Assembly: GCF_003143515.1 (NCBI RefSeq)
Contig: NZ_CP029343.1
Coordinates: 5,456,001 to 5,520,000, forward strand
Origin: Massilia oculi
Lineage (GTDB): Bacteria > Pseudomonadota > Gammaproteobacteria > Burkholderiales > Burkholderiaceae_D
DNA length: 64,000 bases
Direction: 5' to 3'
Shown: positions 1 through 64,000 of the stretch, piece after piece
Layout of the letters: each line of letters opens with the position of its first letter
How positions within the stretch are numbered: the stretch's first letter is position 1
Made by a program: the position numbers and the translations under genes
The notes under the pieces: model-generated
Seen by the model: the letters and a program-made list of their open reading frames with translations, nothing else
The model's database searches: none
What the model was told of the DNA's origin: nothing

Positions 1-1
1 C

Positions 2-865
2 GGCGTCGGCCTGGCCAGGCTCGAGTTCATCATCAACAACAATATCGGCGTGCACCCGAAGGCCATCCTCGAGTACCCGAACATCGACGCCGACCTGAAG
101 AAGGCGGTGGAGTCGGTGGCCCGCGGCCACGCCTCGCCGCGCGCCTTCTACGTCGACAAGCTGGTCGAAGGCGTGGCCACCATCGCCGCCGCCTTCTGGC
201 CGAAGTCGGTGATCGTGCGCCTGTCCGACTTCAAGTCGAACGAGTACAAGAAGCTGATCGGCGGCTCGCGTTACGAGCCGGACGAAGAGAACCCGATGCT
301 GGGCTTCCGCGGCGCCGCACGCTACCTGGCCGACGATTTCGCCGAATCGTTCGCGATGGAATGCGCGGCCATGAAACGCGTGCGCAACGAGATGGGCCTG
401 ACCAACGTCGAGCTGATGGTGCCGTTCGTGCGCACCCTGGGCCAGGCCGAGAAAGTCGTCGACCTGCTGGCCAAGAACGGCCTCAAACGCGGCGAGGACG
501 GCCTGCGCCTGATCATGATGTGCGAAGTGCCGTCCAACGCGATCCTGGCCGAGCAGTTCCTCGAGTACTTCGACGGCTTCTCGATCGGGTCCAACGACCT
601 GACCCAGCTCACCCTGGGCCTGGACCGCGACTCCGGCATGGAGCTCCTGGCCAAGGACTTCGACGAGCGCGACCCGGCCGTCAAGGCGATGCTGTCGATG
701 GCGATCAAGGCCTGCCTCAAGCAGGGCAAGTACGTCGGCATCTGCGGCCAGGGGCCGTCGGACAATCCGGACTTCGCCCAGTGGCTGGTGGAAGAGGGCA
801 TCGAGTCGATGTCGCTCAACCCGGATTCGGTGATCGAGACCTGGCAGAAGCTGGCCAAGGGCTGA
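2..865 (+). CDS. ppsA: Phosphoenolpyruvate synthase, C-terminal part
   Basis: The reading frame is open from base 2, so the gene begins upstream of the window; only about the last 287 residues are present. PEP synthase converts pyruvate, ATP and water to phosphoenolpyruvate, AMP and phosphate in gluconeogenesis. The visible part is the PEP/pyruvate-binding TIM barrel: it opens with [13 protein letters not shown], has the [17 protein letters not shown] segment, and near the C-terminus has [11 protein letters not shown], whose Cys is the expected catalytic acid/base of this family. It ends [17 protein letters not shown], as PpsA proteins do. GTG at 50 is an internal Val codon and not a start. 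A strong intrinsic terminator follows about 100 bases downstream, so ppsA is probably the last gene of its transcript. Confidence 0.95.
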
Positions 866-968
866 TCCCCGACATTCCCGATCGAGGGCCGCCGATGCTA
901 CACTGGCAGGAATGATCGCTTTCCAAGCCCTCAAGATCGACCGTCGCAGCCCATCGCGCGGTCATGCA

Positions 969-1006
969 AACCCTCGCTACCCAGTCCGGGTAGCGAGGGT
1001 TTTTTC
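969..1006 (+). terminator. Rho-independent terminator after ppsA
   Basis: A perfect 14-bp inverted repeat (969-982 against 988-1001, loop AGTCC) is followed by a run of T. It lies about 100 bases after the ppsA stop and just before the nfeD-like gene, so it separates the two transcription units. Confidence 0.9.
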
Positions 1007-1033
1007 ATTCCATGACAAGAAGGAGACCGTGAT

Positions 1034-1456
1034 ATGTCCGACTGGACGTACTGGCTGATTGGGGCCGGCGTGCTGATCGTGGCCGAGCTGTTCATCGGCA
1101 CGTTCTACCTCCTGATGATCGCGATCGGCCTGCTGTGTGGCGCCATCGCCGCCTGGCTGGGCGCCGGCGGCCCGCTGCAGACGCTGGCGGCGGCCGTCGT
1201 CGGCATCGGCGCGACCTTGGTGTTGCGCCGCACCCGCTACGCGCGGCCCGGACGCGGCAAGGCCGCGAACGACCCCAGCATCAATCTCGACATCGGCCAG
1301 CGAGTCACCGTGCCGCAGTGGCAGGGACGGCGCGCGCGCGTGATGTACCGCGGTGCGCTGTGGGACGTCGAGCTGCGCGCCGGACTGGAACCGGAGCCGG
1401 GCGACTTCGAGATCGTCGAGGTCCAGGGCAATCGCCTGATCGTCGCCCGCCGCTAA
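1034..1456 (+). CDS. NfeD-family membrane protein (short form)
   Basis: A 140-residue protein with two or three hydrophobic helices in residues 1-65 (WLIGAGVLIVAELFIG..., IAIGLLCGAIAAWLGAGG, TLAAAVVGIGATLVL). A small soluble C-terminal domain (about 75-140, containing GQRVTVPQWQG and FEIVEVQGNRLIV) fits the OB-fold of short NfeD proteins. Family members partner with SPFH/stomatin proteins in the membrane. The next gene, 27 bases downstream, is exactly such an SPFH protein, so the two are probably co-transcribed and act together in membrane-domain organisation or quality control. AAGGAG lies just upstream of the ATG. Confidence 0.85.
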   Translation: MSDWTYWLIGAGVLIVAELFIGTFYLLMIAIGLLCGAIAAWLGAGGPLQTLAAAVVGIGATLVLRRTRYARPGRGKAANDPSINLDIGQRVTVPQWQGRRARVMYRGALWDVELRAGLEPEPGDFEIVEVQGNRLIVARR

Positions 1457-1483
1457 AACAACCCATAACAGGAAGGGGTGCAC

Positions 1484-2404
1484 ATGGAACTGTCTTTCAG
1501 CGTGGTCGCGATCGTGATCTTCGCCATCGCCCTGGTCTTCGTGTTCAAGACCATCAATGTGGTGCCGCAGCAGAACGCCTGGGTGGTCGAGCGCCTCGGC
1601 AAGTACCACGCCACCCTGGCCCCCGGCCTGAACATCGTGGTTCCCTTCATCGACCGCGTCGCCTACAAGCACAGCCTGAAGGAGATTCCGCTCGACGTAC
1701 CGCCGCAGGTCTGCATCACGCGCGACAACACCCAGCTGCACGTGGACGGCATCCTGTACTTCCAGGTGACCGACGCCATGCGCGCCTCCTACGGTTCGTC
1801 GAACTACATCCAGGCCATCACGCAACTGGCCCAGACCACCTTGCGCTCTGTGATCGGCCGCATGGAGCTGGACAAGACCTTCGAGGAGCGCGACCTGATC
1901 AACACCCACATCGTGAACGCGATCGACGAGTCGGCCGCCAACTGGGGCGTCAAGGTGCTGCGCTACGAGATCAAGGACCTCACGCCGCCGGCCGAGATCC
2001 TGCTGGCGATGCAGGCCCAGATCACGGCCGAGCGCGAGAAGCGCGCCCTGATCGCGGCCTCGGAAGGCCGACGCCAGGAACAGATCAACATCGCCAGCGG
2101 CGAGCGCGAGGCGGCCATCGCGCGCTCCGAGGGCGAAAAGCAGGCCGAGATCAACCGCGCCATGGGCGAGGCGGCCGCCATCGTGGCGCTGGCCGACGCC
2201 AGCGCGGCGGCCCTGCGCCAGGTTGGCGAGGCGATTTCTTCGCCAGGCGGCATGGATGCGGTCAGCCTGCGCGTGGCCGAGCACTACGTGGACGCATTCG
2301 CGAACCTGGCCAAGACCAACAACACCCTGATCGTACCGGCCAACCTGGGCGATATGAGCACCGTGATCGCCAGTGCGCTGCAGATCGTGAAGGCGCAAAA
2401 GTGA
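1484..2404 (+). CDS. SPFH/band 7 (stomatin-like, QmcA-type) membrane protein
   Basis: A 306-residue protein with one N-terminal membrane anchor (ELSFSVVAIVIFAIALVFVF) followed by an SPFH domain with family features PQQNAWVVERLGKYH, GLNIVVPFIDRVAYKHSLKE and TRDNTQLHVDGILYFQV. A long helical, Ala/Glu-rich stretch (about 195-265) follows, as expected for the coiled coil of stomatin/paraslipin oligomers. ATG at 1484 is preferred to the GTG two codons earlier because GGAAGGGG sits 6-8 bases upstream of it. Its pairing with an NfeD protein is the classic arrangement for this family. The precise substrate or client is unknown. Confidence 0.88.
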   Translation: MELSFSVVAIVIFAIALVFVFKTINVVPQQNAWVVERLGKYHATLAPGLNIVVPFIDRVAYKHSLKEIPLDVPPQVCITRDNTQLHVDGILYFQVTDAMRASYGSSNYIQAITQLAQTTLRSVIGRMELDKTFEERDLINTHIVNAIDESAANWGVKVLRYEIKDLTPPAEILLAMQAQITAEREKRALIAASEGRRQEQINIASGEREAAIARSEGEKQAEINRAMGEAAAIVALADASAAALRQVGEAISSPGGMDAVSLRVAEHYVDAFANLAKTNNTLIVPANLGDMSTVIASALQIVKAQK

Positions 2405-2405
2405 G

Positions 2406-2558
2406 CCGGGTCGTCGTCATCACCATCCGGCGATGGAAGAGCGCGAGGTCGTGATGACGGCGCAGGGGAGGATCGGGCGCTGGCTCAGGCCGGTCGCGCC
2501 CGGGGTGGTCGACAGGATGGCGCTGGCTGCCGTGAAGGACGGCCTGCGCCTGCGGTGA
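2406..2558 (+). pseudogene. Short-chain dehydrogenase remnant (C-terminal ~40 residues)
   Basis: Between the SPFH gene and the convergent TonB receptor gene there is a short frame ending at 2558. Its translation (AMEEREVVMTAQGRIGRWL, then RPVAPGVVDRMALAAVK) resembles the C-terminal membrane-proximal tail of short-chain dehydrogenases. No Rossmann fold, YxxxK motif or start region is left upstream, where the SPFH gene lies. The reading is a gene-end scar, based only on the look of the peptide. It could alternatively be a 34-42 residue expressed peptide. Confidence 0.45.
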
Positions 2559-2561
2559 TAC

Positions 2562-4754
2562 TCAGAAGCCGACCGTCGCCGACACCGACACGCTGCGCGG
2601 CGCCGCCAGCACCAGGTAGCCCGCGCCCGGATATCCGCCGGCCGAGGCCCAATAATTCTTGTCCGTGACGTTGTCCACGCGCGCGCGCAGGGTCAGGTCG
2701 CGGTCCATGAAGCGGGTATTCCAGGTCGCGCCCAGGTCCAGGCGGGTCCAGGACGGCAGCTTCTGCAGGTTGGCGCCATCGGCGTACTGCTTCGAGGTAT
2801 ATACGGTGCGCGCGTTCAGCGACAGGCCGTCCACGCCCGGTACAATCCAGTCGGCGCCGATGTTCAGCTGCGTTTCCGGCACGCCGATCGCTTTCTTGCC
2901 CTGGTTGACGCCGCCGGCCGTCACACGCTGCTCGGCGTCGATCAGGGTCAGGCCGCCCAGCAGCTTCAGGCCGCGCGCCGGGGTGCCGAATACCGACAGC
3001 TCGAGGCCGCGGTTGCGCTGCTCCCCAAACACGCCGAACACGCGGTTTTCGACATAAGCGCTCGGCTGGCTGGTCGAGAACACGGCGGCGCTCAAGCCGT
3101 AGCGGCCGCTGTCGTATTTGACGCCGGCTTCGCGCTGGCGCGCGACGTAGGGCGCGAAGATCTCGCCCTGGTTGACGATGTCGGTGCCCGAGGCGACCGG
3201 GCCGCGCTGCAGGCCCTCGCTGTAGTTGGCATACACCGACAGGTCCTTGCGCGGCTTGTAGACGATGGCGGCGAACGGCGTGTTCTCGCTCGATTCGTAG
3301 GCCGAATTCTCCAGCCCGGTGTTGTAGTCGTAGCCGAAGTCCTTGATGCGCTGGTGGCGCAGGCCGACATTGACCAGTACCTTGTCGTCCATGAGCGACA
3401 TGGTGTCGGCGACCGCCAGGCCCGACAGGATGGTCTTCGAGGTCACCAGCGGATCGTTCATGTCGCCGCCGGTGAAGAAGGCCGACGACGGCGCCGCGAC
3501 GTCGCGCGGACGGTAGAGGTTCGACGCGAAGCCGGCGAAATCGGACATGCCATAGGCGTTGCGCGACATGGAGTGGAAGCCGGACGCCGAAGCGCTCAGC
3601 ACGTGCTTGACAAAGCCGGTGCGCAGCTCGCCGCGCACGCCCACTTCGCCGGTGCGCACCTGGTCCTTGCGGATATTGTCGAAGCGGCTCATGGTGGCAC
3701 CGCCATTGACGGCGTTGACGTCGATGCCGGCCAGGATGTTGAATTCCTGGCCGTTGCGCAGGCCGGCGGCGGCCCAGGCGACCGCATTCGCGCCCAGGTC
3801 GACTTCGGCGCGCACGGTGCCGAAGGTGTGGCGTTCGTTCGAGACGGTCCAGGGCTGGGCGAAGTTGTGGCTTGAATCCGGCGCCGCGATCATCGGCAGG
3901 CCAGGCGCCAGGTCCACGCTCGGACGGGCATTGGTCAGCTGGTGGTCCTGCGCGCCGACATCGGCGGACAGGCGGTAGCCGCGGCCGCGGTAATCCACGC
4001 CGATCGAATACACGGAGAGTTCGCGTTCCTCGCGGTCGACCGCGGTGTCGCCGTTGCGGTGCGCGACGTTGACGCGCACGCCGGCGCGGCCATCCTCGCC
4101 GAAGCGGCGGCCCAGGTCGATGGCGCCGTAGCCCTGGCCGCCGGTCTCGACGCCCACGGTCACTTCGCTCAACTCCTGGTTCGGCGCGCGCTTGGGAAGG
4201 ATGTTGATCGAGCCGCCGATGCTGCCGCCGGCCGGCGCCGCGCCGTTGATGAAGCTGTGCGCGCCGCGCAGCACCTCGACCCGCTCCATCAGCTCGGTCG
4301 CCACGAACTGGCGCGGCAGCAGGCCGTACAGGCCGTTATAGGCGGTATCGTCCGAGCCGACGGCGAAGCCGCGGATCATGTACAGCTCCTGGTAGTTGCC
4401 GAAGCCGCGCGCCACCCGCACCGACGGGTCGTTCTGCACCACGTCGGCCACGCTGCGCGCCTGCTGGTCCTGGATCAGCGCATGGGTGTAGTTGGTGCTG
4501 TTGAACGGGGTGTCCATGATGTCGACGTTGCCCAGCAGGCCAAGGCGGCCGCCGCGCGCCACCTGGCCGCCGGCATACGCGGCCGGAAGGCCCTGGGCCG
4601 AGGCGTCGGCCGAGGCGGTCACGACCACGGTCGAGATGTTCCCGTCGGTTGTCGGTTCGGACTGCTGGGCAAACGCGGTGCTGGACGCAGTGGTGGCGAC
4701 CAGGAGGGCGGCGGCCAGCGCGGCCGGGGTCAGGGTGAAGCGCAGCGTGTTCAT
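2562..4754 (-). CDS. TonB-dependent siderophore receptor
   Basis: A 730-residue outer-membrane receptor for a ferric siderophore. ATG at 4754 gives a clean signal peptide (MNTLRFTLTPAALAAALLVA... ending AFAQ); the frame stays open upstream to 4847, but that extension is not signal-like. The plug domain is visible (TPFNSTNYTHALIQDQQARS, VADVVQNDPSVRVARGFG, MIRGFAVGSDDTAYNGLYGL, VLRGAHSFINGAAPAGGSIG). It is followed by a 22-strand-type barrel ending in a terminal aromatic residue (SVSATVGF). A Fur-box-like site lies 63 bases upstream of the start, between this gene and the divergent PepSY gene. That arrangement fits iron-repressed uptake with periplasmic or inner-membrane processing of the siderophore. 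Confidence 0.92.
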   Translation of the reverse strand: MNTLRFTLTPAALAAALLVATTASSTAFAQQSEPTTDGNISTVVVTASADASAQGLPAAYAGGQVARGGRLGLLGNVDIMDTPFNSTNYTHALIQDQQARSVADVVQNDPSVRVARGFGNYQELYMIRGFAVGSDDTAYNGLYGLLPRQFVATELMERVEVLRGAHSFINGAAPAGGSIGGSINILPKRAPNQELSEVTVGVETGGQGYGAIDLGRRFGEDGRAGVRVNVAHRNGDTAVDREERELSVYSIGVDYRGRGYRLSADVGAQDHQLTNARPSVDLAPGLPMIAAPDSSHNFAQPWTVSNERHTFGTVRAEVDLGANAVAWAAAGLRNGQEFNILAGIDVNAVNGGATMSRFDNIRKDQVRTGEVGVRGELRTGFVKHVLSASASGFHSMSRNAYGMSDFAGFASNLYRPRDVAAPSSAFFTGGDMNDPLVTSKTILSGLAVADTMSLMDDKVLVNVGLRHQRIKDFGYDYNTGLENSAYESSENTPFAAIVYKPRKDLSVYANYSEGLQRGPVASGTDIVNQGEIFAPYVARQREAGVKYDSGRYGLSAAVFSTSQPSAYVENRVFGVFGEQRNRGLELSVFGTPARGLKLLGGLTLIDAEQRVTAGGVNQGKKAIGVPETQLNIGADWIVPGVDGLSLNARTVYTSKQYADGANLQKLPSWTRLDLGATWNTRFMDRDLTLRARVDNVTDKNYWASAGGYPGAGYLVLAAPRSVSVSATVGF

Positions 4755-4816
4755 GGTCTTGCTCTGTTTATGCGTTAAAAGTAACGCGCATTCTATGCCT
4801 GATGCTTGATTATGTA

Positions 4817-4835
4817 AATGAGAACGATTACTATT
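4817..4835. promoter_or_regulatory. Fur box
   Basis: The sequence AATGAGAACGATTACTATT matches the 19-bp Fur consensus (AATGATAATNATTATCATT) at 14 of the 18 defined positions. It sits in the only spacer between the divergently transcribed siderophore receptor and PepSY genes, where one Fur dimer pair could repress both under iron sufficiency. Binding is inferred from sequence only. Confidence 0.75.
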
Positions 4836-4874
4836 CATGGTCTGCATCTCTAGCTATCATGCACATCCGATAAC

Positions 4875-6059
4875 ATGTCACCCGTTTCCCTGCGCCGCTG
4901 GGGCTGGATCCACAAGTGGTCCAGCCTGGTCTGCACCGTCTTCATGCTGCTGCTGTGCCTGACCGGCTTGCCGCTCATCTATCACCATGAGATCGGCCAC
5001 CTGCTGGGCAACGAGGTCGAACCGCCGATCCTGTCGCAACCGACCCCGATGGGCAACGTCGACGCCGTGATCGCCTCGGCCAAGGAGCTGTACCCGACCA
5101 AGAAGCCGATGTTCATCTCCCAGGAGGCGGACGTGCCCGAGATCTGGAACGTCACCCTGGCCGACCACATGCACGATCACGACTACAAGCCGATCGCGGT
5201 CGATGCGCGCACCACCAAGGTGATCGTCGAGCCGGCTTTCGAAGGCGGCGCGTTCATGTCGACCATGCTGGCGCTGCACGTCGACCTGTTCATGGGCCTG
5301 GCCGGCCAGCTCTTTCTGGGGTTGATGGCCCTGTTGCTGCTGGTCGCGATCGTCAGCGGCGCGGTCCTGTACTCGCCCTTCATGCGCAAGCTCGATTTCG
5401 GCACCGTGCGCAAGGAAAAGAGCAGCCGACTCAAATGGCTCGACATGCACAACCTGCTGGGCATCGTCACGCTCACCTGGCTGTTCGTGGTCGGCGGCAC
5501 CGGCATGATCAATACCTGGGCCGACCTGATGCTCAAGTATTACCAGCACAATGAGCTCAGTGAGATCCTGGCCCAGTACAAGGACAAGGCGCCGCAGCCG
5601 CATACCGCCTCGGTGCACGACGCGATCGAGAAGGCCAAGGAGCGCCTCCCGGGCATGCGGGTCGCCTTCGTGGCCTTCCCGGGCACCGACTTCAGCAGCG
5701 CCCACCACTACGGCATCTTCATGAACGGCAACGAGCCGTTCAGCTCGCGCATGTACCAGCCGGTGCTGGTCGACGCCCATACCGGCGAGCTGACCGACGC
5801 GCCCGAACTGCCGTGGTACCTGAAGGCGCTGCTGGTGTCGCAGCCGCTGCACTTCGGCGACTACGGCGGCCAGTGGATGAAATTCCTGTGGGCGGTGCTC
5901 GACATCGCGACCATCGTGATCCTGGTGACGGGCCTGTACCTGTGGGTCAAGCGCGGCAAGACCGCCAACGCGACGGCCAAGGCCGCGGCCCTGGAACGGC
6001 ACGCGCCGGCCTGTGGTCACGAGGCGCCGGCGCTGGCGCGCGAAGGAGGCGCATCGTGA
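4875..6059 (+). CDS. PepSY-associated TM protein, iron/siderophore linked
   Basis: A 394-residue inner-membrane protein of the PepSY_TM family. Four membrane segments are visible: residues ~12-35 (SLVCTVFMLLLCLTGLPLIY), ~140-165 (GQLFLGLMALLLLVAIVSGAV), ~190-210 (LLGIVTLTWLFVVGGTGMI) and ~345-365 (FLWAVLDIATIVILVTGLYLW). They bracket a large periplasmic part. Conserved His residues lie at the ends of helices (IYHHEIGH, MLALHVDLF, MHNLLG), as expected for haem or metal-handling relatives that reduce ferric siderophores. The gene is divergent from the siderophore receptor across a Fur box, which supports a role in iron release. The reductase activity is inference. Confidence 0.82.
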   Translation: MSPVSLRRWGWIHKWSSLVCTVFMLLLCLTGLPLIYHHEIGHLLGNEVEPPILSQPTPMGNVDAVIASAKELYPTKKPMFISQEADVPEIWNVTLADHMHDHDYKPIAVDARTTKVIVEPAFEGGAFMSTMLALHVDLFMGLAGQLFLGLMALLLLVAIVSGAVLYSPFMRKLDFGTVRKEKSSRLKWLDMHNLLGIVTLTWLFVVGGTGMINTWADLMLKYYQHNELSEILAQYKDKAPQPHTASVHDAIEKAKERLPGMRVAFVAFPGTDFSSAHHYGIFMNGNEPFSSRMYQPVLVDAHTGELTDAPELPWYLKALLVSQPLHFGDYGGQWMKFLWAVLDIATIVILVTGLYLWVKRGKTANATAKAAALERHAPACGHEAPALAREGGAS

Positions 6060-6247
6060 GCAGAACTCCCCTGCAAATCTGGGGCGCGCCGATCGTGCTC
6101 GCCATCCTCACCACCATCGGCCTGATCTCGGCCCTGCTGGGCGACGGCATCTGGGACGCCCTGTCCGCCGTCACGCTCGGCATTCCCTGCCTGGTCGGCG
6201 CCTGGTACTGCCTGCGCCGTCGTCCAGCCGCCCGCCAGCACCGCTGA
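6056..6247 (+). CDS. 63-residue two-helix membrane protein, unknown function
   Basis: GTG at 6056 overlaps the stop of the PepSY gene by four bases (GTGA), and a good AAGGAGG lies 6-8 bases upstream, so the two are translationally coupled. The peptide VSRTPLQIWGAPIVLAILTT continues into a second hydrophobic stretch (LSAVTLGIPCLVGAWYCL) and ends in a basic tail (RRRPAARQHR). Small proteins of this kind commonly follow PepSY_TM proteins in iron-uptake loci. I do not know a function. It may be a structural subunit of the PepSY complex. Confidence 0.7.
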   Translation: MSRTPLQIWGAPIVLAILTTIGLISALLGDGIWDALSAVTLGIPCLVGAWYCLRRRPAARQHR

Positions 6248-6389
6248 ACGGACCGCGCCGCGCAACATCCCGGGCATTTTTTCGTGCGCCGCAGTTGGTG
6301 GCGGCACGTGCCACGCTGTATACTTGGACCCTAGCGATCCCGCGCAGCATGAGCTGGCCGCGGGATTCGTCCATTTTCGAAAGGACCTC

Positions 6390-7838
6390 ATGTTTGCAGC
6401 CGTCGACCTCGGGTCCAACAGCTTCCGCCTGCACATCGGCGAGCCGCTCGGCGCCCGCATGCACATCGTGCGCACCGCGCGCGATCCGATCCGCCTGGCA
6501 GCGGGGCTCGACAGCAACAACATGCTCACCGAGGCGGCGATGCGCGGCGCCATCGCCTGCCTGCACGATTTCCGCAAGATCCTCGACGAATACCACCTCG
6601 ACGCCGTGCGGGTGGTCGCCACCAACACCATGCGCGTGGCGCAGAACGCCGACCAGCTGCTGCCGCAGCTCGAGGCGGCGATCGGCTACCCGATCGAGAT
6701 CATCTCGGGCGAGGAAGAAGGCCGCCTGATCTACATGGGCGTGACGCGCGCCATCGAGCGCCAGGACGAGCGGCGGCTGGTGATCGACATCGGCGGCGGC
6801 TCGACCGAGGTCATCGCCGGCACCGGCGCCGAGATCCAGCTGGTCGAGTCGTTCGGCATCGGCACCCAGCCGCAGGTGCGCGCCTATTTCCCGGACGGCC
6901 GCATCACCGCGCGCAGTTTTGACGCCGCCGTCACCGCGGCGCGCGCCCGCTTCGAGGACGCCGCCTCGCTCTACCACGCCCAGGGCTGGGACGCCGCCTA
7001 TGGCTCGTCCGGCACCATGCGCGCCATCTCCGAAGTCATCGGCCGCAATGCGATCGGCGACGGCACCGTGTCGCAGCCCAGCCTGCACGCCTTGCGCGAC
7101 ATCCTGATCGAGCTGGGCCACGTGGACGCCTTTGCCCTGCAAGGCGTCAAGCGCGACCGGGTGCCGGTGATGGTGGGCGGCCTGACGGTGCTCATCGGCG
7201 CCATGCAGGAGCTCAAGGTCGAGCGCCTGCACGCGGTCAATGCCGGTCTGCGCCTGGGCGTGTTGTCCGACCTCGAACTGCGCGCCAACCGGCGCGACCG
7301 GCGCGACGCCGCGATCCGCTCCTGTATGCAGCGCTTCCGGGTCGACACCCAGCGCGCGCTGCGCACCTGCGGCATCGCGACCCAGCTCTACGAGCGCCTG
7401 CAGCCGCAGGCCGACAGCCAGCCGCACTACCTGGCCTGGAGCGCCATGCTGCACGAGATCGGCCTGGCCATCTCGATGAGCGGCGCCCACAAGCATGGCG
7501 CCTACATCGTCGAGCACGCCGACCTGGGGGGCTTCACCACGCGCGAGCAGCGCCTGCTGGCGACGCTGGTGCTGGGCCAGAAGGGCAATCTGCGCAAGAT
7601 CCGCGAGGCGCTGGTCGAGCCCGACCTGGCCAAGGCGGTGCTGGCGCTGCGCCTGGCGGTGGTGTTCATGCATGCGCGCGCCGACGACGATATCGGCAAC
7701 CTGCGCCTGCGCATGAAGGGCAAGATCGAGATCGACCTGCCGCCGGAACTGCTGGCGCGGCATCCGACGCTGGCGCCATGGTTCGAGAAGGAAGAGTGCA
7801 GCTGGAATGACGTAGGCATCGCGTTCCAGGCAAGGTAG
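6390..7838 (+). CDS. ppx: Exopolyphosphatase (Ppx/GppA family)
   Basis: A 482-residue cytoplasmic enzyme that removes terminal phosphate from polyphosphate (or hydrolyses pppGpp). The actin-like ATPase fold motifs are present: MFAAVDLGSNSFRLHIGE at the N-terminus, ISGEEEGRLIYMGV, the phosphate-binding VIDIGGGSTEVIAG, and AAYGSSGTMRAI. A C-terminal HD-like domain has HEIGLAISMSGAHKHGAY and related His/Asp motifs. ATG at 6390 is chosen because AAAGGAC precedes it and the protein then starts at the family N-terminus; the frame is open upstream to 6324. It is convergent with the polyphosphate kinase operon, a common polyphosphate gene grouping. Confidence 0.93.
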   Translation: MFAAVDLGSNSFRLHIGEPLGARMHIVRTARDPIRLAAGLDSNNMLTEAAMRGAIACLHDFRKILDEYHLDAVRVVATNTMRVAQNADQLLPQLEAAIGYPIEIISGEEEGRLIYMGVTRAIERQDERRLVIDIGGGSTEVIAGTGAEIQLVESFGIGTQPQVRAYFPDGRITARSFDAAVTAARARFEDAASLYHAQGWDAAYGSSGTMRAISEVIGRNAIGDGTVSQPSLHALRDILIELGHVDAFALQGVKRDRVPVMVGGLTVLIGAMQELKVERLHAVNAGLRLGVLSDLELRANRRDRRDAAIRSCMQRFRVDTQRALRTCGIATQLYERLQPQADSQPHYLAWSAMLHEIGLAISMSGAHKHGAYIVEHADLGGFTTREQRLLATLVLGQKGNLRKIREALVEPDLAKAVLALRLAVVFMHARADDDIGNLRLRMKGKIEIDLPPELLARHPTLAPWFEKEECSWNDVGIAFQAR

Positions 7839-7844
7839 ATCGGT

Positions 7845-7872
7845 CGTCGTTCCCGCGTTCGCGGGAACGACG
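7845..7872. repeat. REP-like intergenic hairpin
   Basis: A perfect 12-bp inverted repeat (CGTCGTTCCCGC, loop GTTC) sits in the 65-bp gap between the convergent ppx and sixA genes. The core GTTCCCGC...GCGGGAAC is the same type as the pair at 12635-12739. It has no T-run, so it is more likely a REP element than a standard terminator. Confidence 0.65.
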
Positions 7873-7903
7873 TGCGCAGCTTAGTGGTTTTGTTTGGTGC
7901 CGT

Positions 7904-8362
7904 TCAGCGCAATTTGCCAATCACATCCGGCCCCGCCACCAGCCGGATATACGGCACGCCATCCGCCTCCTTGTGTTCGATCCAGAACACGCCTGCCTTG
8001 CGGATGCGCCAATCCTGCTTGTCCCCGCACAGGACCATCGACGCGACTTGCCCCAGCAGCGGCTGGTGACCGACGACCAATGCCGGCTGGCGGTGGTCGG
8101 GCCAGCCGCAGGCCGCGATGATCGCTTCCGCGCTGGAATCCGTGTTCAGCGCCTCCACCACCTCGTAGCGCCGTCCCAGCGCCTCCACCGTCTGGATGCA
8201 GCGCGTGGCGGGGCTCACCAGGATGCGGCAGGCGGGCGGCAGCTTGCGGTCCAGCCAGGCGCCCATGCGCGCGGCGTGGCGTTGGCCCTTGGGCGTCAGT
8301 TCGCGTGAGGAATCCGGTTCTCCCGGTTCGGCCTCAGCGTGGCGCCACAGGATCAGTTCCAT
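7904..8362 (-). CDS. sixA: Phosphohistidine phosphatase SixA
   Basis: A 152-residue histidine-phosphatase-superfamily protein. The catalytic RHG-type motif is at the N-terminus (MELILWRHAEAEPGEPDS), Arg and Glu follow in LVSPATRCIQTVEAL, and the second catalytic His is in PALVVGHQPLLGQVAS. SixA proteins dephosphorylate histidine on phosphotransfer or PTS proteins. The start overlaps the 3' end of ppk by 29 bases, so the two are co-transcribed and translation is probably coupled. Linkage of sixA to ppk is frequent in betaproteobacteria. The physiological partner here is unknown. Confidence 0.9.
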   Translation of the reverse strand: MELILWRHAEAEPGEPDSSRELTPKGQRHAARMGAWLDRKLPPACRILVSPATRCIQTVEALGRRYEVVEALNTDSSAEAIIAACGWPDHRQPALVVGHQPLLGQVASMVLCGDKQDWRIRKAGVFWIEHKEADGVPYIRLVAGPDVIGKLR

Positions 8363-10496
8363 TGTCGATCTCCTTGTCGTTGGTATCGTTGTCGAGGTTG
8401 GCGGCGCCCAGCAGGTCCATCAGCGCCTGCTGCGCGCTGTACCGACCCTGCTTGCCGCGCGCCTTGCGGCGGCGGTAGCGGCCGTCCGGCGCCAGCTCCC
8501 AGGCATTGACGTTGTCCTTCAGGTAGGGGTGCAGGCCCTCGCGCATCACGCGCCGCTTGAGCGGCGTCGAGCGGATCGGGAATGCCACCTCGACCCGGCG
8601 GAACAGGTTCCGGTTCATCCAGTCCGCGCTGCCGAGCACCACGTCGTGCTTCAGGTCATTGCGGAAGTAGAAGATGCGGGTGTGCTCCAGGAAGCGCCCG
8701 ACGATCGAGCGCACCTTGATGTTTTCGGACAGACCGTCCACGCCAGGGCGCAGCGAGCAGGCCCCGCGCACGATGAGGTCGATCTTGACGCCGGCCTGCG
8801 AGGCCTCGTACAGCGCCTTGATCACCGACTCGTCGGTGAGCGAATTCATCTTGGCGATGATGCGGCCCGGCCGGCCCTGGCGCGCGATCTCGGCTTCCTG
8901 GCGGATCGCGCGCACGATCTCTTTCTGCAGCGAGAACGGCGCCAGCCAGATGCTCGACAGCTGCTTGGGCCGGGTCATGCTGGTAAGGTGGATGAAAACC
9001 TCGTTGACGTCGGCGGTGAGCTCGGCATCGGCCGTCAGCAGGCCCATATCGGTATAGAACTTGGCCGTGGTGGGGTTGTAGTTGCCGGTGCCGAGGTGGG
9101 CGTAGCGGCGCAGTCCATTGGGCTCGCGGCGCAGCACCAGGGCCATCTTGGCATGGGTCTTGAGGCCCACCACGCCATACACCACCTGGGCCCCGGCCTG
9201 CTCGAGCTTCTCGGCCCAGTTGATGTTGGCCTCTTCGTCGAAGCGCGCCATCAGCTCGACGATGACGGTGACTTCCTTGCCGCGCCGCGCGGCCGCGATC
9301 AGGGCGTCGACCAGCTCCGAACTGGTGCCGGCGCGGTAGATCGTCTGCTTGATCGCCACCACGTTGGGGTCGGCGGCCGCACATTGGATGAAGTTGATCA
9401 CCGGCTGGAACGATTCGAACGGATGGTGCAGCAGCGCGTCGTGCTTGCGCAGCGCGGCGAACAGGTCGGGGCCGGACAGCTTGTTCTGGTAGCCCGCGAC
9501 ATAGGGCGGGAAGGTCAGGTCGACGCGCTCGCTGCTGTTGACGATTTCCAGCAGTCGGCTCAGGTTGACGGGCCCGTCGACCTTGAACAGCCGGCTGCGG
9601 TCGATCTGGAACTGGTTGAGCAGGAAGTCCGACAGGTGTTCGGGGCAGGAACGGCCCACCTCGAGGCGCACCGCGAAGCCGTACTGGCGGCTATGCAATT
9701 CGCTCTGCAGCGCCTGGCGCAGGTTCTTCACTTCCTCTTCGTCGACCCACAGGTCGCTGTTGCGGGTGACGCGGAACTGCGAATGCGAGACCACTTCGCG
9801 GCCGGTGAACAGGTCGGCCATATGGGCCTGGATCACCGACGACAGCATGCAGTAGGAAGCGCCTTTCTTGTCCGAGAGTTCGTCCGGCAAGCGGATCACG
9901 CGCGGCAGCACGCGCGGCGCCTTCATGATGGCGATGCCCGAACCGCGCCCGAAGGCATCCTTGCCGGCGAGTTCCACGATGAAGTTCAGGCTCTTGTTGA
10001 CCACGCGCGGGAAGGGGTGGGCCGGGTCGAGGCCGATCGGCGTGAGCAGCGGGCGCACCTCGCGGTCGAAATACTGCTTTACCCAGGCGCGCTGGGCCGC
10101 GTTGCGATCGCTGCGGCGCAGCAGGTGGATGCCGTGCTCGGACAGCTGCGGCTGGATCTCGGTGTTGAACAGGCTGTACTGGCGCGCGATCAGGTGCCGG
10201 CATTCGGCGCTGGCGCGTTCCAGGTCGGCGGCCAGGCCGTCGGGCAGGGCGCCGCTCTCGCGGTCCATCTGGTACTGGGCCAGCAGGCTGGCCACCCGCA
10301 CTTCGAAGAATTCGTCCAGGTTGGTCGCCACGATGCACAGGAAGCGCAGGCGCTCGAGCAGGGGAATCGACGGGTCTTCGGCCTGGGCCAGCACGCGGCG
10401 GTTGAATTCGAGCAGCGACAGCTCGCGGTTCAGGTAGGCGCCGCCGTCGGAAAATTGTTTGAGCTCAGCCTCAGTGGCCTTTTTTTTCATGTCCAT
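8334..10496 (-). CDS. ppk: Polyphosphate kinase 1
   Basis: A roughly 720-residue enzyme that polymerises the gamma phosphate of ATP into polyphosphate. The N-terminal domain has YLNRELSLLEFNRRVLAQA, the head domain VATNLDEFFEVRVA, and the catalytic C-domains VYGVVGLKTHAKMALVLRRE (the His that is autophosphorylated) and RRYAHLGTGNYNPTTAKFY. ILGSADWMNRN-type residues (VLGSADWMNRNLFRRVE) mark the second phospholipase-D-like half. ATG at 10496 or 10490 is preferred; the frame runs to 10538, but that part overlaps the promoter region. A Pho-box-like pair of TGTCA repeats lies 45 bases upstream, suggesting phosphate-starvation control by PhoB. sixA follows in the same operon. Confidence 0.95.
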   Translation of the reverse strand: MDMKKKATEAELKQFSDGGAYLNRELSLLEFNRRVLAQAEDPSIPLLERLRFLCIVATNLDEFFEVRVASLLAQYQMDRESGALPDGLAADLERASAECRHLIARQYSLFNTEIQPQLSEHGIHLLRRSDRNAAQRAWVKQYFDREVRPLLTPIGLDPAHPFPRVVNKSLNFIVELAGKDAFGRGSGIAIMKAPRVLPRVIRLPDELSDKKGASYCMLSSVIQAHMADLFTGREVVSHSQFRVTRNSDLWVDEEEVKNLRQALQSELHSRQYGFAVRLEVGRSCPEHLSDFLLNQFQIDRSRLFKVDGPVNLSRLLEIVNSSERVDLTFPPYVAGYQNKLSGPDLFAALRKHDALLHHPFESFQPVINFIQCAAADPNVVAIKQTIYRAGTSSELVDALIAAARRGKEVTVIVELMARFDEEANINWAEKLEQAGAQVVYGVVGLKTHAKMALVLRREPNGLRRYAHLGTGNYNPTTAKFYTDMGLLTADAELTADVNEVFIHLTSMTRPKQLSSIWLAPFSLQKEIVRAIRQEAEIARQGRPGRIIAKMNSLTDESVIKALYEASQAGVKIDLIVRGACSLRPGVDGLSENIKVRSIVGRFLEHTRIFYFRNDLKHDVVLGSADWMNRNLFRRVEVAFPIRSTPLKRRVMREGLHPYLKDNVNAWELAPDGRYRRRKARGKQGRYSAQQALMDLLGAANLDNDTNDKEIDNGTDPVAPR

Positions 10497-10540
10497 ATTC
10501 TGCGGTCGTAGTCGTCCCGCAGGCAGTGTAGATGTCAAAT

Positions 10541-10558
10541 ATGACAGCGCGGTGACAC
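10541..10558 (-). promoter_or_regulatory. Pho box upstream of ppk
   Basis: Read on the minus strand, GTGTCACCGCGCTGTCAT contains two TGTCA half-sites spaced 11 bp apart. The second one is a perfect CTGTCAT. This is the PhoB-site architecture. It lies about 45 bases upstream of the ppk start, between ppk and the divergent signal peptidase gene. Assignment is by sequence only. Confidence 0.65.
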
Positions 10559-10645
10559 TCGCGCTGCTGTTGTCTTAACGAACTGCTAAGCCTTCGCCGG
10601 GAGGCGGCGGCTATGCTTGGCCCTCCATTCACCGAGGAGTCGTCC

Positions 10646-11320
10646 ATGAAAAACTTCGTCCGCGCCAACAAGGGCTTCCTGATGTTCCTGCTGTTGTTTG
10701 GCGTGTTTCGCAGCGCGGTCGCCGACTGGAGCCCGATCCCGAGCGGGTCGATGCGCCCCAATCTGCTCGAGGGGGACGTGGTCCTGATCAACCGCATGGC
10801 CTTCGACCTCAAGATACCACTGACGCAGCACAGCGTGGCGCACCTGGGCGAGCCGGCGCGCGGCGACATGGTCGTGTTCCATTCGCCGCAAGACGACGTT
10901 CGCCTGATCAAGCGCGTGCTGGCCGTGCCGGGCGACCTGGTCGAGATGCGGGGCGATCGCCTGTTCGTCAATGGCGAAGGGGCCACGTATGCGGTGCTGG
11001 GCGAGGCGCGCGAGCGCAGCCGCGGCCTTGACGTGGGCGCCATCCGCATGGAAGAGCGGGTGGCCGGCACGCGCCAGCGCATCCAGGTCTTGCCGGGCGT
11101 TCCGGCGCCGCGCAGCTTCGCGCCGGTGCGCATCATGGCCGGCCAGTACATGATGTTGGGCGACAACCGCAACGACAGCGCCGATTCGCGCGTGATCGGC
11201 CTGGTGCCGCGCGAGAAGCTGATCGGGCGCGCCGAGCGGATCCTGGTCTCGGCGGCCTACCAGCAAAACTGGATGCCGCGCCTGGACCGCTTCGGCATGT
11301 CGCTGCGTGAGGATCGGTGA
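10646..11320 (+). CDS. lepB: Signal peptidase I (S26 family)
   Basis: A 224-residue membrane serine protease that removes signal peptides from exported proteins. It has one short N-terminal hydrophobic segment (GFLMFLLLFGVFRSAVADW). The catalytic Ser is Ser35 in PSGSMRPNLLEGD, the general-base Lys is Lys89 in RLIKRVLAVPGD, and the C-terminal box is GQYMMLGDNRNDSADSRVIG. ATG at 10646 has GAGGAG 8-10 bases upstream; the frame opens earlier at 10613. It is shorter than the canonical housekeeping LepB with two membrane helices and is not next to lepA/rnc. It is therefore probably an accessory signal peptidase and the symbol is used loosely. Confidence 0.88.
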   Translation: MKNFVRANKGFLMFLLLFGVFRSAVADWSPIPSGSMRPNLLEGDVVLINRMAFDLKIPLTQHSVAHLGEPARGDMVVFHSPQDDVRLIKRVLAVPGDLVEMRGDRLFVNGEGATYAVLGEARERSRGLDVGAIRMEERVAGTRQRIQVLPGVPAPRSFAPVRIMAGQYMMLGDNRNDSADSRVIGLVPREKLIGRAERILVSAAYQQNWMPRLDRFGMSLREDR

Positions 11321-11406
11321 AGATCGGCGGGATCGAAATGGCGTACAATCGCGTCCCCCCAAGGCCGCATCCTGCGGTGTTGGCAACGATCCCGAAAGCG
11401 TAGTAC

Positions 11407-12600
11407 ATGCAAAAGCTCCTCACCGTCATCCTCGCCTGCCTCGGCATGATCGGCGCCCTGGCCATCGACACCTATCTGCCGTCGATGCCGGCGATCGGCG
11501 TCGAATTCGGGGTCGGCCCGGTGGCCGTGCAGCAGACCCTGAGCGTGTTCCTGTTCACGTTCGCCTTCATGATGCTGTTCTACGGGACCCTGTCCGATTC
11601 CTTCGGCCGCCGTCCCGTGATCCTGGCCGCGCTGTCCGTCTACACGCTGGCCTCGATCGGCGCGGCCTGGGCGCCGAGCTTCGGCTGGCTGCTGGTGTTC
11701 CGTGCGCTGCAGGGCCTGTCGGCCGGCGCCGGCTCGGTGATCGGGCAGGCCATCGTGCAGGACCGTTTTTCGGGCCCGCAAGCCCAGCGCATGATGTCGC
11801 ACATCATGATGGTGTTCGGCCTGGCGCCGGCCATCGCCCCGATCCTGGGCGGCTGGCTGCACGTGACCTTCGGCTGGCGCTCGTCCTTCGTGTTCCTGGC
11901 CGTGTTCGGCGCGGCGATGATCCTGCTGGTCATGAAGCTGCTGCCCGAAAGCCTGCCGGTCGACAAGCGCCAGGCCTTCCACCCCGGCGCCATCGGCCGC
12001 AACTACCTGATGGTGCTGCGCAACCCGCAGTTCGTGTTCCTGGCGCTGTCGGTGGGCCTGGCCTTCAGCGGCCTGTCGCTCTACATCGGTTCGGCCTCGA
12101 ACTTCGTGATGGAGATTCTCGGCCTGCCCGAGACGGCGTTCGCGTGGATGTTCATCCCGCTGGTGGGCGGCATGGTGGTGGGCTCGGCCTGGGGCGGCAA
12201 GCGCGCCCACAGCGCGACCCCTCGCGGCATGATGTGGACCGGCTACGCCGTGATGTCGCTGGGCGTGGTGCTCAACGTCGGTTACCACGGGCTGTTCCCG
12301 GCCAGCGTGCCGTGGTCGGTGCTGCCGCTGTTCGTCTACACCTTCGGCCTGGCGGTGGCGATGCCGGCGGTGCAGCTGACCGCGATGGGCCTGTTCCCGC
12401 GCAACCGCGGCCTGGCCTCGTCGATGGTCGGCTTCATCCAGATGATGTCGTTTGCGCTGGTGTCGGGACTGGTGGCGCCGCTGCTGTTCGACAGCGCCCT
12501 GAGGCTGGCGCTGGGTGTGGCGGGCGGCCTGCTGTTGAGCTTTGGCGCCTGGCGCATGTCGGTGCGCAGCGCGGTGGCGCCAAAGGTGCAGGAGGCTTAA
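11407..12600 (+). CDS. Bcr/CflA-type multidrug efflux MFS transporter
   Basis: A 397-residue, 12-helix major facilitator protein. The N-terminus LACLGMIGALAIDTYLPSMP is typical of the Bcr/CflA drug-resistance subfamily. The loop 2-3 motif appears as GTLSDSFGRRPVIL and the helix 5 antiporter region as FGLAPAIAPILGGWLHVTFGWR. It should export small hydrophobic drugs or metabolites by proton antiport. It stands alone, with no regulator next to it. The substrate cannot be read from sequence. Confidence 0.85.
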   Translation: MQKLLTVILACLGMIGALAIDTYLPSMPAIGVEFGVGPVAVQQTLSVFLFTFAFMMLFYGTLSDSFGRRPVILAALSVYTLASIGAAWAPSFGWLLVFRALQGLSAGAGSVIGQAIVQDRFSGPQAQRMMSHIMMVFGLAPAIAPILGGWLHVTFGWRSSFVFLAVFGAAMILLVMKLLPESLPVDKRQAFHPGAIGRNYLMVLRNPQFVFLALSVGLAFSGLSLYIGSASNFVMEILGLPETAFAWMFIPLVGGMVVGSAWGGKRAHSATPRGMMWTGYAVMSLGVVLNVGYHGLFPASVPWSVLPLFVYTFGLAVAMPAVQLTAMGLFPRNRGLASSMVGFIQMMSFALVSGLVAPLLFDSALRLALGVAGGLLLSFGAWRMSVRSAVAPKVQEA

Positions 12601-12634
12601 GGCGCGTTGCCGCCATCGTTTGCCGCGTTACCAC

Positions 12635-12739
12635 CGTCGCTCCCGCGAAGGCGGGAGCCCAAGTCATTCAATAAACCCGCTAAGTCGAACGAAGTGGTGC
12701 TGCATGCGAACTTAGGCTCCCGCCTTCGCGGGAGCGACG
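12635..12739. repeat. Inverted REP pair (REPIN-like) between convergent genes
   Basis: Two 29-base arms (12635-12663 and 12711-12739) are reverse complements of each other with one mismatch. Each arm also contains its own small hairpin, CTCCCGCGAAGGCGGGAG. They flank about 47 bases of spacer in the gap between the MFS gene and smpB. The arrangement is that of a REPIN or BIME: two REP sequences in opposite orientation. The hairpin core is related to that at 7845. Confidence 0.75.
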
Positions 12740-12751
12740 GGCTTCCTGTCG

Positions 12752-13201
12752 TCAGCGCCGGTTGGTCTTCATCGCCTGGTTGACCTCGCGCTTGGCGTCG
12801 CGGTCCTTCTCGGTCGCGCGCTTGTCGTGCTGCTTCTTGCCCTTGGCCAGGCCGATCTCGCACTTCACGCGGCCTTTCTTCATGTGCAGGTTGAGCGGCA
12901 CCAGCGTGAAGCCGGCACGCTCGACCTTGCCGATCAGCTTGTCGATCTCGGCACGGTGCAGCAGGAGCTTGCGCGAGCGCAGCGCTTCCGGGTGGCTGAA
13001 GGTGGAAGTCGTCGTCAACGCACTGACGTGCGCGCCGAACAGGTATAGCTCGCCATTGCGGACGAGCACATAGGCTTCCTTGATCTGCACCCGCCCTTCG
13101 CGGATGGCTTTTACTTCCCAACCCTCCAGCACCAGGCCCGCTTCGTAGCGGTCTTCGATGAAGTAGTCAAAAAATGCTTTTTTATTGTCAGCGATGCTCA
13201 T
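12752..13201 (-). CDS. smpB: SsrA (tmRNA)-binding protein SmpB
   Basis: A 149-residue RNA-binding protein that delivers tmRNA to stalled ribosomes. The family hallmarks are in order: [87 protein letters not shown] and [11 protein letters not shown] with a basic C-terminal tail. It is divergent from ratA across 96 bases, an arrangement conserved in many proteobacteria. The ssrA gene itself is not in the window. Confidence 0.96.
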
Positions 13202-13296
13202 GAAAAGGCGAAAATTCGCGTGTCGGTTAAACTACTGCCATTGCGTCAACGAATGACGCATGCAACTTGACCAACATCATAACAAACGGTTGACCA

Positions 13297-13728
13297 ATGG
13301 CAGTAGTGCACAAATCAGTTTTCCTTGGCTATAGCGCAGAACAGATGTTCGACCTGGTTGCCAGGGTCGAGGATTATCCCAAGTTCCTGCCCTGGTGTGC
13401 AGGCGTCAAGGTCGTCGAGCGGACCGACGACAAGCTGGTCGCCAGCCTGCAGATCAATTTCCACGGCGTCAAGCAGAGCTTCACGACATCGAACCACAAT
13501 CAGCGACCGACCCAGATGAAGATGCACCTGGTCGACGGTCCTTTCAAGATGCTGGAGGCGACGTGGAGTTTCAAGGCCCTGCGTGAAGATGCCTGCAAGA
13601 TCGACTTCGACATGCAGTATGAATTCTCGAGCGTCATCCTGGCCCAGATCGTGGGCCCCGTGTTCGGCATGATCGCCAACAGCATGGTCGACTCGTTCTG
13701 CAAGCGCGCCGAGGCGGTGTATGGCTGA
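13297..13728 (+). CDS. ratA: RatA/COQ10-type START-domain protein
   Basis: A 143-residue polyketide cyclase/START-fold protein. Typical stretches are MAVVHKSVFLGYSAEQMFDL, VEDYPKFLPWCAGVKV and the C-terminal FEFSSVILAQIVGPVFG-like part (EFSSVILAQIVGPVFGMIA). The family is called RatA (reported to interfere with 70S ribosome assembly in E. coli) and is homologous to the ubiquinone-binding Coq10. The two proposed roles cannot be separated from sequence. It overlaps the next gene by eight bases, so the pair is an operon, the usual arrangement opposite smpB. Confidence 0.9.
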   Translation: MAVVHKSVFLGYSAEQMFDLVARVEDYPKFLPWCAGVKVVERTDDKLVASLQINFHGVKQSFTTSNHNQRPTQMKMHLVDGPFKMLEATWSFKALREDACKIDFDMQYEFSSVILAQIVGPVFGMIANSMVDSFCKRAEAVYG

Positions 13729-14038
13729 GATGCTGGGCATTTCGGTGTGCTATGCCAGCGACAAGGTCGAATGGCTGCGCGCCATGCACGTGGAGGCGGG
13801 CACGACCATCGGCGAGGCGATCGAACGCAGCGGCGTGCTGGAAGCCTTCCCGGACATCAACCTGACGACGCAGCCGGTCGGCATCTACGCCAAGAAGAAG
13901 ACGCTGGACACCATGCTGCGCGAGCGCGACCGCATTGAAATCTACCGGCCGCTCGTGGCCGATCCCAAGGAGTCGCGCCGCAAGCGCGCGGCCAAGAAAG
14001 AACGCAGCGCGCCCGACACGGCAGGCGAGGGCGTCTAG
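13721..14038 (+). CDS. rnfH: RnfH/RatB family ubiquitin-like protein
   Basis: A 105-residue protein starting MAEMLGISVCYASDKVEWLR, with a beta-grasp fold typical of RnfH (UPF0125): GTTIGEAIERSGVLEAFP, DINLTTQPVGIYAKKKTLDT and LRERDRIEIYRPLVADPKES. The Lys/Arg-rich tail RRKRAAKKERS is common in the family. The start overlaps the ratA stop by eight bases, so translation is probably coupled. Its role is not established. Confidence 0.88.
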   Translation: MAEMLGISVCYASDKVEWLRAMHVEAGTTIGEAIERSGVLEAFPDINLTTQPVGIYAKKKTLDTMLRERDRIEIYRPLVADPKESRRKRAAKKERSAPDTAGEGV

Positions 14039-14165
14039 CAGCCGGAGGCGGCATGCCGGCCTTGTTTATTGCATAACTGCAATAATTGGATAGATTTCTC
14101 AGGGTTTCTTGGTATCATGTCGGCGTCCCGTCTTGCCGCCCGCCGCCCGCCTGATTGCTGTGCCG

Positions 14166-15359
14166 ATGTTGAATGCCCTGAGTCTGATTTTAGTGACCAC
14201 CGCCTTGTCGGGGGTCATGCTGCTGGTCCTGTCCTCGCTTGCCAAGAGCGAGGTGGCGGGCATCCGCGAGTGGCGACGGGCGAACCTGCTGGCCGTGGTG
14301 GCGCTGCTGCTGTTCGCCGCGCGCGGGTTCGTTCCCGAGTTCCTGAGCGTCGAGGTCGCCAACGCGCTCTACATGGGTACGATCACCTTGGCCTACGCGG
14401 GCTTCCGCCGCTTCCTGGGCCGTTCCGTCCCGTGGCGCTGGCTGGCCGGCGGCGCGCTGGCCGCCATGGCCGCGCTCGTCTTCTTCCATCATGCCGTCGA
14501 ATCGGCGCCGCTGCGCATCGTGGCGATGTCGCTCTACCATGGCGCCGTCTGTTTCTCGATCGGCTACACCCTGCGCGGGACGGTCGAGCCGCGCCTGCGC
14601 TACTCGTTCACCTTCACCCGCAGCGCCGCCCTGGTGCTGGGCGTCGGCCACGCCTGGCGCGGGACCTTCTACGCCATCGACGCCTACCAGCCTTACTCGC
14701 TGCTCGAGGCGAGCACCTATAACCTGGTGTTCTTCGCGATCGGCACCCTTGCCTTGCCGGCCCTGACCCTGGGCGCCGTGATGATGGCCAATGCGCGCCT
14801 GATCGCCGCCAGCACGCACGCCGCCGACCACGACCACCTGACCGGGGCCGCCTCGCGCCGCGCCTTCTTCGCCTTCGCCAAGCGCGAGCTGGCGCGGGCC
14901 GAGCGCCGCGGCAGCCGCCTCGGCCTGCTGCTGGTGGACGCCGACCACTTCAAGCGCATCAACGACACCCATGGCCACGGGGTCGGCGACCAGGTGCTGC
15001 GCGACCTCGTCGAGCGTACCCAGCAGGTGATCCGCAAGGTCGACTACTGCGCGCGCTTGGGCGGCGAAGAGTTCGCGGTGCTGCTGCCCGACGCCGACGA
15101 CGGCACGGTGCTCGCGGTGGCGCAGCGACTGCGCGCCGCGCTCGAACGCGCGCCGCAGGAGGGCGCGGGCGCGGCCGGCGTGCCCTATACCGTCAGCATC
15201 GGCATGGCCATGCTGCAGCCGGGCGAAGACATCACGAGCCTGATGGCGCGCGCCGATACGGCCCTGTATGCGGCCAAGGCGGGTGGACGCAATCGCGTGG
15301 AGGCGGCGCCCGAACCGGCCCTGGCGCGGATTAGCGGCACTCCTGCACTGCACGCCTGA
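14166..15359 (+). CDS. Membrane-bound diguanylate cyclase (GGDEF)
   Basis: A 397-residue protein. Residues 1-215 form about six membrane helices (SLILVTTALSGVMLLVLSSL, WLAGGALAAMAALVFFHHAV and others). The C-terminal half is a GGDEF domain beginning HLTGAASRRAFFAFA. The active-site loop is GGEEF at residues 299-303, so it should be catalytically active in making c-di-GMP. RxxD (RKVD) lies five residues before it, matching an inhibitory I-site. The substrate-binding DADHFKRINDTHGHGVGD is intact. The membrane part is not a sensor domain I can name. The 3' end overlaps the convergent DUF4124 gene by 29 bases. Confidence 0.9.
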   Translation: MLNALSLILVTTALSGVMLLVLSSLAKSEVAGIREWRRANLLAVVALLLFAARGFVPEFLSVEVANALYMGTITLAYAGFRRFLGRSVPWRWLAGGALAAMAALVFFHHAVESAPLRIVAMSLYHGAVCFSIGYTLRGTVEPRLRYSFTFTRSAALVLGVGHAWRGTFYAIDAYQPYSLLEASTYNLVFFAIGTLALPALTLGAVMMANARLIAASTHAADHDHLTGAASRRAFFAFAKRELARAERRGSRLGLLLVDADHFKRINDTHGHGVGDQVLRDLVERTQQVIRKVDYCARLGGEEFAVLLPDADDGTVLAVAQRLRAALERAPQEGAGAAGVPYTVSIGMAMLQPGEDITSLMARADTALYAAKAGGRNRVEAAPEPALARISGTPALHA

Positions 15360-15819
15360 CCTGTTCGCTGCGCGCGGCTTTTTCTTCGTCGCTCATATAG
15401 GTTTTTTCGCCATCCGGTCCGATCCGCGCGACACGGATGCCCGATGCCAGATTGGCCTGCGTCTCGCGGGCCGCCGCGCAATGCTCGGCCAGGCGCCGGC
15501 GGCGCCCGGCTTCTTCCTGGCCTTTCTGCTCCTGCTCCGCGCGCGCCTTGCTGCGTTGGCGGAAGGCGGCTTCCTGCTCGGCCAGGGTGGGTGGCGCGAC
15601 AGCGTCCTTGCTCTTGTCGGGCGGTTCCGGAGAGGTCGACGGTTCCAGCGCCGGGCGGCCGGGCGACTTGAGTATCTTGCTGGCCGGCGTGCCGGGCGGC
15701 GGCGGGCGGTCGGAATACTGGCGCGTGCCGTTGGGGCCGATCCAGACGTACTGGGCATGGGCGGCGGTGGCGGCGAAGAGGAGCAGGGCGCCGAGGGCGT
15801 GTCTGGACAGAAGAGGCAT
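15331..15819 (-). CDS. DUF4124-domain periplasmic protein
   Basis: A 162-residue exported protein. ATG at 15819 gives a signal peptide (MPLLSRHALGALLLFAATAA, then HAQ). It is followed directly by the DUF4124 motif YVWIGPNGTRQYSDRPPPPG; the family is named from such short W..G..YSD.PPP segments. Then come a low-complexity charged helix (RSKARAEQEQKGQEEAGRRR) and a C-terminal YMSDEEKAARSEQVRRAVQE. Such proteins are widespread in beta- and gammaproteobacteria and have no known function. The last 29 bases overlap the 3' end of the diguanylate cyclase gene on the other strand. Confidence 0.8.
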   Translation of the reverse strand: MPLLSRHALGALLLFAATAAHAQYVWIGPNGTRQYSDRPPPPGTPASKILKSPGRPALEPSTSPEPPDKSKDAVAPPTLAEQEAAFRQRSKARAEQEQKGQEEAGRRRRLAEHCAAARETQANLASGIRVARIGPDGEKTYMSDEEKAARSEQVRRAVQECR

Positions 15820-15937
15820 GAAATGGTTCCTGGATGAACGCGTCGATTTCGCCATGTCCTGGCCTGGCTGTCAATCGCCGGGCGCATCGGGCAAAAGAAA
15901 TTTTGGCCTCCCCGGCGACGGAAATTGGGAGTTTCTG

Positions 15938-17430
<1,493 letters not shown>

Positions 17431-17441
17431 TCGCCATCCAA

Positions 17442-17495
17442 CGCGGCCTGCAAACGGCCGCGCTCTTGTAGGGCGGACGGGCACCCGTCCACCCT
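17442..17495. repeat. Two hairpins in the guaB-guaA spacer
   Basis: The first hairpin is CGCGGCC/GGCCGCG (17442-17462, 7-base loop). The second pairs 17470-17480 with 17485-17495 with one mismatch (AGGGCGGACGG against CCGTCCACCCT). Neither is followed by a T-run. They look like REP-type sequences or transcript-stabilising stems inside the operon. Confidence 0.5.
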
Positions 17496-17524
17496 GCTCA
17501 CAGATCACCACTTACTGTCCTCCC

Positions 17525-19135
17525 ATGCATTCCAAAATCCTCATCCTTGATTTCGGCTCCCAGGTTACCCAGCTGATCGCGCGCCGCGTGCGCGACGCCG
17601 GCGTGTTCTCCGAAGTCTTCCCCTATGACGTCAGCGACGAGTTCGTCCGCGAATACGGCGCCTCGGGCATCATCCTGTCGGGCAGCCACAACTCGACGCT
17701 CGAAGGCGATTCGCCGCGCGCGCCACAGGCGGTGTTCGAAGCCGGCGTGCCGGTGCTGGGCATCTGCTACGGCATGCAGACCATGGCAGCTCAGCTCGGC
17801 GGCAAGGTCGAGAACGGCCTGAAGCGCGAATTCGGCTACGCCGAAGTGCGCGCCCGCAACCACACCGCGCTGCTGAACGGCATCAACGATTTCGTGACCG
17901 ACGAAGGCCACGGCATGCTGAAGGTCTGGATGAGCCACGGCGACAAGGTCCTGGACATGCCGCAAGGCTTCAAGCTGATGGGTTCGACCGACAGCTGCCC
18001 GATCGCCGCCATGGCCGACGAGGAGCGCCGCTTCTACGCGCTGCAGTTCCACCCGGAAGTCACGCACACGACCCAGGGCGAAGCCATCATCGGCCGCTTC
18101 GTGCACGAGATCTGCGGCTGCAAGTCGGACTGGAACATGCCGGATTACATCGGCGAAGCCGTCGCCAAGATCCGCGAACAGGTGGGCACCGATGAAGTCA
18201 TTCTTGGTCTGTCGGGCGGCGTCGACTCAAGCGTGGCCGCCGCGCTGATCCACCGCGCGATCGGCGACCAGCTGACCTGCGTGTTCGTCGATCACGGCCT
18301 GCTGCGCAAGGACGAAGGCAAGATGGTCATGGACATGTTCTCCAAGAACTTGGGCGTGAAAGTCATCCGCATCGATGCCGAAGCGCAGTTCATGGGCCAC
18401 CTGGCCGGCGTGACCGATCCCGAGCAGAAGCGCAAGATCATCGGCCGTGAATTCGTCGAGGTGTTCCAGGTCGAAGCGGGCAAGCTGACCAATGCCAAGT
18501 GGCTGGCGCAGGGCACGATTTATCCGGACGTGATCGAGTCGGCCGGCAAGGGTAAAAAGGGACAGACCATCAAGAGCCACCACAATGTGGGCGGGTTGCC
18601 CGAGACGCTGAACCTGAAGCTGCTCGAGCCGCTGCGCGAGCTGTTCAAGGACGAGGTGCGCAAGTTGGGTGTTGCGCTGGGTCTGCCGCATGACATGGTG
18701 TATCGTCATCCGTTCCCTGGGCCTGGCCTGGGCGTGCGTATCCTGGGCGAAGTGAAGAAGGAGTATGCCGACCTGCTGCGCGAGGCGGATGCGATCTTCA
18801 TCGAAGAGCTGCGCAACACGCCGTTCGAAGTGCCGCATGTGCCGGGCATCGATGCGGGCAAGGCGCCGGTGAACTGGTATGAAGCGACCAGCCAGGCGTT
18901 TGCCGTGTTCCTCCCGGTGAAGTCGGTGGGGGTGATGGGCGATGGGCGTACTTATGAATATGTCGTTGCGCTGCGCGCCGTGCAGACGCTGGACTTCATG
19001 ACGGCGCAGTGGGCGCATTTGCCGCATTCGCTGCTGGGCAAGGTGAGCAATCGCATCATCAATGAGGTGCGTGGGCTGAACCGCGTCGTGTATGACATTT
19101 CGGGCAAGCCGCCGGCGACGATCGAGTGGGAGTGA
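17525..19135 (+). CDS. guaA: GMP synthase (glutamine-hydrolysing)
   Basis: A 536-residue enzyme that aminates XMP to GMP using glutamine and ATP. The class I glutamine amidotransferase domain has the nucleophile Cys81 in [15 protein letters not shown] and the His/Glu pair in [10 protein letters not shown]. The ATP-pyrophosphatase domain has the P-loop-like [18 protein letters not shown]. The C-terminal dimerisation domain ends KPPATIEWE, as in all GuaA proteins. ATG at 17525 is the family start; the frame stays open upstream to 17378 without meaning. Confidence 0.97.
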
Positions 19136-19174
19136 GATTTCCTACAGGACATCATTCTCATCAGGTTTGAAAAG

Positions 19175-19198
19175 GCTCGCTTCGGCGAGCTTTTTTCT
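19175..19198 (+). terminator. Rho-independent terminator after guaA
   Basis: GCTCGC, a TTCG tetraloop and GCGAGC are followed by TTTTTTCTT, 40 bases after the guaA stop. It marks the end of the guaBA transcript and the border of the accessory patch that follows. Confidence 0.85.
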
Positions 19199-19545
19199 TA
19201 GCAGGCTTGATCCAACAGCGATCCTCTTGAGCTGATTCATCACTGGCACTCTGGTCTGCCGAGGTCGTGTGATTGTCGGTGACGCTCGCATTTCCGCCAA
19301 TTCTGGGCTCAGAACCTCGCTTTGCCGGAAGCTGGAAGTCGGTCATTTAGCTCCGACGAGCGTGCCGCCAGGAATGCGAGACGAACCAGTCAGGTCGGCG
19401 CGACCTGCCTCACTAAGCGACCTCCACGACTGCAGGGGGCGATCCAGTAATAGGGAAAGGATTGCTTCGGCTCCCCTTTCTGTCAGTGTCATCGTCCAAA
19501 AGATGCCACATCGGTTCGGATCGTGTGGAATTGGTTGCCGTCGCC
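19199..19545. other. Gene-free stretch at the left edge of the accessory patch
   Basis: About 350 bases with no frame that reads like a protein and no repeat or hairpin I can support. The base composition is lower in GC than the guaBA genes. It is probably degraded sequence downstream of the efflux remnant. Confidence 0.4.
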
Positions 19546-20225
19546 AGGATCGCCAGCTATTGACTTGTACATTGCACTGGCGCTGGTGAATTCGCAGCGC
19601 CGCAGCTCCAGTAGCTCATGCCGGGCCAGGTAAAGCTGGCGTTGGGACTCCAGTAGCCAGAGCCGGCTTTGCAATCCTGCGCGATAGCGCAGTGCTGACA
19701 GCCTGGCTCGCCGCTCCGAGGATGCAACCACGGTTTTCTAAGCCGCCATTTGCTGTCCGAAAGTCGCCTGGCCCGCCAGTCCGTCCGCCACTTCGAGAAA
19801 CGCCACCTGGGTAACCCGTTCATACTCGACGACGGCGAGGTTGTTGCGAAGCTCGGTCACACGCAATTCGGCGCGCAGTCGGCCATGGGATAACATCGGC
19901 AGCACCACTTGGGGCGCGAATGTCCAGCCGCGATGCTGGCTGTCGAAGAGTGCTCCGAGACCCGCGCTGGCGTAGCCAAAGGTTCCCGACAGCGACAGGC
20001 GCGGAAAGAATGCCGCGCGCGCCGCGCCGATATCGGCATTGGCCTGTTGCGCCGCATGCAGGCGCCGGGCCAGCGACAGCGATTGCCGCCAGGGAAAGCA
20101 CCGCTGAACGTCGTTGGCTGGCTCGTCGTCGACCATTTCGGTCAGCATGACGGCCAAGTCGGGCGCGAACGCATTGAGCCGGTCGATGCGCGCACTGAGC
20201 CAGGCCAACGTCGAACCACGCGCTG
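19545..20225 (-). pseudogene. RND-type outer-membrane efflux protein (NodT/OprM family) remnant
   Basis: The minus strand carries the C-terminal half of a TolC-fold efflux lipoprotein. Recognisable pieces are ANADIGAARAAFFPRLSLSG, FGYASAGLGALF, TFAPQVVLPMLSHGRLRAEL and VTQVAFLEVADGLAGQATFG. After a TAG stop at 19738-19740, the same reading frame continues with SERRARLSALRYRAGLQSRL, SQRQLYLARHELLELR and ends near MYKSIAG. The copy therefore has an in-frame amber stop and lacks its N-terminal half, which is cut off at about 20225 against the end of the epoxide hydrolase gene. The matching RND pump and adaptor genes are absent from the window. Confidence 0.75.
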
Positions 20226-20234
20226 GACAGATGC

Positions 20235-21389
20235 CTATGCCATTGCTCGGAAAGTCGCGCGCACGTGCTCGACGAAAGCCGCCGGGTTCTCCATTGCTGC
20301 GAAATGGCCGCCGCGTTCGGCCTCGCCAAAAAAGCGGAGGTCCGCGAACCTCGATCCCGCCCATCGGTGTGACAGGCGCACCTGCTCCCCTGGAAACATG
20401 CTCACGCCTGCCGGGAGGGGAACCGGGCCGGTGGGCATGCCCTTTGCGATTTCGCGCGCGCCTTCCCAATAAAAGCGCGCCGAGCTAGGTCCTGCGTTCG
20501 GCAGCCAATACAGCATCACATCGTCGATCAAGTGGTCCAGCGCGATCACACGTTCCGGCTGGCCTCCCGTGTCCGACGCGTCCTGGAACAAAGCATAGAG
20601 CCAGCTTGCCAGGCCTACCGGCGAATCCGCCAGGGCGAACGCGAGCGACTGCGGACGGGTGCACTGGAGTTTCATGTAGCCGGAGTACTCCTGGTCGTAA
20701 CGCTTGGCGTCGTCCAGCATGCGCTGCTCCTGCGGCGTCGCCTGTTCGATTTCTTTGCCCGTGGGATGGAACATCACCATGTTGAGGTGGATGCCCGCTA
20801 GTCCCGGCGGGCGCATGTGCGCGAGCGCCGTTGTCACCGCCGCTCCCCAGTCCCCACCCTGAGCCATCCACCGGTCGCCGTAGCCGAGGCGTTGCATCAG
20901 TTCGGTAAACGCCAGCGCAGTCCGGCCGACACCCCACCCGGGCTCGGTCGGCTTGTCCGAAAATCCGAAACCCGGCAAGGAGGGAATCACCAGGTGAAAC
21001 GCATCCGAGGCGCTGCCTCCATGTGCTTGCGGCTGCGTCAGCGGAGCTATCACATCTCGGAATTCGAGGATTGAACCTGGCCAGCCGTGCGTCATTAGCA
21101 GTGGCGTGGCGTTTGGTTCCGGCGATCGAATATGCAGAAAATGAAAGCCCAGCCCATCGATGACGGTACGGCTGCTGCCCCAACTGTTCAGTAAGGCTTC
21201 CGTGCCGCGCCAGTCGTAAACCGTCCGCCAGTGGTCTACCAAGGCGCGGATCCGTTCCAGTTGGGGGCCTTGCGATCCGTCCTTGACCGTTTCGGCGTCC
21301 GGCCACCTGGTGCATTCGAGCCTGCGTGCGAGGTCGTCCAGATCGGCTTGTGAAACATGGATGGGAAATGCATCGACGGCGTTGTTCAT
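20235..21389 (-). CDS. Epoxide hydrolase (EHN-domain alpha/beta hydrolase)
   Basis: A 384-residue protein with the N-terminal EHN lid region (FPIHVSQADLDDLARRLECT, TRWPDAETV) followed by an alpha/beta hydrolase core. The oxyanion-hole motif is HGWPGS (residues 101-106), and the nucleophile is Asp180 in MAQGGDWGAAVTTALAH, the usual context for microsomal-type epoxide hydrolases. The late His is expected in GGHFAAMENPAAFVEHVR. It opens epoxides to diols. The physiological substrate is unknown. It is transcribed toward the efflux remnant and away from the TetR gene, inside the lower-GC patch. Confidence 0.85.
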   Translation of the reverse strand: MNNAVDAFPIHVSQADLDDLARRLECTRWPDAETVKDGSQGPQLERIRALVDHWRTVYDWRGTEALLNSWGSSRTVIDGLGFHFLHIRSPEPNATPLLMTHGWPGSILEFRDVIAPLTQPQAHGGSASDAFHLVIPSLPGFGFSDKPTEPGWGVGRTALAFTELMQRLGYGDRWMAQGGDWGAAVTTALAHMRPPGLAGIHLNMVMFHPTGKEIEQATPQEQRMLDDAKRYDQEYSGYMKLQCTRPQSLAFALADSPVGLASWLYALFQDASDTGGQPERVIALDHLIDDVMLYWLPNAGPSSARFYWEGAREIAKGMPTGPVPLPAGVSMFPGEQVRLSHRWAGSRFADLRFFGEAERGGHFAAMENPAAFVEHVRATFRAMA

Positions 21390-21434
21390 GCTAACCTTTC
21401 GGGTGTTGTCATTGGTTTCGGAGGAAAGCGGGTT

Positions 21435-21866
21435 TTAGAGGGTGATCTCGCCTTGCTCGGCGCCGTGCCAGTAATGGATACGCGAGGCCCGAACGCGTAT
21501 CATGACCATCCCCGGCGTCTCGGCCCCGTTTGGGAACCAGATGTCGAGATCCCTCGTCCAGTGGGCCACGAATTGGGCCTTGTCTCGAATGAGTTCCGCG
21601 CTGCCGTTCACAGCGATGAACAACGGCGCTTCTCCCCGTGGGCTAGGGGCTCCGGTAAAAGTGAGTCCAACCCGGGCGTCGCATTCGATGTCGGCAACCA
21701 TACGGGCTTGCTCGTAGGTAAAGAAATAGCTGTCGCCAGCGTAGTCGACATCGCCATTGTTGCTCATGGGGCGGCTTGCAAGAGCACCTGATGCCGTGCG
21801 CGTCGAGAGCATGCCAAAATCGATCGCCTTCATTTTGTCAGAAAGAAACTTTAAACGCATGTCCAT
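21435..21866 (-). CDS. Pyridoxamine 5'-phosphate oxidase-like flavin-binding stress protein
   Basis: A 143-residue split-barrel protein of the general stress protein 26 type. Features are MKAIDFGMLSTRTASGALAS, RPMSNNGDVDYAGDSYFFT and the later VGLTFTGAPSPRGEAPLFIA and DLDIWFPNGAETPGMVMIRV. Family members bind FMN or F420 and are usually small oxidoreductases. The gene is divergent from the TetR regulator across 72 bases that hold a large palindromic operator, so the regulator probably controls it. Confidence 0.82.
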   Translation of the reverse strand: MDMRLKFLSDKMKAIDFGMLSTRTASGALASRPMSNNGDVDYAGDSYFFTYEQARMVADIECDARVGLTFTGAPSPRGEAPLFIAVNGSAELIRDKAQFVAHWTRDLDIWFPNGAETPGMVMIRVRASRIHYWHGAEQGEITL

Positions 21867-21892
21867 GGCTTCACAGTTAGTTGAAAGGAGTG

Positions 21893-21921
21893 AAACTGAA
21901 CTGTACCATACAGTTCAGTTT
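21893..21921. promoter_or_regulatory. Palindromic operator between stress protein gene and tetR-type gene
   Basis: Perfect 13-bp arms (AAACTGAACTGTA and its reverse complement) surround a 3-base centre CCA. The site lies 18 bases before the TetR gene start and 27 bases before the divergent gene. The core CTGTACCATACAG is the shape expected for a TetR-family autorepressor site. Confidence 0.8.
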
Positions 21922-21938
21922 TTGGAGGGGATGATTGT

Positions 21939-22631
21939 ATGGCCGTGATTTCGGACGCTGTGACTATCCAAACACCAGCCACGCCGCGAAAACGCGGCGG
22001 GCGACCGTCGGCGGATCAGGCCGGCGATGTTGACCGGCGCATCCTCGACGCAGCAACGAGCTTATTTTTGCGATCCGGATTCGACGCAACGAGCTGCGAC
22101 CAGGTGCTTGCACTGGCAGGCGCAGGCAAGGCGAGTTTATATGCGCGCTATGCCAACAAAGAAGCCTTGTTCAGTGCGGTGGTGCGGCGTTTCATCGAGC
22201 AATTAACGCCGCCTGCAGCAGACCAGCGAAGCGGTATGCCGGTGGCCGAGCGCTTGCGTACGGCGGGATTCGGTGTATTGCGGCACGCGCTTACAGATGA
22301 AGCGGTTGGCCTGATGCGCGCCTGCTTGGCGACAGCGCAAAGGCTGCCAGAACTTTCGCACATGGCGGGGCGCATAGGCCACGATGGCGGCATGGTGTGC
22401 GTGATGCGTGCTTTGTGTGGTCCGACACCAACGCCGGAGCAGACCGCACAGGCCTTGGTCGTCGCACAGCGTTTCATCGACATGGTACTCGTGCCCCAGC
22501 AGATGCGCGCCCTCATCGGCGACGATCACGAATGCCTGGAGAGCACAGCGTCGCGCAGAATAGACGACGCCATTACCCTGCTTGGCCGCGCCGGCCTGTT
22601 GGACGCTTTCGAGGCGGAGCCGGAAGTGTAA
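21939..22631 (+). CDS. TetR/AcrR family transcriptional repressor
   Basis: A 230-residue regulator. The DNA-binding domain is in residues 25-75 (DVDRRILDAATSLFLRSGFD, ATSCDQVLALAGAGKASLYA, RYANKEALFSAVV), with the typical TetR helix-turn-helix. The C-terminal ligand domain resembles the AcrR C-terminal type (MRACLATAQRLPELSHMAG). ATG at 21939 is preferred over ATG at 21931 because GGAGGGG (21924-21930) is 8 bases from it and abuts the other. It probably represses itself and the divergent flavin protein through the 13-bp-arm palindrome. An efflux remnant 2 kb away suggests it may once have served an RND pump. Confidence 0.87.
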   Translation: MAVISDAVTIQTPATPRKRGGRPSADQAGDVDRRILDAATSLFLRSGFDATSCDQVLALAGAGKASLYARYANKEALFSAVVRRFIEQLTPPAADQRSGMPVAERLRTAGFGVLRHALTDEAVGLMRACLATAQRLPELSHMAGRIGHDGGMVCVMRALCGPTPTPEQTAQALVVAQRFIDMVLVPQQMRALIGDDHECLESTASRRIDDAITLLGRAGLLDAFEAEPEV

Positions 22632-22936
22632 ACGGCGTTGCAGGACAGGTCGATACCTCCGGATAAAGAGTCGATGGCAAGGCCCAGCAGTCGATGCCGC
22701 GTAAATTTCCACCGCCTCGAACCGGGTCGGTCCAGCTCAATCTCCCCACGTTGCTGGAGGATGCTGGTCGAATAGCAAGAATTGCCGGCTCAATGCCCGC
22801 ATTGGCCGGATTCCGATTTCCGCACTGCCTTTGCGAGGCAGGCGGGACACCATGCGCTTGCCGACCGCGACTACGGTGGTTTTCAGGGCCGCTCTGGAGC
22901 AATGTGGAGCTTAATATTATCTACCGCTCTACGGTT
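22632..22936. other. Gene-free stretch downstream of tetR-type gene
   Basis: About 305 bases. Short open frames exist on both strands, but none has a ribosome-binding site or a recognisable product. No terminator hairpin was found. Confidence 0.4.
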
Positions 22937-23572
22937 CTACCGGGCGAGGCCGCTCGGCAGGGGGCGGCGGAAAACTGAGCGGATGATTCCAAGGCCACCA
23001 ATCAACATGGCCCAGGATGCGGGTTCTGGAACCTCTACTGGAGAGAGGACAACATTATCGATTGCAAATTCCGGGAACTCTTGTCCGCCGGTGATCGTCA
23101 GGGATGAAATGTTGACAAAGTTCTTGAAGTTAAAGTTTGAAAATGACTCAGCCAGATTTTCTACCACGAAGATCGTATCCGTTACGACGCCATTCACTCC
23201 CATCGCAGTAAGCGTCAGGGTCAAGGGGCGGCCGTATCCGAGAAAGGTCTGGGCGACGTCCAATGCTGTAAAGGAAAACAAGCCTTTGTTCTCGAGATCG
23301 AAGGTAATACTACTCCCATTGAAACCATAAAATGCCGTCGTTCCGTTTGAAGTGCACCCGGTACTGCACATGCCTAAATGGTCCGCAGGATTATCCATAA
23401 GATAAAAACCGAATGGATCGATTGCGGAATAGCTTACTCTGAAGCCATCCTCGAAAAAGCTGTAATCGTAGTAACCGTAGCCACCGTCCTGGGATTCGAA
23501 GTCAATTGTGGTAGCCATTGCCGAATTTGCTAATAGCGCAGCCGATACGGACATTATTAATTTTCGAATCAT
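22937..23572 (-). CDS. PEP-CTERM sorting-domain exported protein
   Basis: A 211-residue exported protein. It has an N-terminal signal peptide (MIRKLIMSVSAALLANSAMA), a beta-rich middle containing FESQDGGYGYYDYSFFEDGF and AIDNVVLSP, and a C-terminal PEP-CTERM tail: VPEPASWAMLIGGLG, a hydrophobic helix and a basic end RSVFRRPLPSGLAR. Such tails are recognised by exosortase EpsH-type systems in bacteria that make exopolysaccharide. The middle is similar in style to small lectin-like or adhesin-like PEP-CTERM proteins; no function can be given. GC content is clearly below that of the flanking genes, suggesting transfer. Confidence 0.82.
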   Translation of the reverse strand: MIRKLIMSVSAALLANSAMATTIDFESQDGGYGYYDYSFFEDGFRVSYSAIDPFGFYLMDNPADHLGMCSTGCTSNGTTAFYGFNGSSITFDLENKGLFSFTALDVAQTFLGYGRPLTLTLTAMGVNGVVTDTIFVVENLAESFSNFNFKNFVNISSLTITGGQEFPEFAIDNVVLSPVEVPEPASWAMLIGGLGIIRSVFRRPLPSGLAR

Positions 23573-24144
23573 GGTTGGTTCCTAATATGGAAAATATAAA
23601 AGCACCGCAAGCAGACCAACTTCGCTCGCCAGCGAGATAAACGCATCTCCAACTCTACAACGGGGTTGGCTAACTTTTCATGCCAAGATCGTTTCAATGG
23701 CAATCTGTCCAGTATATACATATCATCGAAGAACAGAATGCGGTTTGGCAACCATCATGCTCGGTCAAATTAATGTTTGGAACCAATCCAGAGTTGATAG
23801 ATAAATCTTATACTAGCAAATGATTGAATATTGTATTAATGTGTATGTGTAAGAAATATCGACAGACCGCGTACTAACATTAATTTCTGAAAACATTTAT
23901 ATGTGTAGTGCAATATGGTTTCGCAATTGGCGCGACCCGCATGATTGGCACGGCTAGTTTCAACATTGGACAGGCTATCGTCTGTCGTCCAAGAACGGAA
24001 AATGGCAGTACAGCCTACCGACGTGTCCAAAACTAGCGGACCATTGCAGAGCCAAAGTGCGCCGTCTTAGGCGCCTGGATCGCGGCGCTCTCGGCCAGGC
24101 TTTGCGAAAAGGTCTATCATGGTCGTTTTACTTACCTGACCTTG
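23573..24144. other. AT-rich non-coding stretch
   Basis: About 570 bases with unusually low GC for this genome, especially 23760-23920. No credible gene is present. It must contain the promoter of the PEP-CTERM gene. It marks the right edge of the accessory patch before the sugar-acid dehydrogenase gene. Confidence 0.5.
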
Positions 24145-24150
24145 ATGCCC

Positions 24151-25596
24151 ATGACCACTTCCAGCTATCCCGACATCCGCCTCCTGATCGCCAACGAATG
24201 GGTCGACGCCACCGGCGGCAAAACCATCCCCGTGGTCAACCCGGCCACCGGACAGCCGATCGGCAGCGTGGCCCATGCCGCCATCGCCGACCTGGACCGC
24301 GCACTGGCCGCTGCCCAGAAAGGTTTCGAGGCCTGGCGCGTCGTTCCCGCCGCCGAGCGCGCCGCCACCATGCGCCGCGCCGCCAACCTGCTGCGCGAGC
24401 GCGCCGGCGAAATCGCGCGCCTGCTGACGCAAGAGCAGGGCAAACCGCTGGCCGAAGCGAAGATGGAAGCGATGGCCGGCGCCGAGATCATCGACTGGTT
24501 CGCGGCCGAAGGCATGCGGGTGTATGGCCGCATCGTCCCGTCGCGCAATCCGGCTGCCCAGCAGCTGGTGCTGAAGGAGCCGGTCGGCCCGGTCGCCGCC
24601 TTCACGCCATGGAACTTCCCGATCAACCAGGTCGTGCGCAAACTGGCCGCTGCGCTGGCCACCGGCTGCTCCTTCCTGTGCAAGGCGCCTGAGGAAACCC
24701 CGGCGTCGCCCGCCGCGCTGTTCCAGTGCTTCGTCGACGCCGGCGTGCCGCCGGGCGTGGTGGGCCTGGTGTTCGGCGATCCGGCCGAGATCTCGGGCTA
24801 CCTGATCCCGCACCCGGTCATCCGCAAGGTCACCTTCACCGGGTCGACTCCGGTCGGCAAGCAGCTGGCCGCGCTGGCGGGCGCCCACATGAAGCGCGTG
24901 ACGATGGAGCTGGGCGGTCATGCGCCGGTGATCGTCGCGGCTGACGCCGACGTTGCGCTGGCGGTCAAGGCCGCCGGTGGCGCCAAGTTCCGCAACGCGG
25001 GCCAGGTGTGCATCTCGCCGACCCGCTTCCTGGTGCACAACGCGGTCAAGGACGAGTTCACCCGCGCGCTGGTCAAGCACGCCGAAAGCCTCAAGCTGGG
25101 CGACGGCCTGCAGGAAGGCACCACCCTGGGACCGCTGGCCAATCCGCGCCGCCTGACGGCCATGTCGCAGCTCGTCGACGACGCGCGCGCCAAGGGCGCG
25201 GTAATCGCCACCGGTGGTGAGCGCGTGGGAGATGCCGGCAACTTCTTCGCGCCGACCATCCTGGCCGACGTGCCGCTCGAAGCGAGCGTGTTCAACGACG
25301 AGCCATTCGGCCCGGTGGCGGCGATCCGCGGCTTCGACAGCCTCGAGGATGCGATCGCGGAAGCCAATCGTCTGCCGTTCGGCCTGGCCGGCTATGCGTT
25401 CACCAGCTCGATCAAGAACGCCCAGCTGCTGATGAACCGGGTCGAAGTCGGCATGCTGTGGATTAACCAGCCGGCCACGCCGAGCGCCGAAATGCCGTTC
25501 GGGGGCGTCAAGGATTCCGGCTACGGTTCCGAAGGCGGTCCCGAGGCGCTGGAATCGTACCTCAACACCAAGGCCGTCTCGATGGTCGGGGTCTGA
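24151..25596 (+). CDS. Alpha-ketoglutaric semialdehyde dehydrogenase (aldehyde dehydrogenase family)
   Basis: A 481-residue NAD(P)-dependent aldehyde dehydrogenase. The catalytic Cys287 lies in [18 protein letters not shown] and the general base Glu253 in [11 protein letters not shown]. The C-terminus has [20 protein letters not shown] and [17 protein letters not shown]. This overall sequence, including [20 protein letters not shown], closely resembles from memory the Azospirillum AraE-type enzyme. That enzyme oxidises 2,5-dioxopentanoate to 2-oxoglutarate at the end of the oxidative L-arabinose and galacturonate/galactarate routes. Succinate semialdehyde dehydrogenase is the main alternative. 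Starts at 24145 and 24142 are possible; no strong ribosome-binding site decides. It opens the pectin-sugar region and could take arabinan-derived carbon. Confidence 0.82.
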
Positions 25597-26092
25597 TCCG
25601 GTTGCTGCAGCCCGGCGCCGGATTGGCTGCCGGGCCATTGCGGGCCTGGGCGGTGGGGGCCTTGCAACTCGCTGTCATCAACCCTTGTGCTTGACCACGT
25701 GGGCGGCGCAGCGGGCCAATGACGCCGGTACTCGCCGCTGCTGATATGGAAGATCGAACCGTGGCATTGCTTGCTGCGGCCGTCATCGATCCTGGCTGGG
25801 CCCGGGCGGCGCAAGCGCTCCGGCCGTGACAGGTCGTCGCTGGTGAGAGCCAGGCAGCCGGCCTGGCGCGCATGCTGGTCGATCCACACCGCCCATCCGC
25901 TCGTCTGCGCGATCCGGAACAGGATGGGTCCCCACGTCCTTGCCGGTCGGGTATGCGTGCCGGCCAGGGGAACGATTGATCAGCATGTTGATCGGATGGA
26001 CATCGTCGCAGGCGGCGGAGCACTCTTATACTGCCGGGCGGGACGCGAGGTTCCCGCATGCTCGGCGCCCCGGGCGCGACACTGGAGAGTCG
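25597..26092. other. Intergenic stretch, no supported gene
   Basis: About 495 bases between the semialdehyde dehydrogenase and GH43 genes. Minus-strand frames are open here (for example from about 25950 down to 25700, with FRIAQTSGWAVWIDQH), but they show no start signal or known family. They may be decayed coding sequence. It should hold the GH43 promoter. Confidence 0.35.
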
Positions 26093-27616
26093 ATGATCGC
26101 ATATTTCCGCCGCGGCGGCCGGTGCGCCTGCCTGGCGCTGGTCCTGGCGCTTGCTGGCGCGACGCAGCAGGCAAGCGCCGCCCAGACCACCATCCGCAAC
26201 GGCACCTTCTGGAAGGACACCGCCGGCACGCCGATCTACTCGCAGGGCGGCGGCATCCTCAGGGTCGGCGCGAAGTATTACTGGTATGGCGTGAAATATG
26301 CCGAAGCGGTGAGCTACGCCAACGCGCCCGGACGGGCTCTCGATCAGCCGCACTTCAGCGCGGTGACCGCCTATTCGTCGACCGACCTGGTGAACTGGAC
26401 CTTCGAAGGCGACGTCTTCACGCCCCAGGGCCTTGGCGAGCGCTACGATCCGAAGGCCTGGCTGGGACGCATGGGCGTGGTGTACCACGAGGCGACACGC
26501 AAGTATGTGCTGCTCACCCAGTACAGCAGCAAGGGCACGGGCGGCGGCGTGCTGTTCGCCACCAGCGCCAGTCCAAACGGCCCCTTCGTGTTCGAGCGCC
26601 TGCAGGCGAAGATCGACAACGTCGCCACTCCCACCTCGGGCGACCAGACCGTATTCACCGACGACGACGGCCAGCCTTACCTGATCTTCAGCAGCAGCGG
26701 CGACCGGCGCCAGTTGTACGTGGCGCCGCTGCGCCCATCCGACTTCCTGCAGGTCGAAGCGGCCACGAACATCCACAGTGCGCCGGCGGGCGGACGTGAA
26801 GGCAATGCGATGTTCAAGCACCAGGGCCTGTACTATTTCTGCTCGTCCGACCTGCACGGCTGGAACGCCTCGCGCAGCTTCTACATGACGTCGCCGAACA
26901 TCACCGGCCCGTATACGCCCGAGCGCATCATCGAGGGCACCGAGGCGGACTTTTCACACGTGTCGCAGAACGGCTTCTTCATTCCGGTCCAGGGCAGCGC
27001 CGGCGCCACGGTGCTGTATGCGGGCGACCGCTGGAGCAATTTTGCCGGGAACGGGCATGGTTACCATGTCTGGGCGCCGCTGTCCTTCGAGGGCGCCGAG
27101 CCGCGGTTCAACTCGCTCAGCGAATTCACGCTGGACGCCGCCCGCGGCACCTGGGTCGCCGGCAAGGGCAATAACTACCTGCTCAACCCCGGCTTCGAGG
27201 CGGACCGGGTGCGGCAGACGAGCCTCGCCGGATGGGTGAGCAGCTGGACCAGCATCAAGGGCGATGCGCCGTTGATGAACGTGCTGGATGGACGCACGGG
27301 ACGCTGGGCACTGAGCCTGCGCCATGCGGGGCAGACGATGGGCAGCGCGATCCAGAACGTCACGCTGCCGAACGGCCGCTACACTCTCAGGGCGTGGGTG
27401 AAAAGCAGCGGCGGCCAGCGCGTGGCGCGCCTGTACGCGTCCGGCCACGGCGGCGCCGGGATCGCCCGCTCCTTGCCGGACAAGTTGGCGCACTGGACGG
27501 AGGTGACGCTGCCCGGCATCCAGGTCGCCACCGGCAGCGTGCAGATCGGCGTCTATTCGGAAGGGAAGGACGGCGATTGGCTCGCCCTCGACGACTTCAG
27601 CCTGGTGCGGGAATGA
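26093..27616 (+). CDS. GH43-family glycosidase with C-terminal carbohydrate-binding module
   Basis: A 507-residue exported enzyme: signal peptide (MIAYFRRGGRCACLALVLAL ... ASA), then a five-bladed propeller. Blade features are GGGILRVGAKYYWYGVKYAE, YSSTDLVNWTFEGDVF, GRMGVVYHEATRKYVLLTQY, TSGDQTVFTDDDGQPYLIFS and YYFCSSDLHGWNASRSFYM. These resemble the GH43 group that includes exo-beta-1,3-galactanases. Residues ~360-507 form a jelly-roll module (LLNPGFEADRVRQTSLAGWV, then NGRYTLRAWVKSS), as in CBM4/9/16-type binders. It likely trims galactan or arabinogalactan side chains. GAGAG precedes the ATG. The stop overlaps the next gene by four bases (ATGA). Confidence 0.83.
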   Translation: MIAYFRRGGRCACLALVLALAGATQQASAAQTTIRNGTFWKDTAGTPIYSQGGGILRVGAKYYWYGVKYAEAVSYANAPGRALDQPHFSAVTAYSSTDLVNWTFEGDVFTPQGLGERYDPKAWLGRMGVVYHEATRKYVLLTQYSSKGTGGGVLFATSASPNGPFVFERLQAKIDNVATPTSGDQTVFTDDDGQPYLIFSSSGDRRQLYVAPLRPSDFLQVEAATNIHSAPAGGREGNAMFKHQGLYYFCSSDLHGWNASRSFYMTSPNITGPYTPERIIEGTEADFSHVSQNGFFIPVQGSAGATVLYAGDRWSNFAGNGHGYHVWAPLSFEGAEPRFNSLSEFTLDAARGTWVAGKGNNYLLNPGFEADRVRQTSLAGWVSSWTSIKGDAPLMNVLDGRTGRWALSLRHAGQTMGSAIQNVTLPNGRYTLRAWVKSSGGQRVARLYASGHGGAGIARSLPDKLAHWTEVTLPGIQVATGSVQIGVYSEGKDGDWLALDDFSLVRE

Positions 27617-29979
27617 TGAACATCGCAACGATGACGATGGGCGCGGCCCGCTTGGCCGTGTTTGTGCTTGTGCTGTCCGCGCCCGCACTGGCGGCGCAGC
27701 TGAACCTGAACGCATCCTGGCAGTTCTACCGCGACGAGGGCGGCCAGGTCGCCAGCGCCGACCAGGTGCCGGAGGGCGCCTGGTCGGAAGTGAACCTCCC
27801 GCACGCGGCGCGTATCGAGCCGCGCGTGCCCGCAGCGCCCTGGCAGGGCACCGTGTTCTACAAGAAGCGCCTGGACGTCAAGCTGCGGCCGGGCGAGCGC
27901 GCCATCCTGCGTTTCGAGGGCGTGATGAATGTGGCCGACGTCTGGCTGAACGGCCGCCACCTGGGACAGCACCTGGGCGGCTACCTGCCGTTCGCCTACG
28001 ACGTCACCGATGGCTTGCGGACTACGGGCGCGAATGAACTCGTGGTGCGCGCCAATAACGAGGACAATCCCATCACCGGCCCCAAGCCGCTCAAGCAGCT
28101 CGACTACATCCAGCATGGCGGCATCTACCGCGACGTGCGGCTATCGATCAAGCCGCCAGTGCACGTCACGGACGAGATGCTCTCGGCCACGCCCGGCGGC
28201 GGCGGCGTATTCGTGACGTATCCGCGCGCCGACAAGGACGAGGCGCTGGTGCAGGTACAGGCCGAGGTCAGCAACACGTCGCGGAGCCCGCAGGCGGTCA
28301 CCGTCCGCCACACGCTGGCATGGGAGGGCCGCCAGGTGGCCCGGGTTGAAGAGCGGCTGCGCCTCGCGGCCGGGGAACGGCGCCATGTCACCATGCCGCT
28401 GACCCTGCGCGCGCCAAGATTGTGGTCGCCGCGCTCGCCCAGCCTGTACCGGTTGGAGACGAGGGTCTCCGCTGCCGGCCACGAGGACGTGGTCGCGACC
28501 CGTATCGGCGTGCGCCGCCTGGCGTTCGAGGACGGCCGCCTGCTGCTCAACGGCGAGCCGCTGCGCCTGCGCGGCGTCAACCGTCACCAGGAATATCCCT
28601 ACGTCGGCTACGCGCTGTCGCCGCAGGCCGACGCGCGCGATGCGCTCCTGATCAAGCGCTATGGCTTCGACTTCGTGCGCTTGTCGCACTATCCGCAGTC
28701 GCCGGCCTTCATGGCGGCGGCAGATGAACTGGGCCTGATGGTCTTGCCGGCCATTCCCGGGTGGCAGTTCCACAATCCCGACCCGGCCTTCGCGCGCCAG
28801 GCGCTGCGCACCTGCGCCGACATGATCCGGCGCGACCGCAACCACGCCAGCGTCCTGGCCTGGGAATGCTCGCTCAACGAAACCGACATGCCGGCCCCGC
28901 TGGTGCAGGCGCTGCACGCCACCGTGCACCAGGAATACCCTGGCGACCAGGCCTGGTCCGCCGGCTGGGTGCCGCAGACCTATGACCTCTACCTGCAGGC
29001 GCGCCAGCACAGGATCGGCAGCAGGCATGCCTTGCCGGCCAAGCCGCTGATCGTGTCCGAGTATGGCGACTGGGAATACTATGCGATGAACGCGGGCCTG
29101 AACCAGGATGCCTGGGCCGACCTCAAGCCGGCCGACCGATCGAGCCGCCAGGCGCTGGGCAGCGGCGAAACGCGGCTGCTGCAGCAGGCGCGCAACGTGG
29201 CCGAGGCCCACGACGACAATGCCGCGACGCCCGCCTTCGCCGACGGCTACTGGGTCATGTTCGACTATGCGCGCGGTTATGCACCGGATCTCGAAGAATC
29301 GGGACTGCTCGGCATCGAGCGCCTGCCAAAGTTCGCGGCCGAGTTCTTCCGCTCCCAACGTAGCGCCACCGAGAGTTCACCCCGCTGGCGCGGCGGCCCG
29401 ATGGTCTTCATCGCCAGCTACTGGCAGGCCGGGTCCAGTCCGCGCGTGCGCGTGTTCAGCAATGCCGAGGAGGTCGAGCTGCGACTGAACGGCAAGCCGG
29501 TAGGACGCAAGCAAGGCGCGCCATCCCGCGCCCACCCGCGTCTGGCCCATCCGCCGATCGAATTCGATACAGGCGGTTTCGCGCGCGGCGAACTCGTGGC
29601 GCTGGCCTATTCCGGCGGACGGCTCGTGGCCGAGCACCGCGTGCGCACGCCGCAGCGGCCGACGACGCTGGCGCTGGAAATCGACGACCTCGGCGTGCCC
29701 GCGGTCGCCGGCGACCTGGTCTTCCTGCGCGCCCGTCTGCGCGACGCCAACGGCACCACGGTGCCGGCGAGCGGCACCGAAGTCGCGTTTTCCGGCATCG
29801 AAGGCGCGCAGATCGTCGGTAGCGACGTGGCCGCGAGCGAGGCCGGGATCGCCAGTGTGCTCGTGCGCGTGACGGGGCCGCGCGCCGGCGTCAGGGCGCG
29901 GGCGCAGGCGGGCGGCCTGCATGGAGCGCTCGTCGGCGCCCCAGGTTCTGGTGGGAGAAGCCGGTCGAAAAAGAGATGA
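27613..29979 (+). CDS. GH2-family glycoside hydrolase (beta-galactosidase-like)
   Basis: A 788-residue exported enzyme with signal peptide (AARLAVFVLVLSAPALAAQ). The GH2 domains come in order: sugar-binding jelly roll (FEGVMNVADVWLNGRHLGQH, then GGYLPFAYDV), Ig-like domain, then TIM barrel with RGVNRHQEYPYVGYA and YGFDFVRLSHYP. The likely acid/base is Glu423 (AWECSLNET) and the nucleophile Glu483 (LIVSEYGDWEYY). C-terminal Ig-like domains resemble those of DUF4982-type galactosidases (VRVFSNAEEVELRLNGKPVG). It probably removes beta-linked galactose from pectic galactan; beta-glucuronidase is an alternative. It is coupled to the preceding GH43 gene and the following pseudogene by ATGA overlaps. 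The last residues (GSGGRSRSKKR) look non-native. Confidence 0.85.
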   Translation: MMNIATMTMGAARLAVFVLVLSAPALAAQLNLNASWQFYRDEGGQVASADQVPEGAWSEVNLPHAARIEPRVPAAPWQGTVFYKKRLDVKLRPGERAILRFEGVMNVADVWLNGRHLGQHLGGYLPFAYDVTDGLRTTGANELVVRANNEDNPITGPKPLKQLDYIQHGGIYRDVRLSIKPPVHVTDEMLSATPGGGGVFVTYPRADKDEALVQVQAEVSNTSRSPQAVTVRHTLAWEGRQVARVEERLRLAAGERRHVTMPLTLRAPRLWSPRSPSLYRLETRVSAAGHEDVVATRIGVRRLAFEDGRLLLNGEPLRLRGVNRHQEYPYVGYALSPQADARDALLIKRYGFDFVRLSHYPQSPAFMAAADELGLMVLPAIPGWQFHNPDPAFARQALRTCADMIRRDRNHASVLAWECSLNETDMPAPLVQALHATVHQEYPGDQAWSAGWVPQTYDLYLQARQHRIGSRHALPAKPLIVSEYGDWEYYAMNAGLNQDAWADLKPADRSSRQALGSGETRLLQQARNVAEAHDDNAATPAFADGYWVMFDYARGYAPDLEESGLLGIERLPKFAAEFFRSQRSATESSPRWRGGPMVFIASYWQAGSSPRVRVFSNAEEVELRLNGKPVGRKQGAPSRAHPRLAHPPIEFDTGGFARGELVALAYSGGRLVAEHRVRTPQRPTTLALEIDDLGVPAVAGDLVFLRARLRDANGTTVPASGTEVAFSGIEGAQIVGSDVAASEAGIASVLVRVTGPRAGVRARAQAGGLHGALVGAPGSGGRSRSKKR

Positions 29980-30627
29980 TGAGAGGATCGCCATCCCGCA
30001 GGCGTTTCGTGCAGCTGGCAGCGGCACTGGCCGCCGTACCAGGCGCACCGATCGTCTCCCACTCCGCTACCGCGAATGTCGGGGGCGAAGGCAAGCCGGT
30101 CGCCGGCGCGCTTCGAAAGCGCCACCCTGGGCGTGCCGTGGCCGCGCGGCCGGGTGACGATGCAGCGCCTGCGCCAGGTCGCGCTGCGCCAGGATGGGGC
30201 CGAGCCGGAAGGCCAAGGCAGTGTGCGCCGCGAACTCTTCACCAGCAAGGTCGCGCACGTCACGCTGGAGCAGGGGGGCGGTGCGGGCCGTCGTCAAGCT
30301 CGACGGCGTGCACGCGGCGCGCGCCGGCGGCACGCGCGACTGGCTCCCGTTCTCGCTGCGCCTGTACTTCCATGCCGGTGCGGACAACGTGCGCATCATT
30401 CATTCCTTCATCGATGACGGCGACCCGGCCAGGGATTTCATCGGAGGACTCGGCGTGACGGCGAGGGTAGCCATGAACGATGCCAGCCACGACCGCCACG
30501 TGCGCGTTGCCGGCGAAAGGGAGCGGTGCTCAAGCTCCGCCCGGACACGCCCCAGTACTATATCGCCGGCGCCAGCGGCATGCGGTTGGACAACGTGATC
30601 GTCAACGGCCAGAAGGCCGTGTTGTAG
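29976..30627 (+). pseudogene. Scrambled PL26 (YetA-like) exo-rhamnogalacturonan lyase remnant with GH28-like tail
   Basis: An ATG overlapping the GH2 stop begins a twin-arginine-type leader (SPSRRRFVQLAAALAAVPGA). Coding sense then moves between frames. Near 30085-30285 it reads FESATLGVPWPRGRV and RRELFTSKVAHVTLEQGG. At 30285-30525 it reads VRAVVKLDGVHAARAGGTRD, LPFSLRLYFHAGADNVRIIH and GDPARDFIGGLGVTARVAM. These pieces match the style of the N-terminal RIFT-barrel region of PcRGLX/YetA-type PL26 lyases. The last 33 codons (LKLRPDTPQYYIAGASGMRL, DNVIVNGQKAVL) look instead like the C-terminus of a GH28 polygalacturonase. About 600 residues of a normal PL26 are missing, so this is a genuine deletion product and cannot be explained by sequencing error alone. 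One frame change falls in a G6 run. Confidence 0.7.
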
Positions 30628-30630
30628 GCC

Positions 30631-31797
30631 TCACAGGCTGCCGGCGCCGGCAGCCGCGCGGCAGACATGCACGGTGGCCTGCGCGCCGTTCGGCGCCCGG
30701 TATTCGCGGTCCAGCGCCTGCCGCGCGGCCTCTACCAGCTCTTCCGGCACCAGCGCCACCACGCAGCCGCCGAAGCCGCCGCCGGTCATGCGCACGCCGC
30801 CGGCTTCTCCGATCGCTTCCTTGACGATGTCGACCAGGCGGTCGATCGCGGGCACGGTGATCTCGAAGTCGTCGCGCATCGATGCGTGCGAGGCCGCCAT
30901 CAGTTCCCCCATGCGTTGCAGGTCGCCAGAGGCCAGCGCCCCTGCCGCCGCGACGACGCGCTCGTTCTCGCTGACGACGTGGCGTGCGCGGCGCAGCGTG
31001 ACCGGATCGAGCCCGGCGCCTTTCTCGGCAAGCATGGCCAGGTCGACGTCGCGCAGGGCCGGCACGCCGAAGTGACGCGCCGCTTCCTCGCACTGCGCGC
31101 GGCGCGTGTTGTAGGCGCTGTCGACCAGGCCGCGGGTGATGTGCGATTCGACGATCATGATCGCCGCGCCAAGCGGGATCGGCACCGGGCTGACTTCCAG
31201 CGAACGGCAGTCGATCAGCAGGGCATGGTCCTGGACGCCGCAGGCGGAGCTGATCTGGTCCATATTGCCGCACTTGCAGCCGACGAAGTCGTTTTCCGCC
31301 CGTTGTGCGACCAGGGCCGCCTCGATCGGTCCCAGGCCCGGATAATCGGGGAGGGTGGAGAAGAGGGTGCAGACCGCCACCGACAGCGAGGCCGATGACG
31401 ACAGGCCGGCGCCTTGCGGCACGTCGCCGGCGATGACCATGTCCATGCCGCGCAACGAGCGGCCAGCCGGCTCGCGCTGCAGCAGTTCGTGCACCACGCC
31501 GCGCACGTAATTGGACCACATCGGCGCGGCCAGGCGTTCGATCGGCTTGTCGAGCGCGTATTCGTCGATGGCGTCGTCGTAGTCGGCGGCCACCACCCGC
31601 ATGCAGCGGTCGGCGCGCGGGCGCGCCACGATCACCGTGCGGTATCCGATGGCGCAGGGCAGCACCAGGCCGCCGTTGTAGTCGGTGTGCTCTCCGATCA
31701 GGTTGACCCGGCCCGGGGCCTGGACCCGGATCGTGGCCGGCTGGCCGAAGGCGGCCAGGAAGACGTCGGCCGCTCTGGCCGTCAAGGAATCGCTCAT
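30631..31797 (-). CDS. galK: Galactokinase
   Basis: A 388-residue GHMP-family kinase that phosphorylates alpha-D-galactose. The N-terminal galactokinase signature GRVNLIGEHTDYNGGLVLPC, the ATP-binding DVPQGAGLSSSASLSVA and the C-terminal RMTGGGFGGCVVAL are all present. ATG at 31797 is the family start (MSDSLTARAADVFLAAFG); the frame is open to 31836. It is the last gene of a symporter-galT-galK operon with a 7-base gap to galT. It should process galactose freed by the GH2 and GH35 enzymes nearby. Confidence 0.95.
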   Translation of the reverse strand: MSDSLTARAADVFLAAFGQPATIRVQAPGRVNLIGEHTDYNGGLVLPCAIGYRTVIVARPRADRCMRVVAADYDDAIDEYALDKPIERLAAPMWSNYVRGVVHELLQREPAGRSLRGMDMVIAGDVPQGAGLSSSASLSVAVCTLFSTLPDYPGLGPIEAALVAQRAENDFVGCKCGNMDQISSACGVQDHALLIDCRSLEVSPVPIPLGAAIMIVESHITRGLVDSAYNTRRAQCEEAARHFGVPALRDVDLAMLAEKGAGLDPVTLRRARHVVSENERVVAAAGALASGDLQRMGELMAASHASMRDDFEITVPAIDRLVDIVKEAIGEAGGVRMTGGGFGGCVVALVPEELVEAARQALDREYRAPNGAQATVHVCRAAAGAGSL

Positions 31798-31804
31798 CGT
31801 GCGC

Positions 31805-32869
31805 TCAAGGGTTGGAAGCAGGGGTATCAGGGGCATCGAGGTAGTGCACCTCGTCGGAAACGGCGCGCAGCATGGCGGCCGCCTGTTCCGGCGTCAGATC
31901 GCGCTGGGCCTCGGCCAGCATCTCGAAGCCGACCATGAACTTGCGCACCGAGGCCGAACGCAGCAGCGGCGGATGGAAGTGGGCATGCAACTGCCAGGCC
32001 TGGGCATTGTCACCCTCGCCATACGGCGCGCCGTGCCAGCCCATCGAATAGGGGAACGATGTCTGGAACAGGTTGTCGTAGCGGATGGTCAGGCGCTTGA
32101 GGGCGAGCGCCAGGTCGGTGCGCTGCTCGTCGTTCAGTTCTTCCAGCCGCTGGATCGGGAACCGTGGCAGCAGCAGCGTCTCGAACGGCCAGGCCGCCCA
32201 GTACGGCACCACGGCCAGCCAGTGCGTGGTCTCGACCACCACCCGCTCACGCGCCTGCGCCTCGCGCTCGGCGACATCCAGCAGCAGCGGCCGGTCGTGT
32301 TCGGCGTGGTAGGCGCGCTGGTTGCGGTCTTCGCGCGCGGGCAGGTCGGGCAGGAAGCTGGTGGCCCAGATCTGGCCATGCGGGTGCGGGTTGGAGCAGC
32401 CCATCGCCGCCCCCTTGTTTTCGAACACCTGGACCCAGCGGTAGCTGGCGCCCAGTTCGGCCGCCTGTTCGCACCAGGTGTCGACCACCTCGCGCAGCGC
32501 CGGCAAGGGCAGCTGGGGCAGCGATTTGGCATGGTCGGGCGAGAAGCAGATCACGCGGCTGGTGCCGCGCGCACTCATGCTCTGGAACAGCGGATCGGCG
32601 CCCGGCGGCGCCTCCGGGGTGTCGGGCATCAGGGCCGCGAAATCGTTCGCGAACACATAGGTGCCCTGGTAGTCGGGGTTGCGCTCGCCGTTGACGCGCA
32701 CATTGCCGGCGCACAGGTAGCAGCCCGGGTCGTGCGCTGGCCTGGGCGCGCGGTCGGGGGCTTCCTGCTGCCCCTGCCAGGGGCGCTTGGCGCGGTGGGG
32801 AGAGACAAGTATCCAGTCGCCGCCGAGCGGATCGTAACGGCGGTGCGGGTGGTCGGTAGGGTTGAACAT
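31805..32869 (-). CDS. galT: Galactose-1-phosphate uridylyltransferase
   Basis: A 354-residue HIT-superfamily enzyme that exchanges UMP between UDP-glucose and galactose-1-phosphate in the Leloir pathway. The N-terminus ([33 protein letters not shown]), the zinc-site region ([19 protein letters not shown]) and the active-site motif [12 protein letters not shown] with the catalytic His are intact. A start at 32884 (MTRNAMFN) is possible. It sits between the SGLT-type symporter and galK on the same strand. No galE or galM is present in the window. Confidence 0.95.
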
Positions 32870-32906
32870 CGCGTTTCTCGTCATGGTCGGTTGGTCGGTC
32901 TTGAGC

Positions 32907-34577
32907 TTACCATCCGAGGCCATAGATGGCGACCAGCAGCACGCAGATCACGGCCGAGCCCAGCGCGAAGCCGCCATCGACACGGAACAGCGAGCGGTCG
33001 ATGTGCATGCGTTTGAGCGTGCCGTCCTGCTCTGCCATCTTGCTCATCACCACCATGCCGATGACGACCATGATGAACACGATCAGCATGCGGTCGAGGA
33101 AGGGGATCTCGTAGACGCCGGCGCCGTTGTCGACCGCGAAGCCGATCGGCGCCAGGAACGACAGGTCGATCGCCAGCGGCAGGAATTTCAGGAACACCGA
33201 GAACACCAGGCCGCCGATGGTGGCGAACATCGCCGCCGCCGCCGTGGTCTTGCGCCAGTAGAAGCCGAGCAGGAACATCGCCAGGATGCCGGGCGAGACG
33301 AAGCCGGTGTATTCCTGGATGTACTGGAAGCCGCCTTTCTTGTCGATGCCCATCAGTGGCGCCAGCAGCACGGCGATGGCCATCGAGACCACTACCGACA
33401 CCCGGCCGATCCACACCATCTTCTGCTCGCTGGCTTCGCGGTTGAAGTGCTTGTTGTAGATGTCGAGCGTGAAGATGGTGGCGATGCTGTTGGCCTTGCC
33501 GGCCAGCGAGGCCACCACGGCCGCCGTCAGGGCCGCGAAGGCCAGGCCCTTGATCCCGGCCGGGAGCAGGGCGAGCAGGGTCGGATAGGCGCGGTCCGGA
33601 TTGAGTTCGCCGTTCGGACGCATGGCGTCGCCCAGCGTGCCCGAACGGTCGAGCGCATAGGCGGCGATGCCCGGCAAGACCACGATGACCGGCATCAGGA
33701 GTTTCAGGAAGGCGGCGAACAGCAGGCCCTTGCGCGCGGTATGCAGGTCCGCGCCGAGGGCGCGCTGGATGATGTACTGGTTGCAGCCCCAGTAGTTCAG
33801 GTTCACGATCAGCATGCCGCCGATGATGGTCGACATGCCAGGCAAGTCCATATAGCTCGGATTGTCGCGCGAAAGCACCATGTCGAAATGCTCGCCGGCG
33901 CGCAGGTACAGCTCGCTCATGCCGCGCAGGGCGCCCTGGCCGCCGGCCAGCGCCGCCACCAGGTCGAGGGCGATCCAGGTGGTGACCAGGCCGCCGATCA
34001 CGAGGCACAGCACCTGCACCACGTCGGTGTAGCCGATCACCTTCATGCCGCCCAGCGTGATCACGGTGGCGAACACCGCCAGGAACAGCATGCAGGCCAT
34101 CACGTCCAGGCCGGCGATGCTGCTGATCGCCAGCGCGCCGAGGTAGAGGATGGCGGTGAGGTTCACCACCACGTAGAGGCCCAGCCAGAACACGGCCATG
34201 GTGGTGGCCACCGCCTTGCCGTAACGCTGCTCGAGGAATTGCGGCATCGTGTAGATGCGGTTCTTGAGGTAGACCGGCATGAAGAACACGGCCACGATCA
34301 CGAGGGTCACTGCCGCCATCAATTCATAGACGGCGATGGCCATGCCGATGCGGTAGCCGGAGCCGCTCATGCCGATGAACTGCTCGGCCGAGATGTTCGA
34401 GGCGATCAGCGAGGCGCCGATTGCCCACCAGGTGAGGGAACCCTCGGCGAGGAAGAAGTCGTGGGTGGCCTTGCCGCTGCTGCGCTTCTTGCGCCAGTAG
34501 ATCCAGATGCCGTAGGCCGAGATGGCCACGAAGTAGACCAGGAAGACAAACGTGTCGAGCGTGGTGAATGGGGTCAT
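32907..34577 (-). CDS. SGLT-type sodium/galactose symporter
   Basis: A 556-residue solute:sodium symporter with about 14 membrane helices, close in character to Vibrio vSGLT. Matching stretches are [97 protein letters not shown] (the sodium-site helix) and [20 protein letters not shown]. It should import galactose (or glucose) with sodium. It is the promoter-proximal gene of an operon with galT and galK (37-base gap), which supports galactose as the substrate. About 190 bases upstream there is a perfect inverted repeat, TTCGAAGGGCTTCGAA. Confidence 0.9.
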
Positions 34578-34768
34578 TGGTCGATGTCTCTATGCCGCCG
34601 GGGTCTCATGTCCCGGTCGTGGTTATCGGTCGGGCGCGGCCTCGCTTGCCAGACCGTCGCCGCTGCTGTGGTGCGTCATCGCGCCAGCTCAGCGATAGTA
34701 CCGCAGAACTTTCGTTTCCGGGTGTCCGGGCTGCTCGAACTGGCGATTAATGAAAGAAAAAAGACAAG

Positions 34769-34784
34769 TTCGAAGGGCTTCGAA
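34769..34784. promoter_or_regulatory. Inverted repeat upstream of the galactose operon
   Basis: TTCGAAGGGCTTCGAA has perfect 7-bp arms around GG, in an AT-rich stretch 190 bases from the symporter start and just past the end of the uronate dehydrogenase remnant. It could be an operator of the galactose operon. With flanking A- and T-runs, it could also be an old bidirectional terminator. Confidence 0.4.
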
Positions 34785-34835
34785 AGTTTTTATTGTCGAT
34801 TCCTTTCGATTCATGCATTGCGATTGCCTTTGTAA

Positions 34836-35171
34836 TGATTCGGTTTTCCGCGACCTGCGCCCCGTGTTGTCGGATACGCCGAAGGCGATGGTGTGGACGA
34901 CGCGCCGCGTCACCAGCGCCCGCCGCAGCAGTCCGACCAGGTCTTCCAGGCCGAGCCAGGTGACCATCTGGCGGTGGGTGACCGGCGCGGGCAAGCAGTA
35001 GCCGATGCGGATGCAGACGGTCTCCACCCCGCAGCGGTCCTAGTAGTGACGCGACAGGTTCTCGCCCCAGGCCTTCGACAGGCCCGGAAAACCGTCGGCG
35101 CGCGGCGGCATGCCGGCGTCGGCCCGCTGGCTCGTTTCGTCCATGCGCCCGCGCCGGTCATAGGGATGCAT
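34836..35171 (-). pseudogene. Uronate dehydrogenase remnant with in-frame stop
   Basis: The minus strand encodes the middle and C-terminal part of an NAD-dependent uronate dehydrogenase: RADGFPGLSKAWGENLSRHY, then a TAG stop, then in the same frame DRCGVETVCIRIGYCLPAPV, VTWLGLEDLVGLLRRAL and VVHTIAFGVSDN. The family oxidises galacturonate or glucuronate to the aldaro-lactone. The YxxxK region is partly visible as GLSKAWGE, where the Tyr is changed to Pro-Gly context. The Rossmann N-terminus is missing. This is clearly a dead fragment. Confidence 0.75.
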
Positions 35172-35616
35172 TTGAATGGTTTGCTCATGATGTCGATACT
35201 GGTGGATGAAGCACGTCAGGAGCGTCATTACCGGATGAATCGGCGCGCTCGTCAATCCGGGCGGTGCGATCGGTCACGATGTTGAGTGATTGGCGGCCAG
35301 CCGCCACGCGCATGGCCGGATGCTGAACACTGCGGGCGCTGGCGCACTCCTGCCTTGGCTGCGACGGCGTCGACGGATGGAAACCTACCTGGGTCGCCCC
35401 GCATCGGCCTTGGCCGCCCTGTTGACCGCGGTGCGAAGGTCGATGGGCTGCATTCATGGAGCCCAGGCCACGGCGGCCAATGCGACGTGGTCACCACTCT
35501 CCTGGTCCTTTCGCGCGGCAGGTCGCGCGCTCGCAGCTGTCGAACGTGGAGGCCCGGTTCTACGCGCTGCCTTGACGCGGCCAGTGCGGCTTGCGCATCA
35601 CGCACATCCCGGGAAT
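35172..35616. other. Gene-free stretch between udh remnant and TonB receptor promoter
   Basis: About 445 bases. Several frames of 90-130 codons are open on both strands because of the high GC, but none has a ribosome-binding site or a recognisable product. The missing 5' half of the uronate dehydrogenase gene is not found here. Confidence 0.4.
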
Positions 35617-35634
35617 CGCTCAAGCGCTTGAGCG
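35617..35634. promoter_or_regulatory. LacI-type palindromic operator upstream of TonB receptor
   Basis: CGCTCAAGCGCTTGAGCG is a perfect 18-bp palindrome with the central AAGCGCTT typical of LacI/GalR-family sites. It lies 139 bases before the TonB receptor start and 38 bases upstream of the 48-bp shared promoter element. No LacI-type regulator gene is present in the window. Confidence 0.6.
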
Positions 35635-35671
35635 AATCCCGGTTGGATCTGCCTCATTCGATCAGGTGCAT

Positions 35672-35719
35672 GATTCTTTCGGTGTAATACGGGATCAAGC
35701 GACTGTACGCACATAGAAT
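35672..35719 (+). promoter_or_regulatory. Shared 48-bp promoter-like element, copy A
   Basis: It begins GATTCTTTCGGTGTAAT and ends CATAGAAT, where TAGAAT is a plausible -10 box. The same two blocks at exactly the same spacing occur at 56736-56783. It ends 53 bases before the ATG of the TonB receptor. Confidence 0.55.
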
Positions 35720-35772
35720 GTTTTCAAGGCCGAGCAGTACATCTAAAACAGAGCCCTTGGAGACGACAACCG

Positions 35773-38700
35773 ATGAACCATGCAACGACACGCACGCAAG
35801 TGCTGTACCCGACCCGCTGCGCGCGTGCGGTGGCCGCAGTGATTGCCATCCTGGCCGCGCACGGCGCGCTGGCGCAGGAAGCCGCCCGCACCGTACCTTC
35901 CAGCACGCCTTCGGCCAGCGCGCCGCCAGCCACCATCAGCGACGCCGAGACCGCGCCAGCGGTGGTCCACATCGCCGGCACGCGGCGCTCGGTGGCCTCG
36001 GCCATCGACCGCAAGCTGCGCGCGAGTACCGTATCCGATTCCATCGTGGCCGAAGACATCGGCCAGTTCCCCGACAAGAACGTCGGCGAGGCCCTGTCGC
36101 GCGTGACCGGCGTGCAGCTGTCGCGTGACTTCGGCGAAGGCTCGCAGATCTCGATCCGCGGCGTCGAGCCGGACCTGAACCGCATCGAGATCAACGGCAT
36201 GTCGGTGCTGAACACGAGCGGTACGGCAGGTCGCGGCGCCGAGTTGCGCGAGCTGGCATCGGAGCTGATCGGCTCGATCGACGTCTATAAAGGCATCACT
36301 GCCGACATGACCGAAGGCGGCGTCGGCGGCTCGGTGTCGATCAAGACGCGCAAGCCGCTCGACTTCAAGGAGCCGACCATCGGCACCAGCATCTCGGCCG
36401 AACACGCGACCTCGCGAGGCGGCGTCCAGCCGCGCGGCAACCTGTACATGGCGGACAAGTACATGGGCGGCAAGCTGGGTCTGATGGCCAACTTCGTCTA
36501 TGACGAGGTCCATACCCGCAACGACTATGCGCGCAATACATCGTGGCGCTTCATCCAGGACTGGGACAAGTCGCCCGAGAAGACCGTGGTCAGCACCGAT
36601 CCGCGCCTGGCCGCGATCGGCGATGCGGGCGGGTGCTCCACCGCAGGCCTGACGACCGCCCAGGCCGACGCCTGCCGTCGCCAATGGTTCGACTACTCGC
36701 CGGGCATTGCGCGCTACGGCATCTGGACCCGCGACCACAAGCGCTCGTCGGGCGAGGTCACGGCGCAGTACGAGTTCAGCAAGAACTTCAACGCCTGGGT
36801 GAGCTACCAGGCCAATACCCAGCGCCAGCGCCTGAACGACCGCAACTTCGGCACCGACTTCCCGGATGCGAATCGGCTGGCGAACCCCGGCCAGGCGCCG
36901 GTCTACAACCCGGCCACCGGCGTACCGACCACTGCCGGCACCTGCCTCCCGGCGTCCACGACGCCCGACGATATGGTGATCACCAACCACCACGTCACCT
37001 CCTACACTGTCGGCAACTGCCTGTACGCCGCGGGCCGCGGCGGGCAGGGCGCCTTCGGCACGTCGGCGCGCGACTTCCAGCTCGACATCGATTCGCGCTA
37101 CGCCACCTCGGGCTTCCTGTACAAGCGCGACCGCCTCGAGGTCGAAGGCCTGTTCGGCACCTCGCGCTCGCATTACGACAGCGACAGCAACAATATCGCG
37201 CTGACCCAGAATGCGCCGGGGCTGAAGGTGACCCTGGACGACCAGGGCTTGCCGCGCTTTACCTTCCCGGCCGGCTACAGCCCGGACGATCCAGCCTCCT
37301 ACGTCCAGGCCCAGCTCCAGTATCGCCCCAGCGAGACCAAGAACCAGGAGGACCAGGCCAAGGTCGACCTGCGCTACCGCTTGACCACGCCGTTCTTCAC
37401 CAAGCTGTGGTTCGGCGCCCAGGCCCGCAAGGCCGAATCGACCCAGTACAACGGCGGCGGCTACCTCGCCAGCAGCGGCGCCAATCCCGCTTCGACCGCC
37501 GACGACATCAACGTTCGCGGCGCCAACATCAACCAGACGGCGATCTACGACCCGTTCTATACCGGCGGCGCGCAGCGTCCGAACGACGCCCAGTCCTTCA
37601 TCAACTCGGGCTTCTCGACCCGTTACATCAACGCGGCCCAGATGGCGCAACTGATCAGCGCCGTCAGCGGCCGCTCGCCCGGCACCTTCTTCGGTGGCCT
37701 CGGGGACATCAAGGGCATGCCGTCCGGCTGGATGTCGCCGGTGTTCGCGAATGCCTTGCCATTCTTCGACACCTCGGCTTTCAACCACGACTACCTGTAT
37801 AACTCGCCTGGGAGCGACGGCAACACCTATCCGCAGATTCCGGCCTTCGGCGTGGAAGAGAAGATTGCCGCCACCTATCTGCGCCTGGACTGGGCCACCC
37901 AGTTGTTCGGTTACGAGGTCGACGGCAACATCGGCATGCGTTATACCCGCACCGACAACAAGTCCTCGGGCTTGCAGCGCTACTCGGTGCGTACCGAGAC
38001 GTCCCCCGGCTCCACGACCTACACCGACGTCGTCGTGAGCAACGGCGTGGTCACGGTCGACAACACCTACCACGACTGGCTGCCGAGCTTCAACGGCGCC
38101 TTCTGGTTCATCGACAACAAGTTCCTCGCCCGCGTCGGCTGGGCCAAGGCGATGGCGCGCCCGCGCATGGACCTGCTGGCGCCGAACGCCACCTGCGTCC
38201 TGGGCAGCGGCAATCCGCAGTTCGGCGGCGAAGGCGTCGATACCTGCACCGCCGGCAATCCGGACCTGAAGCCCTACCGCTCGACCAACACGGACTTCAG
38301 CCTCGAGTACTACCCGACCCCGGACAGCCAGCTGTCGCTGGCCGTGTTCGAGAAGGACATCTCGAGCTACGTGATCGAACGCGTGCTGACCCGCGACGTC
38401 GACCTGTTCAAGAATGGCCAGCGTTTCAACGTCACCCAGGCCGTCAACGGCGAGGGCGCCACCACCAAGGGCATCGAGCTGGCCGGCCGCACCGCGCTGA
38501 CCTTCCTGCCGGGCTGGCTGAGCGGCTTCGGCGTCGACGCCAACTATACCCGCATGGACTACAAGTACGCGCCGGGCAAGGAGCGCCTGAACCTGCTCGA
38601 CGACACCGTGCTGCCATATCCGGGCATGTCGAAAACCGCCTATAACCTGTCGCTGTGGTATGACCAGGGGCCGGTCAATGCGCGCCTGGCCTATACCTAC

Positions 38701-38937
38701 CGCGACCGCTTCTTTACCGGCGCCAATGACGTCTCGGGCAACCCGGTGTTCCAGGAAAAGACCGGCTTCCTGGATGCGAAGATCCAGTGGCGCTTCAACG
38801 ACCGGGTGTCGCTTGCACTGGAGGGCAAGAACCTGACCGACGAAGTGCAGCGCAGCGATGCGGGCGACCCGTTCCGGATCAATGAACTGGCATGGTCGGG
38901 ACGCCGCTACTTCCTGACCCTGGGCGTCAAGATCTGA
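35773..38937 (+). CDS. TonB-dependent carbohydrate receptor (CUT type, TonB-Xanthomonas-Caulobacter family)
   Basis: A 1054-residue outer-membrane receptor. A signal peptide (VAAVIAILAAHGALAQ) is followed by a plug domain with the family hallmark SDSIVAEDIGQFPDKNVGEA, LSRVTGVQLSRDFGEGSQIS, VRGVEPDLNRIEINGM-type sequence and ELIGSIDVYKGITADMTEGG. A long barrel ends RRYFLTLGVKI. Receptors of this length and plug type import oligosaccharides rather than siderophores, and they sit with glycosidases. Here the substrate should be rhamnogalacturonan or arabino-galactan oligomers. GGAG lies near the ATG. Upstream are a LacI-type palindrome and the 48-bp element; downstream is a strong terminator. Confidence 0.92.
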   Translation: MNHATTRTQVLYPTRCARAVAAVIAILAAHGALAQEAARTVPSSTPSASAPPATISDAETAPAVVHIAGTRRSVASAIDRKLRASTVSDSIVAEDIGQFPDKNVGEALSRVTGVQLSRDFGEGSQISIRGVEPDLNRIEINGMSVLNTSGTAGRGAELRELASELIGSIDVYKGITADMTEGGVGGSVSIKTRKPLDFKEPTIGTSISAEHATSRGGVQPRGNLYMADKYMGGKLGLMANFVYDEVHTRNDYARNTSWRFIQDWDKSPEKTVVSTDPRLAAIGDAGGCSTAGLTTAQADACRRQWFDYSPGIARYGIWTRDHKRSSGEVTAQYEFSKNFNAWVSYQANTQRQRLNDRNFGTDFPDANRLANPGQAPVYNPATGVPTTAGTCLPASTTPDDMVITNHHVTSYTVGNCLYAAGRGGQGAFGTSARDFQLDIDSRYATSGFLYKRDRLEVEGLFGTSRSHYDSDSNNIALTQNAPGLKVTLDDQGLPRFTFPAGYSPDDPASYVQAQLQYRPSETKNQEDQAKVDLRYRLTTPFFTKLWFGAQARKAESTQYNGGGYLASSGANPASTADDINVRGANINQTAIYDPFYTGGAQRPNDAQSFINSGFSTRYINAAQMAQLISAVSGRSPGTFFGGLGDIKGMPSGWMSPVFANALPFFDTSAFNHDYLYNSPGSDGNTYPQIPAFGVEEKIAATYLRLDWATQLFGYEVDGNIGMRYTRTDNKSSGLQRYSVRTETSPGSTTYTDVVVSNGVVTVDNTYHDWLPSFNGAFWFIDNKFLARVGWAKAMARPRMDLLAPNATCVLGSGNPQFGGEGVDTCTAGNPDLKPYRSTNTDFSLEYYPTPDSQLSLAVFEKDISSYVIERVLTRDVDLFKNGQRFNVTQAVNGEGATTKGIELAGRTALTFLPGWLSGFGVDANYTRMDYKYAPGKERLNLLDDTVLPYPGMSKTAYNLSLWYDQGPVNARLAYTYRDRFFTGANDVSGNPVFQEKTGFLDAKIQWRFNDRVSLALEGKNLTDEVQRSDAGDPFRINELAWSGRRYFLTLGVKI

Positions 38938-38956
38938 TGTCGCTCCCGATGTCTGC

Positions 38957-38989
38957 AGCCAGCCGCCCTTGATGGGTGGCTGGCTTTTT
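38957..38989 (+). terminator. Rho-independent terminator after the TonB receptor
   Basis: AGCCAGCCGCCC pairs with GGGTGGCTGGCT (one G-T pair) around a 5-base loop and is followed by TTTTT. It starts 20 bases after the receptor stop. It probably reduces but may not abolish read-through into the glycosidase genes that follow on the same strand. Confidence 0.85.
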
Positions 38990-39005
38990 CGCTGGAGAGG
39001 ACACC

Positions 39006-40037
39006 ATGAAGTTCATTGCTCTGCCGGTCCTGTGCATGTGGCTGGCTCTGGCTGGCTGTCAGGCGCCGCCCGCATCCGAGCCAGACGCCGGATTCGCCAA
39101 CCCGTTGGTGCGCCAGCGCGCCGATCCCCATGTCACCCTGCATCCGGACGGCTGGTACTACCTCACCGCCACCGTACCCGAGTACGACCGCATTGAGCTG
39201 CGCCGCGCGCGCAGCCTCGACGCACTCGGCAAGGCCGAGGCGAAGGTCGTCTGGCGCAAGCACGCCAGCGGCGAGATGGGCGCCCATATCTGGGCGCCCG
39301 AGCTGCACCGCATCGACGGCAAGTGGTATCTGTACTTCAGCGCCGGGCGCGCCGACAAGGTGTGGGAGATCCGGTTGTACGTGCTGGAGAACAGCGCAGA
39401 AAATCCTTTCGATGGCGAATGGATCGAGCGCGGGCAGCTCAGGACCGGCTGGGAGAGTTTCGCCCTCGACGCCACCACCTTTGCGCACCGCGGCCAGCGC
39501 TACCTCTCATGGACCCAGGTCGCGCCGGATGGCAGCAAGGGCACCAATATCTACCTGGCGAAGATGGACGGGCCGCTGGCGATCCGCCAGCCGGCGGTGC
39601 TGCTGACACGGCCCGAACATGACTGGGAAAGGCTCGGTCATTGGGTCAACGAAGCGCCGGCGGTGCTGGTCAGGAATGGCCGCGTGCTGATGACGTATTC
39701 GGCCAGCGCCACCGACGCCAGCTATGCGCTCGGCCTGCTGTGGGCGCAGGAGGATGCCGACCTGCTCGATCCGGCCTCGTGGACCAAGTCGCCGCAACCC
39801 GTCCTGCGCAGCAGCGAAAAGACTGGCCAGTATGGACCGGGACACAACAGCTTCACCACCAGCCCGGACGGCAAGACCGATATCCTGGTCTACCATGCGC
39901 GCAACTACCGCGACATCGCCGGCGAGCCGCTGCGCGACCCGAATCGCCACACGCGCGCACAGGCGATTGGCTGGCGCGCCGACGGCATGCCGGACTTTGG
40001 CGAACCGGTCGCCGACAGGGAGGCAGGGAATCAATGA
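39006..40037 (+). CDS. GH43-family lipoprotein (exo-alpha-L-arabinofuranosidase-like)
   Basis: A 343-residue lipoprotein: signal MKFIALPVLCMWLALAGC with the lipobox LAGC, so it is probably anchored in the outer membrane. The five-bladed propeller has the three expected acids: Asp in RQRADPHVTLHPDGWYYL (base), Asp in WESFALDATTFAHRG (pKa modulator) and Glu in HWVNEAPAVLVRNG (acid). HIWAPELHRIDGKWYLYFSA is typical of GH43 exo-arabinofuranosidases acting on arabinan. The family is broad, so linkage specificity is inferred. AGGAC precedes the ATG. GH35 follows 46 bases later. Confidence 0.85.
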   Translation: MKFIALPVLCMWLALAGCQAPPASEPDAGFANPLVRQRADPHVTLHPDGWYYLTATVPEYDRIELRRARSLDALGKAEAKVVWRKHASGEMGAHIWAPELHRIDGKWYLYFSAGRADKVWEIRLYVLENSAENPFDGEWIERGQLRTGWESFALDATTFAHRGQRYLSWTQVAPDGSKGTNIYLAKMDGPLAIRQPAVLLTRPEHDWERLGHWVNEAPAVLVRNGRVLMTYSASATDASYALGLLWAQEDADLLDPASWTKSPQPVLRSSEKTGQYGPGHNSFTTSPDGKTDILVYHARNYRDIAGEPLRDPNRHTRAQAIGWRADGMPDFGEPVADREAGNQ

Positions 40038-40083
40038 GGAATATTGACGTTCAGGGTAACGATTTGCAGCAAAGGAGTGTGGC

Positions 40084-43000
40084 ATGAAGTGGTATCACCC
40101 GATGGTGGCTTGCGCCGCCCTGTGGTCGGCAGGGCTCGCGTCGGCCCAGGAACTCGGCATTCCCCAGGGTTCGGGCGTGGAGGCGGCGCGTGACGCCGCC
40201 GAAGCGGCGAAGAACGCCGACCAGGTGGTCCTGATGCCGGCGCTGACGGCCGGCGCGGCCAACGCGCTGAGCATCCTGGTCTCGCGCGACGGCGCCGATT
40301 TCACCTCGCTGGCTTCCGAGACCTGGACGCCGCCATCCGGCGCCCTGCGCGATCCGGCGCTGGCGCAGCACGCCGACGGTCGCTATTACCTGGCGTATGC
40401 GAACGGCGCGGGCGGCATCGGCCTGGCCCGCTCGCAGGACCTGCGCCGCTGGGAGTTCGTGCGCGACCTTCCACTGGGCGGCGCGGTCCAGGCCGGCAAG
40501 CCTGGCTGGGTGCGCGAGCCTGACGGCGCGCTCAAGCTGGTGCTCGCGAGCGCCGGAGGCATCCAGGTCGTCGCGCCGGACGCGCACATGGACAACTGGT
40601 CTGCGCCACGGCGGCTGGAAGGGCTGGCCGGCCACCTCGAGGCGGTTGTGCTGGGCGATGGCGCAGGCTATCTGGCGGTGGCGCGCCAGCAGGACGGCCG
40701 GCTGGTGCTGGCGCGCGCCGGCGCCCTGGCCGGCCCGTGGAAGATCGACGCTACCCTCGACGAGCTCGGCGCCGGCATGACGGCGGCGGCCCTGGTGCGT
40801 CATGGCCAGGCCCTGCGCCTGTATGGTGTCGACGCCGACCGGCGCGCATGGCACGCCGACAGCCTCGATGGGGGCCGCAGCTGGAGCGAACGGCGGCGCC
40901 TGACCGGCACCGCCGCGATGGCGTCCGGATTCGGCGCGCTGGCGGCCGATGACAAGGCGCTGGCCAGCATATCCACTCCCCACGGACCGCCGCGCAAGGT
41001 GAGCTGGGACCAGTACTCGCTCAAGATCGACGGCAAGCGGGTGGTGGTGTGGTCGGGCGAGATCCACCCGTTCCGCTTGCCGAATCCGGCCCTGTGGCGC
41101 GACGTGATGCAGAAGATGAAGGCGCTGGGCTTCAATGGCGTGGCCTTCTATTTCGATTGGGGCTATCACTCGCCGGCGCCGGGCGTCTACGATTTCTCGG
41201 GCATCCGCAACGTCGAGCGTGCGCTGCAGATCGCGAAAGAGGAGGGCATGTACATCATCGCGCGCACCGGTCCTTACATCAATTCGGAACTCACCGGCGG
41301 CGGCTATCCCGGCTGGATGTTCCGCAACCGCGGCGAGGCGCGCACCGACGATCCGGTGTACCTGGCGGCGGTGGACGAGTGGATGACCCAGATCAATGCG
41401 ATCATCGCGCGCCACCAGGTTACCGACGGCGGCGGCAACGTGATCGCCTACCAGCTCGAGAACGAGCTGGGCAAGGTGGAGCCCAAGCACGTGCGCCAGA
41501 TGGAGCACCTGGCGCGCAAGGCGCGCCGCGACGGCATCACGGTGCCGTTCTTCCACAATGCCGCCGGGCGCCTGCCCGACTGGACGCCGAAGGGCTCGAG
41601 CGCGGCGTGGGCCAATCCCGGCCCGACCGACATCTACGCCTTCGATGGCTACCCGGGCGGCAGCTGCGACGTGCACGCCAGTCCCGCGGGCGCCAACAAG
41701 GCGCCCGACTGGGGCATCTATGGCGCGCCGGGCCCGCGTGCGGGCGCGCTGTCTTCGCCCGCCACGCCGGGCTTCGCGGCGGAACTGGGCGGCGGCTGGT
41801 TCGACTACTGGGGCTCGAACGGCACCTATGTCTGCACCGCCGAGCGCCAGGGCAAGGGCTACCAGCGGGTCTTCTACGGCACCAACCTGATCAACCGGAT
41901 CACGATCCACAACGTTTACATGACCTTTGGCGGCACGTCCTGGGGGTGGCTCGCGGGCCCGGTGGTCTACACCTCGTACGACTACGGCGCGGCGATTGCG
42001 GAAGACCGCGGCCTGCGTCCCAAGGCCTACGCGCTCAAGCAGCAGGGCATGTTCGTGCAAGCTGCAGAGGCCGTGCTGGCCGAGATGGACAAGGGGCCGC
42101 CGCTGGCGCCGGCGGAGGGCAAGGTCAAGGTCTACCACAACATCAACAAGCGCCTGGGCACCCACGTGGTGTTCGCCGCCCACAACCCCGTTGATGGCAA
42201 GGGCGAGGAGCGCTTCAGCGTCAGGCTGGCCACGCGCGACGGCGAGTACACGATCGCGTCGCTGCTGCGCGGCCAGGACGCGCGCATGCTGCTGGCGTCC
42301 TACGACATGGAACGCCAGCGCCTGGTGTATTCGACCTCCGAGCTGCAGACGCACCTGCGCGACGGCGAGCGCGACATCGTCCTGCTGCATGGGCGCGATG
42401 GCCTGGAGGGCGAGACCGTGCTGCGCTACGCCGGCGCGCCGACGGTCGAGGTGCCGGCGGGGCGGGTGCAGTCGCGCTGGGATGCGGCGAAGGGCGACCT
42501 GGTGCTGAACTACGTGCACGAAGGCCTGGCGCGGGTACGCATCTCGGGCGGCGGGCGTGCCCCGATGCTGCTCCTGCTGGCGGATGAACCGACCAGCATG
42601 CAGTTCTGGACCGAGGACACCGGGGCTGGACGCGCCCTGCAGCTGACGCCGGCCCTGGTGCGATCGGCGCGGCTCGCCGGCGGTCTGCTTGCCATGACGG
42701 GCGACGTCGACCAGGATGGCGCCATCGAGATCTGGGGCCCGGCGTTCGAGACCGCCAGCTTCAATGGCCAGCCTCTCGCGCTCACGCGCCAGCCCGGTGG
42801 CAGCATGCGCGCCGCTGGCCTGAAGGGACCGGCGGCGGTGCGCGTGCCGGACCTGGCGCGCCTGACCTGGACCCGGCGCATGGACAGCCTGGAGGCGGCG
42901 CCGCGCTTCGACGACAGCGCCTGGGTGCAGGCCGACCGGCGTCCGTCGGCGGCCCAGACCTGGACCATGCCCGAACGGGGCCAGCCAACGCTGGCGATGA

Positions 43001-43887
43001 GCGACTACGGTTTCCATCACGGCGACGTGTGGTATCGCGGCCGCTTCACCAGCACCGATCCGAAGGCCAACCAGCTTGAGCTGTTCTACGGAGCCGGTGG
43101 CGCCGGCATGATCCAGGTGTGGATCGATGGCCGCTTTGTCGGCCAGCACGAGCTGGACACCGGCCGCTCGTTCCCGGAGACGACCGACAGCGTCAAGCTC
43201 GACCTGGGCAAGCTGCCGCCGGGCGAGCACGTGATCGCGGTCATGGTGCGCAACAATGGCCATAACTGGAACCTGATGGCGGACGACTTCCACCGCGAGG
43301 CGCGCGGCCTGATCTCGGCCTCGCTGACGCGCCGTGGCGGCCAGCGCTTCGGCACGCCGATCGCCTGGCGCATCCAGGGCCGCCGGGGCGGCGAGGAGCT
43401 GGTCGACCGCGTGCGCGGCCCGATGAACAACGGCGGCCTGTATGGCGAGCGCGCCGGCTGGCACCTGCCTTCCACCCCATCCCGGGGTTGGCAGTCCACG
43501 CGTCAGACTGACGCCCCACCAGCCGCCGGCACCTACTGGCTGCGCACGCAATTCAGGCTCGACCTGCCGCGCGACCACGACGTCCAGCTGGCCCTGGCCT
43601 TCGGCGACACCGCCAAGCCACGCTCCGACCGCGACAACCGCGCGCTAATCTTCGTCAACGGCTGGAACATGGGCCAGTTCATCGCCCACATCGGCCCCCA
43701 ACGCACCTTCGTCATCCCGCCGGGCATCCTCAACCCGAACGGCGAAAACACGATAGCGCTCGCAGTGACAACCGACGGCCGCCCCGACAACGCCCTGGAA
43801 CCCGTCAAGCTTGTCGCCCTGCGCACTACCCGCGGCGGCGTCCCCCTCGACATCATGAATGGCCAGGACGAGCCGCCCCAGAAATAG
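40084..43887 (+). CDS. GH35 beta-galactosidase fused to an N-terminal GH43-like propeller
   Basis: A 1267-residue exported protein; signal peptide MKWYHPMVACAALWSAGLAS. Residues ~25-295 look like a degenerate GH43/sucrase-type propeller (RDPALAQHADGRYYLAYANG, IGLARSQDLRRWEFVRDL). The GH35 TIM barrel starts near 305 (GKRVVVWSGEIHPFRLPNPA) with acid/base Glu461 in YQLENELGK and nucleophile Glu567 in FAAELGGGWFDYWG. Beta-rich galactosidase domains follow, including two jelly rolls (FHHGDVWYRGRFTSTDPKAN and LIFVNGWNMGQFIAHIGPQR), as in large fungal-type LacA enzymes. It should release terminal beta-galactose from pectic side chains. GGAG lies 7-10 bases before the ATG. The propeller-GH35 fusion is unusual. 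Confidence 0.88.
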   Translation: MKWYHPMVACAALWSAGLASAQELGIPQGSGVEAARDAAEAAKNADQVVLMPALTAGAANALSILVSRDGADFTSLASETWTPPSGALRDPALAQHADGRYYLAYANGAGGIGLARSQDLRRWEFVRDLPLGGAVQAGKPGWVREPDGALKLVLASAGGIQVVAPDAHMDNWSAPRRLEGLAGHLEAVVLGDGAGYLAVARQQDGRLVLARAGALAGPWKIDATLDELGAGMTAAALVRHGQALRLYGVDADRRAWHADSLDGGRSWSERRRLTGTAAMASGFGALAADDKALASISTPHGPPRKVSWDQYSLKIDGKRVVVWSGEIHPFRLPNPALWRDVMQKMKALGFNGVAFYFDWGYHSPAPGVYDFSGIRNVERALQIAKEEGMYIIARTGPYINSELTGGGYPGWMFRNRGEARTDDPVYLAAVDEWMTQINAIIARHQVTDGGGNVIAYQLENELGKVEPKHVRQMEHLARKARRDGITVPFFHNAAGRLPDWTPKGSSAAWANPGPTDIYAFDGYPGGSCDVHASPAGANKAPDWGIYGAPGPRAGALSSPATPGFAAELGGGWFDYWGSNGTYVCTAERQGKGYQRVFYGTNLINRITIHNVYMTFGGTSWGWLAGPVVYTSYDYGAAIAEDRGLRPKAYALKQQGMFVQAAEAVLAEMDKGPPLAPAEGKVKVYHNINKRLGTHVVFAAHNPVDGKGEERFSVRLATRDGEYTIASLLRGQDARMLLASYDMERQRLVYSTSELQTHLRDGERDIVLLHGRDGLEGETVLRYAGAPTVEVPAGRVQSRWDAAKGDLVLNYVHEGLARVRISGGGRAPMLLLLADEPTSMQFWTEDTGAGRALQLTPALVRSARLAGGLLAMTGDVDQDGAIEIWGPAFETASFNGQPLALTRQPGGSMRAAGLKGPAAVRVPDLARLTWTRRMDSLEAAPRFDDSAWVQADRRPSAAQTWTMPERGQPTLAMSDYGFHHGDVWYRGRFTSTDPKANQLELFYGAGGAGMIQVWIDGRFVGQHELDTGRSFPETTDSVKLDLGKLPPGEHVIAVMVRNNGHNWNLMADDFHREARGLISASLTRRGGQRFGTPIAWRIQGRRGGEELVDRVRGPMNNGGLYGERAGWHLPSTPSRGWQSTRQTDAPPAAGTYWLRTQFRLDLPRDHDVQLALAFGDTAKPRSDRDNRALIFVNGWNMGQFIAHIGPQRTFVIPPGILNPNGENTIALAVTTDGRPDNALEPVKLVALRTTRGGVPLDIMNGQDEPPQK

Positions 43888-43906
43888 CGGTTCCTATCCA
43901 ACCAAT

Positions 43907-43958
43907 AAATAGGGTCAGTAAATAGGGTCAGTAAATAGGGTCAGTAAGTAGGGTCAGT
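43907..43958. repeat. Four tandem copies of a 13-bp repeat
   Basis: The unit AAATAGGGTCAGT occurs four times without gaps; the last copy has one change (AAGTAGGGTCAGT). It lies 20 bases after the GH35 stop, in a strikingly AT-rich gap. Confidence 0.9.
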
Positions 43959-44019
43959 GTCGAATTGTTTGCCAACTTCAGTAAATCAATTGGCAAATAA
44001 TTTTACTCTGACCCTACTT
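43946..44019. repeat. Long inverted repeat overlapping the tandem repeat
   Basis: AAGTAGGGTCAG and AATTGTTTGCCAA on the left pair with TTGGCAAATAATT and CTGACCCTACTT on the right, around a 14-base loop. It lies between the convergent GH35 and rhaK genes. It resembles the short terminal repeats of small non-autonomous mobile elements and could also work as a bidirectional terminator. Confidence 0.7.
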
Positions 44020-44025
44020 GTTGGG

Positions 44026-45422
44026 TTATTGGGCGTGGGATAGTTGCGGGATGGTTGCGGCGAGTGCGGCGCGCCAGGCGGTGCGGTAGGCGGAGAGGCC
44101 GGCGACGGTGCGCGGCGGCTTGGGGTGGTGTTGGGCGCTTGGGGTGGCGTCGCGGTAGCGCAGGAGCCAGCCGCCGCAGGTGGTGCCGCTGGCGTCGTCG
44201 GAGTAGGCCAGGGCCTGGTGGGGACGCAAGCTGGCCAACAGGGGACCGAACCAGGGATTGGCGGTGAAGGCGCCTTCGACGGTGATCGAGCCGCGCGCGC
44301 CGAGCGCGTCCAGGCAGTAGTCGGTCATCAGGACGCAGTACAGCGTGGCGAGCGCGAAGCGTTCGCCGACGTCGGCGGGGGCGGGCCATCGATGCGGCCT
44401 GCCTGGCCTGCGAAAGGGCCGCCGCCGTCGGCGAAGCAGGGCAGCGCCATCGTGCCGCGCGCGATCAGCCGTTCGAGCTGTTCGAATGAACACGTGCCTG
44501 GCTGGTCGCCGGCCAGCGCGCCGAATTCACGCCCGCCCATGAAGCGCATGCAGGCCACCGGCTGGCCGAGGGCGTTGGTATTGGCCAGCATGTCGGCGTC
44601 TTCGCGCAGGCCATCCAGGCTGGCGCCGAAGGCGGCCGCGATCAGCCAGGTGCCCGTCGAAAGCACAGTACGTGGCGAGGTGGCGCCATCGCGGCTCAGG
44701 TGGCGCAGCAGCGAGGCATTGCTGTCGTGGATGCCGCACAGGACTTCGCAGGATGGCGCCAGCCCGGTGGCTTGTGCTACCTCGGGACGCAGCACGCCGA
44801 GCGAGGCCGAGGCCGGCGCGAGCGGCGGCAGTTGCGCTTCCCAGCCCATGCGCCTCACCAGCGACGAATAGTCCTGGCGCACCGGATCCCATAGATCGGT
44901 ATGGCAGCCGAGCGAGGTCGCTTCGCCGGCGGCCACGCCGCACAGGCGCCAGGCCCAGTACTGCGGGTACATCAGGATGTGGCGCGCCCGCGCGAAGGCA
45001 TCCGGGTGTTGTTGCTGCAGCCAGGCCAGCTGGCGGCCCAGGTTCAGGCCCGCCGGCAGCAGCGGTGAATAGGTCTGCGCATAGGCGGGCCGCAGCGCGG
45101 CGTAGTCGAGACCCGGCAGCGCCGTCTCGTAGTCGAGCACCGGCAGCACCAGACCGTCGTCGTCGACCAGGGCGGCGGTGGCGCCGTGGGTGACTGGAAC
45201 GATCGCCGTCACCCGCGCCTGGCCGGAGAAGGCGCGGCACGTCGCCAGCATCCAGTCCCAGATGCCGTCGGTGTCGTGATGCGGATAGGGACCATCGTGC
45301 CGGATCGCATTGGGCCGGCGCCGTTCGGCCAGCAGCCGCCCGGCAGCATCGACCAGGGCCAGCTTGACGTTCGTCTTGCCGATGTCGAGGACGATCAGGG
45401 CGTCGTTCGGAGTCGCTTGCAT
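44026..45422 (-). pseudogene. rhaK: Rhamnulokinase-type FGGY carbohydrate kinase, single frameshift
   Basis: The first part, starting at 45422, is a good FGGY kinase: ALIVLDIGKTNVKLALVDAA, HDTDGIWDWMLATCRAF, GCHTDLWDPVRQDYSSLVRR, CGIHDSNASLLRHL and TVLSTGTWLIAAAF. Around 44377-44392, inside G/C runs, the frame is lost. The adjacent frame continues with DVGERFALATLYCVLMTDYC, GSITVEGAFTANPWFGPLLA and DASGTTCGGWLLRYRD, which is the normal FGGY C-terminal domain, ending at 44026. One added base would restore a protein of about 465 residues. Position at the end of the rha transporter operon identifies it as the rhamnose-pathway kinase RhaK. It is either a real recent mutation or a homopolymer sequencing error. 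Confidence 0.85.
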
Positions 45423-45436
45423 GGGATCGCGCTCCA

Positions 45437-46489
45437 TCAATGGCGGGTCGGCTTGCCGCGCAACAGGCGCGACAGCGCGATGGTCGCCAGCAGCAGCGTG
45501 CCCACCACGATCGTCATATAGATGCCGGGCACGTTGGCCAGCGCCAGGCCATAGGTCACGGCGCCCATCGTGAGCACCGCCAGCAGCACGCCGCCGATCG
45601 TGCCGGCGCCGCCGGCGATGCTCACGCCGCCCAGGATCACCATGGTGATGATCTCGAGCTCCCAGCCGGTGGCGATGTTCGGCCGCGTGCTGCCGATGCG
45701 GCCGGTCAGCAGGAAGGCCGCCAGGCCCGCCATCGCGCCGGTGAGCATGAACAGCCCCAGTCGGTAGCGGTCGACCGCGATGCCCGAGAAGCGCGCGGCG
45801 TCCGGATTATTGCCGATGGCGTAGATGCGGCGTCCCGCCGTGGTGGCATGCAAGACCACGGCAAACAGCAGCGCGAATCCGAGCAGGATCACGAAGGCGC
45901 GCGGGACCACGCCGCAGAAGGTGCCCTGGCCCCAGTCCGCCATCAGCTGCGGGTAGTTGGTGAAGGCCTGGTCGCCCAGCGCAACGCTGGCCAGGCCCCG
46001 GTACAGGGCGATGGTGCCGATGGTGACGACGATCGAGGGCAGCATGAAGCGCGTGACCAGGAAACCGTTGAGCCAGCCGCAGGCCAGGCCGGTGCCGATC
46101 GCCACCAGCACCAAGGTCTCGGGAGGCAGGCCGGCGCGGTGAGCCAGGCCCATGGCGACCGAGGACAGCGCCAGCGTCCCGGCGACCGAGATGTCGATCT
46201 CGCGGCAGATGATCAATAAGGCCATCGGCAGCGCGATCAGGGCCTTCTCGCTGAAGTTGACCGTGCCGTCGAGCAGATTGTAGGGATCGAGGAAGTGCTC
46301 CAGCGTGACCCCGCCGGCGACGAACACCGCCAGCAGCAGCAGGGCAAGCAGGGTCTCCCAGCGCGCCAGCACATGGCGCAGGCCTGGCCGCTGGCGGTCG
46401 AGGATCGTATAGCGCGAGGTATGGCTGGATTGGTTCACGGTCTTGGTGTCCATTGGGGTTTCGACCTCGGCGATGCCGGTCGCATTCAT
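45437..46489 (-). CDS. rhaQ: Rhamnose ABC transporter permease 2
   Basis: A 350-residue integral membrane protein of the ribose/rhamnose (BPD_transp_2) permease family. Features are ICREIDISVAGTLALSSVAM, PSIVVTIGTIALYRGLASVA, RIYAIGNNPDAARFSGIAVD and MVILGGVSIAGGAGTIGGVL. ATG at 46489 overlaps the stop of the first permease by four bases and has AAGGAG upstream, which rules out the long upstream extension of the frame. It forms the membrane channel with the other permease and the ATPase. It is 14 bases upstream of rhaK. Confidence 0.92.
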   Translation of the reverse strand: MNATGIAEVETPMDTKTVNQSSHTSRYTILDRQRPGLRHVLARWETLLALLLLAVFVAGGVTLEHFLDPYNLLDGTVNFSEKALIALPMALLIICREIDISVAGTLALSSVAMGLAHRAGLPPETLVLVAIGTGLACGWLNGFLVTRFMLPSIVVTIGTIALYRGLASVALGDQAFTNYPQLMADWGQGTFCGVVPRAFVILLGFALLFAVVLHATTAGRRIYAIGNNPDAARFSGIAVDRYRLGLFMLTGAMAGLAAFLLTGRIGSTRPNIATGWELEIITMVILGGVSIAGGAGTIGGVLLAVLTMGAVTYGLALANVPGIYMTIVVGTLLLATIALSRLLRGKPTRH

Positions 46490-47517
46490 GCTGCGCTCCT
46501 TGTTGGGCTCCCCGCCGCAGGAAGTCCGGTGCGGTGCAGCGGCAGGATCTGGCGGCTGCGTTTGCGGTTGCCGCCGGCATTGAGCAGCACGGCGACCAGG
46601 ATCACGGCGCCGGTCAGCGCGCTTTGCCAGAACGGCGAGACTTGCAGCACCGGCAAGGCATTGCCGATCACCGACAGGAACAGCGCGCCGAGCACCGTGC
46701 CGAGCACCGAGCCGACGCCGCCGGCGATGCTGGCGCCGCCGATCACGCAGGCGGCGATCACGGTGAATTCGAAGCCATAGGCGATCTCGGTGTAGGCGAC
46801 CGCATACCGCGCCACCCACAGGTAGCCGCACAGGCCCGCCACCATGCCCGACAGGCCATAGGTCCAGAGCAGACGGCGCGCGGTCGGAATGCCGATATAG
46901 GCGGCGCATTGCGGCGCATTGCCGATCGCGTACAGGTCGCGGCCGAAGCGCGTGTGACGAGCCAGGAAGGCCATCGCCAGCACCGCACCAAAAGCGATCC
47001 ACACCAGATGCGGCAGGCCGAACAGGCGCTGCAGCGGGAAGCCGATGAAGTTGGCCGGCATCTGGTGCGCCGATACCCAGGCGCCGCCCGAGATCACGAA
47101 CACCAGTCCGCGGTACACGCTCATGGCGCCCAGCGTGACGACGATCGGCGGCAGCCCCAGATAGCCGATCAAGCCGCCGTTGACGAGCCCCAGCGCCAGG
47201 CCCGTGCCGGCCGCGGCCAGCATCACGAACACCAGCGGCAGCTGCGGACTGTTCGATGCCAGCATGGCCGCAACCATGCCCGACAGGGCCAGGTTCGAGG
47301 CCACCGACAGGTCGATCCCGCGGGTGACGATCACCAGCATCTGGGTCAGGGCCAGCATCACGAGCAGGGTGCTGTCGGTGAGCAGATTGGCCAGCGAGGC
47401 GGTTGTCAGAAACACCGGCGCGCGCAGGCCGACCAGCAGCACCAGCGCCACCACCATCATGGCCAGCAGGGCTTCGCGCTGCTTCATGATATCCATGAAG
47501 GCGTTTCGCTTGTTCAT
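46486..47517 (-). CDS. rhaP: Rhamnose ABC transporter permease 1
   Basis: A 343-residue permease of the same family as the next gene. Features are MLVIVTRGIDLSVASNLALS, PPIVVTLGAMSVYRGLVFVI, FGRDLYAIGNAPQCAAYIGI and ACVIGGASIAGGVGSVLGTV. ATG at 47517 overlaps the end of the ATPase gene by four bases (ATGA). Two different permeases with one double ATPase is the rule for rhamnose (RhaSTPQ) uptake systems as described in Rhizobium leguminosarum. Confidence 0.92.
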   Translation of the reverse strand: MNKRNAFMDIMKQREALLAMMVVALVLLVGLRAPVFLTTASLANLLTDSTLLVMLALTQMLVIVTRGIDLSVASNLALSGMVAAMLASNSPQLPLVFVMLAAAGTGLALGLVNGGLIGYLGLPPIVVTLGAMSVYRGLVFVISGGAWVSAHQMPANFIGFPLQRLFGLPHLVWIAFGAVLAMAFLARHTRFGRDLYAIGNAPQCAAYIGIPTARRLLWTYGLSGMVAGLCGYLWVARYAVAYTEIAYGFEFTVIAACVIGGASIAGGVGSVLGTVLGALFLSVIGNALPVLQVSPFWQSALTGAVILVAVLLNAGGNRKRSRQILPLHRTGLPAAGSPTRSAA

Positions 47518-49109
47518 GACGCCGCCTCCAGACCCAGGTCGACCCCGGACGCGGCGGCAACCACGGTCTCGGGCGTAGCTTCGGCGCGCGTGAACTCGCG
47601 TACCACGCGTCCGTGGCGCATCACCACTACGCGGTCGGCCAGCCCCAGCACCTCGGGCAGTTCGGACGATACCAGGATCACCGACAGGCCGCGTTCGACC
47701 AGCCCGCTCACGAAGCGGTGCACGGCGGCCTTGGAGCCGATATCGATGCCCTTCGTGGGTTCGTCGAGAATGATGACCTTGGGATCGGTGGCCAGCCACT
47801 TCCCGAGCACCACCTTTTGCTGGTTGCCGCCCGAGAGCTCGTCGACGTTCTGGCTCAGGTAGGCGGCCTTCAGTTCGAGCTGTTCAGCGAAACGCCGGGC
47901 CAGGGCCGCTTCGGCGCGAGCACGCGGGAAGAAGCCGAACGTCGACAGGATCGGCAGCGTGATGTTGTGCATGATCGGCATGGTCAGGTGTGCGCCATGA
48001 TGCTGGCGGTCCTCGGGCACATAGGCCAGGCCGCGCGCAATCGCTTCTCCGGGATTGCAAAATACCGCCGGCTGGCCCTCGAGCCGCACGCTCCCGGTCA
48101 CCCGCGGCGTCAATCCGAACAGCGCCTGCATCACCTCCGAGCGCCCGGCGCCCACCAGCCCGTAAAAGCCGAGGATTTCTCCCTTGCGCAGGGTGAAGCC
48201 GACATCCTGGAATTCGGTCGGGTGGCTCAACCCCTCGACCTCCAGCAGCTGCGCGCCGATCTCCACCTCGGCCTTGGGATAGGCCTGGTGCACCGCGCGG
48301 CCGACCATCAGCGCCACCAGTTCCGGCTCCTTCACGTCGGCCAGGCGTCCTTCGGCGACGAACTGGCCATCGCGCAGCACCGTGTAGCAGTCGGCCACCT
48401 CGTAGATCTCGTCGAACTTGTGCGAGATGAAGATGACGGCGGTGCCGCGTGCGCGCAGCCCGTCGATGATGCGGTACAGCTCGCGGATCTCGCGCTGCGA
48501 CAGCGCGGCGGTCGGTTCGTCCATGATCACCACGCGCGCATCCTGCGACAGGGCGCGTGCGATCTCGACGAAGTGGCGCTGGGCCACCGACAGGTCGCGC
48601 ACGCGGGCGCGCACCGGCAGCGACACCTCGAGGCGGGCGAACAGCCCCTCGGCCTCGGCCTCGATCCCGGCCCAGTCGATGCGCCCCGCCAGGCCGCGGG
48701 TCGGGTGGCGGCCCACATAGATGTTCTCGGCCACCGATAACTCGTCGAACATCACGGTTTCCTGGTGCACGGCGGTGATCCCGGCGGCCATCGCTTCTTG
48801 CGGGCTGCCGAAGGACACGGGCTTCCCGTCGAGCAGGATCGCGCCTTCGTCGGGACGGTGGATACCGGTCAGGGTCTTGACGAGGGTCGACTTGCCGGCC
48901 CCGTTCTCGCCGATCAGGGCCATGACTTCGCCCGGACGGATGGACAGGCGCACGCCATTGAGCGCGCAGACGCCGTTGAAGCGCTTGGTGATCCCGGTCA
49001 GCTGCAGTACCGGCGTGGCGGGCGCGCCGTCGTTCGGGCGCAGGGAGGGCTTGTCAGTTGGGTCACTGGCATATGGGTGTTGCAAACGGATGAAAGGCGC
49101 CGCGCGCAT
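47514..49109 (-). CDS. rhaT: Rhamnose ABC transporter ATP-binding protein (duplicated ABC domains)
   Basis: A 531-residue protein with two ABC domains, as in RbsA/MglA. The first has Walker A GENGAGKSTLVKTLTG, signature LSVAQRHFVEIARAL and Walker B VVIMDEPTAAL. The second has the degenerate P-loop GLVGAGRSEVMQALFG, an intact signature ELSGGNQQKVVLGKWLA and Walker B VIILDEPTKGID. It energises rhamnose import with RhaP, RhaQ and the binding protein RhaS. A 36-base gap separates it from rhaS; it overlaps rhaP by four bases. The symbol follows rhizobial rhaT (ATPase), not the E. coli proton symporter of the same name. Confidence 0.93.
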   Translation of the reverse strand: MRAAPFIRLQHPYASDPTDKPSLRPNDGAPATPVLQLTGITKRFNGVCALNGVRLSIRPGEVMALIGENGAGKSTLVKTLTGIHRPDEGAILLDGKPVSFGSPQEAMAAGITAVHQETVMFDELSVAENIYVGRHPTRGLAGRIDWAGIEAEAEGLFARLEVSLPVRARVRDLSVAQRHFVEIARALSQDARVVIMDEPTAALSQREIRELYRIIDGLRARGTAVIFISHKFDEIYEVADCYTVLRDGQFVAEGRLADVKEPELVALMVGRAVHQAYPKAEVEIGAQLLEVEGLSHPTEFQDVGFTLRKGEILGFYGLVGAGRSEVMQALFGLTPRVTGSVRLEGQPAVFCNPGEAIARGLAYVPEDRQHHGAHLTMPIMHNITLPILSTFGFFPRARAEAALARRFAEQLELKAAYLSQNVDELSGGNQQKVVLGKWLATDPKVIILDEPTKGIDIGSKAAVHRFVSGLVERGLSVILVSSELPEVLGLADRVVVMRHGRVVREFTRAEATPETVVAAASGVDLGLEAAS

Positions 49110-49145
49110 CGACCAGGCGGTCGCGCGCGCGGCGGACTGGCCGGC

Positions 49146-50165
49146 TCAGAACAGCTTGGCGAACTGGTCGACGTTGCCGGCGTTGTAGGTGAACGGCGGG
49201 CCGAGGGCGGTTTCGCCGTTCGCATCCAGCGTCACGGCGCCCAGGCGGCCGACCGAGACGATCGCGCCATCGCCCGATTGGGCCTTGCCGGTCACGAACT
49301 GGTGCGCCGCAAAGGTGGCGGCGTAGCCGAGATCGATCGGATTCCAGATCGCGAACTCGCGCACCGCGCCGCTCTTGACGTGGCCGGCCATCTCGGACGG
49401 CAGGCCCAGGCCGGTGACGAACACCTTGCCCACCAGGCCTTCGTCGGCCACCGCCTTGCTGGCGGCGACGATGCCGACCGTGGTCGGGGCGATGATCGCC
49501 TTCAGGTTGGGGTGACTGCGCAGCAGGCCGATGGCTTCGCGGTAGCTCTTGTCGGACTGATCGTCGCCATACACGGTCGCCACCAGCTTGAGGCCCGCGT
49601 ACTGGGGCTGCTCGAGCGTCTTCTTCATGACGCCGATCCAGATGTTCTGGTTGGTCGCCTGGGCCGACGCCGACAGGATCGCCAGCTCGCCCTTGCCGTT
49701 CATTTCGGCCGCCGCCATCTCGATCTGCTTCTGGCCGATCAGTTCCGCGTTGGAGGGATTGAGCTGCATCTGGCGCCCGCCCGGGGCCAGCGCGCTGTCG
49801 AACGAGATGACCTTGATCCCGCGCTGCATCGCCTTCTTGGCGATCGGCACCAGGGCATTGGGATCGTTGGCCGAGACCACGATCGCATCGACCTTCTGGC
49901 TGATCAGCGAGTTGATGATCTCGATCTGGCCTTCCGCGCTGGGCGTGGTCGGACCGGTATAAATGATCTCGACGCCGCCGATCTCGGCGGCGGCATCCTT
50001 CGCGCCCTGGTGGGCGGCATCGAAGAAGCCGTTGCCCAGGCTCTTCACGACCATCGCGATGCGGGTCCGTTCAGGCGCGTCCCCGGTCTTCTTGTCGGCG
50101 CAGCCGGCCAGGCCGGCGAACACACCGACCGCCGCGGCGGCCAGCAGGAGCTGTTTGATCTTCAA
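49146..50165 (-). CDS. rhaS: Rhamnose-binding periplasmic (lipo)protein
   Basis: A 339-residue substrate-binding protein of the periplasmic-binding-protein 4 type. The signal MKIKQLLLAAAAVGVFAGLA ends in the lipobox LAGC. The binding fold shows IAMVVKSLGNGFFDAAHQGA, DAIVVSANDPNALVPIAKKA and MQRGIKVISFDSALAPGGRQ. It captures L-rhamnose for the RhaTPQ transporter. Its start overlaps the end of the DeoR-type regulator gene by four bases, so the whole rhaRSTPQK run is one operon. The symbol follows rhizobial usage, not the E. coli activator RhaS. Confidence 0.92.
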   Translation of the reverse strand: MKIKQLLLAAAAVGVFAGLAGCADKKTGDAPERTRIAMVVKSLGNGFFDAAHQGAKDAAAEIGGVEIIYTGPTTPSAEGQIEIINSLISQKVDAIVVSANDPNALVPIAKKAMQRGIKVISFDSALAPGGRQMQLNPSNAELIGQKQIEMAAAEMNGKGELAILSASAQATNQNIWIGVMKKTLEQPQYAGLKLVATVYGDDQSDKSYREAIGLLRSHPNLKAIIAPTTVGIVAASKAVADEGLVGKVFVTGLGLPSEMAGHVKSGAVREFAIWNPIDLGYAATFAAHQFVTGKAQSGDGAIVSVGRLGAVTLDANGETALGPPFTYNAGNVDQFAKLF

Positions 50166-51022
50166 TGCGAAATCTCCATCAGGGCTGCGGACTGGAAGTC
50201 ATATTGGGGACTGTAGCGCGTGGTGCGCAGCGCCGGCATCTCGCCATCGGGTTCGACGGTGACGACCTTCACGCCATACTGCTCGAGCAGCTGCACCGCC
50301 TTGTCGGAAGCGTCGGTATCGGTGATCACCGTGGACACGCGATCCAGGCCGCACAGGATCAGGCCGGCCTTGCGCGCGAACTTCGAGCTGTCGGCCAGCA
50401 CCACCAGTTCCTCGGCCTGGCTGATCAGGCGCTTCTCGGCCTGGATCAGCAGCGGGTCGGCTTCCATCAAACCCAGCAGCGACAGGCCGTAGACGCTCAT
50501 GAACATCTTGGTGGCGTAGTGGTGCTGGGTGATGTCGTTGTCGAAGGGCGAGAGGATGACGTTCTGCTCGCGGTACACGCGCCCGCCCGGCACGATGATC
50601 TCGTTCTCGCTCGAGACCAGCAGGCGCTCGGCCATCAGGAAAGAGTTGGTCAGGATCTTGAGCTGCTTCTCGGTGAGGAACTCGGCCATCATGAAAGTGG
50701 TGGTGCCACCGTTGATGATGATCGTCTCGCCGTCGTTGCACATGCCCGCCGCATGGCGGGCGATGGCGCGCTTGCGCGAGGCGAAGCACTGGATATTGTT
50801 CTGGAACGTTTCGCTGGTCAGCGGGAACTGGCGGGTCTTGGGCAGCAGGTTTTCGGCGCCGCCCCGGGTGCGGGTGAGCAGGTTGCGTCCCGCCAGCCAG
50901 CTGATGTCGCGCCGGACCGTCGCCGGGGACGCGTTGAGCCATTCGACAAGCTGCTGGACCGTCGCCGACTGATGCTCGGCAAGCAGTTTCAGCAAACGCT
51001 TGCGGCGTTTGTGATTCACCAT
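50162..51022 (-). CDS. rhaR: DeoR/GlpR-family regulator of rhamnose genes
   Basis: A 286-residue repressor. The N-terminal helix-turn-helix is HKRRKRLLKLLAEHQSATVQ, QLVEWLNASPATVRRDISWL; the effector domain has ETIIINGGTTTFMMAEFL and VVLADSSKFARKAGLILCGL, typical of DeoR sugar-phosphate sensors. ATG at 51022 is chosen for its strong GGAGGAG 8-10 bases upstream; the frame extends to 51142 without support. It is the first gene of the rha transporter operon and divergent from rhaD, which is the R. leguminosarum layout. It probably binds the palindrome at 51147-51160 and releases it on sensing a rhamnose intermediate. Confidence 0.9.
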   Translation of the reverse strand: MVNHKRRKRLLKLLAEHQSATVQQLVEWLNASPATVRRDISWLAGRNLLTRTRGGAENLLPKTRQFPLTSETFQNNIQCFASRKRAIARHAAGMCNDGETIIINGGTTTFMMAEFLTEKQLKILTNSFLMAERLLVSSENEIIVPGGRVYREQNVILSPFDNDITQHHYATKMFMSVYGLSLLGLMEADPLLIQAEKRLISQAEELVVLADSSKFARKAGLILCGLDRVSTVITDTDASDKAVQLLEQYGVKVVTVEPDGEMPALRTTRYSPQYDFQSAALMEISH

Positions 51023-51146
51023 ATTGTGTCTCCTCCGTAAGCCGTCTGGTTGTGTGCGGCATGGGGCCCGTCGTTCCAGCCTCTGTTGGGCAGCAATCGC
51101 GGGGTGTTCGAAAAGAGTAGTTTCTAGATGCAATATCGTCAATCAC

Positions 51147-51160
51147 CAAATGATCATTTG
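51147..51160. promoter_or_regulatory. Palindrome between rhaR and rhaD, probable RhaR operator
   Basis: CAAATGATCATTTG is a perfect 14-bp palindrome, with further imperfect symmetry outside (AATCA on the left, TGATT on the right). It lies in the 360-base AT-richer spacer between the divergent rhaR and rhaD genes. Nothing else in this spacer reads as coding. Confidence 0.6.
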
Positions 51161-51254
51161 ACTGATTATTTCCCGTCGTTGCAGCGCACAAACGCTCAAA
51201 TCGCTCAAGTCCGTGATTGATTCTTACTTGGTCAGCAAGTTGATTGTTTCCGCG

Positions 51255-51284
51255 TTGACACCCCGTAGGCCGCTGCTTTCTACT
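51255..51284 (+). promoter_or_regulatory. Probable rhaD promoter
   Basis: A perfect -35 box TTGACA (51255-51260) is followed after 18 bases by TCTACT, which matches four of six -10 positions. It points toward rhaD, about 100 bases upstream of its start. Confidence 0.4.
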
Positions 51285-51382
51285 GTCTGCCGATGCCGTA
51301 GCGCTGCCCGGGCAGCATACGGACGCAGGACATGGAAGAGACACATCGATTCGATGACAAAACAATCAACTGGGAGATATTG

Positions 51383-53491
51383 ATGGGCGCTTTGAGCGAA
51401 ACGAAGCAGCGCGAACCGATCACCTCGCGCTGGGATGAAGCCGTCGCGGCCACGCTGAGTGAGCCGGAACTGCTGCTGTACCGGTCCAACCTGCTGGGTT
51501 CCGACCTGCGGATCACCAACTTCGGCGGCGGCAATACCTCGGCCAAGATCGACATGGTCGACCCGCTGTCGGGCGAGCAGGTCGAGGTGCTGTGGGTGAA
51601 GGGCTCGGGCGGAGATCTGGGCAGCATCAAGCTGGATGGCTTCTCGACCCTCTACATGAGCAAGCTGCATGCGCTCAAGGGGCGTTACCGCGGCCTCGAA
51701 CACGAAGACGAGATGGTGGGCTACCTGCCGCACTGCACCTTCAACCTGAACCCGCGCGCGGCCAGCATCGACACGCCGCTGCACGCGTACATCGCGCGCC
51801 GCCACGTCGACCACATGCACCCGGATGCCTGCATTGCGATCGCCGCCTGCAAGAACAGCAAGGAACTCACCGCGAAGATCTTCGAAGGCGAGCTGGGTTG
51901 GCTGCCGTGGCAGCGCCCGGGCTACGACCTGGGCCTGAAGCTCGAAGCGGTATCGCAGGCCAACCCGCAACTGAAGGGCATCATCCTCGAAGGCCACGGC
52001 CTGTTCACCTGGGGCGATACTTCACAATCCTGCTACGAGACCACGCTGGCGATCATCAAGCGCGCCGAAGATTGGCTGGCGCAGAACGTCCAGCAGCCGG
52101 CATTCGGCGGGCAGGCCAGCCCGATCCTGCCGGCATCCGAGCGCGCCGCGCTGGCGGCGCGCCTGATGCCGCTCCTGCGCGGCAAGATCAGCAAGGACGA
52201 ATACAAGCTGGGCCACTTCGACGACAGCGACGCGGTGCTCGAATTCGTGAGCAGCGCCCACCTGGCGCCCCTGGCGGCGCTGGGAACCTCGTGCCCGGAT
52301 CACTTTTTGCGCACCAAGATCCGCCCGCTGGTGCTGGACTTCGACCCGAGCGCGCCCGATTTCGAGCGCCTGGCCGCGAGTCTCGACCAGGCCCTGGCCG
52401 ACTACCGCGCCGACTACACCGCATATTATGAGCGCTGCAAGCGCGCCACCAGCCCGAAGATCCGCGACGCCAACCCGATCATCTACCTGATCCCGGGCGT
52501 GGGCATGCTGTCGTTCGCGAAGGACAAGGCCACCGCCCGCATCGCCGGCGAGTTCTACGTCAATGCCATCAACGTGATGCGGGGCGCGAACGGCGTCGAC
52601 ACCTATGTCGGCCTGCCGGAACAGGAAGCCTTCGATATCGAGTACTGGCTGCTCGAGGAAGCCAAGCTGCAGCGGAGCCCCAAGCCGAAAAGCCTGGCCG
52701 GCCGCATCGCGATGGTGACCGGCGGCGCCGGCGGCATCGGCCAGGCGGTCGCGCGCCAGCTGCTGCAGGAAGGCGCCTGCGTGATGCTGACCGATATCGA
52801 TGCCGAAGCCCTCGAGCTGGCCGGCAAGGACCTGGCCAAGGTGGCCGGCAAGGACGGCATCGGCATCGTGCGCGCCAACATCACGAGCGAGGAGGAAGTC
52901 GCCGGCATCCTGGAAGCGGCCCTGCTCCGCTTCGGCGGCGTCGACCTCTTGATCTCGAACGCCGGCATCGCCTCGGCGGCGCCGCTGGACGAGACCACCC
53001 TCGAGATATGGAAGCGCAACCAGGACATCCTCGTCACCGGCTACTTCCTGGCCACGCGCGCGGCCTTCCGCATCATGAAGCAGCAGGGCCTGGGCGGCAG
53101 CATGGTCTTCGTCGGCAGCAAAAACGGGTTGGTAGCATCAGCCGGCGCCTCGGCCTACTGCACCGCCAAGGCGGCCGAATTGCACCTGGCGCGCTGCGTG
53201 GCGCTGGAAGGCGCCGAGCACGGCATCCGCGTCAACGTGGTCAATCCGGACGCCGTGATCCGCGGCTCGCGCATCTGGGACGGCAAGTGGAAGGAAGAAC
53301 GCGCCGCCTCCAACAAGATCGAGGCCGACGACGTCGAGGAGTTCTACCGCAAGCGCAGCATGCTCAAGCTGTCGGTGCTGCCGGAAGACATCGCCGAAGC
53401 CGTGTACTTCTTCGCCAGCGACAAGTCGGGCAAGAGCACCGGGAACATCCTGAACGTGGATGCGGGCAACGCGGCCGCCTTCACCCGCTGA
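51383..53491 (+). CDS. rhaD: Bifunctional rhamnulose-1-phosphate aldolase / short-chain dehydrogenase
   Basis: A 702-residue fusion. Residues ~1-430 are a class II aldolase/adducin domain (LLGSDLRITNFGGGNTSAKI, VKGSGGDLGSIKLDG, RRHVDHMHPDACIAIAACKN with metal-binding His, LEGHGLFTWGD). Residues ~440-702 are a Rossmann dehydrogenase (GRIAMVTGGAGGIGQAVARQ, ISNAGIASAAPLDE, and Tyr/Lys in ASAYCTAKAAELH). The aldolase makes dihydroxyacetone phosphate and L-lactaldehyde; the second domain is expected to oxidise lactaldehyde, as reported for Bacillus YuxG-type RhaEW. ATG at 51383 has GGGAG 8 bases upstream and is preferred over ATG at 51332. rhaI follows after 125 bases. Confidence 0.93.
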   Translation: MGALSETKQREPITSRWDEAVAATLSEPELLLYRSNLLGSDLRITNFGGGNTSAKIDMVDPLSGEQVEVLWVKGSGGDLGSIKLDGFSTLYMSKLHALKGRYRGLEHEDEMVGYLPHCTFNLNPRAASIDTPLHAYIARRHVDHMHPDACIAIAACKNSKELTAKIFEGELGWLPWQRPGYDLGLKLEAVSQANPQLKGIILEGHGLFTWGDTSQSCYETTLAIIKRAEDWLAQNVQQPAFGGQASPILPASERAALAARLMPLLRGKISKDEYKLGHFDDSDAVLEFVSSAHLAPLAALGTSCPDHFLRTKIRPLVLDFDPSAPDFERLAASLDQALADYRADYTAYYERCKRATSPKIRDANPIIYLIPGVGMLSFAKDKATARIAGEFYVNAINVMRGANGVDTYVGLPEQEAFDIEYWLLEEAKLQRSPKPKSLAGRIAMVTGGAGGIGQAVARQLLQEGACVMLTDIDAEALELAGKDLAKVAGKDGIGIVRANITSEEEVAGILEAALLRFGGVDLLISNAGIASAAPLDETTLEIWKRNQDILVTGYFLATRAAFRIMKQQGLGGSMVFVGSKNGLVASAGASAYCTAKAAELHLARCVALEGAEHGIRVNVVNPDAVIRGSRIWDGKWKEERAASNKIEADDVEEFYRKRSMLKLSVLPEDIAEAVYFFASDKSGKSTGNILNVDAGNAAAFTR

Positions 53492-53552
53492 GTTGTCTGC
53501 TGACTGAGACCGATACGCTAAGATAGCGAGACATCACAACAAGCCGGGACGC

Positions 53553-53598
53553 CGACCCTCCAGGGTCGCGTCACCGGTCAACGGCGGCTTGCGCCGCC
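53553..53598 (+). other. Two stem-loops in the rhaD-rhaI spacer
   Basis: CGACCCT/AGGGTCG (53553-53568, 2-base loop) and GGCGGC/GCCGCC (53583-53598, TTGC loop) lie just before the rhaI ribosome-binding site. They have no T-run. They may stabilise or process the mRNA between the two genes, or partly mask rhaI translation. Confidence 0.45.
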
Positions 53599-53616
53599 TG
53601 CATGGAGGAGACGAGC

Positions 53617-54921
53617 ATGACGAGCATGACGAGCGTGATCGACGCTGGCCTGGTCGCGGACCAGAATGCCAGACTGGACGCGCAGCTGCAGGCCGACTAC
53701 GAGGGATTGGGCGGCATGCTGGCGCGCCGCGGCCTGGACATCGACCAGCTGACCGCGCTGGCGCAGACCTTTGCCGTGGCGGTGCCCAGCTGGGGCGCCG
53801 GCACCGGCGGCACGCGTTTCGCGCGCTTCCCGGGCCGCGGCGAGCCGCGCAATGTATTCGAGAAGCTGGAAGACTGCGCCGTCATCCACCAGCTGACCCG
53901 CGCCACTCCGAGCGTGTCGCCGCACTTCCCGTGGGACAAACCGACCGACGCATCTGAGCTGCGCGAGACGGCCAAGGCGCTTGGTCTGTCCTTCGACGCG
54001 GTCAATTCGAACACCTTCCAGGACCAGCAGGGCCAGGAACAGAGCTACAAGTTCGGCAGCCTCACGTCGACCAGCGCCGCCGTGCGCGCGCAGGCGGTGG
54101 CCCACAATATCGAATGCATCGAGATCGGCCGCGCGATCGGTTCGCAGGCGCTGACCGTGTGGGTCGGCGACGGCGCCAACTTCCCCGGCCAGCACAATCT
54201 GCGCGGCGCGCTGGAACGCTACCTGGACAGCATGCGCGAGATCTACGCCGCGCTGCCGGGCGACTGGAACGTGTTCATCGAGCACAAGCTGTTCGAGCCG
54301 GCGTTCTACGCCACCACCATCGCCGACTGGGGCACCAGCTTCGCCTGCGCCACCGAGCTGGGACCGAAGGCCAAGTGCCTGGTCGACCTGGGCCACCATG
54401 CGCCGAACACGAATATCGAGATGATCGTGGCGCGCCTGGCGCAGTTCGGTAAACTCGGCGGCTTCCACTTCAACGACAGCAAGTATGGCGACGACGACCT
54501 GGATTCCGGCTCGATCAATCCGTTCCAGCTGTTCCTGGTGTTCAACGAGCTGGCCGACGCCGCCCGCCGCGAGGGCGAGGCCTTCAAGCCGGCCTATATG
54601 CTGGACCAGTCGCACAATGTGACCGACCCGATCGAGAGCCTGATGAGCAGCGCGGGCGAGGTGCAGCGCGCCTTCGTGCAGTCCGCCCTGGTCGACCGCG
54701 CCGCGCTGGCCGGCCTGCAGGAGCGGAACGACGTGCTGGAGGCGGCGCAGACCCTGAAGCGCGCCTTCCGCACCGACGTCAGCCCGATCCTGGCGATGGC
54801 GCGCGTCCGTTCCGGCGGCGCCGCCGATCCGTTGGCCTGCTACCGCGCCAGCGGCTACCGCGACCGCGTGGCCGCCCTGCGCCCGGTCAGGGCCGGGGCC
54901 AGCAGCAGCGGCATTGTCTGA
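53617..54921 (+). CDS. rhaI: L-rhamnose isomerase (catabolic, rhizobial/Pseudomonas type)
   Basis: A 434-residue TIM-barrel isomerase converting L-rhamnose to L-rhamnulose. Metal- and substrate-site stretches are FAVAVPSWGAGTGGTRFARF, NIECIEIGRAIGSQALTVWV, FIEHKLFEPAFYATTIADWG, CLVDLGHHAPNTNIEMIVAR and GGFHFNDSKYGDDDLDSGSI. This is the RhaI type, distinct from E. coli RhaA. ATG at 53617 is preferred over 53602 because GGAGGA lies 7 bases upstream of it and overlaps the other. It is followed 2 bases later by the mutarotase gene. Confidence 0.93.
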   Translation: MTSMTSVIDAGLVADQNARLDAQLQADYEGLGGMLARRGLDIDQLTALAQTFAVAVPSWGAGTGGTRFARFPGRGEPRNVFEKLEDCAVIHQLTRATPSVSPHFPWDKPTDASELRETAKALGLSFDAVNSNTFQDQQGQEQSYKFGSLTSTSAAVRAQAVAHNIECIEIGRAIGSQALTVWVGDGANFPGQHNLRGALERYLDSMREIYAALPGDWNVFIEHKLFEPAFYATTIADWGTSFACATELGPKAKCLVDLGHHAPNTNIEMIVARLAQFGKLGGFHFNDSKYGDDDLDSGSINPFQLFLVFNELADAARREGEAFKPAYMLDQSHNVTDPIESLMSSAGEVQRAFVQSALVDRAALAGLQERNDVLEAAQTLKRAFRTDVSPILAMARVRSGGAADPLACYRASGYRDRVAALRPVRAGASSSGIV

Positions 54922-54923
54922 CC

Positions 54924-55247
54924 ATGACCGTTCACGCCACGCTGGCGTTCCGCATGAAGCTCAAGGCCGGCAACGCGCAAGAATATCGCCGCCGGCACGA
55001 CGCCATCTGGCCCGAGCTGGCGGCGCTGCTGTCTGGCGCCGGCATCCACGACTATGCGATCTTCCTGGACGAAACGACGCTCGACCTGTTCGCGGTGATG
55101 AAGCTGGGCCCGGGGCATGAGCTCGGGCCGCTGCCCGAGCATCCGGTGATGCGCAAATGGTGGGATTACATGGCAGACCTGATGGAGGTCGAGCCGGGCA
55201 ACCGGCCGAAGGAGTGGCCGCTGACCCAGGTATTCCACCTGGCCTGA
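54924..55247 (+). CDS. rhaU: L-rhamnose mutarotase
   Basis: A 107-residue enzyme that interconverts alpha and beta anomers of L-rhamnose. Motifs are AFRMKLKAGNAQEYRRRHDA, IWPELAALLSGAGIHDYAIF and WWDYMADLMEVEPGNRPKEW, with conserved His and Tyr in the first and a Trp pair in the last. In R. leguminosarum the mutarotase gene lies in the transporter operon; here it is moved to the end of rhaDI. The name rhaM is also in use for this function. Confidence 0.93.
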   Translation: MTVHATLAFRMKLKAGNAQEYRRRHDAIWPELAALLSGAGIHDYAIFLDETTLDLFAVMKLGPGHELGPLPEHPVMRKWWDYMADLMEVEPGNRPKEWPLTQVFHLA

Positions 55248-55260
55248 GTGAAGCGACGAA

Positions 55261-55292
55261 CGGCCCGGGGCACTGTGAGCTGTCCCGGGCCG
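55261..55292. terminator. Strong hairpin between rhaU and convergent lyase gene
   Basis: CGGCCCGGGGCA pairs with TGTCCCGGGCCG (one G-T pair) around an 8-base loop. There is no T-run, but it lies in the 64-base gap between convergent genes and may stop transcription from both sides. Confidence 0.55.
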
Positions 55293-55311
55293 CATGATGT
55301 CAAGCGCGCGT

Positions 55312-56661
55312 TCAGCGCGCCGGGAAGCTGCGCTGGAGCCAGGCCTTCGGCACCGGCACCACCACGATGTTCATCGAGCGGCCGTCTTCCGACAGCATCG
55401 CCGACTGGATCTGGATGCGGGTGCCGTCGGCATTGAAGGTGGGGTGCGGATGGTCGGCCGCGGTGGTCTTGTGGCCGGTGGTGAGCAGCATCATCTCGCG
55501 GTTGCGGCGGTCGATCAGGTAGACGCTGCGGCTGAAGTCGTCGCCAACGGCGAAGCGGCCGTCGCTCGAGCCGTGCACGTGCCACAGGCCGCTGCCCGAC
55601 GCGGTCTGGCCGACGATCTGCATCTGGCGCGTGCGCAGGTTGACGATCGCCAGGCCGGTCGGCTTTTCGCGGGTGCCGGTAGCGCCCCAGCCATCGTCCT
55701 GGCCTGGATTGGCGCCGCTGACGTCGGTGGCGGGCCCTGGCACCGCTGATGCCGCGCCGGGGATCGCGCGATGGCCCATGATGGCCATCGCCACCTCGTC
55801 CTTCGTGATCACCGCCTCGTGCGTGACCCATTCATACGGCGCCTCCGGATACAGCGGACGCAGGCCGCTGCCGTCAGCGCGCACGGTCCAGGTGCGCTGC
55901 GGCGACTTGCCGCCGGTCTCCCAGCAGAACACGATCTCGCCCGGATTCCACAGATTGGCCTGGATGTGGCCGACCTGGAACGGCACCGATACCACGTGTT
56001 TTATTTCGCCGGTGCGCACGTTCAGGCGCGCGATGCCTTGCGGGCCGGCGCCCATCTTGCGCGGGCCGAAGGCCGGCTCGATCTTCGTGCCGGGCGGCAG
56101 GTGCTTGGCGGCCTGGCCGGGGCCGACCTTGAAATAGACCCATTCTTCGTCGGCGTCGAGCGCCAGGTCGCCGCCGGCTTCCAGTTCGGACGGCAGGTTC
56201 GAGACCACGCGCTGGTAGCTCGCCGCGGGCTGCATGCGCTTGGCGGCGCTGTCGGCCAGCACGCGCGCAAGATCGGTTTCGACGATCTGCAGGCCAGCAT
56301 CCGCCTTGCGCATGTAGTACAGCTTCATCGACTTCTGCGCCAGGTTCAGCATGCCGGTATAGCCGCCTTCGGTCACCTGCACCAGGTCGCCCGTCTCCTC
56401 GTTCACCGCCAGCGCCTCGCTGCCGGCGAGGCGCGAGCGGAATACCAGCCACTTGCCGTCGGCGGTCCATTGCGGGTGGGTCGGGTAGATCTTCGAATCG
56501 CCGTGCGGTTTGCTGGTCAGGAAAGTTAGTTCGGTGCCGGTGACCGGATCCTTGACCAGCTTGCGCTCGGAGGGAAAGCGCTTGCCGATCTGGGCCGAGG
56601 CATCGGTGCACAGCAGCAGCGCGACGGCCAGGGCGATCGCGGAATGCGTGAGGGGTCGCAT
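55312..56661 (-). CDS. PL22-like oligogalacturonate lyase family protein (exported beta-propeller)
   Basis: A 449-residue exported protein; ATG at 56661 has AAGGAGA upstream and gives the signal MRPLTHSAIALAVALLLCTD. It forms a seven-bladed TolB/WD40-like propeller: IYPTHPQWTADGKWLVFRSR, VGHIQANLWNPGEIVFCWET, RTWTVRADGSGLRPLYPEAP, YEWVTHEAVITKDEVAMAIM and DHPHPTFNADGTRIQIQS. These His-containing blades match the style of PL22 oligogalacturonate lyases, where His residues bind Mn. Known PL22 enzymes are mostly cytoplasmic or periplasmic and act on short oligogalacturonides. The exact substrate could be rhamnogalacturonan fragments. It is divergent from the tandem esterase gene. Confidence 0.75.
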   Translation of the reverse strand: MRPLTHSAIALAVALLLCTDASAQIGKRFPSERKLVKDPVTGTELTFLTSKPHGDSKIYPTHPQWTADGKWLVFRSRLAGSEALAVNEETGDLVQVTEGGYTGMLNLAQKSMKLYYMRKADAGLQIVETDLARVLADSAAKRMQPAASYQRVVSNLPSELEAGGDLALDADEEWVYFKVGPGQAAKHLPPGTKIEPAFGPRKMGAGPQGIARLNVRTGEIKHVVSVPFQVGHIQANLWNPGEIVFCWETGGKSPQRTWTVRADGSGLRPLYPEAPYEWVTHEAVITKDEVAMAIMGHRAIPGAASAVPGPATDVSGANPGQDDGWGATGTREKPTGLAIVNLRTRQMQIVGQTASGSGLWHVHGSSDGRFAVGDDFSRSVYLIDRRNREMMLLTTGHKTTAADHPHPTFNADGTRIQIQSAMLSEDGRSMNIVVVPVPKAWLQRSFPAR

Positions 56662-56735
56662 GCGGGTGTCTCCTTCTTGTGGATGTTGTCCGCTCATTGT
56701 TACAGTACGAGTTGCTCATTTCCAATCATATTGCT

Positions 56736-56783
56736 GATTCTTTCTGCGTATTGACCGCCGTGGCTGATTGCGCCGCATAGAAT
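56736..56783 (+). promoter_or_regulatory. Shared 48-bp promoter-like element, copy B
   Basis: It begins GATTCTTTCTGCGTATT and ends CATAGAAT, at the same internal spacing as copy A at 35672-35719. It ends 34 bases before the tandem esterase ATG and lies in the spacer shared with the divergent PL22-like gene. Confidence 0.55.
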
Positions 56784-56817
56784 CTGCCTGTGACAACGAC
56801 CGACGGAGACCGTGGCA

Positions 56818-59091
56818 ATGACTGTTTCTCGCGCCCTGCAGCGGATACTGGTATGGCTGGCGCTGGCCTGCGCCATGGCATCAGGCCAGGCACAAGGTCC
56901 GACCGCCGCAATGAATACCGACCCCGCCCGTGCCCAGGTCGTGCTGCCGGAACCGGCCAATCCGTCCCTGCCTTCGATCATCCTGATCGGCGACTCCACC
57001 GTGCGCAACGGCCACGACGACGGCCAGGGCAAGGGCGCACGAGGGCAGTGGGGCTGGGGGAATCCGCTGGCGGCCCACGTCGATGCGGCGCAAGTGAACC
57101 TGGTGAACCGCGCCGTGGGCGGCCTGTCCAGCCGCACTTATATCAGCAGCGGGCATTGGGAGCGCACGCTGGCCCTGGTCAAGCCGGGCGACGTCGTCAT
57201 CATGCAGTTCGGGCACAACGACGCCTCGCCGGTGAACGACGACAAGCGTGCGCGCGGCACCCTCCGCGGCGCGGGCGCCGAGTCCACCGAGATCGACAAC
57301 CTCCTGACCGGCAAGCGCGAGACGGTGCACAGCTACGGCTGGTACCTGCGCACATATATCGCCGACATTCGCGCCAAGGGGGCGACGCCGGTCGTCGCCT
57401 CGCTGGTCCCGCGCAAGGCCTGGAACGACGATGGGGGCAAGGTGCGCCGCAACCGATCCGATTACGCCGGCTGGGCGGCCGAGGTGGCGCGTAGCGAGAA
57501 GGTGGGCTTCATCGACCTGAACGAGATCGTGGCGGAGCGCTACGACACGATGGGACCTGACGCCGTCATGGCGCTGTTCCCGGCCACCGTTCCGGACGAG
57601 CGCGTTCACACCAACTGGGCCGGCGCCGCCCTCAATGCCCAGGTCGTGGCGACCGAGCTGGCAAAGCTGGGCGACCCGCGCATGAAAACGTTCCTGAAAC
57701 CGGTGGAAGACGTGCGGCCGGTGATCGATGCGCGCACGGTGCGCGACGAGACGGCGCGCGATCCGACGCTGCCGACCCTGTTCCTGGTCGGCGACTCCAC
57801 CGTCAAGAGCGGTGGCCAGGACGGCGCGATCGGCTGGGGCGAGCGCATCGCACCGTACTTCGACGCCGGCAAGATCAACGTGGTCAACGCCGCGATCGGT
57901 GGACGCAGCAGCCGTACCTTCTTCACCGAGGGGCGCTGGGAGCGGGTCAGGGCGCAGCTCAAGCGCGGCGACGTGGTGGTGATCCAGTTCGGTCATAACG
58001 ACGGCGGCCGCATCGGCGACCCGGCCTCGAAGAACCGCGCCTCGGTTCCTGGCATCGGCCCTGAGACGGTCGAGGATACCCGCCCGGACGGCAGCAGGGA
58101 GCAGGTGCACAGCTTCGGCTGGTATATGGCCCGCTACGTCGCCGACGCCAGGGAAAAGGGGGCGACCGTGGTCATCGCATCGCCGATCCCGCACCGCGAC
58201 AAGTGGCAGCATGAACGCGACTTCGCGAACTTCGCCGACTGGGGCCGGGAGGTAGCCGTGGCCGGCGGCGCCCACTTCATGGACTTGACGATGCTGGTCT
58301 CGAACGCCTACCGTGACGTCGGGTCGGCGACGGTCGACACCTTCTTCTCCGACGCCCGTACCCACACCAATGCCGCCGGCGCCGAATTCAATGCGCGCCA
58401 GGTCGTCGCCGGCCTGGCCGCGCTGGCGGGCAACCCGCTGGGCGCATATTTTTCGCCGCAAGCCTGCGTGCGCTGGGGCGAGCGCGGCGCCTTGCTCCAT
58501 CACGACGATTTCAATGGCCCCTTGACCGGCTATGTGAGCGAGTATGCGCGCAAACCCGGCAACGTCGTCGCCAACCGCGATGGCCGCCTGCTGATCGACG
58601 TCGATTCGGGCGCCACCGTGTGGCTCGACAAGCCCTTGTCGGGCAATGTACTGATCTCCTATACGCGCCGGGTGGTGGTGGACGGCGGGCCGAACGACCG
58701 CCTGTCGGACCTGAACCAGTTCTGGATGGCGCGCGACCCGGCGCGCGCTTCTCTGTTCACCCGCTCCGGTAAGTTCGAAGACTACGATGACCTGGAAATG
58801 TACTACGCCGGCATAGGCGGCAACGGCAACACCACCACGCGCATGCGCCGCTACGCCGACGGCAAGCGCGAGCTGGTCGCCGAGCGCCTGGGCCGCGACT
58901 TCCTGCTCGAGCCGAATCGCGACTATCGCGTCGAGATCGCGGTGCGCGACGGCTGCACGCGCATGCGCGTGGACGGCCGGGATGTCTTCACCTACTACGA
59001 CCCGCGGCCGCTCACGCACGGGTATGTGGGTTTGCGCACCACGTGGTCGCGCCAGACCATCGCCGGACTGACCATCCACCAAATCCAATAA
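56818..59091 (+). CDS. Tandem CE12 rhamnogalacturonan acetylesterase with DUF6250 domain
   Basis: A 757-residue exported protein (signal MTVSRALQRILVWLALACAM). Two complete SGNH/CE12 esterase domains follow each other. The first has IILIGDSTVRNGHDDGQG, NRAVGGLSSRTYIS, MQFGHNDASPVNDD and Asp/His in PDERVHTNWAG. The second has LFLVGDSTVKSGGQDGAIGW, NAAIGGRSSRTFFT, IQFGHNDGGRIGDP and Asp/His in SDARTHTNAAGA. Both catalytic sets look intact. Residues ~560-757 are a DUF6250 beta-sandwich (LLHHDDFNGPLTGYVSEYAR, NQFWMARDP). It removes acetyl groups from the rhamnogalacturonan-I backbone before lyase attack. ATG at 56818 has GGAG upstream. GH105 follows 15 bases later. Confidence 0.88.
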   Translation: MTVSRALQRILVWLALACAMASGQAQGPTAAMNTDPARAQVVLPEPANPSLPSIILIGDSTVRNGHDDGQGKGARGQWGWGNPLAAHVDAAQVNLVNRAVGGLSSRTYISSGHWERTLALVKPGDVVIMQFGHNDASPVNDDKRARGTLRGAGAESTEIDNLLTGKRETVHSYGWYLRTYIADIRAKGATPVVASLVPRKAWNDDGGKVRRNRSDYAGWAAEVARSEKVGFIDLNEIVAERYDTMGPDAVMALFPATVPDERVHTNWAGAALNAQVVATELAKLGDPRMKTFLKPVEDVRPVIDARTVRDETARDPTLPTLFLVGDSTVKSGGQDGAIGWGERIAPYFDAGKINVVNAAIGGRSSRTFFTEGRWERVRAQLKRGDVVVIQFGHNDGGRIGDPASKNRASVPGIGPETVEDTRPDGSREQVHSFGWYMARYVADAREKGATVVIASPIPHRDKWQHERDFANFADWGREVAVAGGAHFMDLTMLVSNAYRDVGSATVDTFFSDARTHTNAAGAEFNARQVVAGLAALAGNPLGAYFSPQACVRWGERGALLHHDDFNGPLTGYVSEYARKPGNVVANRDGRLLIDVDSGATVWLDKPLSGNVLISYTRRVVVDGGPNDRLSDLNQFWMARDPARASLFTRSGKFEDYDDLEMYYAGIGGNGNTTTRMRRYADGKRELVAERLGRDFLLEPNRDYRVEIAVRDGCTRMRVDGRDVFTYYDPRPLTHGYVGLRTTWSRQTIAGLTIHQIQ

Positions 59092-59106
59092 AAGGAGACA
59101 CAAGCA

Positions 59107-60531
59107 ATGCAATCATCCAAGCCGCGCCACACCCTGATGGCCATACTCGTGGCGGGCCTGTTCCCGTTTGCCCTGGATGCGAGCGCGCAGGACGCGCCTC
59201 CGCCGCAAGAAAAAGGGCCGGCGCCGGCCGACGCCATGCTGCATGCGCTCGACGTGAAGTACCCGACGCCTTACCGCGCGATGGAAGCGGCCGAGATCAA
59301 GGCCGTGCTCGATCGCGTGTTCGCCTACCTCGACCGCACCACGCCGGCGGAACTGATCGACAAGACCACGGGCGCCGCCATCACCGATGTGTCGACGGCC
59401 AATCCGAACGCCGTGCTCAAACCCGGCGACTTCCGCCTGAACAGTTATGAATGGGGCGTGACGTATATCGGCATGCTGGCGGCGGCCCAGGCCACCGGCG
59501 ACGCCCGCTACCAGGATTACATGACCAAGCGACATACCCTGCTGTCGCAGCTGACCCGCGCCTATTTGCCGGTGGTGAAGGCGGACGCGCAGAACGCGCA
59601 TGCGCCGATCAAGGGCTTCCTGAATCCGCATGCGCTGGACGATGCGGGCGCGCTGTGCCACAGCTTCCTGAAGGCCAAGGTGGCCGGTTCGAAGGTCGAC
59701 TACGGCCAGATGATCGGCGTGTGCGGCGACTTCGTCACCAACAAGGAATACCGGCTGAAGGACGGCACGCTGGCGCGCGGCGGCCCGGACGGAAAAGGCG
59801 GCCGCAAGATGCGCCCGCTGCCGGACACCCTGTGGCTGGACGATATGTTCATGGGCGTGCCGACCATGGCCTACCTGGGCAAGACGACGGGCGACAGCAA
59901 GTACTACGACGACGCGGTACGCCAGGTGCAGCAGTTCTCCAAGCGCATGTTCAATCCCAAGCTCGGCATCTACATGCACGGCTATGTCGAGGGCAAGCGC
60001 GATCATCCCGAGCTGCGCTGGGCCCGCGCCAACGGCTGGGCGGTGATGTCGATGGTCGAAGTGCTGGAAGTGCTGCCGAAAACCCACAAAGGATATAACG
60101 CCGTGCTCGAACAGTTGCGCGCCCACATCCGCGGCCTGGCCGGCTACCAGACCCGCGACGGCTTCTGGCACCAGCTGATCGACCGCAACGACACCTACCA
60201 GGAGACCTCGGCCACCGCGATCTATGCCTACGCGATCGCGCGCGCGGTCAACCGCGGCTACGTCGAGCCCGAGATGTATGGTCCGATGGCCAACCTGGCC
60301 TGGAATGCCGTTGCCAGCAAGGTCACGCAGAGCGGCCAGATTGAAGGGATCTGCGTCGGCACCGGCATGGCCTTCGACCCGGCCTTCTATGCCTATCGTC
60401 CGACCAGCGTGAAGGCGGCGCATGGCTACGGGCCGACCCTTCTCGCTGGCGCCGAGATGATCGAGATGAACAAGAAGTTCAAGTTCGGATTGAACGACAG
60501 CGGGTTGATGTTCCAGGGCGGGCAGCAGTAG
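59107..60531 (+). CDS. GH105 unsaturated rhamnogalacturonyl hydrolase
   Basis: A 474-residue exported enzyme (signal AILVAGLFPFALDASAQ). The (alpha/alpha)6 barrel shows SYEWGVTYIGMLAAAQATGD, LPDTLWLDDMFMGVPTMAYL (catalytic Asp), WARANGWAVMSMVEVLEVLP, GFWHQLIDRNDTYQETSATA and GTGMAFDPAFYAYRP. GH105 enzymes such as YteR cut the unsaturated galacturonosyl residue left by rhamnogalacturonan lyases. AAGGAG precedes the ATG. It is the second gene of an operon with the tandem esterase, a functionally consistent pair. Confidence 0.92.
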   Translation: MQSSKPRHTLMAILVAGLFPFALDASAQDAPPPQEKGPAPADAMLHALDVKYPTPYRAMEAAEIKAVLDRVFAYLDRTTPAELIDKTTGAAITDVSTANPNAVLKPGDFRLNSYEWGVTYIGMLAAAQATGDARYQDYMTKRHTLLSQLTRAYLPVVKADAQNAHAPIKGFLNPHALDDAGALCHSFLKAKVAGSKVDYGQMIGVCGDFVTNKEYRLKDGTLARGGPDGKGGRKMRPLPDTLWLDDMFMGVPTMAYLGKTTGDSKYYDDAVRQVQQFSKRMFNPKLGIYMHGYVEGKRDHPELRWARANGWAVMSMVEVLEVLPKTHKGYNAVLEQLRAHIRGLAGYQTRDGFWHQLIDRNDTYQETSATAIYAYAIARAVNRGYVEPEMYGPMANLAWNAVASKVTQSGQIEGICVGTGMAFDPAFYAYRPTSVKAAHGYGPTLLAGAEMIEMNKKFKFGLNDSGLMFQGGQQ

Positions 60532-60559
60532 TCTCGATAAGAGCCTTCCATTTGTTGGC

Positions 60560-60620
60560 CCAAATACGTCGTCCCCGCCTGCGCGGTGAGTCGGCGTCGC
60601 CAATGGCGACGACGACGGGC
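60560..60620. repeat. Degenerate REP-like hairpins in convergent gap
   Basis: CGTCGCC/GGCGACG (60595-60611, 3-base loop) lies next to a GTCGTCCCCGCCTGCGCGG stretch that resembles half of a REP element. The gap separates the convergent GH105 and GH43 genes. Confidence 0.4.
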
Positions 60621-60646
60621 ATGCGTTAACGGAAGAATCGTTCTAT

Positions 60647-61621
60647 CTACGGCGCCGGCGCCCTTAGCCGCTCCACCAGGCTGGCCGGCGCCGCGAACGC
60701 GGTCCCGTGACGCATCCTGCTCGGAAAGCGCATGCGGGCGCTGACGTCTTCCCAGTGCAGCATGTCGCGCGAGCGCAGCGCGCCGTAGTGGCCGGCCGTA
60801 TAGGCGTCGAAGTACAGCAGCACCTCGTCGCCGACCTGCAGCGCGCTCGGTCCCTCGGCCCACAGCCCCGCCGGCGTGAGCGGCGCACTCAATGGTCCGA
60901 ACGGGCCTTCCAGGCTCGCGGCCTGGGCGACCTGCATGTATTTGCGGGGTGGATGGCGGGTTTCGTCCTTCACCACCAGCCAGTCGCGCCCCAGCGCGCG
61001 CAGGAAGGTGGCGTCGATCACCGAGAAGCCCGGATCGTAGAACAGCCGGGTCGGCGTGAAGCTGGCGAAATCCTTCGTGGTGGTGGCGTAGATGCGGTGG
61101 TCATACTTCGTGTCGCCGGAGGCGTCGCCGCCGGCCTCGGTCTGGGGGAAGCGGCCGGGGATCGTCGATGACCACAGGATGAGGAAGTGCGCGCGTCCGG
61201 CGTCATGGAACACCTCGGGAGCCCAGGCATTGAGCGCGCCCGGCTCGTGGGCCATCACCGGCAGGCTGCGCTGGCCCGACCATCGCACCAGGTCGGGCGA
61301 GGAGGCGTAGCCGATGCCGGTATCGTTCCAGCCGCTGGTCCAGACCATATGGAACATCCCGTCGGGCCCGCGGGCGATGCACGGGTCGCGCATCAGCCTG
61401 GCCGGGCCGACGGTGGGCGCTAGGAAGCTGGCGCCGCCGCGCAGCGCCTCCCACTGGTAGCCGTCGCGGCTGGCGGCAAAATGCAGGCCGTCGGCGCCGT
61501 TGCCCAGGAAGTAAGAGAACAGGTAGGCCTGGTCTTCGGTGGTCCGGCTGGCCGGCAGTGGGCCGGTGCATCCGCCGAGCAGGCCGCTCGCCAGCAGGGC
61601 CAAGCTTGTACGGCGTCTCAT
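60647..61621 (-). CDS. GH43-type lipoprotein glycosidase
   Basis: A 324-residue lipoprotein (signal MRRRTSLALLASGLLGGC, lipobox LGGC). The propeller stretches are YLFSYFLGNGADGLHFAASR, RLMRDPCIARGPDGMFHMVW, LNAWAPEVFHDAGRAHFLIL (acid Glu), DPGFSVIDATFLRALGRDWL (Asp) and LWAEGPSALQVGDEVLLYFD. They place it among GH43/GH117-like five-bladed propellers, for which arabinosidase or galactosidase activity is possible. It is the last gene of a minus-strand run PL26-CE12-GH43, overlapping the CE12 stop by four bases. Substrate specificity is not readable. Confidence 0.75.
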   Translation of the reverse strand: MRRRTSLALLASGLLGGCTGPLPASRTTEDQAYLFSYFLGNGADGLHFAASRDGYQWEALRGGASFLAPTVGPARLMRDPCIARGPDGMFHMVWTSGWNDTGIGYASSPDLVRWSGQRSLPVMAHEPGALNAWAPEVFHDAGRAHFLILWSSTIPGRFPQTEAGGDASGDTKYDHRIYATTTKDFASFTPTRLFYDPGFSVIDATFLRALGRDWLVVKDETRHPPRKYMQVAQAASLEGPFGPLSAPLTPAGLWAEGPSALQVGDEVLLYFDAYTAGHYGALRSRDMLHWEDVSARMRFPSRMRHGTAFAAPASLVERLRAPAP

Positions 61622-62930
61622 CGGGCATTCCTTTGGGATGCGCCGGTGATCACTTCGCGCTGCCCGTCGTCGCCGAGCGGCCGAGGTTGCGTGCGGCCGG
61701 GGCTGGGCGGCACCGTGAAGCCGGACACCGGATCGGGATGGGCCGGGTCGAAACGGAAGTCGGGGACGAGGTGGGCGGCCAGCGCAAGCTTCGCCTCGCG
61801 CATGCCCAACGCCACCGCCTTGGCCAGCAGGTAGCTGCCATATGGGTTGTGATGGGTGTTGTCCAGCTTTCCCGGCGCGGGCGAGGCGAACGCCGCCTTC
61901 GAGCCTTCCACGCCCAGGGCGGCGTACAGGGTCTTGCTCATCGCGTTCAGGTCGATGAAGGGCACGTCCAGCTCGCGCGCCGACTGGCGCGCGGCTTCGG
62001 CGTAGTCGGTGAGCGATGGCTTGACCCGTCCCGCCTCGTCGAAGGCGCGCCGTTCGACCGGCGAGACGATCACCGGCAGGCCGCCGCGCGCACGCGCCAT
62101 GTCCACATGGGCCTTGATCTCGGCTTTATAGGTCGTGAACGGGCCGCTGCGGCCATCCTTGATCTGCTTCTGGTCGTTATGGCCGAACTGCATCAGAAGC
62201 AGGTCGCCCGGCTGCATCATGCTCAGGATCTTGTCGATGCGGCGGCGCGCCAGCGAGTCGCGGTAGGTCTCTCCCGACTGCGCATGGTTCGATACCGCGA
62301 CCGTTGAGCCGAAGAAGCGCGGGAGCATCTGGCCCCAGCTGTTATACGGTTCGCCCGGCTGGTCGCTCACGGTCGAGTCGCCCAGCAGGAAGATGGTCGG
62401 CACCCGGGCCGGCACGATCTCGACGCGCTGTACGGCGGCCGGGTCGCCATTGAATTCCAGGGTCAGGCGTTCGTCCCAGTTCCAGGCCTCGGACTCGGTC
62501 TCGCGCGGCGCCTTGAGGGCGACCGCGCCGGCCGCGACGCCGGGCACGGGAGCGATGCGCGCGGTGCGCACGTTGGCGACGAAGGTGCGCAGCACGCGCT
62601 GTCCGGCCGCCGCCGGCACGTTCTCGAGCATCAGCCGGCGCAGCTCGGACTTCACGGTGGTCGCGGTCGGCTGCGTGGCATGGCCCAGCACGACGGTGAC
62701 GGCGTAGTTGCCCTCGGGAGGCGGACCGAAAAATAACCGCCCGCGTCCTCGAAACCGTAGCCGCGCCCTGCATCGTAGGGTGTGCCGGGGGAGACACGGA
62801 CGTGGCCGGCGGGCGCCTCGGCGTCGCCGAACACGAATCGGGTCGGCGCCGCGCCGTGCGCCTGTGCGCCCAGCAGCGCGCCGGCCACCAGGCAGAGTGC
62901 GAGAAATGAGTGGGTCATGGCGAATCGCAT
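61618..62930 (-). pseudogene. CE12 rhamnogalacturonan acetylesterase, single frameshift
   Basis: The N-terminal part from 62930 encodes a signal peptide (HSFLALCLVAGALLGAQAHG) and the start of a beta-rich domain (PTRFVFGDAEAPAGHVRVSP, GRGYGFEDAGGYFSVRLP). Near 62716-62718, in a short C/G run, the frame changes. The adjacent frame continues EGNYAVTVVLGHATQPTATT and then a full SGNH/CE12 domain: TIFLLGDSTVSDQPGEPYNS, NHAQSGETYRDSLARRRIDK, MQFGHNDQKQIKDG and Asp/His in KLDNTHHNPYGSYL. One extra C would restore about 437 residues. The domain order, galactose-binding-like then SGNH, matches known bacterial rhamnogalacturonan acetylesterases. Confidence 0.82.
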
Positions 62931-62937
62931 GGACAGG

Positions 62938-64000
62938 TCAGAGGGCGTCACCGATCAACGCCAGGTTCTGGATCGCGGCCAGGCCCCACTGCGCGGTGTC
63001 GTTGGTGGTGACCCACGGCACCTCGAGGACCGGATTGAGCGTGGCCGCACCAAGCACCTCCGTGGTCACGAAGGGCGGATAGGGGCGGATGCCCGCGAAT
63101 TCGGTCCAGGCGCGGCGCGCCAGCGCCGGGTCCTTGCGCCGCCAGGCCGCGTATGCGGTCAGGCGCGAGTGGCCGATCACCAGCACGTCGGAGCCGCCAT
63201 GCGGCTTGCCCAGCCGGCGCTGCTGCTCGTCCTTCGGGGCGTTGTACAGCGCGCAGTAGTCGAGCCAGGCGCGCTCGAAGGCTTTGTTTCCGGTAAGGGC
63301 GATCAGTTCGTCGAACACCTCCACCGCCCCGAACACGGCGTTCAGGTGCGAGGCCTTGACGCTGTCGCCGGCCATATTGTGCAGGCGTCCGGTGCGGGGC
63401 TCGTAGCCCATGCGCTCGCCGCTGAAGAAGCCGTGCGGCATGGCGGCGATGTCGCGCATGCCGGTCAGGATCTTGTCGCGGTAGCGGGCGTCGCCGCTGC
63501 GTTCCCATTCGGTCAGCCAGTTCGCCGCGAGCGAGGCCCAGTCGGTGCCGAAGCTGGCGCGCACCGGATACGGACCCTTGGGCGGCTGGTTCGGCAGCTT
63601 GCGCACCGGGTCGACCGCATCCAGGCGCAGGTCGGCGTCCAGCAGCTCGCGCATCACGTCGCCGGTGCGTTCGTCGGCCGTGAGGTAATAGTAGATGCGG
63701 CGGTAGACCGCGGTGCTGATGCGCACCTGCTTGGCGCTGCAGCCCCAGTGCTGGACGTTGTGGCGCGTGCCCAGGCCGGCGAAGCGGCCCAGGTGGTAGG
63801 TGTCCACGTCCGTCGTGTGGCGCACCATGGCTTCGCCCATGCGGAAGATGTCGGCGCGGCCGCTGCGCAGAAAGGCGTACCACAGCCACAGGTCGGGCGA
63901 GAGTTCCGAGTTGGCCCAGGCATAGCCGCCGACGTCGTAGCGCCATTCGTGGCGGTCGGTATCATAGGTATGGCGCACGTCGCCATGGTCCCAGAAGCCG
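62938..64000 (-). CDS. PL26 exo-rhamnogalacturonan lyase (PcRGLX/YetA-like), C-terminal part
   Basis: The frame enters from beyond the right edge of the window; at least the last 353 residues are present. The translation GFWDHGDVRHTYDTDRHEWR, YDVGGYAWANSELSPDLWLW, RHTTDVDTYHLGRFAGLGTR, HNVQHWGCSAKQVRISTAVY and YYYLTADERTGDVMRELL is characteristic of the central (alpha/alpha) domain of PL26/YetA-like proteins. Family members cleave rhamnogalacturonan-I from the reducing end by beta-elimination. It ends 7 bases before the CE12 gene. An N-terminal remnant of a second copy lies at 29976-30627. Confidence 0.85.
   Translation of the reverse strand, partial: GFWDHGDVRHTYDTDRHEWRYDVGGYAWANSELSPDLWLWYAFLRSGRADIFRMGEAMVRHTTDVDTYHLGRFAGLGTRHNVQHWGCSAKQVRISTAVYRRIYYYLTADERTGDVMRELLDADLRLDAVDPVRKLPNQPPKGPYPVRASFGTDWASLAANWLTEWERSGDARYRDKILTGMRDIAAMPHGFFSGERMGYEPRTGRLHNMAGDSVKASHLNAVFGAVEVFDELIALTGNKAFERAWLDYCALYNAPKDEQQRRLGKPHGGSDVLVIGHSRLTAYAAWRRKDPALARRAWTEFAGIRPYPPFVTTEVLGAATLNPVLEVPWVTTNDTAQWGLAAIQNLALIGDAL

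Follow-up and report, generated by a model that had tools for sequence, protein, structure and literature searches.

A probable rhamnogalacturonan I utilisation locus with a stand-alone TonB receptor in Massilia oculi

The Bacteroides PULs for rhamnogalacturonan I (RG-I) combine rhamnogalacturonan (RG) lyases of the PL11/PL26 class with side-chain hydrolases, and rely on SusC/SusD for uptake. In the Gram-positive Bacillus subtilis, Ochiai and colleagues are said to have described in 2007 rhamnogalacturonan clusters with PL11 lyases, GH105 and CE12 esterases, which reportedly use an ABC importer and lack a TonB receptor. To our knowledge, the RG-I loci described so far belong to Bacteroidota or Bacillus. 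PMC8787155 treats the PL11 enzymes of Bacteroides ovatus. PMC5306329 describes, for Gramella flava JLT2011, a proposed rhamnogalacturonan system in which complete rhamnose utilisation genes cluster with GH genes and a pectin lyase; this cluster has no RG lyase and showed no significant transcript change on pectin, and a pectin PUL with SusC/SusD is described as well. No Massilia RG locus is described in the excerpts found on rhamnogalacturonan, Massilia and TonB; in those of PMC9880256 Massilia appears solely in a reference, those on Oxalobacteraceae and rhamnogalacturonan merely tabulate strains and enzymes, and a search on PUL, Proteobacteria, PL26 and rhamnogalacturonan returned no paper.

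The window analysed here comprises 64,000 nucleotides of Massilia oculi (GCF_003143515.1, contig NZ_CP029343.1, forward strand 5,456,001 to 5,520,000). Pfam, NCBIfam and PDB searches upheld nearly every gene family call of a preliminary description, at about the positions it had given. About 46 kb long, the unit begins near 24142 and ends near 70134, about 6 kb outside the window, and is likely a CUT-type carbohydrate utilisation locus of Massilia for RG-I with arabinogalactan side chains. RG lyase domains (PL26 and PL11), a GH88 model match and an RG acetylesterase match are found together with rhamnose catabolism, which supports RG-I as the substrate class. As in CUT loci, a carbohydrate-type TonB receptor lies beside CAZyme and sugar catabolism genes; no SusD family member, beside the receptor or elsewhere, occurs among the genes scanned between 24142 and 70134 (those of about 100 aa and more, apart from rhaP), which supports the earlier proposal of TonB uptake without SusCD, and a SusCD-type PUL is not seen. 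KduI and GH106 have no match anywhere in the genome, and an Rfam search of 19000-64000 gave none either.

The left arm opens with an aldehyde dehydrogenase gene (24142..25596, plus strand; Pfam Aldedh, 530 bits), whose top NCBIfam model, SSADH, scores 466 bits, under its cut-off of 646, and which has a 98% relative at the same place in genome G162. On the same strand lies a GH43 gene (26093..27616; Pfam and PDB, start at 26093 set by homology) with solved relatives named galactan 1,3-beta-galactosidase (7bys, 7byv, 7byx) and exo-beta-1,3-galactanase (5flw); its top PDB match is 3vsf, labelled Ricin B lectin, and a C-terminal stretch matches 2xom. Exo-beta-1,3-galactanases of GH43 belong to subfamily 24. 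The neighbouring GH2 gene, of the beta-galactosidase type (27613..29979, plus; Pfam, PDB and relatives), was called as an ORF from 27232, which begins too early; G126 aligns cleanly from about 27625, ruling out a frameshifted gene as the source of the odd N-terminus. Pfam places galK (galactokinase, 30631..31836), galT (galactose-1-phosphate uridylyltransferase, 31805..32923) and, at the family level, a sodium:solute symporter (SSF, 32907..34577) on the minus strand, the last being a probable galactose importer judging by its neighbours. The plus strand then carries the carbohydrate-type TonB-dependent receptor (35773..38937; Pfam; TIGR01782, 567 bits, cut-off 310), a second GH43 gene (38976..40037; Pfam and PDB), whose PDB relatives include 3akf, a putative alpha-L-arabinofuranosidase II, and a 1267 aa GH35 beta-galactosidase (40084..43887; Pfam, 269 bits; PDB), which also scores 28 bits to GH42 and had been described as GH43-like/GH35, of which the GH35 half holds and the GH43 half does not. 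Regulator genes were not seen in this arm. Side-chain enzymes are present as announced, but arabinan and galactan prove too narrow a target: exo-beta-1,3-galactanases are the nearest relatives of the first GH43, and GH115 is kept in the same arm of two relatives; by the first of these points type II arabinogalactan side chains are likely a target as well.

Three deletion scars, recognised by homology, mark losses relative to relatives. The first (25660..25968) keeps about 84 C-terminal aa of a GH43-type gene pair retained in G162, G197 and G126. The second (29991..30624, plus) holds remnants of a second PL26 in three frames followed by the C-terminal end of a GH28; both genes are full length in the same three relatives and lie beside galK in 3/3. 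The third (34838..35512) contains remnants of a second GH2 and of an epimerase-family gene, which we take to be uronate-dehydrogenase-like; GH115 is absent here, and G162 and G197 carry it in that arm. The deletions took out accessory genes. A second PL11 lies inside the arms of the G126 locus, and G181, the sole relative scanned for these, carries GH106 and a second GH88/GH105 in its arms.

The rhamnose genes had been described as complete operons; they form one gene set in two divergent groups, and its completeness is not supported as described, the kinase gene being frame-interrupted in the assembly. The minus-strand group consists of rhaK (rhamnulokinase, 44029..45440; Pfam), interrupted by a frame change near 44376-44385, rhaQ (permease, 45437..46489; Pfam and relatives), rhaP (permease, 46486..47517; sequence and relatives), rhaT (ABC ATPase, 47514..49109; Pfam), rhaS (rhamnose-binding protein, 49146..50165; Pfam; TIGR02637, 451 bits, cut-off 342) and a DeoR-family regulator (50162..51142; Pfam and NCBIfam). 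A fused double permease at 45437-47560 was ruled out, RhaP and RhaQ being two overlapping genes. On the plus strand follow a bifunctional rhamnulose-1-phosphate aldolase/short-chain dehydrogenase (51332..53491; Pfam; NF006189 and TIGR02632 over cut-off), rhaI, a rhizobial-type L-rhamnose isomerase (53602..54921; TIGR02629, 702 bits, cut-off 647), and rhaM, the L-rhamnose mutarotase (54924..55247; Pfam).

The right arm carries the backbone enzymes. PL11 enzymes act as endo- and PL26 enzymes as exo-lyases. A CE12-CE12-DUF6250 fusion (56812..59091, plus; Pfam and PDB) matches the RG acetylesterase structures 1deo/3c1u, and its CE12x2 and DUF6250 parts are separate ORFs in G018, G181, G172 and G191. 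The next gene (59107..60531, plus) encodes a GH88/GH105-type unsaturated uronyl hydrolase; it matches the Pfam model GH88, and its earlier name, GH105, is a reading that we also assume. On the minus strand lie a GH43-like gene with a BT_3657-like N-terminal domain (60647..61621), barely over the Pfam cut-off (32.9 vs 32.2) and with no PDB relative at E<=0.001, a CE12 esterase (61618..62951; Pfam), whose ORF spans 61618-62691 with homology reaching 62951 in another frame (frame change near 62715 relative to three relatives), and a PL26 rhamnogalacturonan lyase (62938..64000; Pfam), which runs on to 65631 outside the window. As had been predicted, the locus continues past the right edge: completion of PL26 is followed by a DUF4861 gene, PL11 and an L-lactate dehydrogenase (LldD) (Pfam), up to about 70.1 kb, and PL11 is what the suggested check for further lyases past 64000 brought to light. 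The DUF4861 protein has no PDB relative except a chance-level match, and a literature search on DUF4861 and DUF6250 found no paper.

Between the rhamnose genes and the CE12 fusion lies a PL22-like protein (55312..56697, minus; PDB match), with a signal-peptide-like start as judged by eye, from a strongly conserved family whose identity between Betaproteobacteria and Bacteroidota is unusually high (64-75%). The earlier PL22-like call holds for the key residues and fails on the Pfam PL22 model, PF14583, where the protein scores 22 bits against a cut-off of 30; 25 among the 120 relatives listed have a precomputed PF14583. R268, H293, H416 and H418 are invariant across 32 sequences and align, in a local match, with the Arg, His and His-Pro-His positions of the oligogalacturonate lyases PL22 3pe7 and 3c5m, the His-Pro-His stretch only via a weak 2-bit segment. 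By alignment the protein keeps the catalytic Arg/His and the metal His-x-His, roles reportedly assigned by Abbott in 2010; a Gln reported as a further ligand is not conserved. Unlike 3pe7 and 3c5m, the protein is below the Pfam cut-off, longer, and has the signal-peptide-like start. Canonical PL22 gives 4 weak matches in 229 genomes of the class, none over cut-off and none in Massilia oculi. Outside the Oxalobacteraceae group, 20/51 PL22-like loci show no RG-I marker in the flanks examined, and the gene therefore need not be RG-specific. We tentatively suggest, as a possibility that we rate as unlikely, that it is a separate, secreted PL22-type lyase branch, predicted to act on rhamnogalacturonan-derived and not on homogalacturonan oligomers; it would then supply an exo-step so far unassigned, placed between PL11/PL26 and GH105.

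Oligogalacturonate lyases act on homogalacturonan oligomers, and the distant match to them, the oligogalacturonide lyase name that many listed relatives bear in their sources and the GH28 in the relatives' locus would fit a locus for pectin more broadly, with homogalacturonan oligomers as substrate of the PL22-like enzyme and RG-I as only a partial target. This we find doubtful, given that the scanned genes of the locus include no homogalacturonan lyase family and that the genome has a single GH28 match over cut-off, which sits elsewhere.

Concerning inheritance of the RG-I locus, the PL22-like gene served as marker of the backbone arm in a survey of 61 genomes of the genus. It occurs in 23 (24 with one weak match, 25% identity in G164, left out of the co-occurrence count). 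GH35 (E<=1e-60, up to 10 candidates scored per genome) is found in 21/23 marker genomes vs 4/38 others (Fisher p 2e-10, kinship ignored), and the TonB receptor (E<=1e-100, up to 13 candidates) in at least 15/23 vs at least 1/38 (Fisher p 9e-8, kinship ignored); with this proportion of marker genomes the receptor may not be obligatory. GH35 and marker share a contig in 18/21, with starts 15-36 kb apart, and receptor and marker in 12/15, with starts 20-46 kb apart. Both arms were mapped in seven relatives, and the right-arm order is conserved in M. timonae, aurea, arenae, alkalitolerans and others. Gene content, order, conservation and co-inheritance are direct observations: with a gene order that relatives share and arms that tend to occur together, the cluster is more than a chance grouping, and the co-occurrence and linkage agree with the earlier claim of one unit. 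Two adjoining separate loci, with arabinogalactan handled by the left arm and RG backbone and rhamnose by the right, would suit the galactanase-type PDB relatives of the first GH43, the GH115 in the left arm of G162 and G197, the GH35 of the 4/38 genomes lacking the marker, and G197, whose arms appear to be separated by at least 130 kb (GH35 on contig C2 at 1.09 of 1.22 Mb, the backbone arm opening C5). The strong co-occurrence and linkage speak against such a division, as do the second PL26 and GH28 (3/3 relatives) and the second PL11 (G126) in the left arm, by which that arm handles pectin backbone too, and we hold it to be rather improbable.

In the assembly, the frames of rhaK, CE12 and PL11 (the last near 68420) are interrupted as compared with relatives. 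Together with the three scars, this could mean that the locus is a decaying, non-working remnant: the frame changes are seen against three relatives, blocks are deleted at three sites relative to G162, and no FGGY_C_2 kinase other than rhaK is matched in the genome. However, after removal of matches below 65% identity or 60 aa, frame flags fall on 3/28 genes inside the locus, remnants included, vs 10/111 control genes outside (p 0.73), a rate close to background, so decay is not readable from frame changes; a locus-specific decay through them was rejected after this control, and they are probably assembly errors. The control is uneven, many outside genes having G197 as single comparator. Errors in G197 or start-site artefacts may account for part of the 10 flags, and the rate outside the locus is for this assembly an upper bound; one further outside gene, flagged by 1/2 comparators, is not among the 10. 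The inside count was hand-picked, CE12 being flagged by 2/3 comparators and PL11 by 3/4, and a rule of flagging by all comparators yields 2/28, i.e. rhaK and the second PL26 remnant. With the deletions confined to accessory genes, and the remaining compared genes at least 80% covered and about 77-99% identical to relatives, a dead locus appears unlikely.

For the RG-I locus, substrate, step order, regulation and localisation are what we infer from the families. GH43, GH2 and GH35 would trim arabinose and galactose side chains, CE12 modules would remove acetyl groups, and PL11 and PL26 would cleave the Rha-GalA backbone by beta-elimination. The products may pass the outer membrane via the TonB receptor, and the GH88/GH105 enzyme, perhaps also the PL22-like protein, would finish the oligomers. 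Rhamnose would be imported by RhaSTPQ and catabolised by RhaM, RhaI, RhaK, the aldolase/dehydrogenase fusion and LldD, and galactose would enter by the SSF symporter to be processed by GalK and GalT.

The kind of locus is already known, and the Massilia cluster is an ordinary example that has lost some side-chain genes as compared with its relatives. The analysis lists the parts of a probable betaproteobacterial RG-I locus with a stand-alone TonB receptor, sets its true boundaries, shows that its gene order is conserved, and illustrates accessory genes shed piecemeal in one lineage; it singles out the PL22-like protein, DUF4861, DUF6250 and the BT_3657-like GH43 as candidates for assay. RhaSTPQ, RhaI and the aldolase/dehydrogenase resemble rhizobial-type rhamnose catabolism, with the RhaS, RhaI and aldolase-dehydrogenase models over cut-off, whereas the Massilia genes are embedded in a polysaccharide locus and rhaK is frame-interrupted in the assembly. 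PL11, GH105 and CE12 are reportedly shared with Bacillus subtilis, which is said to differ in its importer. As in the Bacteroides RG-I PULs, lyases of the PL11/PL26 class accompany side-chain hydrolases, and unlike them Massilia has a single TIGR01782-type receptor. Compared with the cluster of Gramella flava, a member of Bacteroidota, as described in PMC5306329, the Massilia locus has PL26 and PL11 and no SusD among its scanned genes, and in both rhamnose utilisation genes are clustered with lyase and GH genes.

The presence here of a putative rhamnogalacturonan-I (RG-I) utilisation locus is a real and well-supported observation. Pfam scans across the window (5456001-5520000 of a 5.84-Mb genome, single contig) agree with nearly all the gene families named in the preliminary description, with the PL22-like gene falling under the Pfam cut-off. 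From left to right, the left part harbors an aldehyde dehydrogenase, GH43, GH2, galK, galT, an SSF symporter, a TonB receptor, GH43 and GH35, followed by the kinase and ABC transporter genes for rhamnose, a DeoR regulator, an aldolase/dehydrogenase fusion, rhaI and rhaM, and then by the PL22-like gene (55312-56697), a CE12-CE12-DUF6250 gene (56812-59091), a GH88-model gene read as GH105, GH43-like, CE12 and PL26. NCBIfam models are over cut-off for the receptor (TIGR01782), RhaS, RhaI, the aldolase/dehydrogenase and LldD. The receptor barrel family has 64 matches in the whole genome, 2 of them with internal stops, and a small PEP-CTERM protein (22937-23572) is encoded to the left of the locus, where the GC content is lower.

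The predicted continuation beyond the right edge, with PL11, was found: in extended window numbering PL26 ends at 65631, and behind it come a DUF4861 gene (65636-66856; NCBIfam BT3233 family, 316 bits, slightly under the cut-off of 320), PL11 (66867 to ~68776) and the L-lactate dehydrogenase LldD (69001-70134). After lactaldehyde dehydrogenase, LldD is expected as the next step, and this would be consistent with its position at the end of the locus. Immediately to the right lies an integrase-family gene (70153-71259, L001:7154-8260), with unrelated genes beyond; it is probably not a recent insertion, because relatives 94% identical occur in G162 and G197, two genomes of relatives. Further out there is a BD-FAE-type esterase (73328-74290), whose 72% relative adjoins the PL22-like gene in another such genome, G126.

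Concerning whether the locus is one unit, the comparison covered 61 genomes of the genus, an even sample from a larger group, with the PL22-like gene as marker of the backbone arm. It shows a strong match in 23 of them (24 if a 25%-identity match in G164, excluded from this count, is included). GH35 (E<=1e-60) is present in 25/61, namely 21/23 with the PL22-like gene against 4/38 without it, and the TonB receptor (E<=1e-100) in at least 16/61, at least 15/23 against at least 1/38; the Fisher tests on this co-occurrence ignore kinship. GH35 shares a contig with the PL22-like gene in 18 of 21 genomes, with starts 15-36 kb apart, and the receptor does so in 12 of 15, at 20-46 kb; in the remaining 3 and 3 the genes lie on different contigs. 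The arms appear truly separated, by at least 130 kb, in G197, and the other cases may be contig breaks. The left arm of G197 also contains Rhs/PAAR and VgrG-like type VI secretion genes (G197:C2:1102000-1109000).

Gene order is mostly kept in maps of seven relatives. Relatives also have further genes: a second PL26 and a GH28 adjoining galK (G126, G162, G197), a second PL11 (G126), GH115 (G162, G197) and, between rhaI and the PL22-like gene in G181, the only genome of its type scanned, GH106, a second GH88/GH105, an esterase and a 3-keto-disaccharide-hydrolase-family gene. PL26 is uncommon in the family (10/145 genomes). Co-occurrence, linkage, kept order and these extra genes are good evidence that this would be a single RG-I unit, inherited together, whose accessory genes vary, and in this form the earlier proposal of a single unit is supported.

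DNA comparison with G162 yields collinear blocks with pieces absent at three sites, which are read as losses relative to relatives: a GH43 gene pair (25660-25968), the greater part of the second PL26 and almost all of a GH28 (30107-30560), and GH115 with most of an epimerase-family gene and of a second GH2 (34838-35512). G197 likewise lacks parts of the last two genes. The CE12-CE12-DUF6250 gene is a single ORF in M. oculi, G162, G197 and G126; its two parts are separate genes in G191, and a whole PL26 gene lies between them in G018, G181 and G172, so that the fusion could be explained by loss of an intervening PL26. Frame changes relative to three relatives were seen in rhaK, CE12 and PL11, that is, in 3/28 genes inside the locus against 10/111 control genes outside it (G000:C1:5316001-5436000 of the source genome plus the locus flanks, compared with a relative; a control with limits). 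The outside figure suggests indel errors in the M. oculi assembly or in the comparator, and since the inside rate is close to it, indels in the assembly offer the simplest explanation, and decay of the locus is not read from these changes. Were the rhaK break real, the genome would offer no second matched FGGY_C_2 kinase.

The PL22-like protein has its nearest named relatives in Massilia timonae and M. arenae (96%) and M. aurea (92%). At least 4194 proteins reach E<=0.001 among 8000 candidates scored; many relatives are named oligogalacturonide lyase by a source, and among the matches listed 25/120 carry precomputed PF14583. Thirty-one others, chiefly from Oxalobacteraceae and Bacteroidota plus a MAG of Acidobacteria and another labelled Williamsia, align at 66-92% identity, with 156 columns invariant across the 32 members. 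Massilia and Bacteroidota proteins share 64-75% identity, possibly reflecting an old transfer or strong constraint. The profile aligns to the oligogalacturonate lyases 3c5m (E 4e-6, main segment ~87 residues) and 3pe7 (E 3e-5, ~75 residues). R268 and H293 align with chain positions 217 and 242. H416/H418 of the HPH motif align with 3pe7 positions 353 and 355, within a weak additional segment. Abbott 2010 reportedly assigns catalytic or metal roles to these positions in oligogalacturonate lyases. The protein is thus probably a lyase of pectic oligomers.

The genome scan confirmed 210 relatives, the best 80 of which were used for locus analysis. By their titles, 29 of these loci were assigned to Oxalobacteraceae or other Betaproteobacteria, and every one of the 29 carries one or more RG-I markers (a tblastn match to window genes within the examined flanks); among the other 51, 31 have one and 20 have none within those flanks. 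Ten neighbours scanned in 5 of these 20 gave SusD, TonB plug, GH3 and a glucuronyl-esterase-family protein, one each by Pfam, the rest being unrelated genes or without Pfam match. With no marker in the examined flanks at 20/51 loci, RG specificity of this protein is only a possibility.

As to substrate, PL26, PL11, GH88/GH105 and a CE12 protein, matched in its second module by rhamnogalacturonan acetylesterase 1deo, together point to the RG-I backbone. Side chains are judged from nearest relatives: those solved for the GH43 at 26093-27616 include exo-beta-1,3-galactanases, in its C-terminal stretch this protein matches 2xom (a chain called arabinogalactan endo-1,4-beta-galactosidase), matches of the GH43 at 38976 include 9nxj, 9nxg and 3akf, and GH2 and GH35 match beta-galactosidases. 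On these relatives, type II arabinogalactan would be at least as likely as plain arabinan or beta-1,4-galactan. KduI and GH106 have no match in the genome, and GH28 has one, ~123 kb right of the window; given the KduI result, unsaturated uronate predicted to be freed by GH105 would have to take another route or be left unused.

In a literature collection that lacks most subscription journals, we found no publication describing a locus of this kind for Massilia or Oxalobacteraceae, which is weak evidence of absence. A report on Gramella flava describes a PUL-like system for rhamnogalacturonan in which rhamnose genes cluster with a pectin lyase and GH genes, without RG lyase and with transcripts not significantly changed on pectin (PMC5306329), and a Bacteroides study reports characterised B. 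ovatus PL11 lyases (PMC8787155). The locus in Massilia appears to operate as these systems do, except that a stand-alone receptor takes the place of SusCD.
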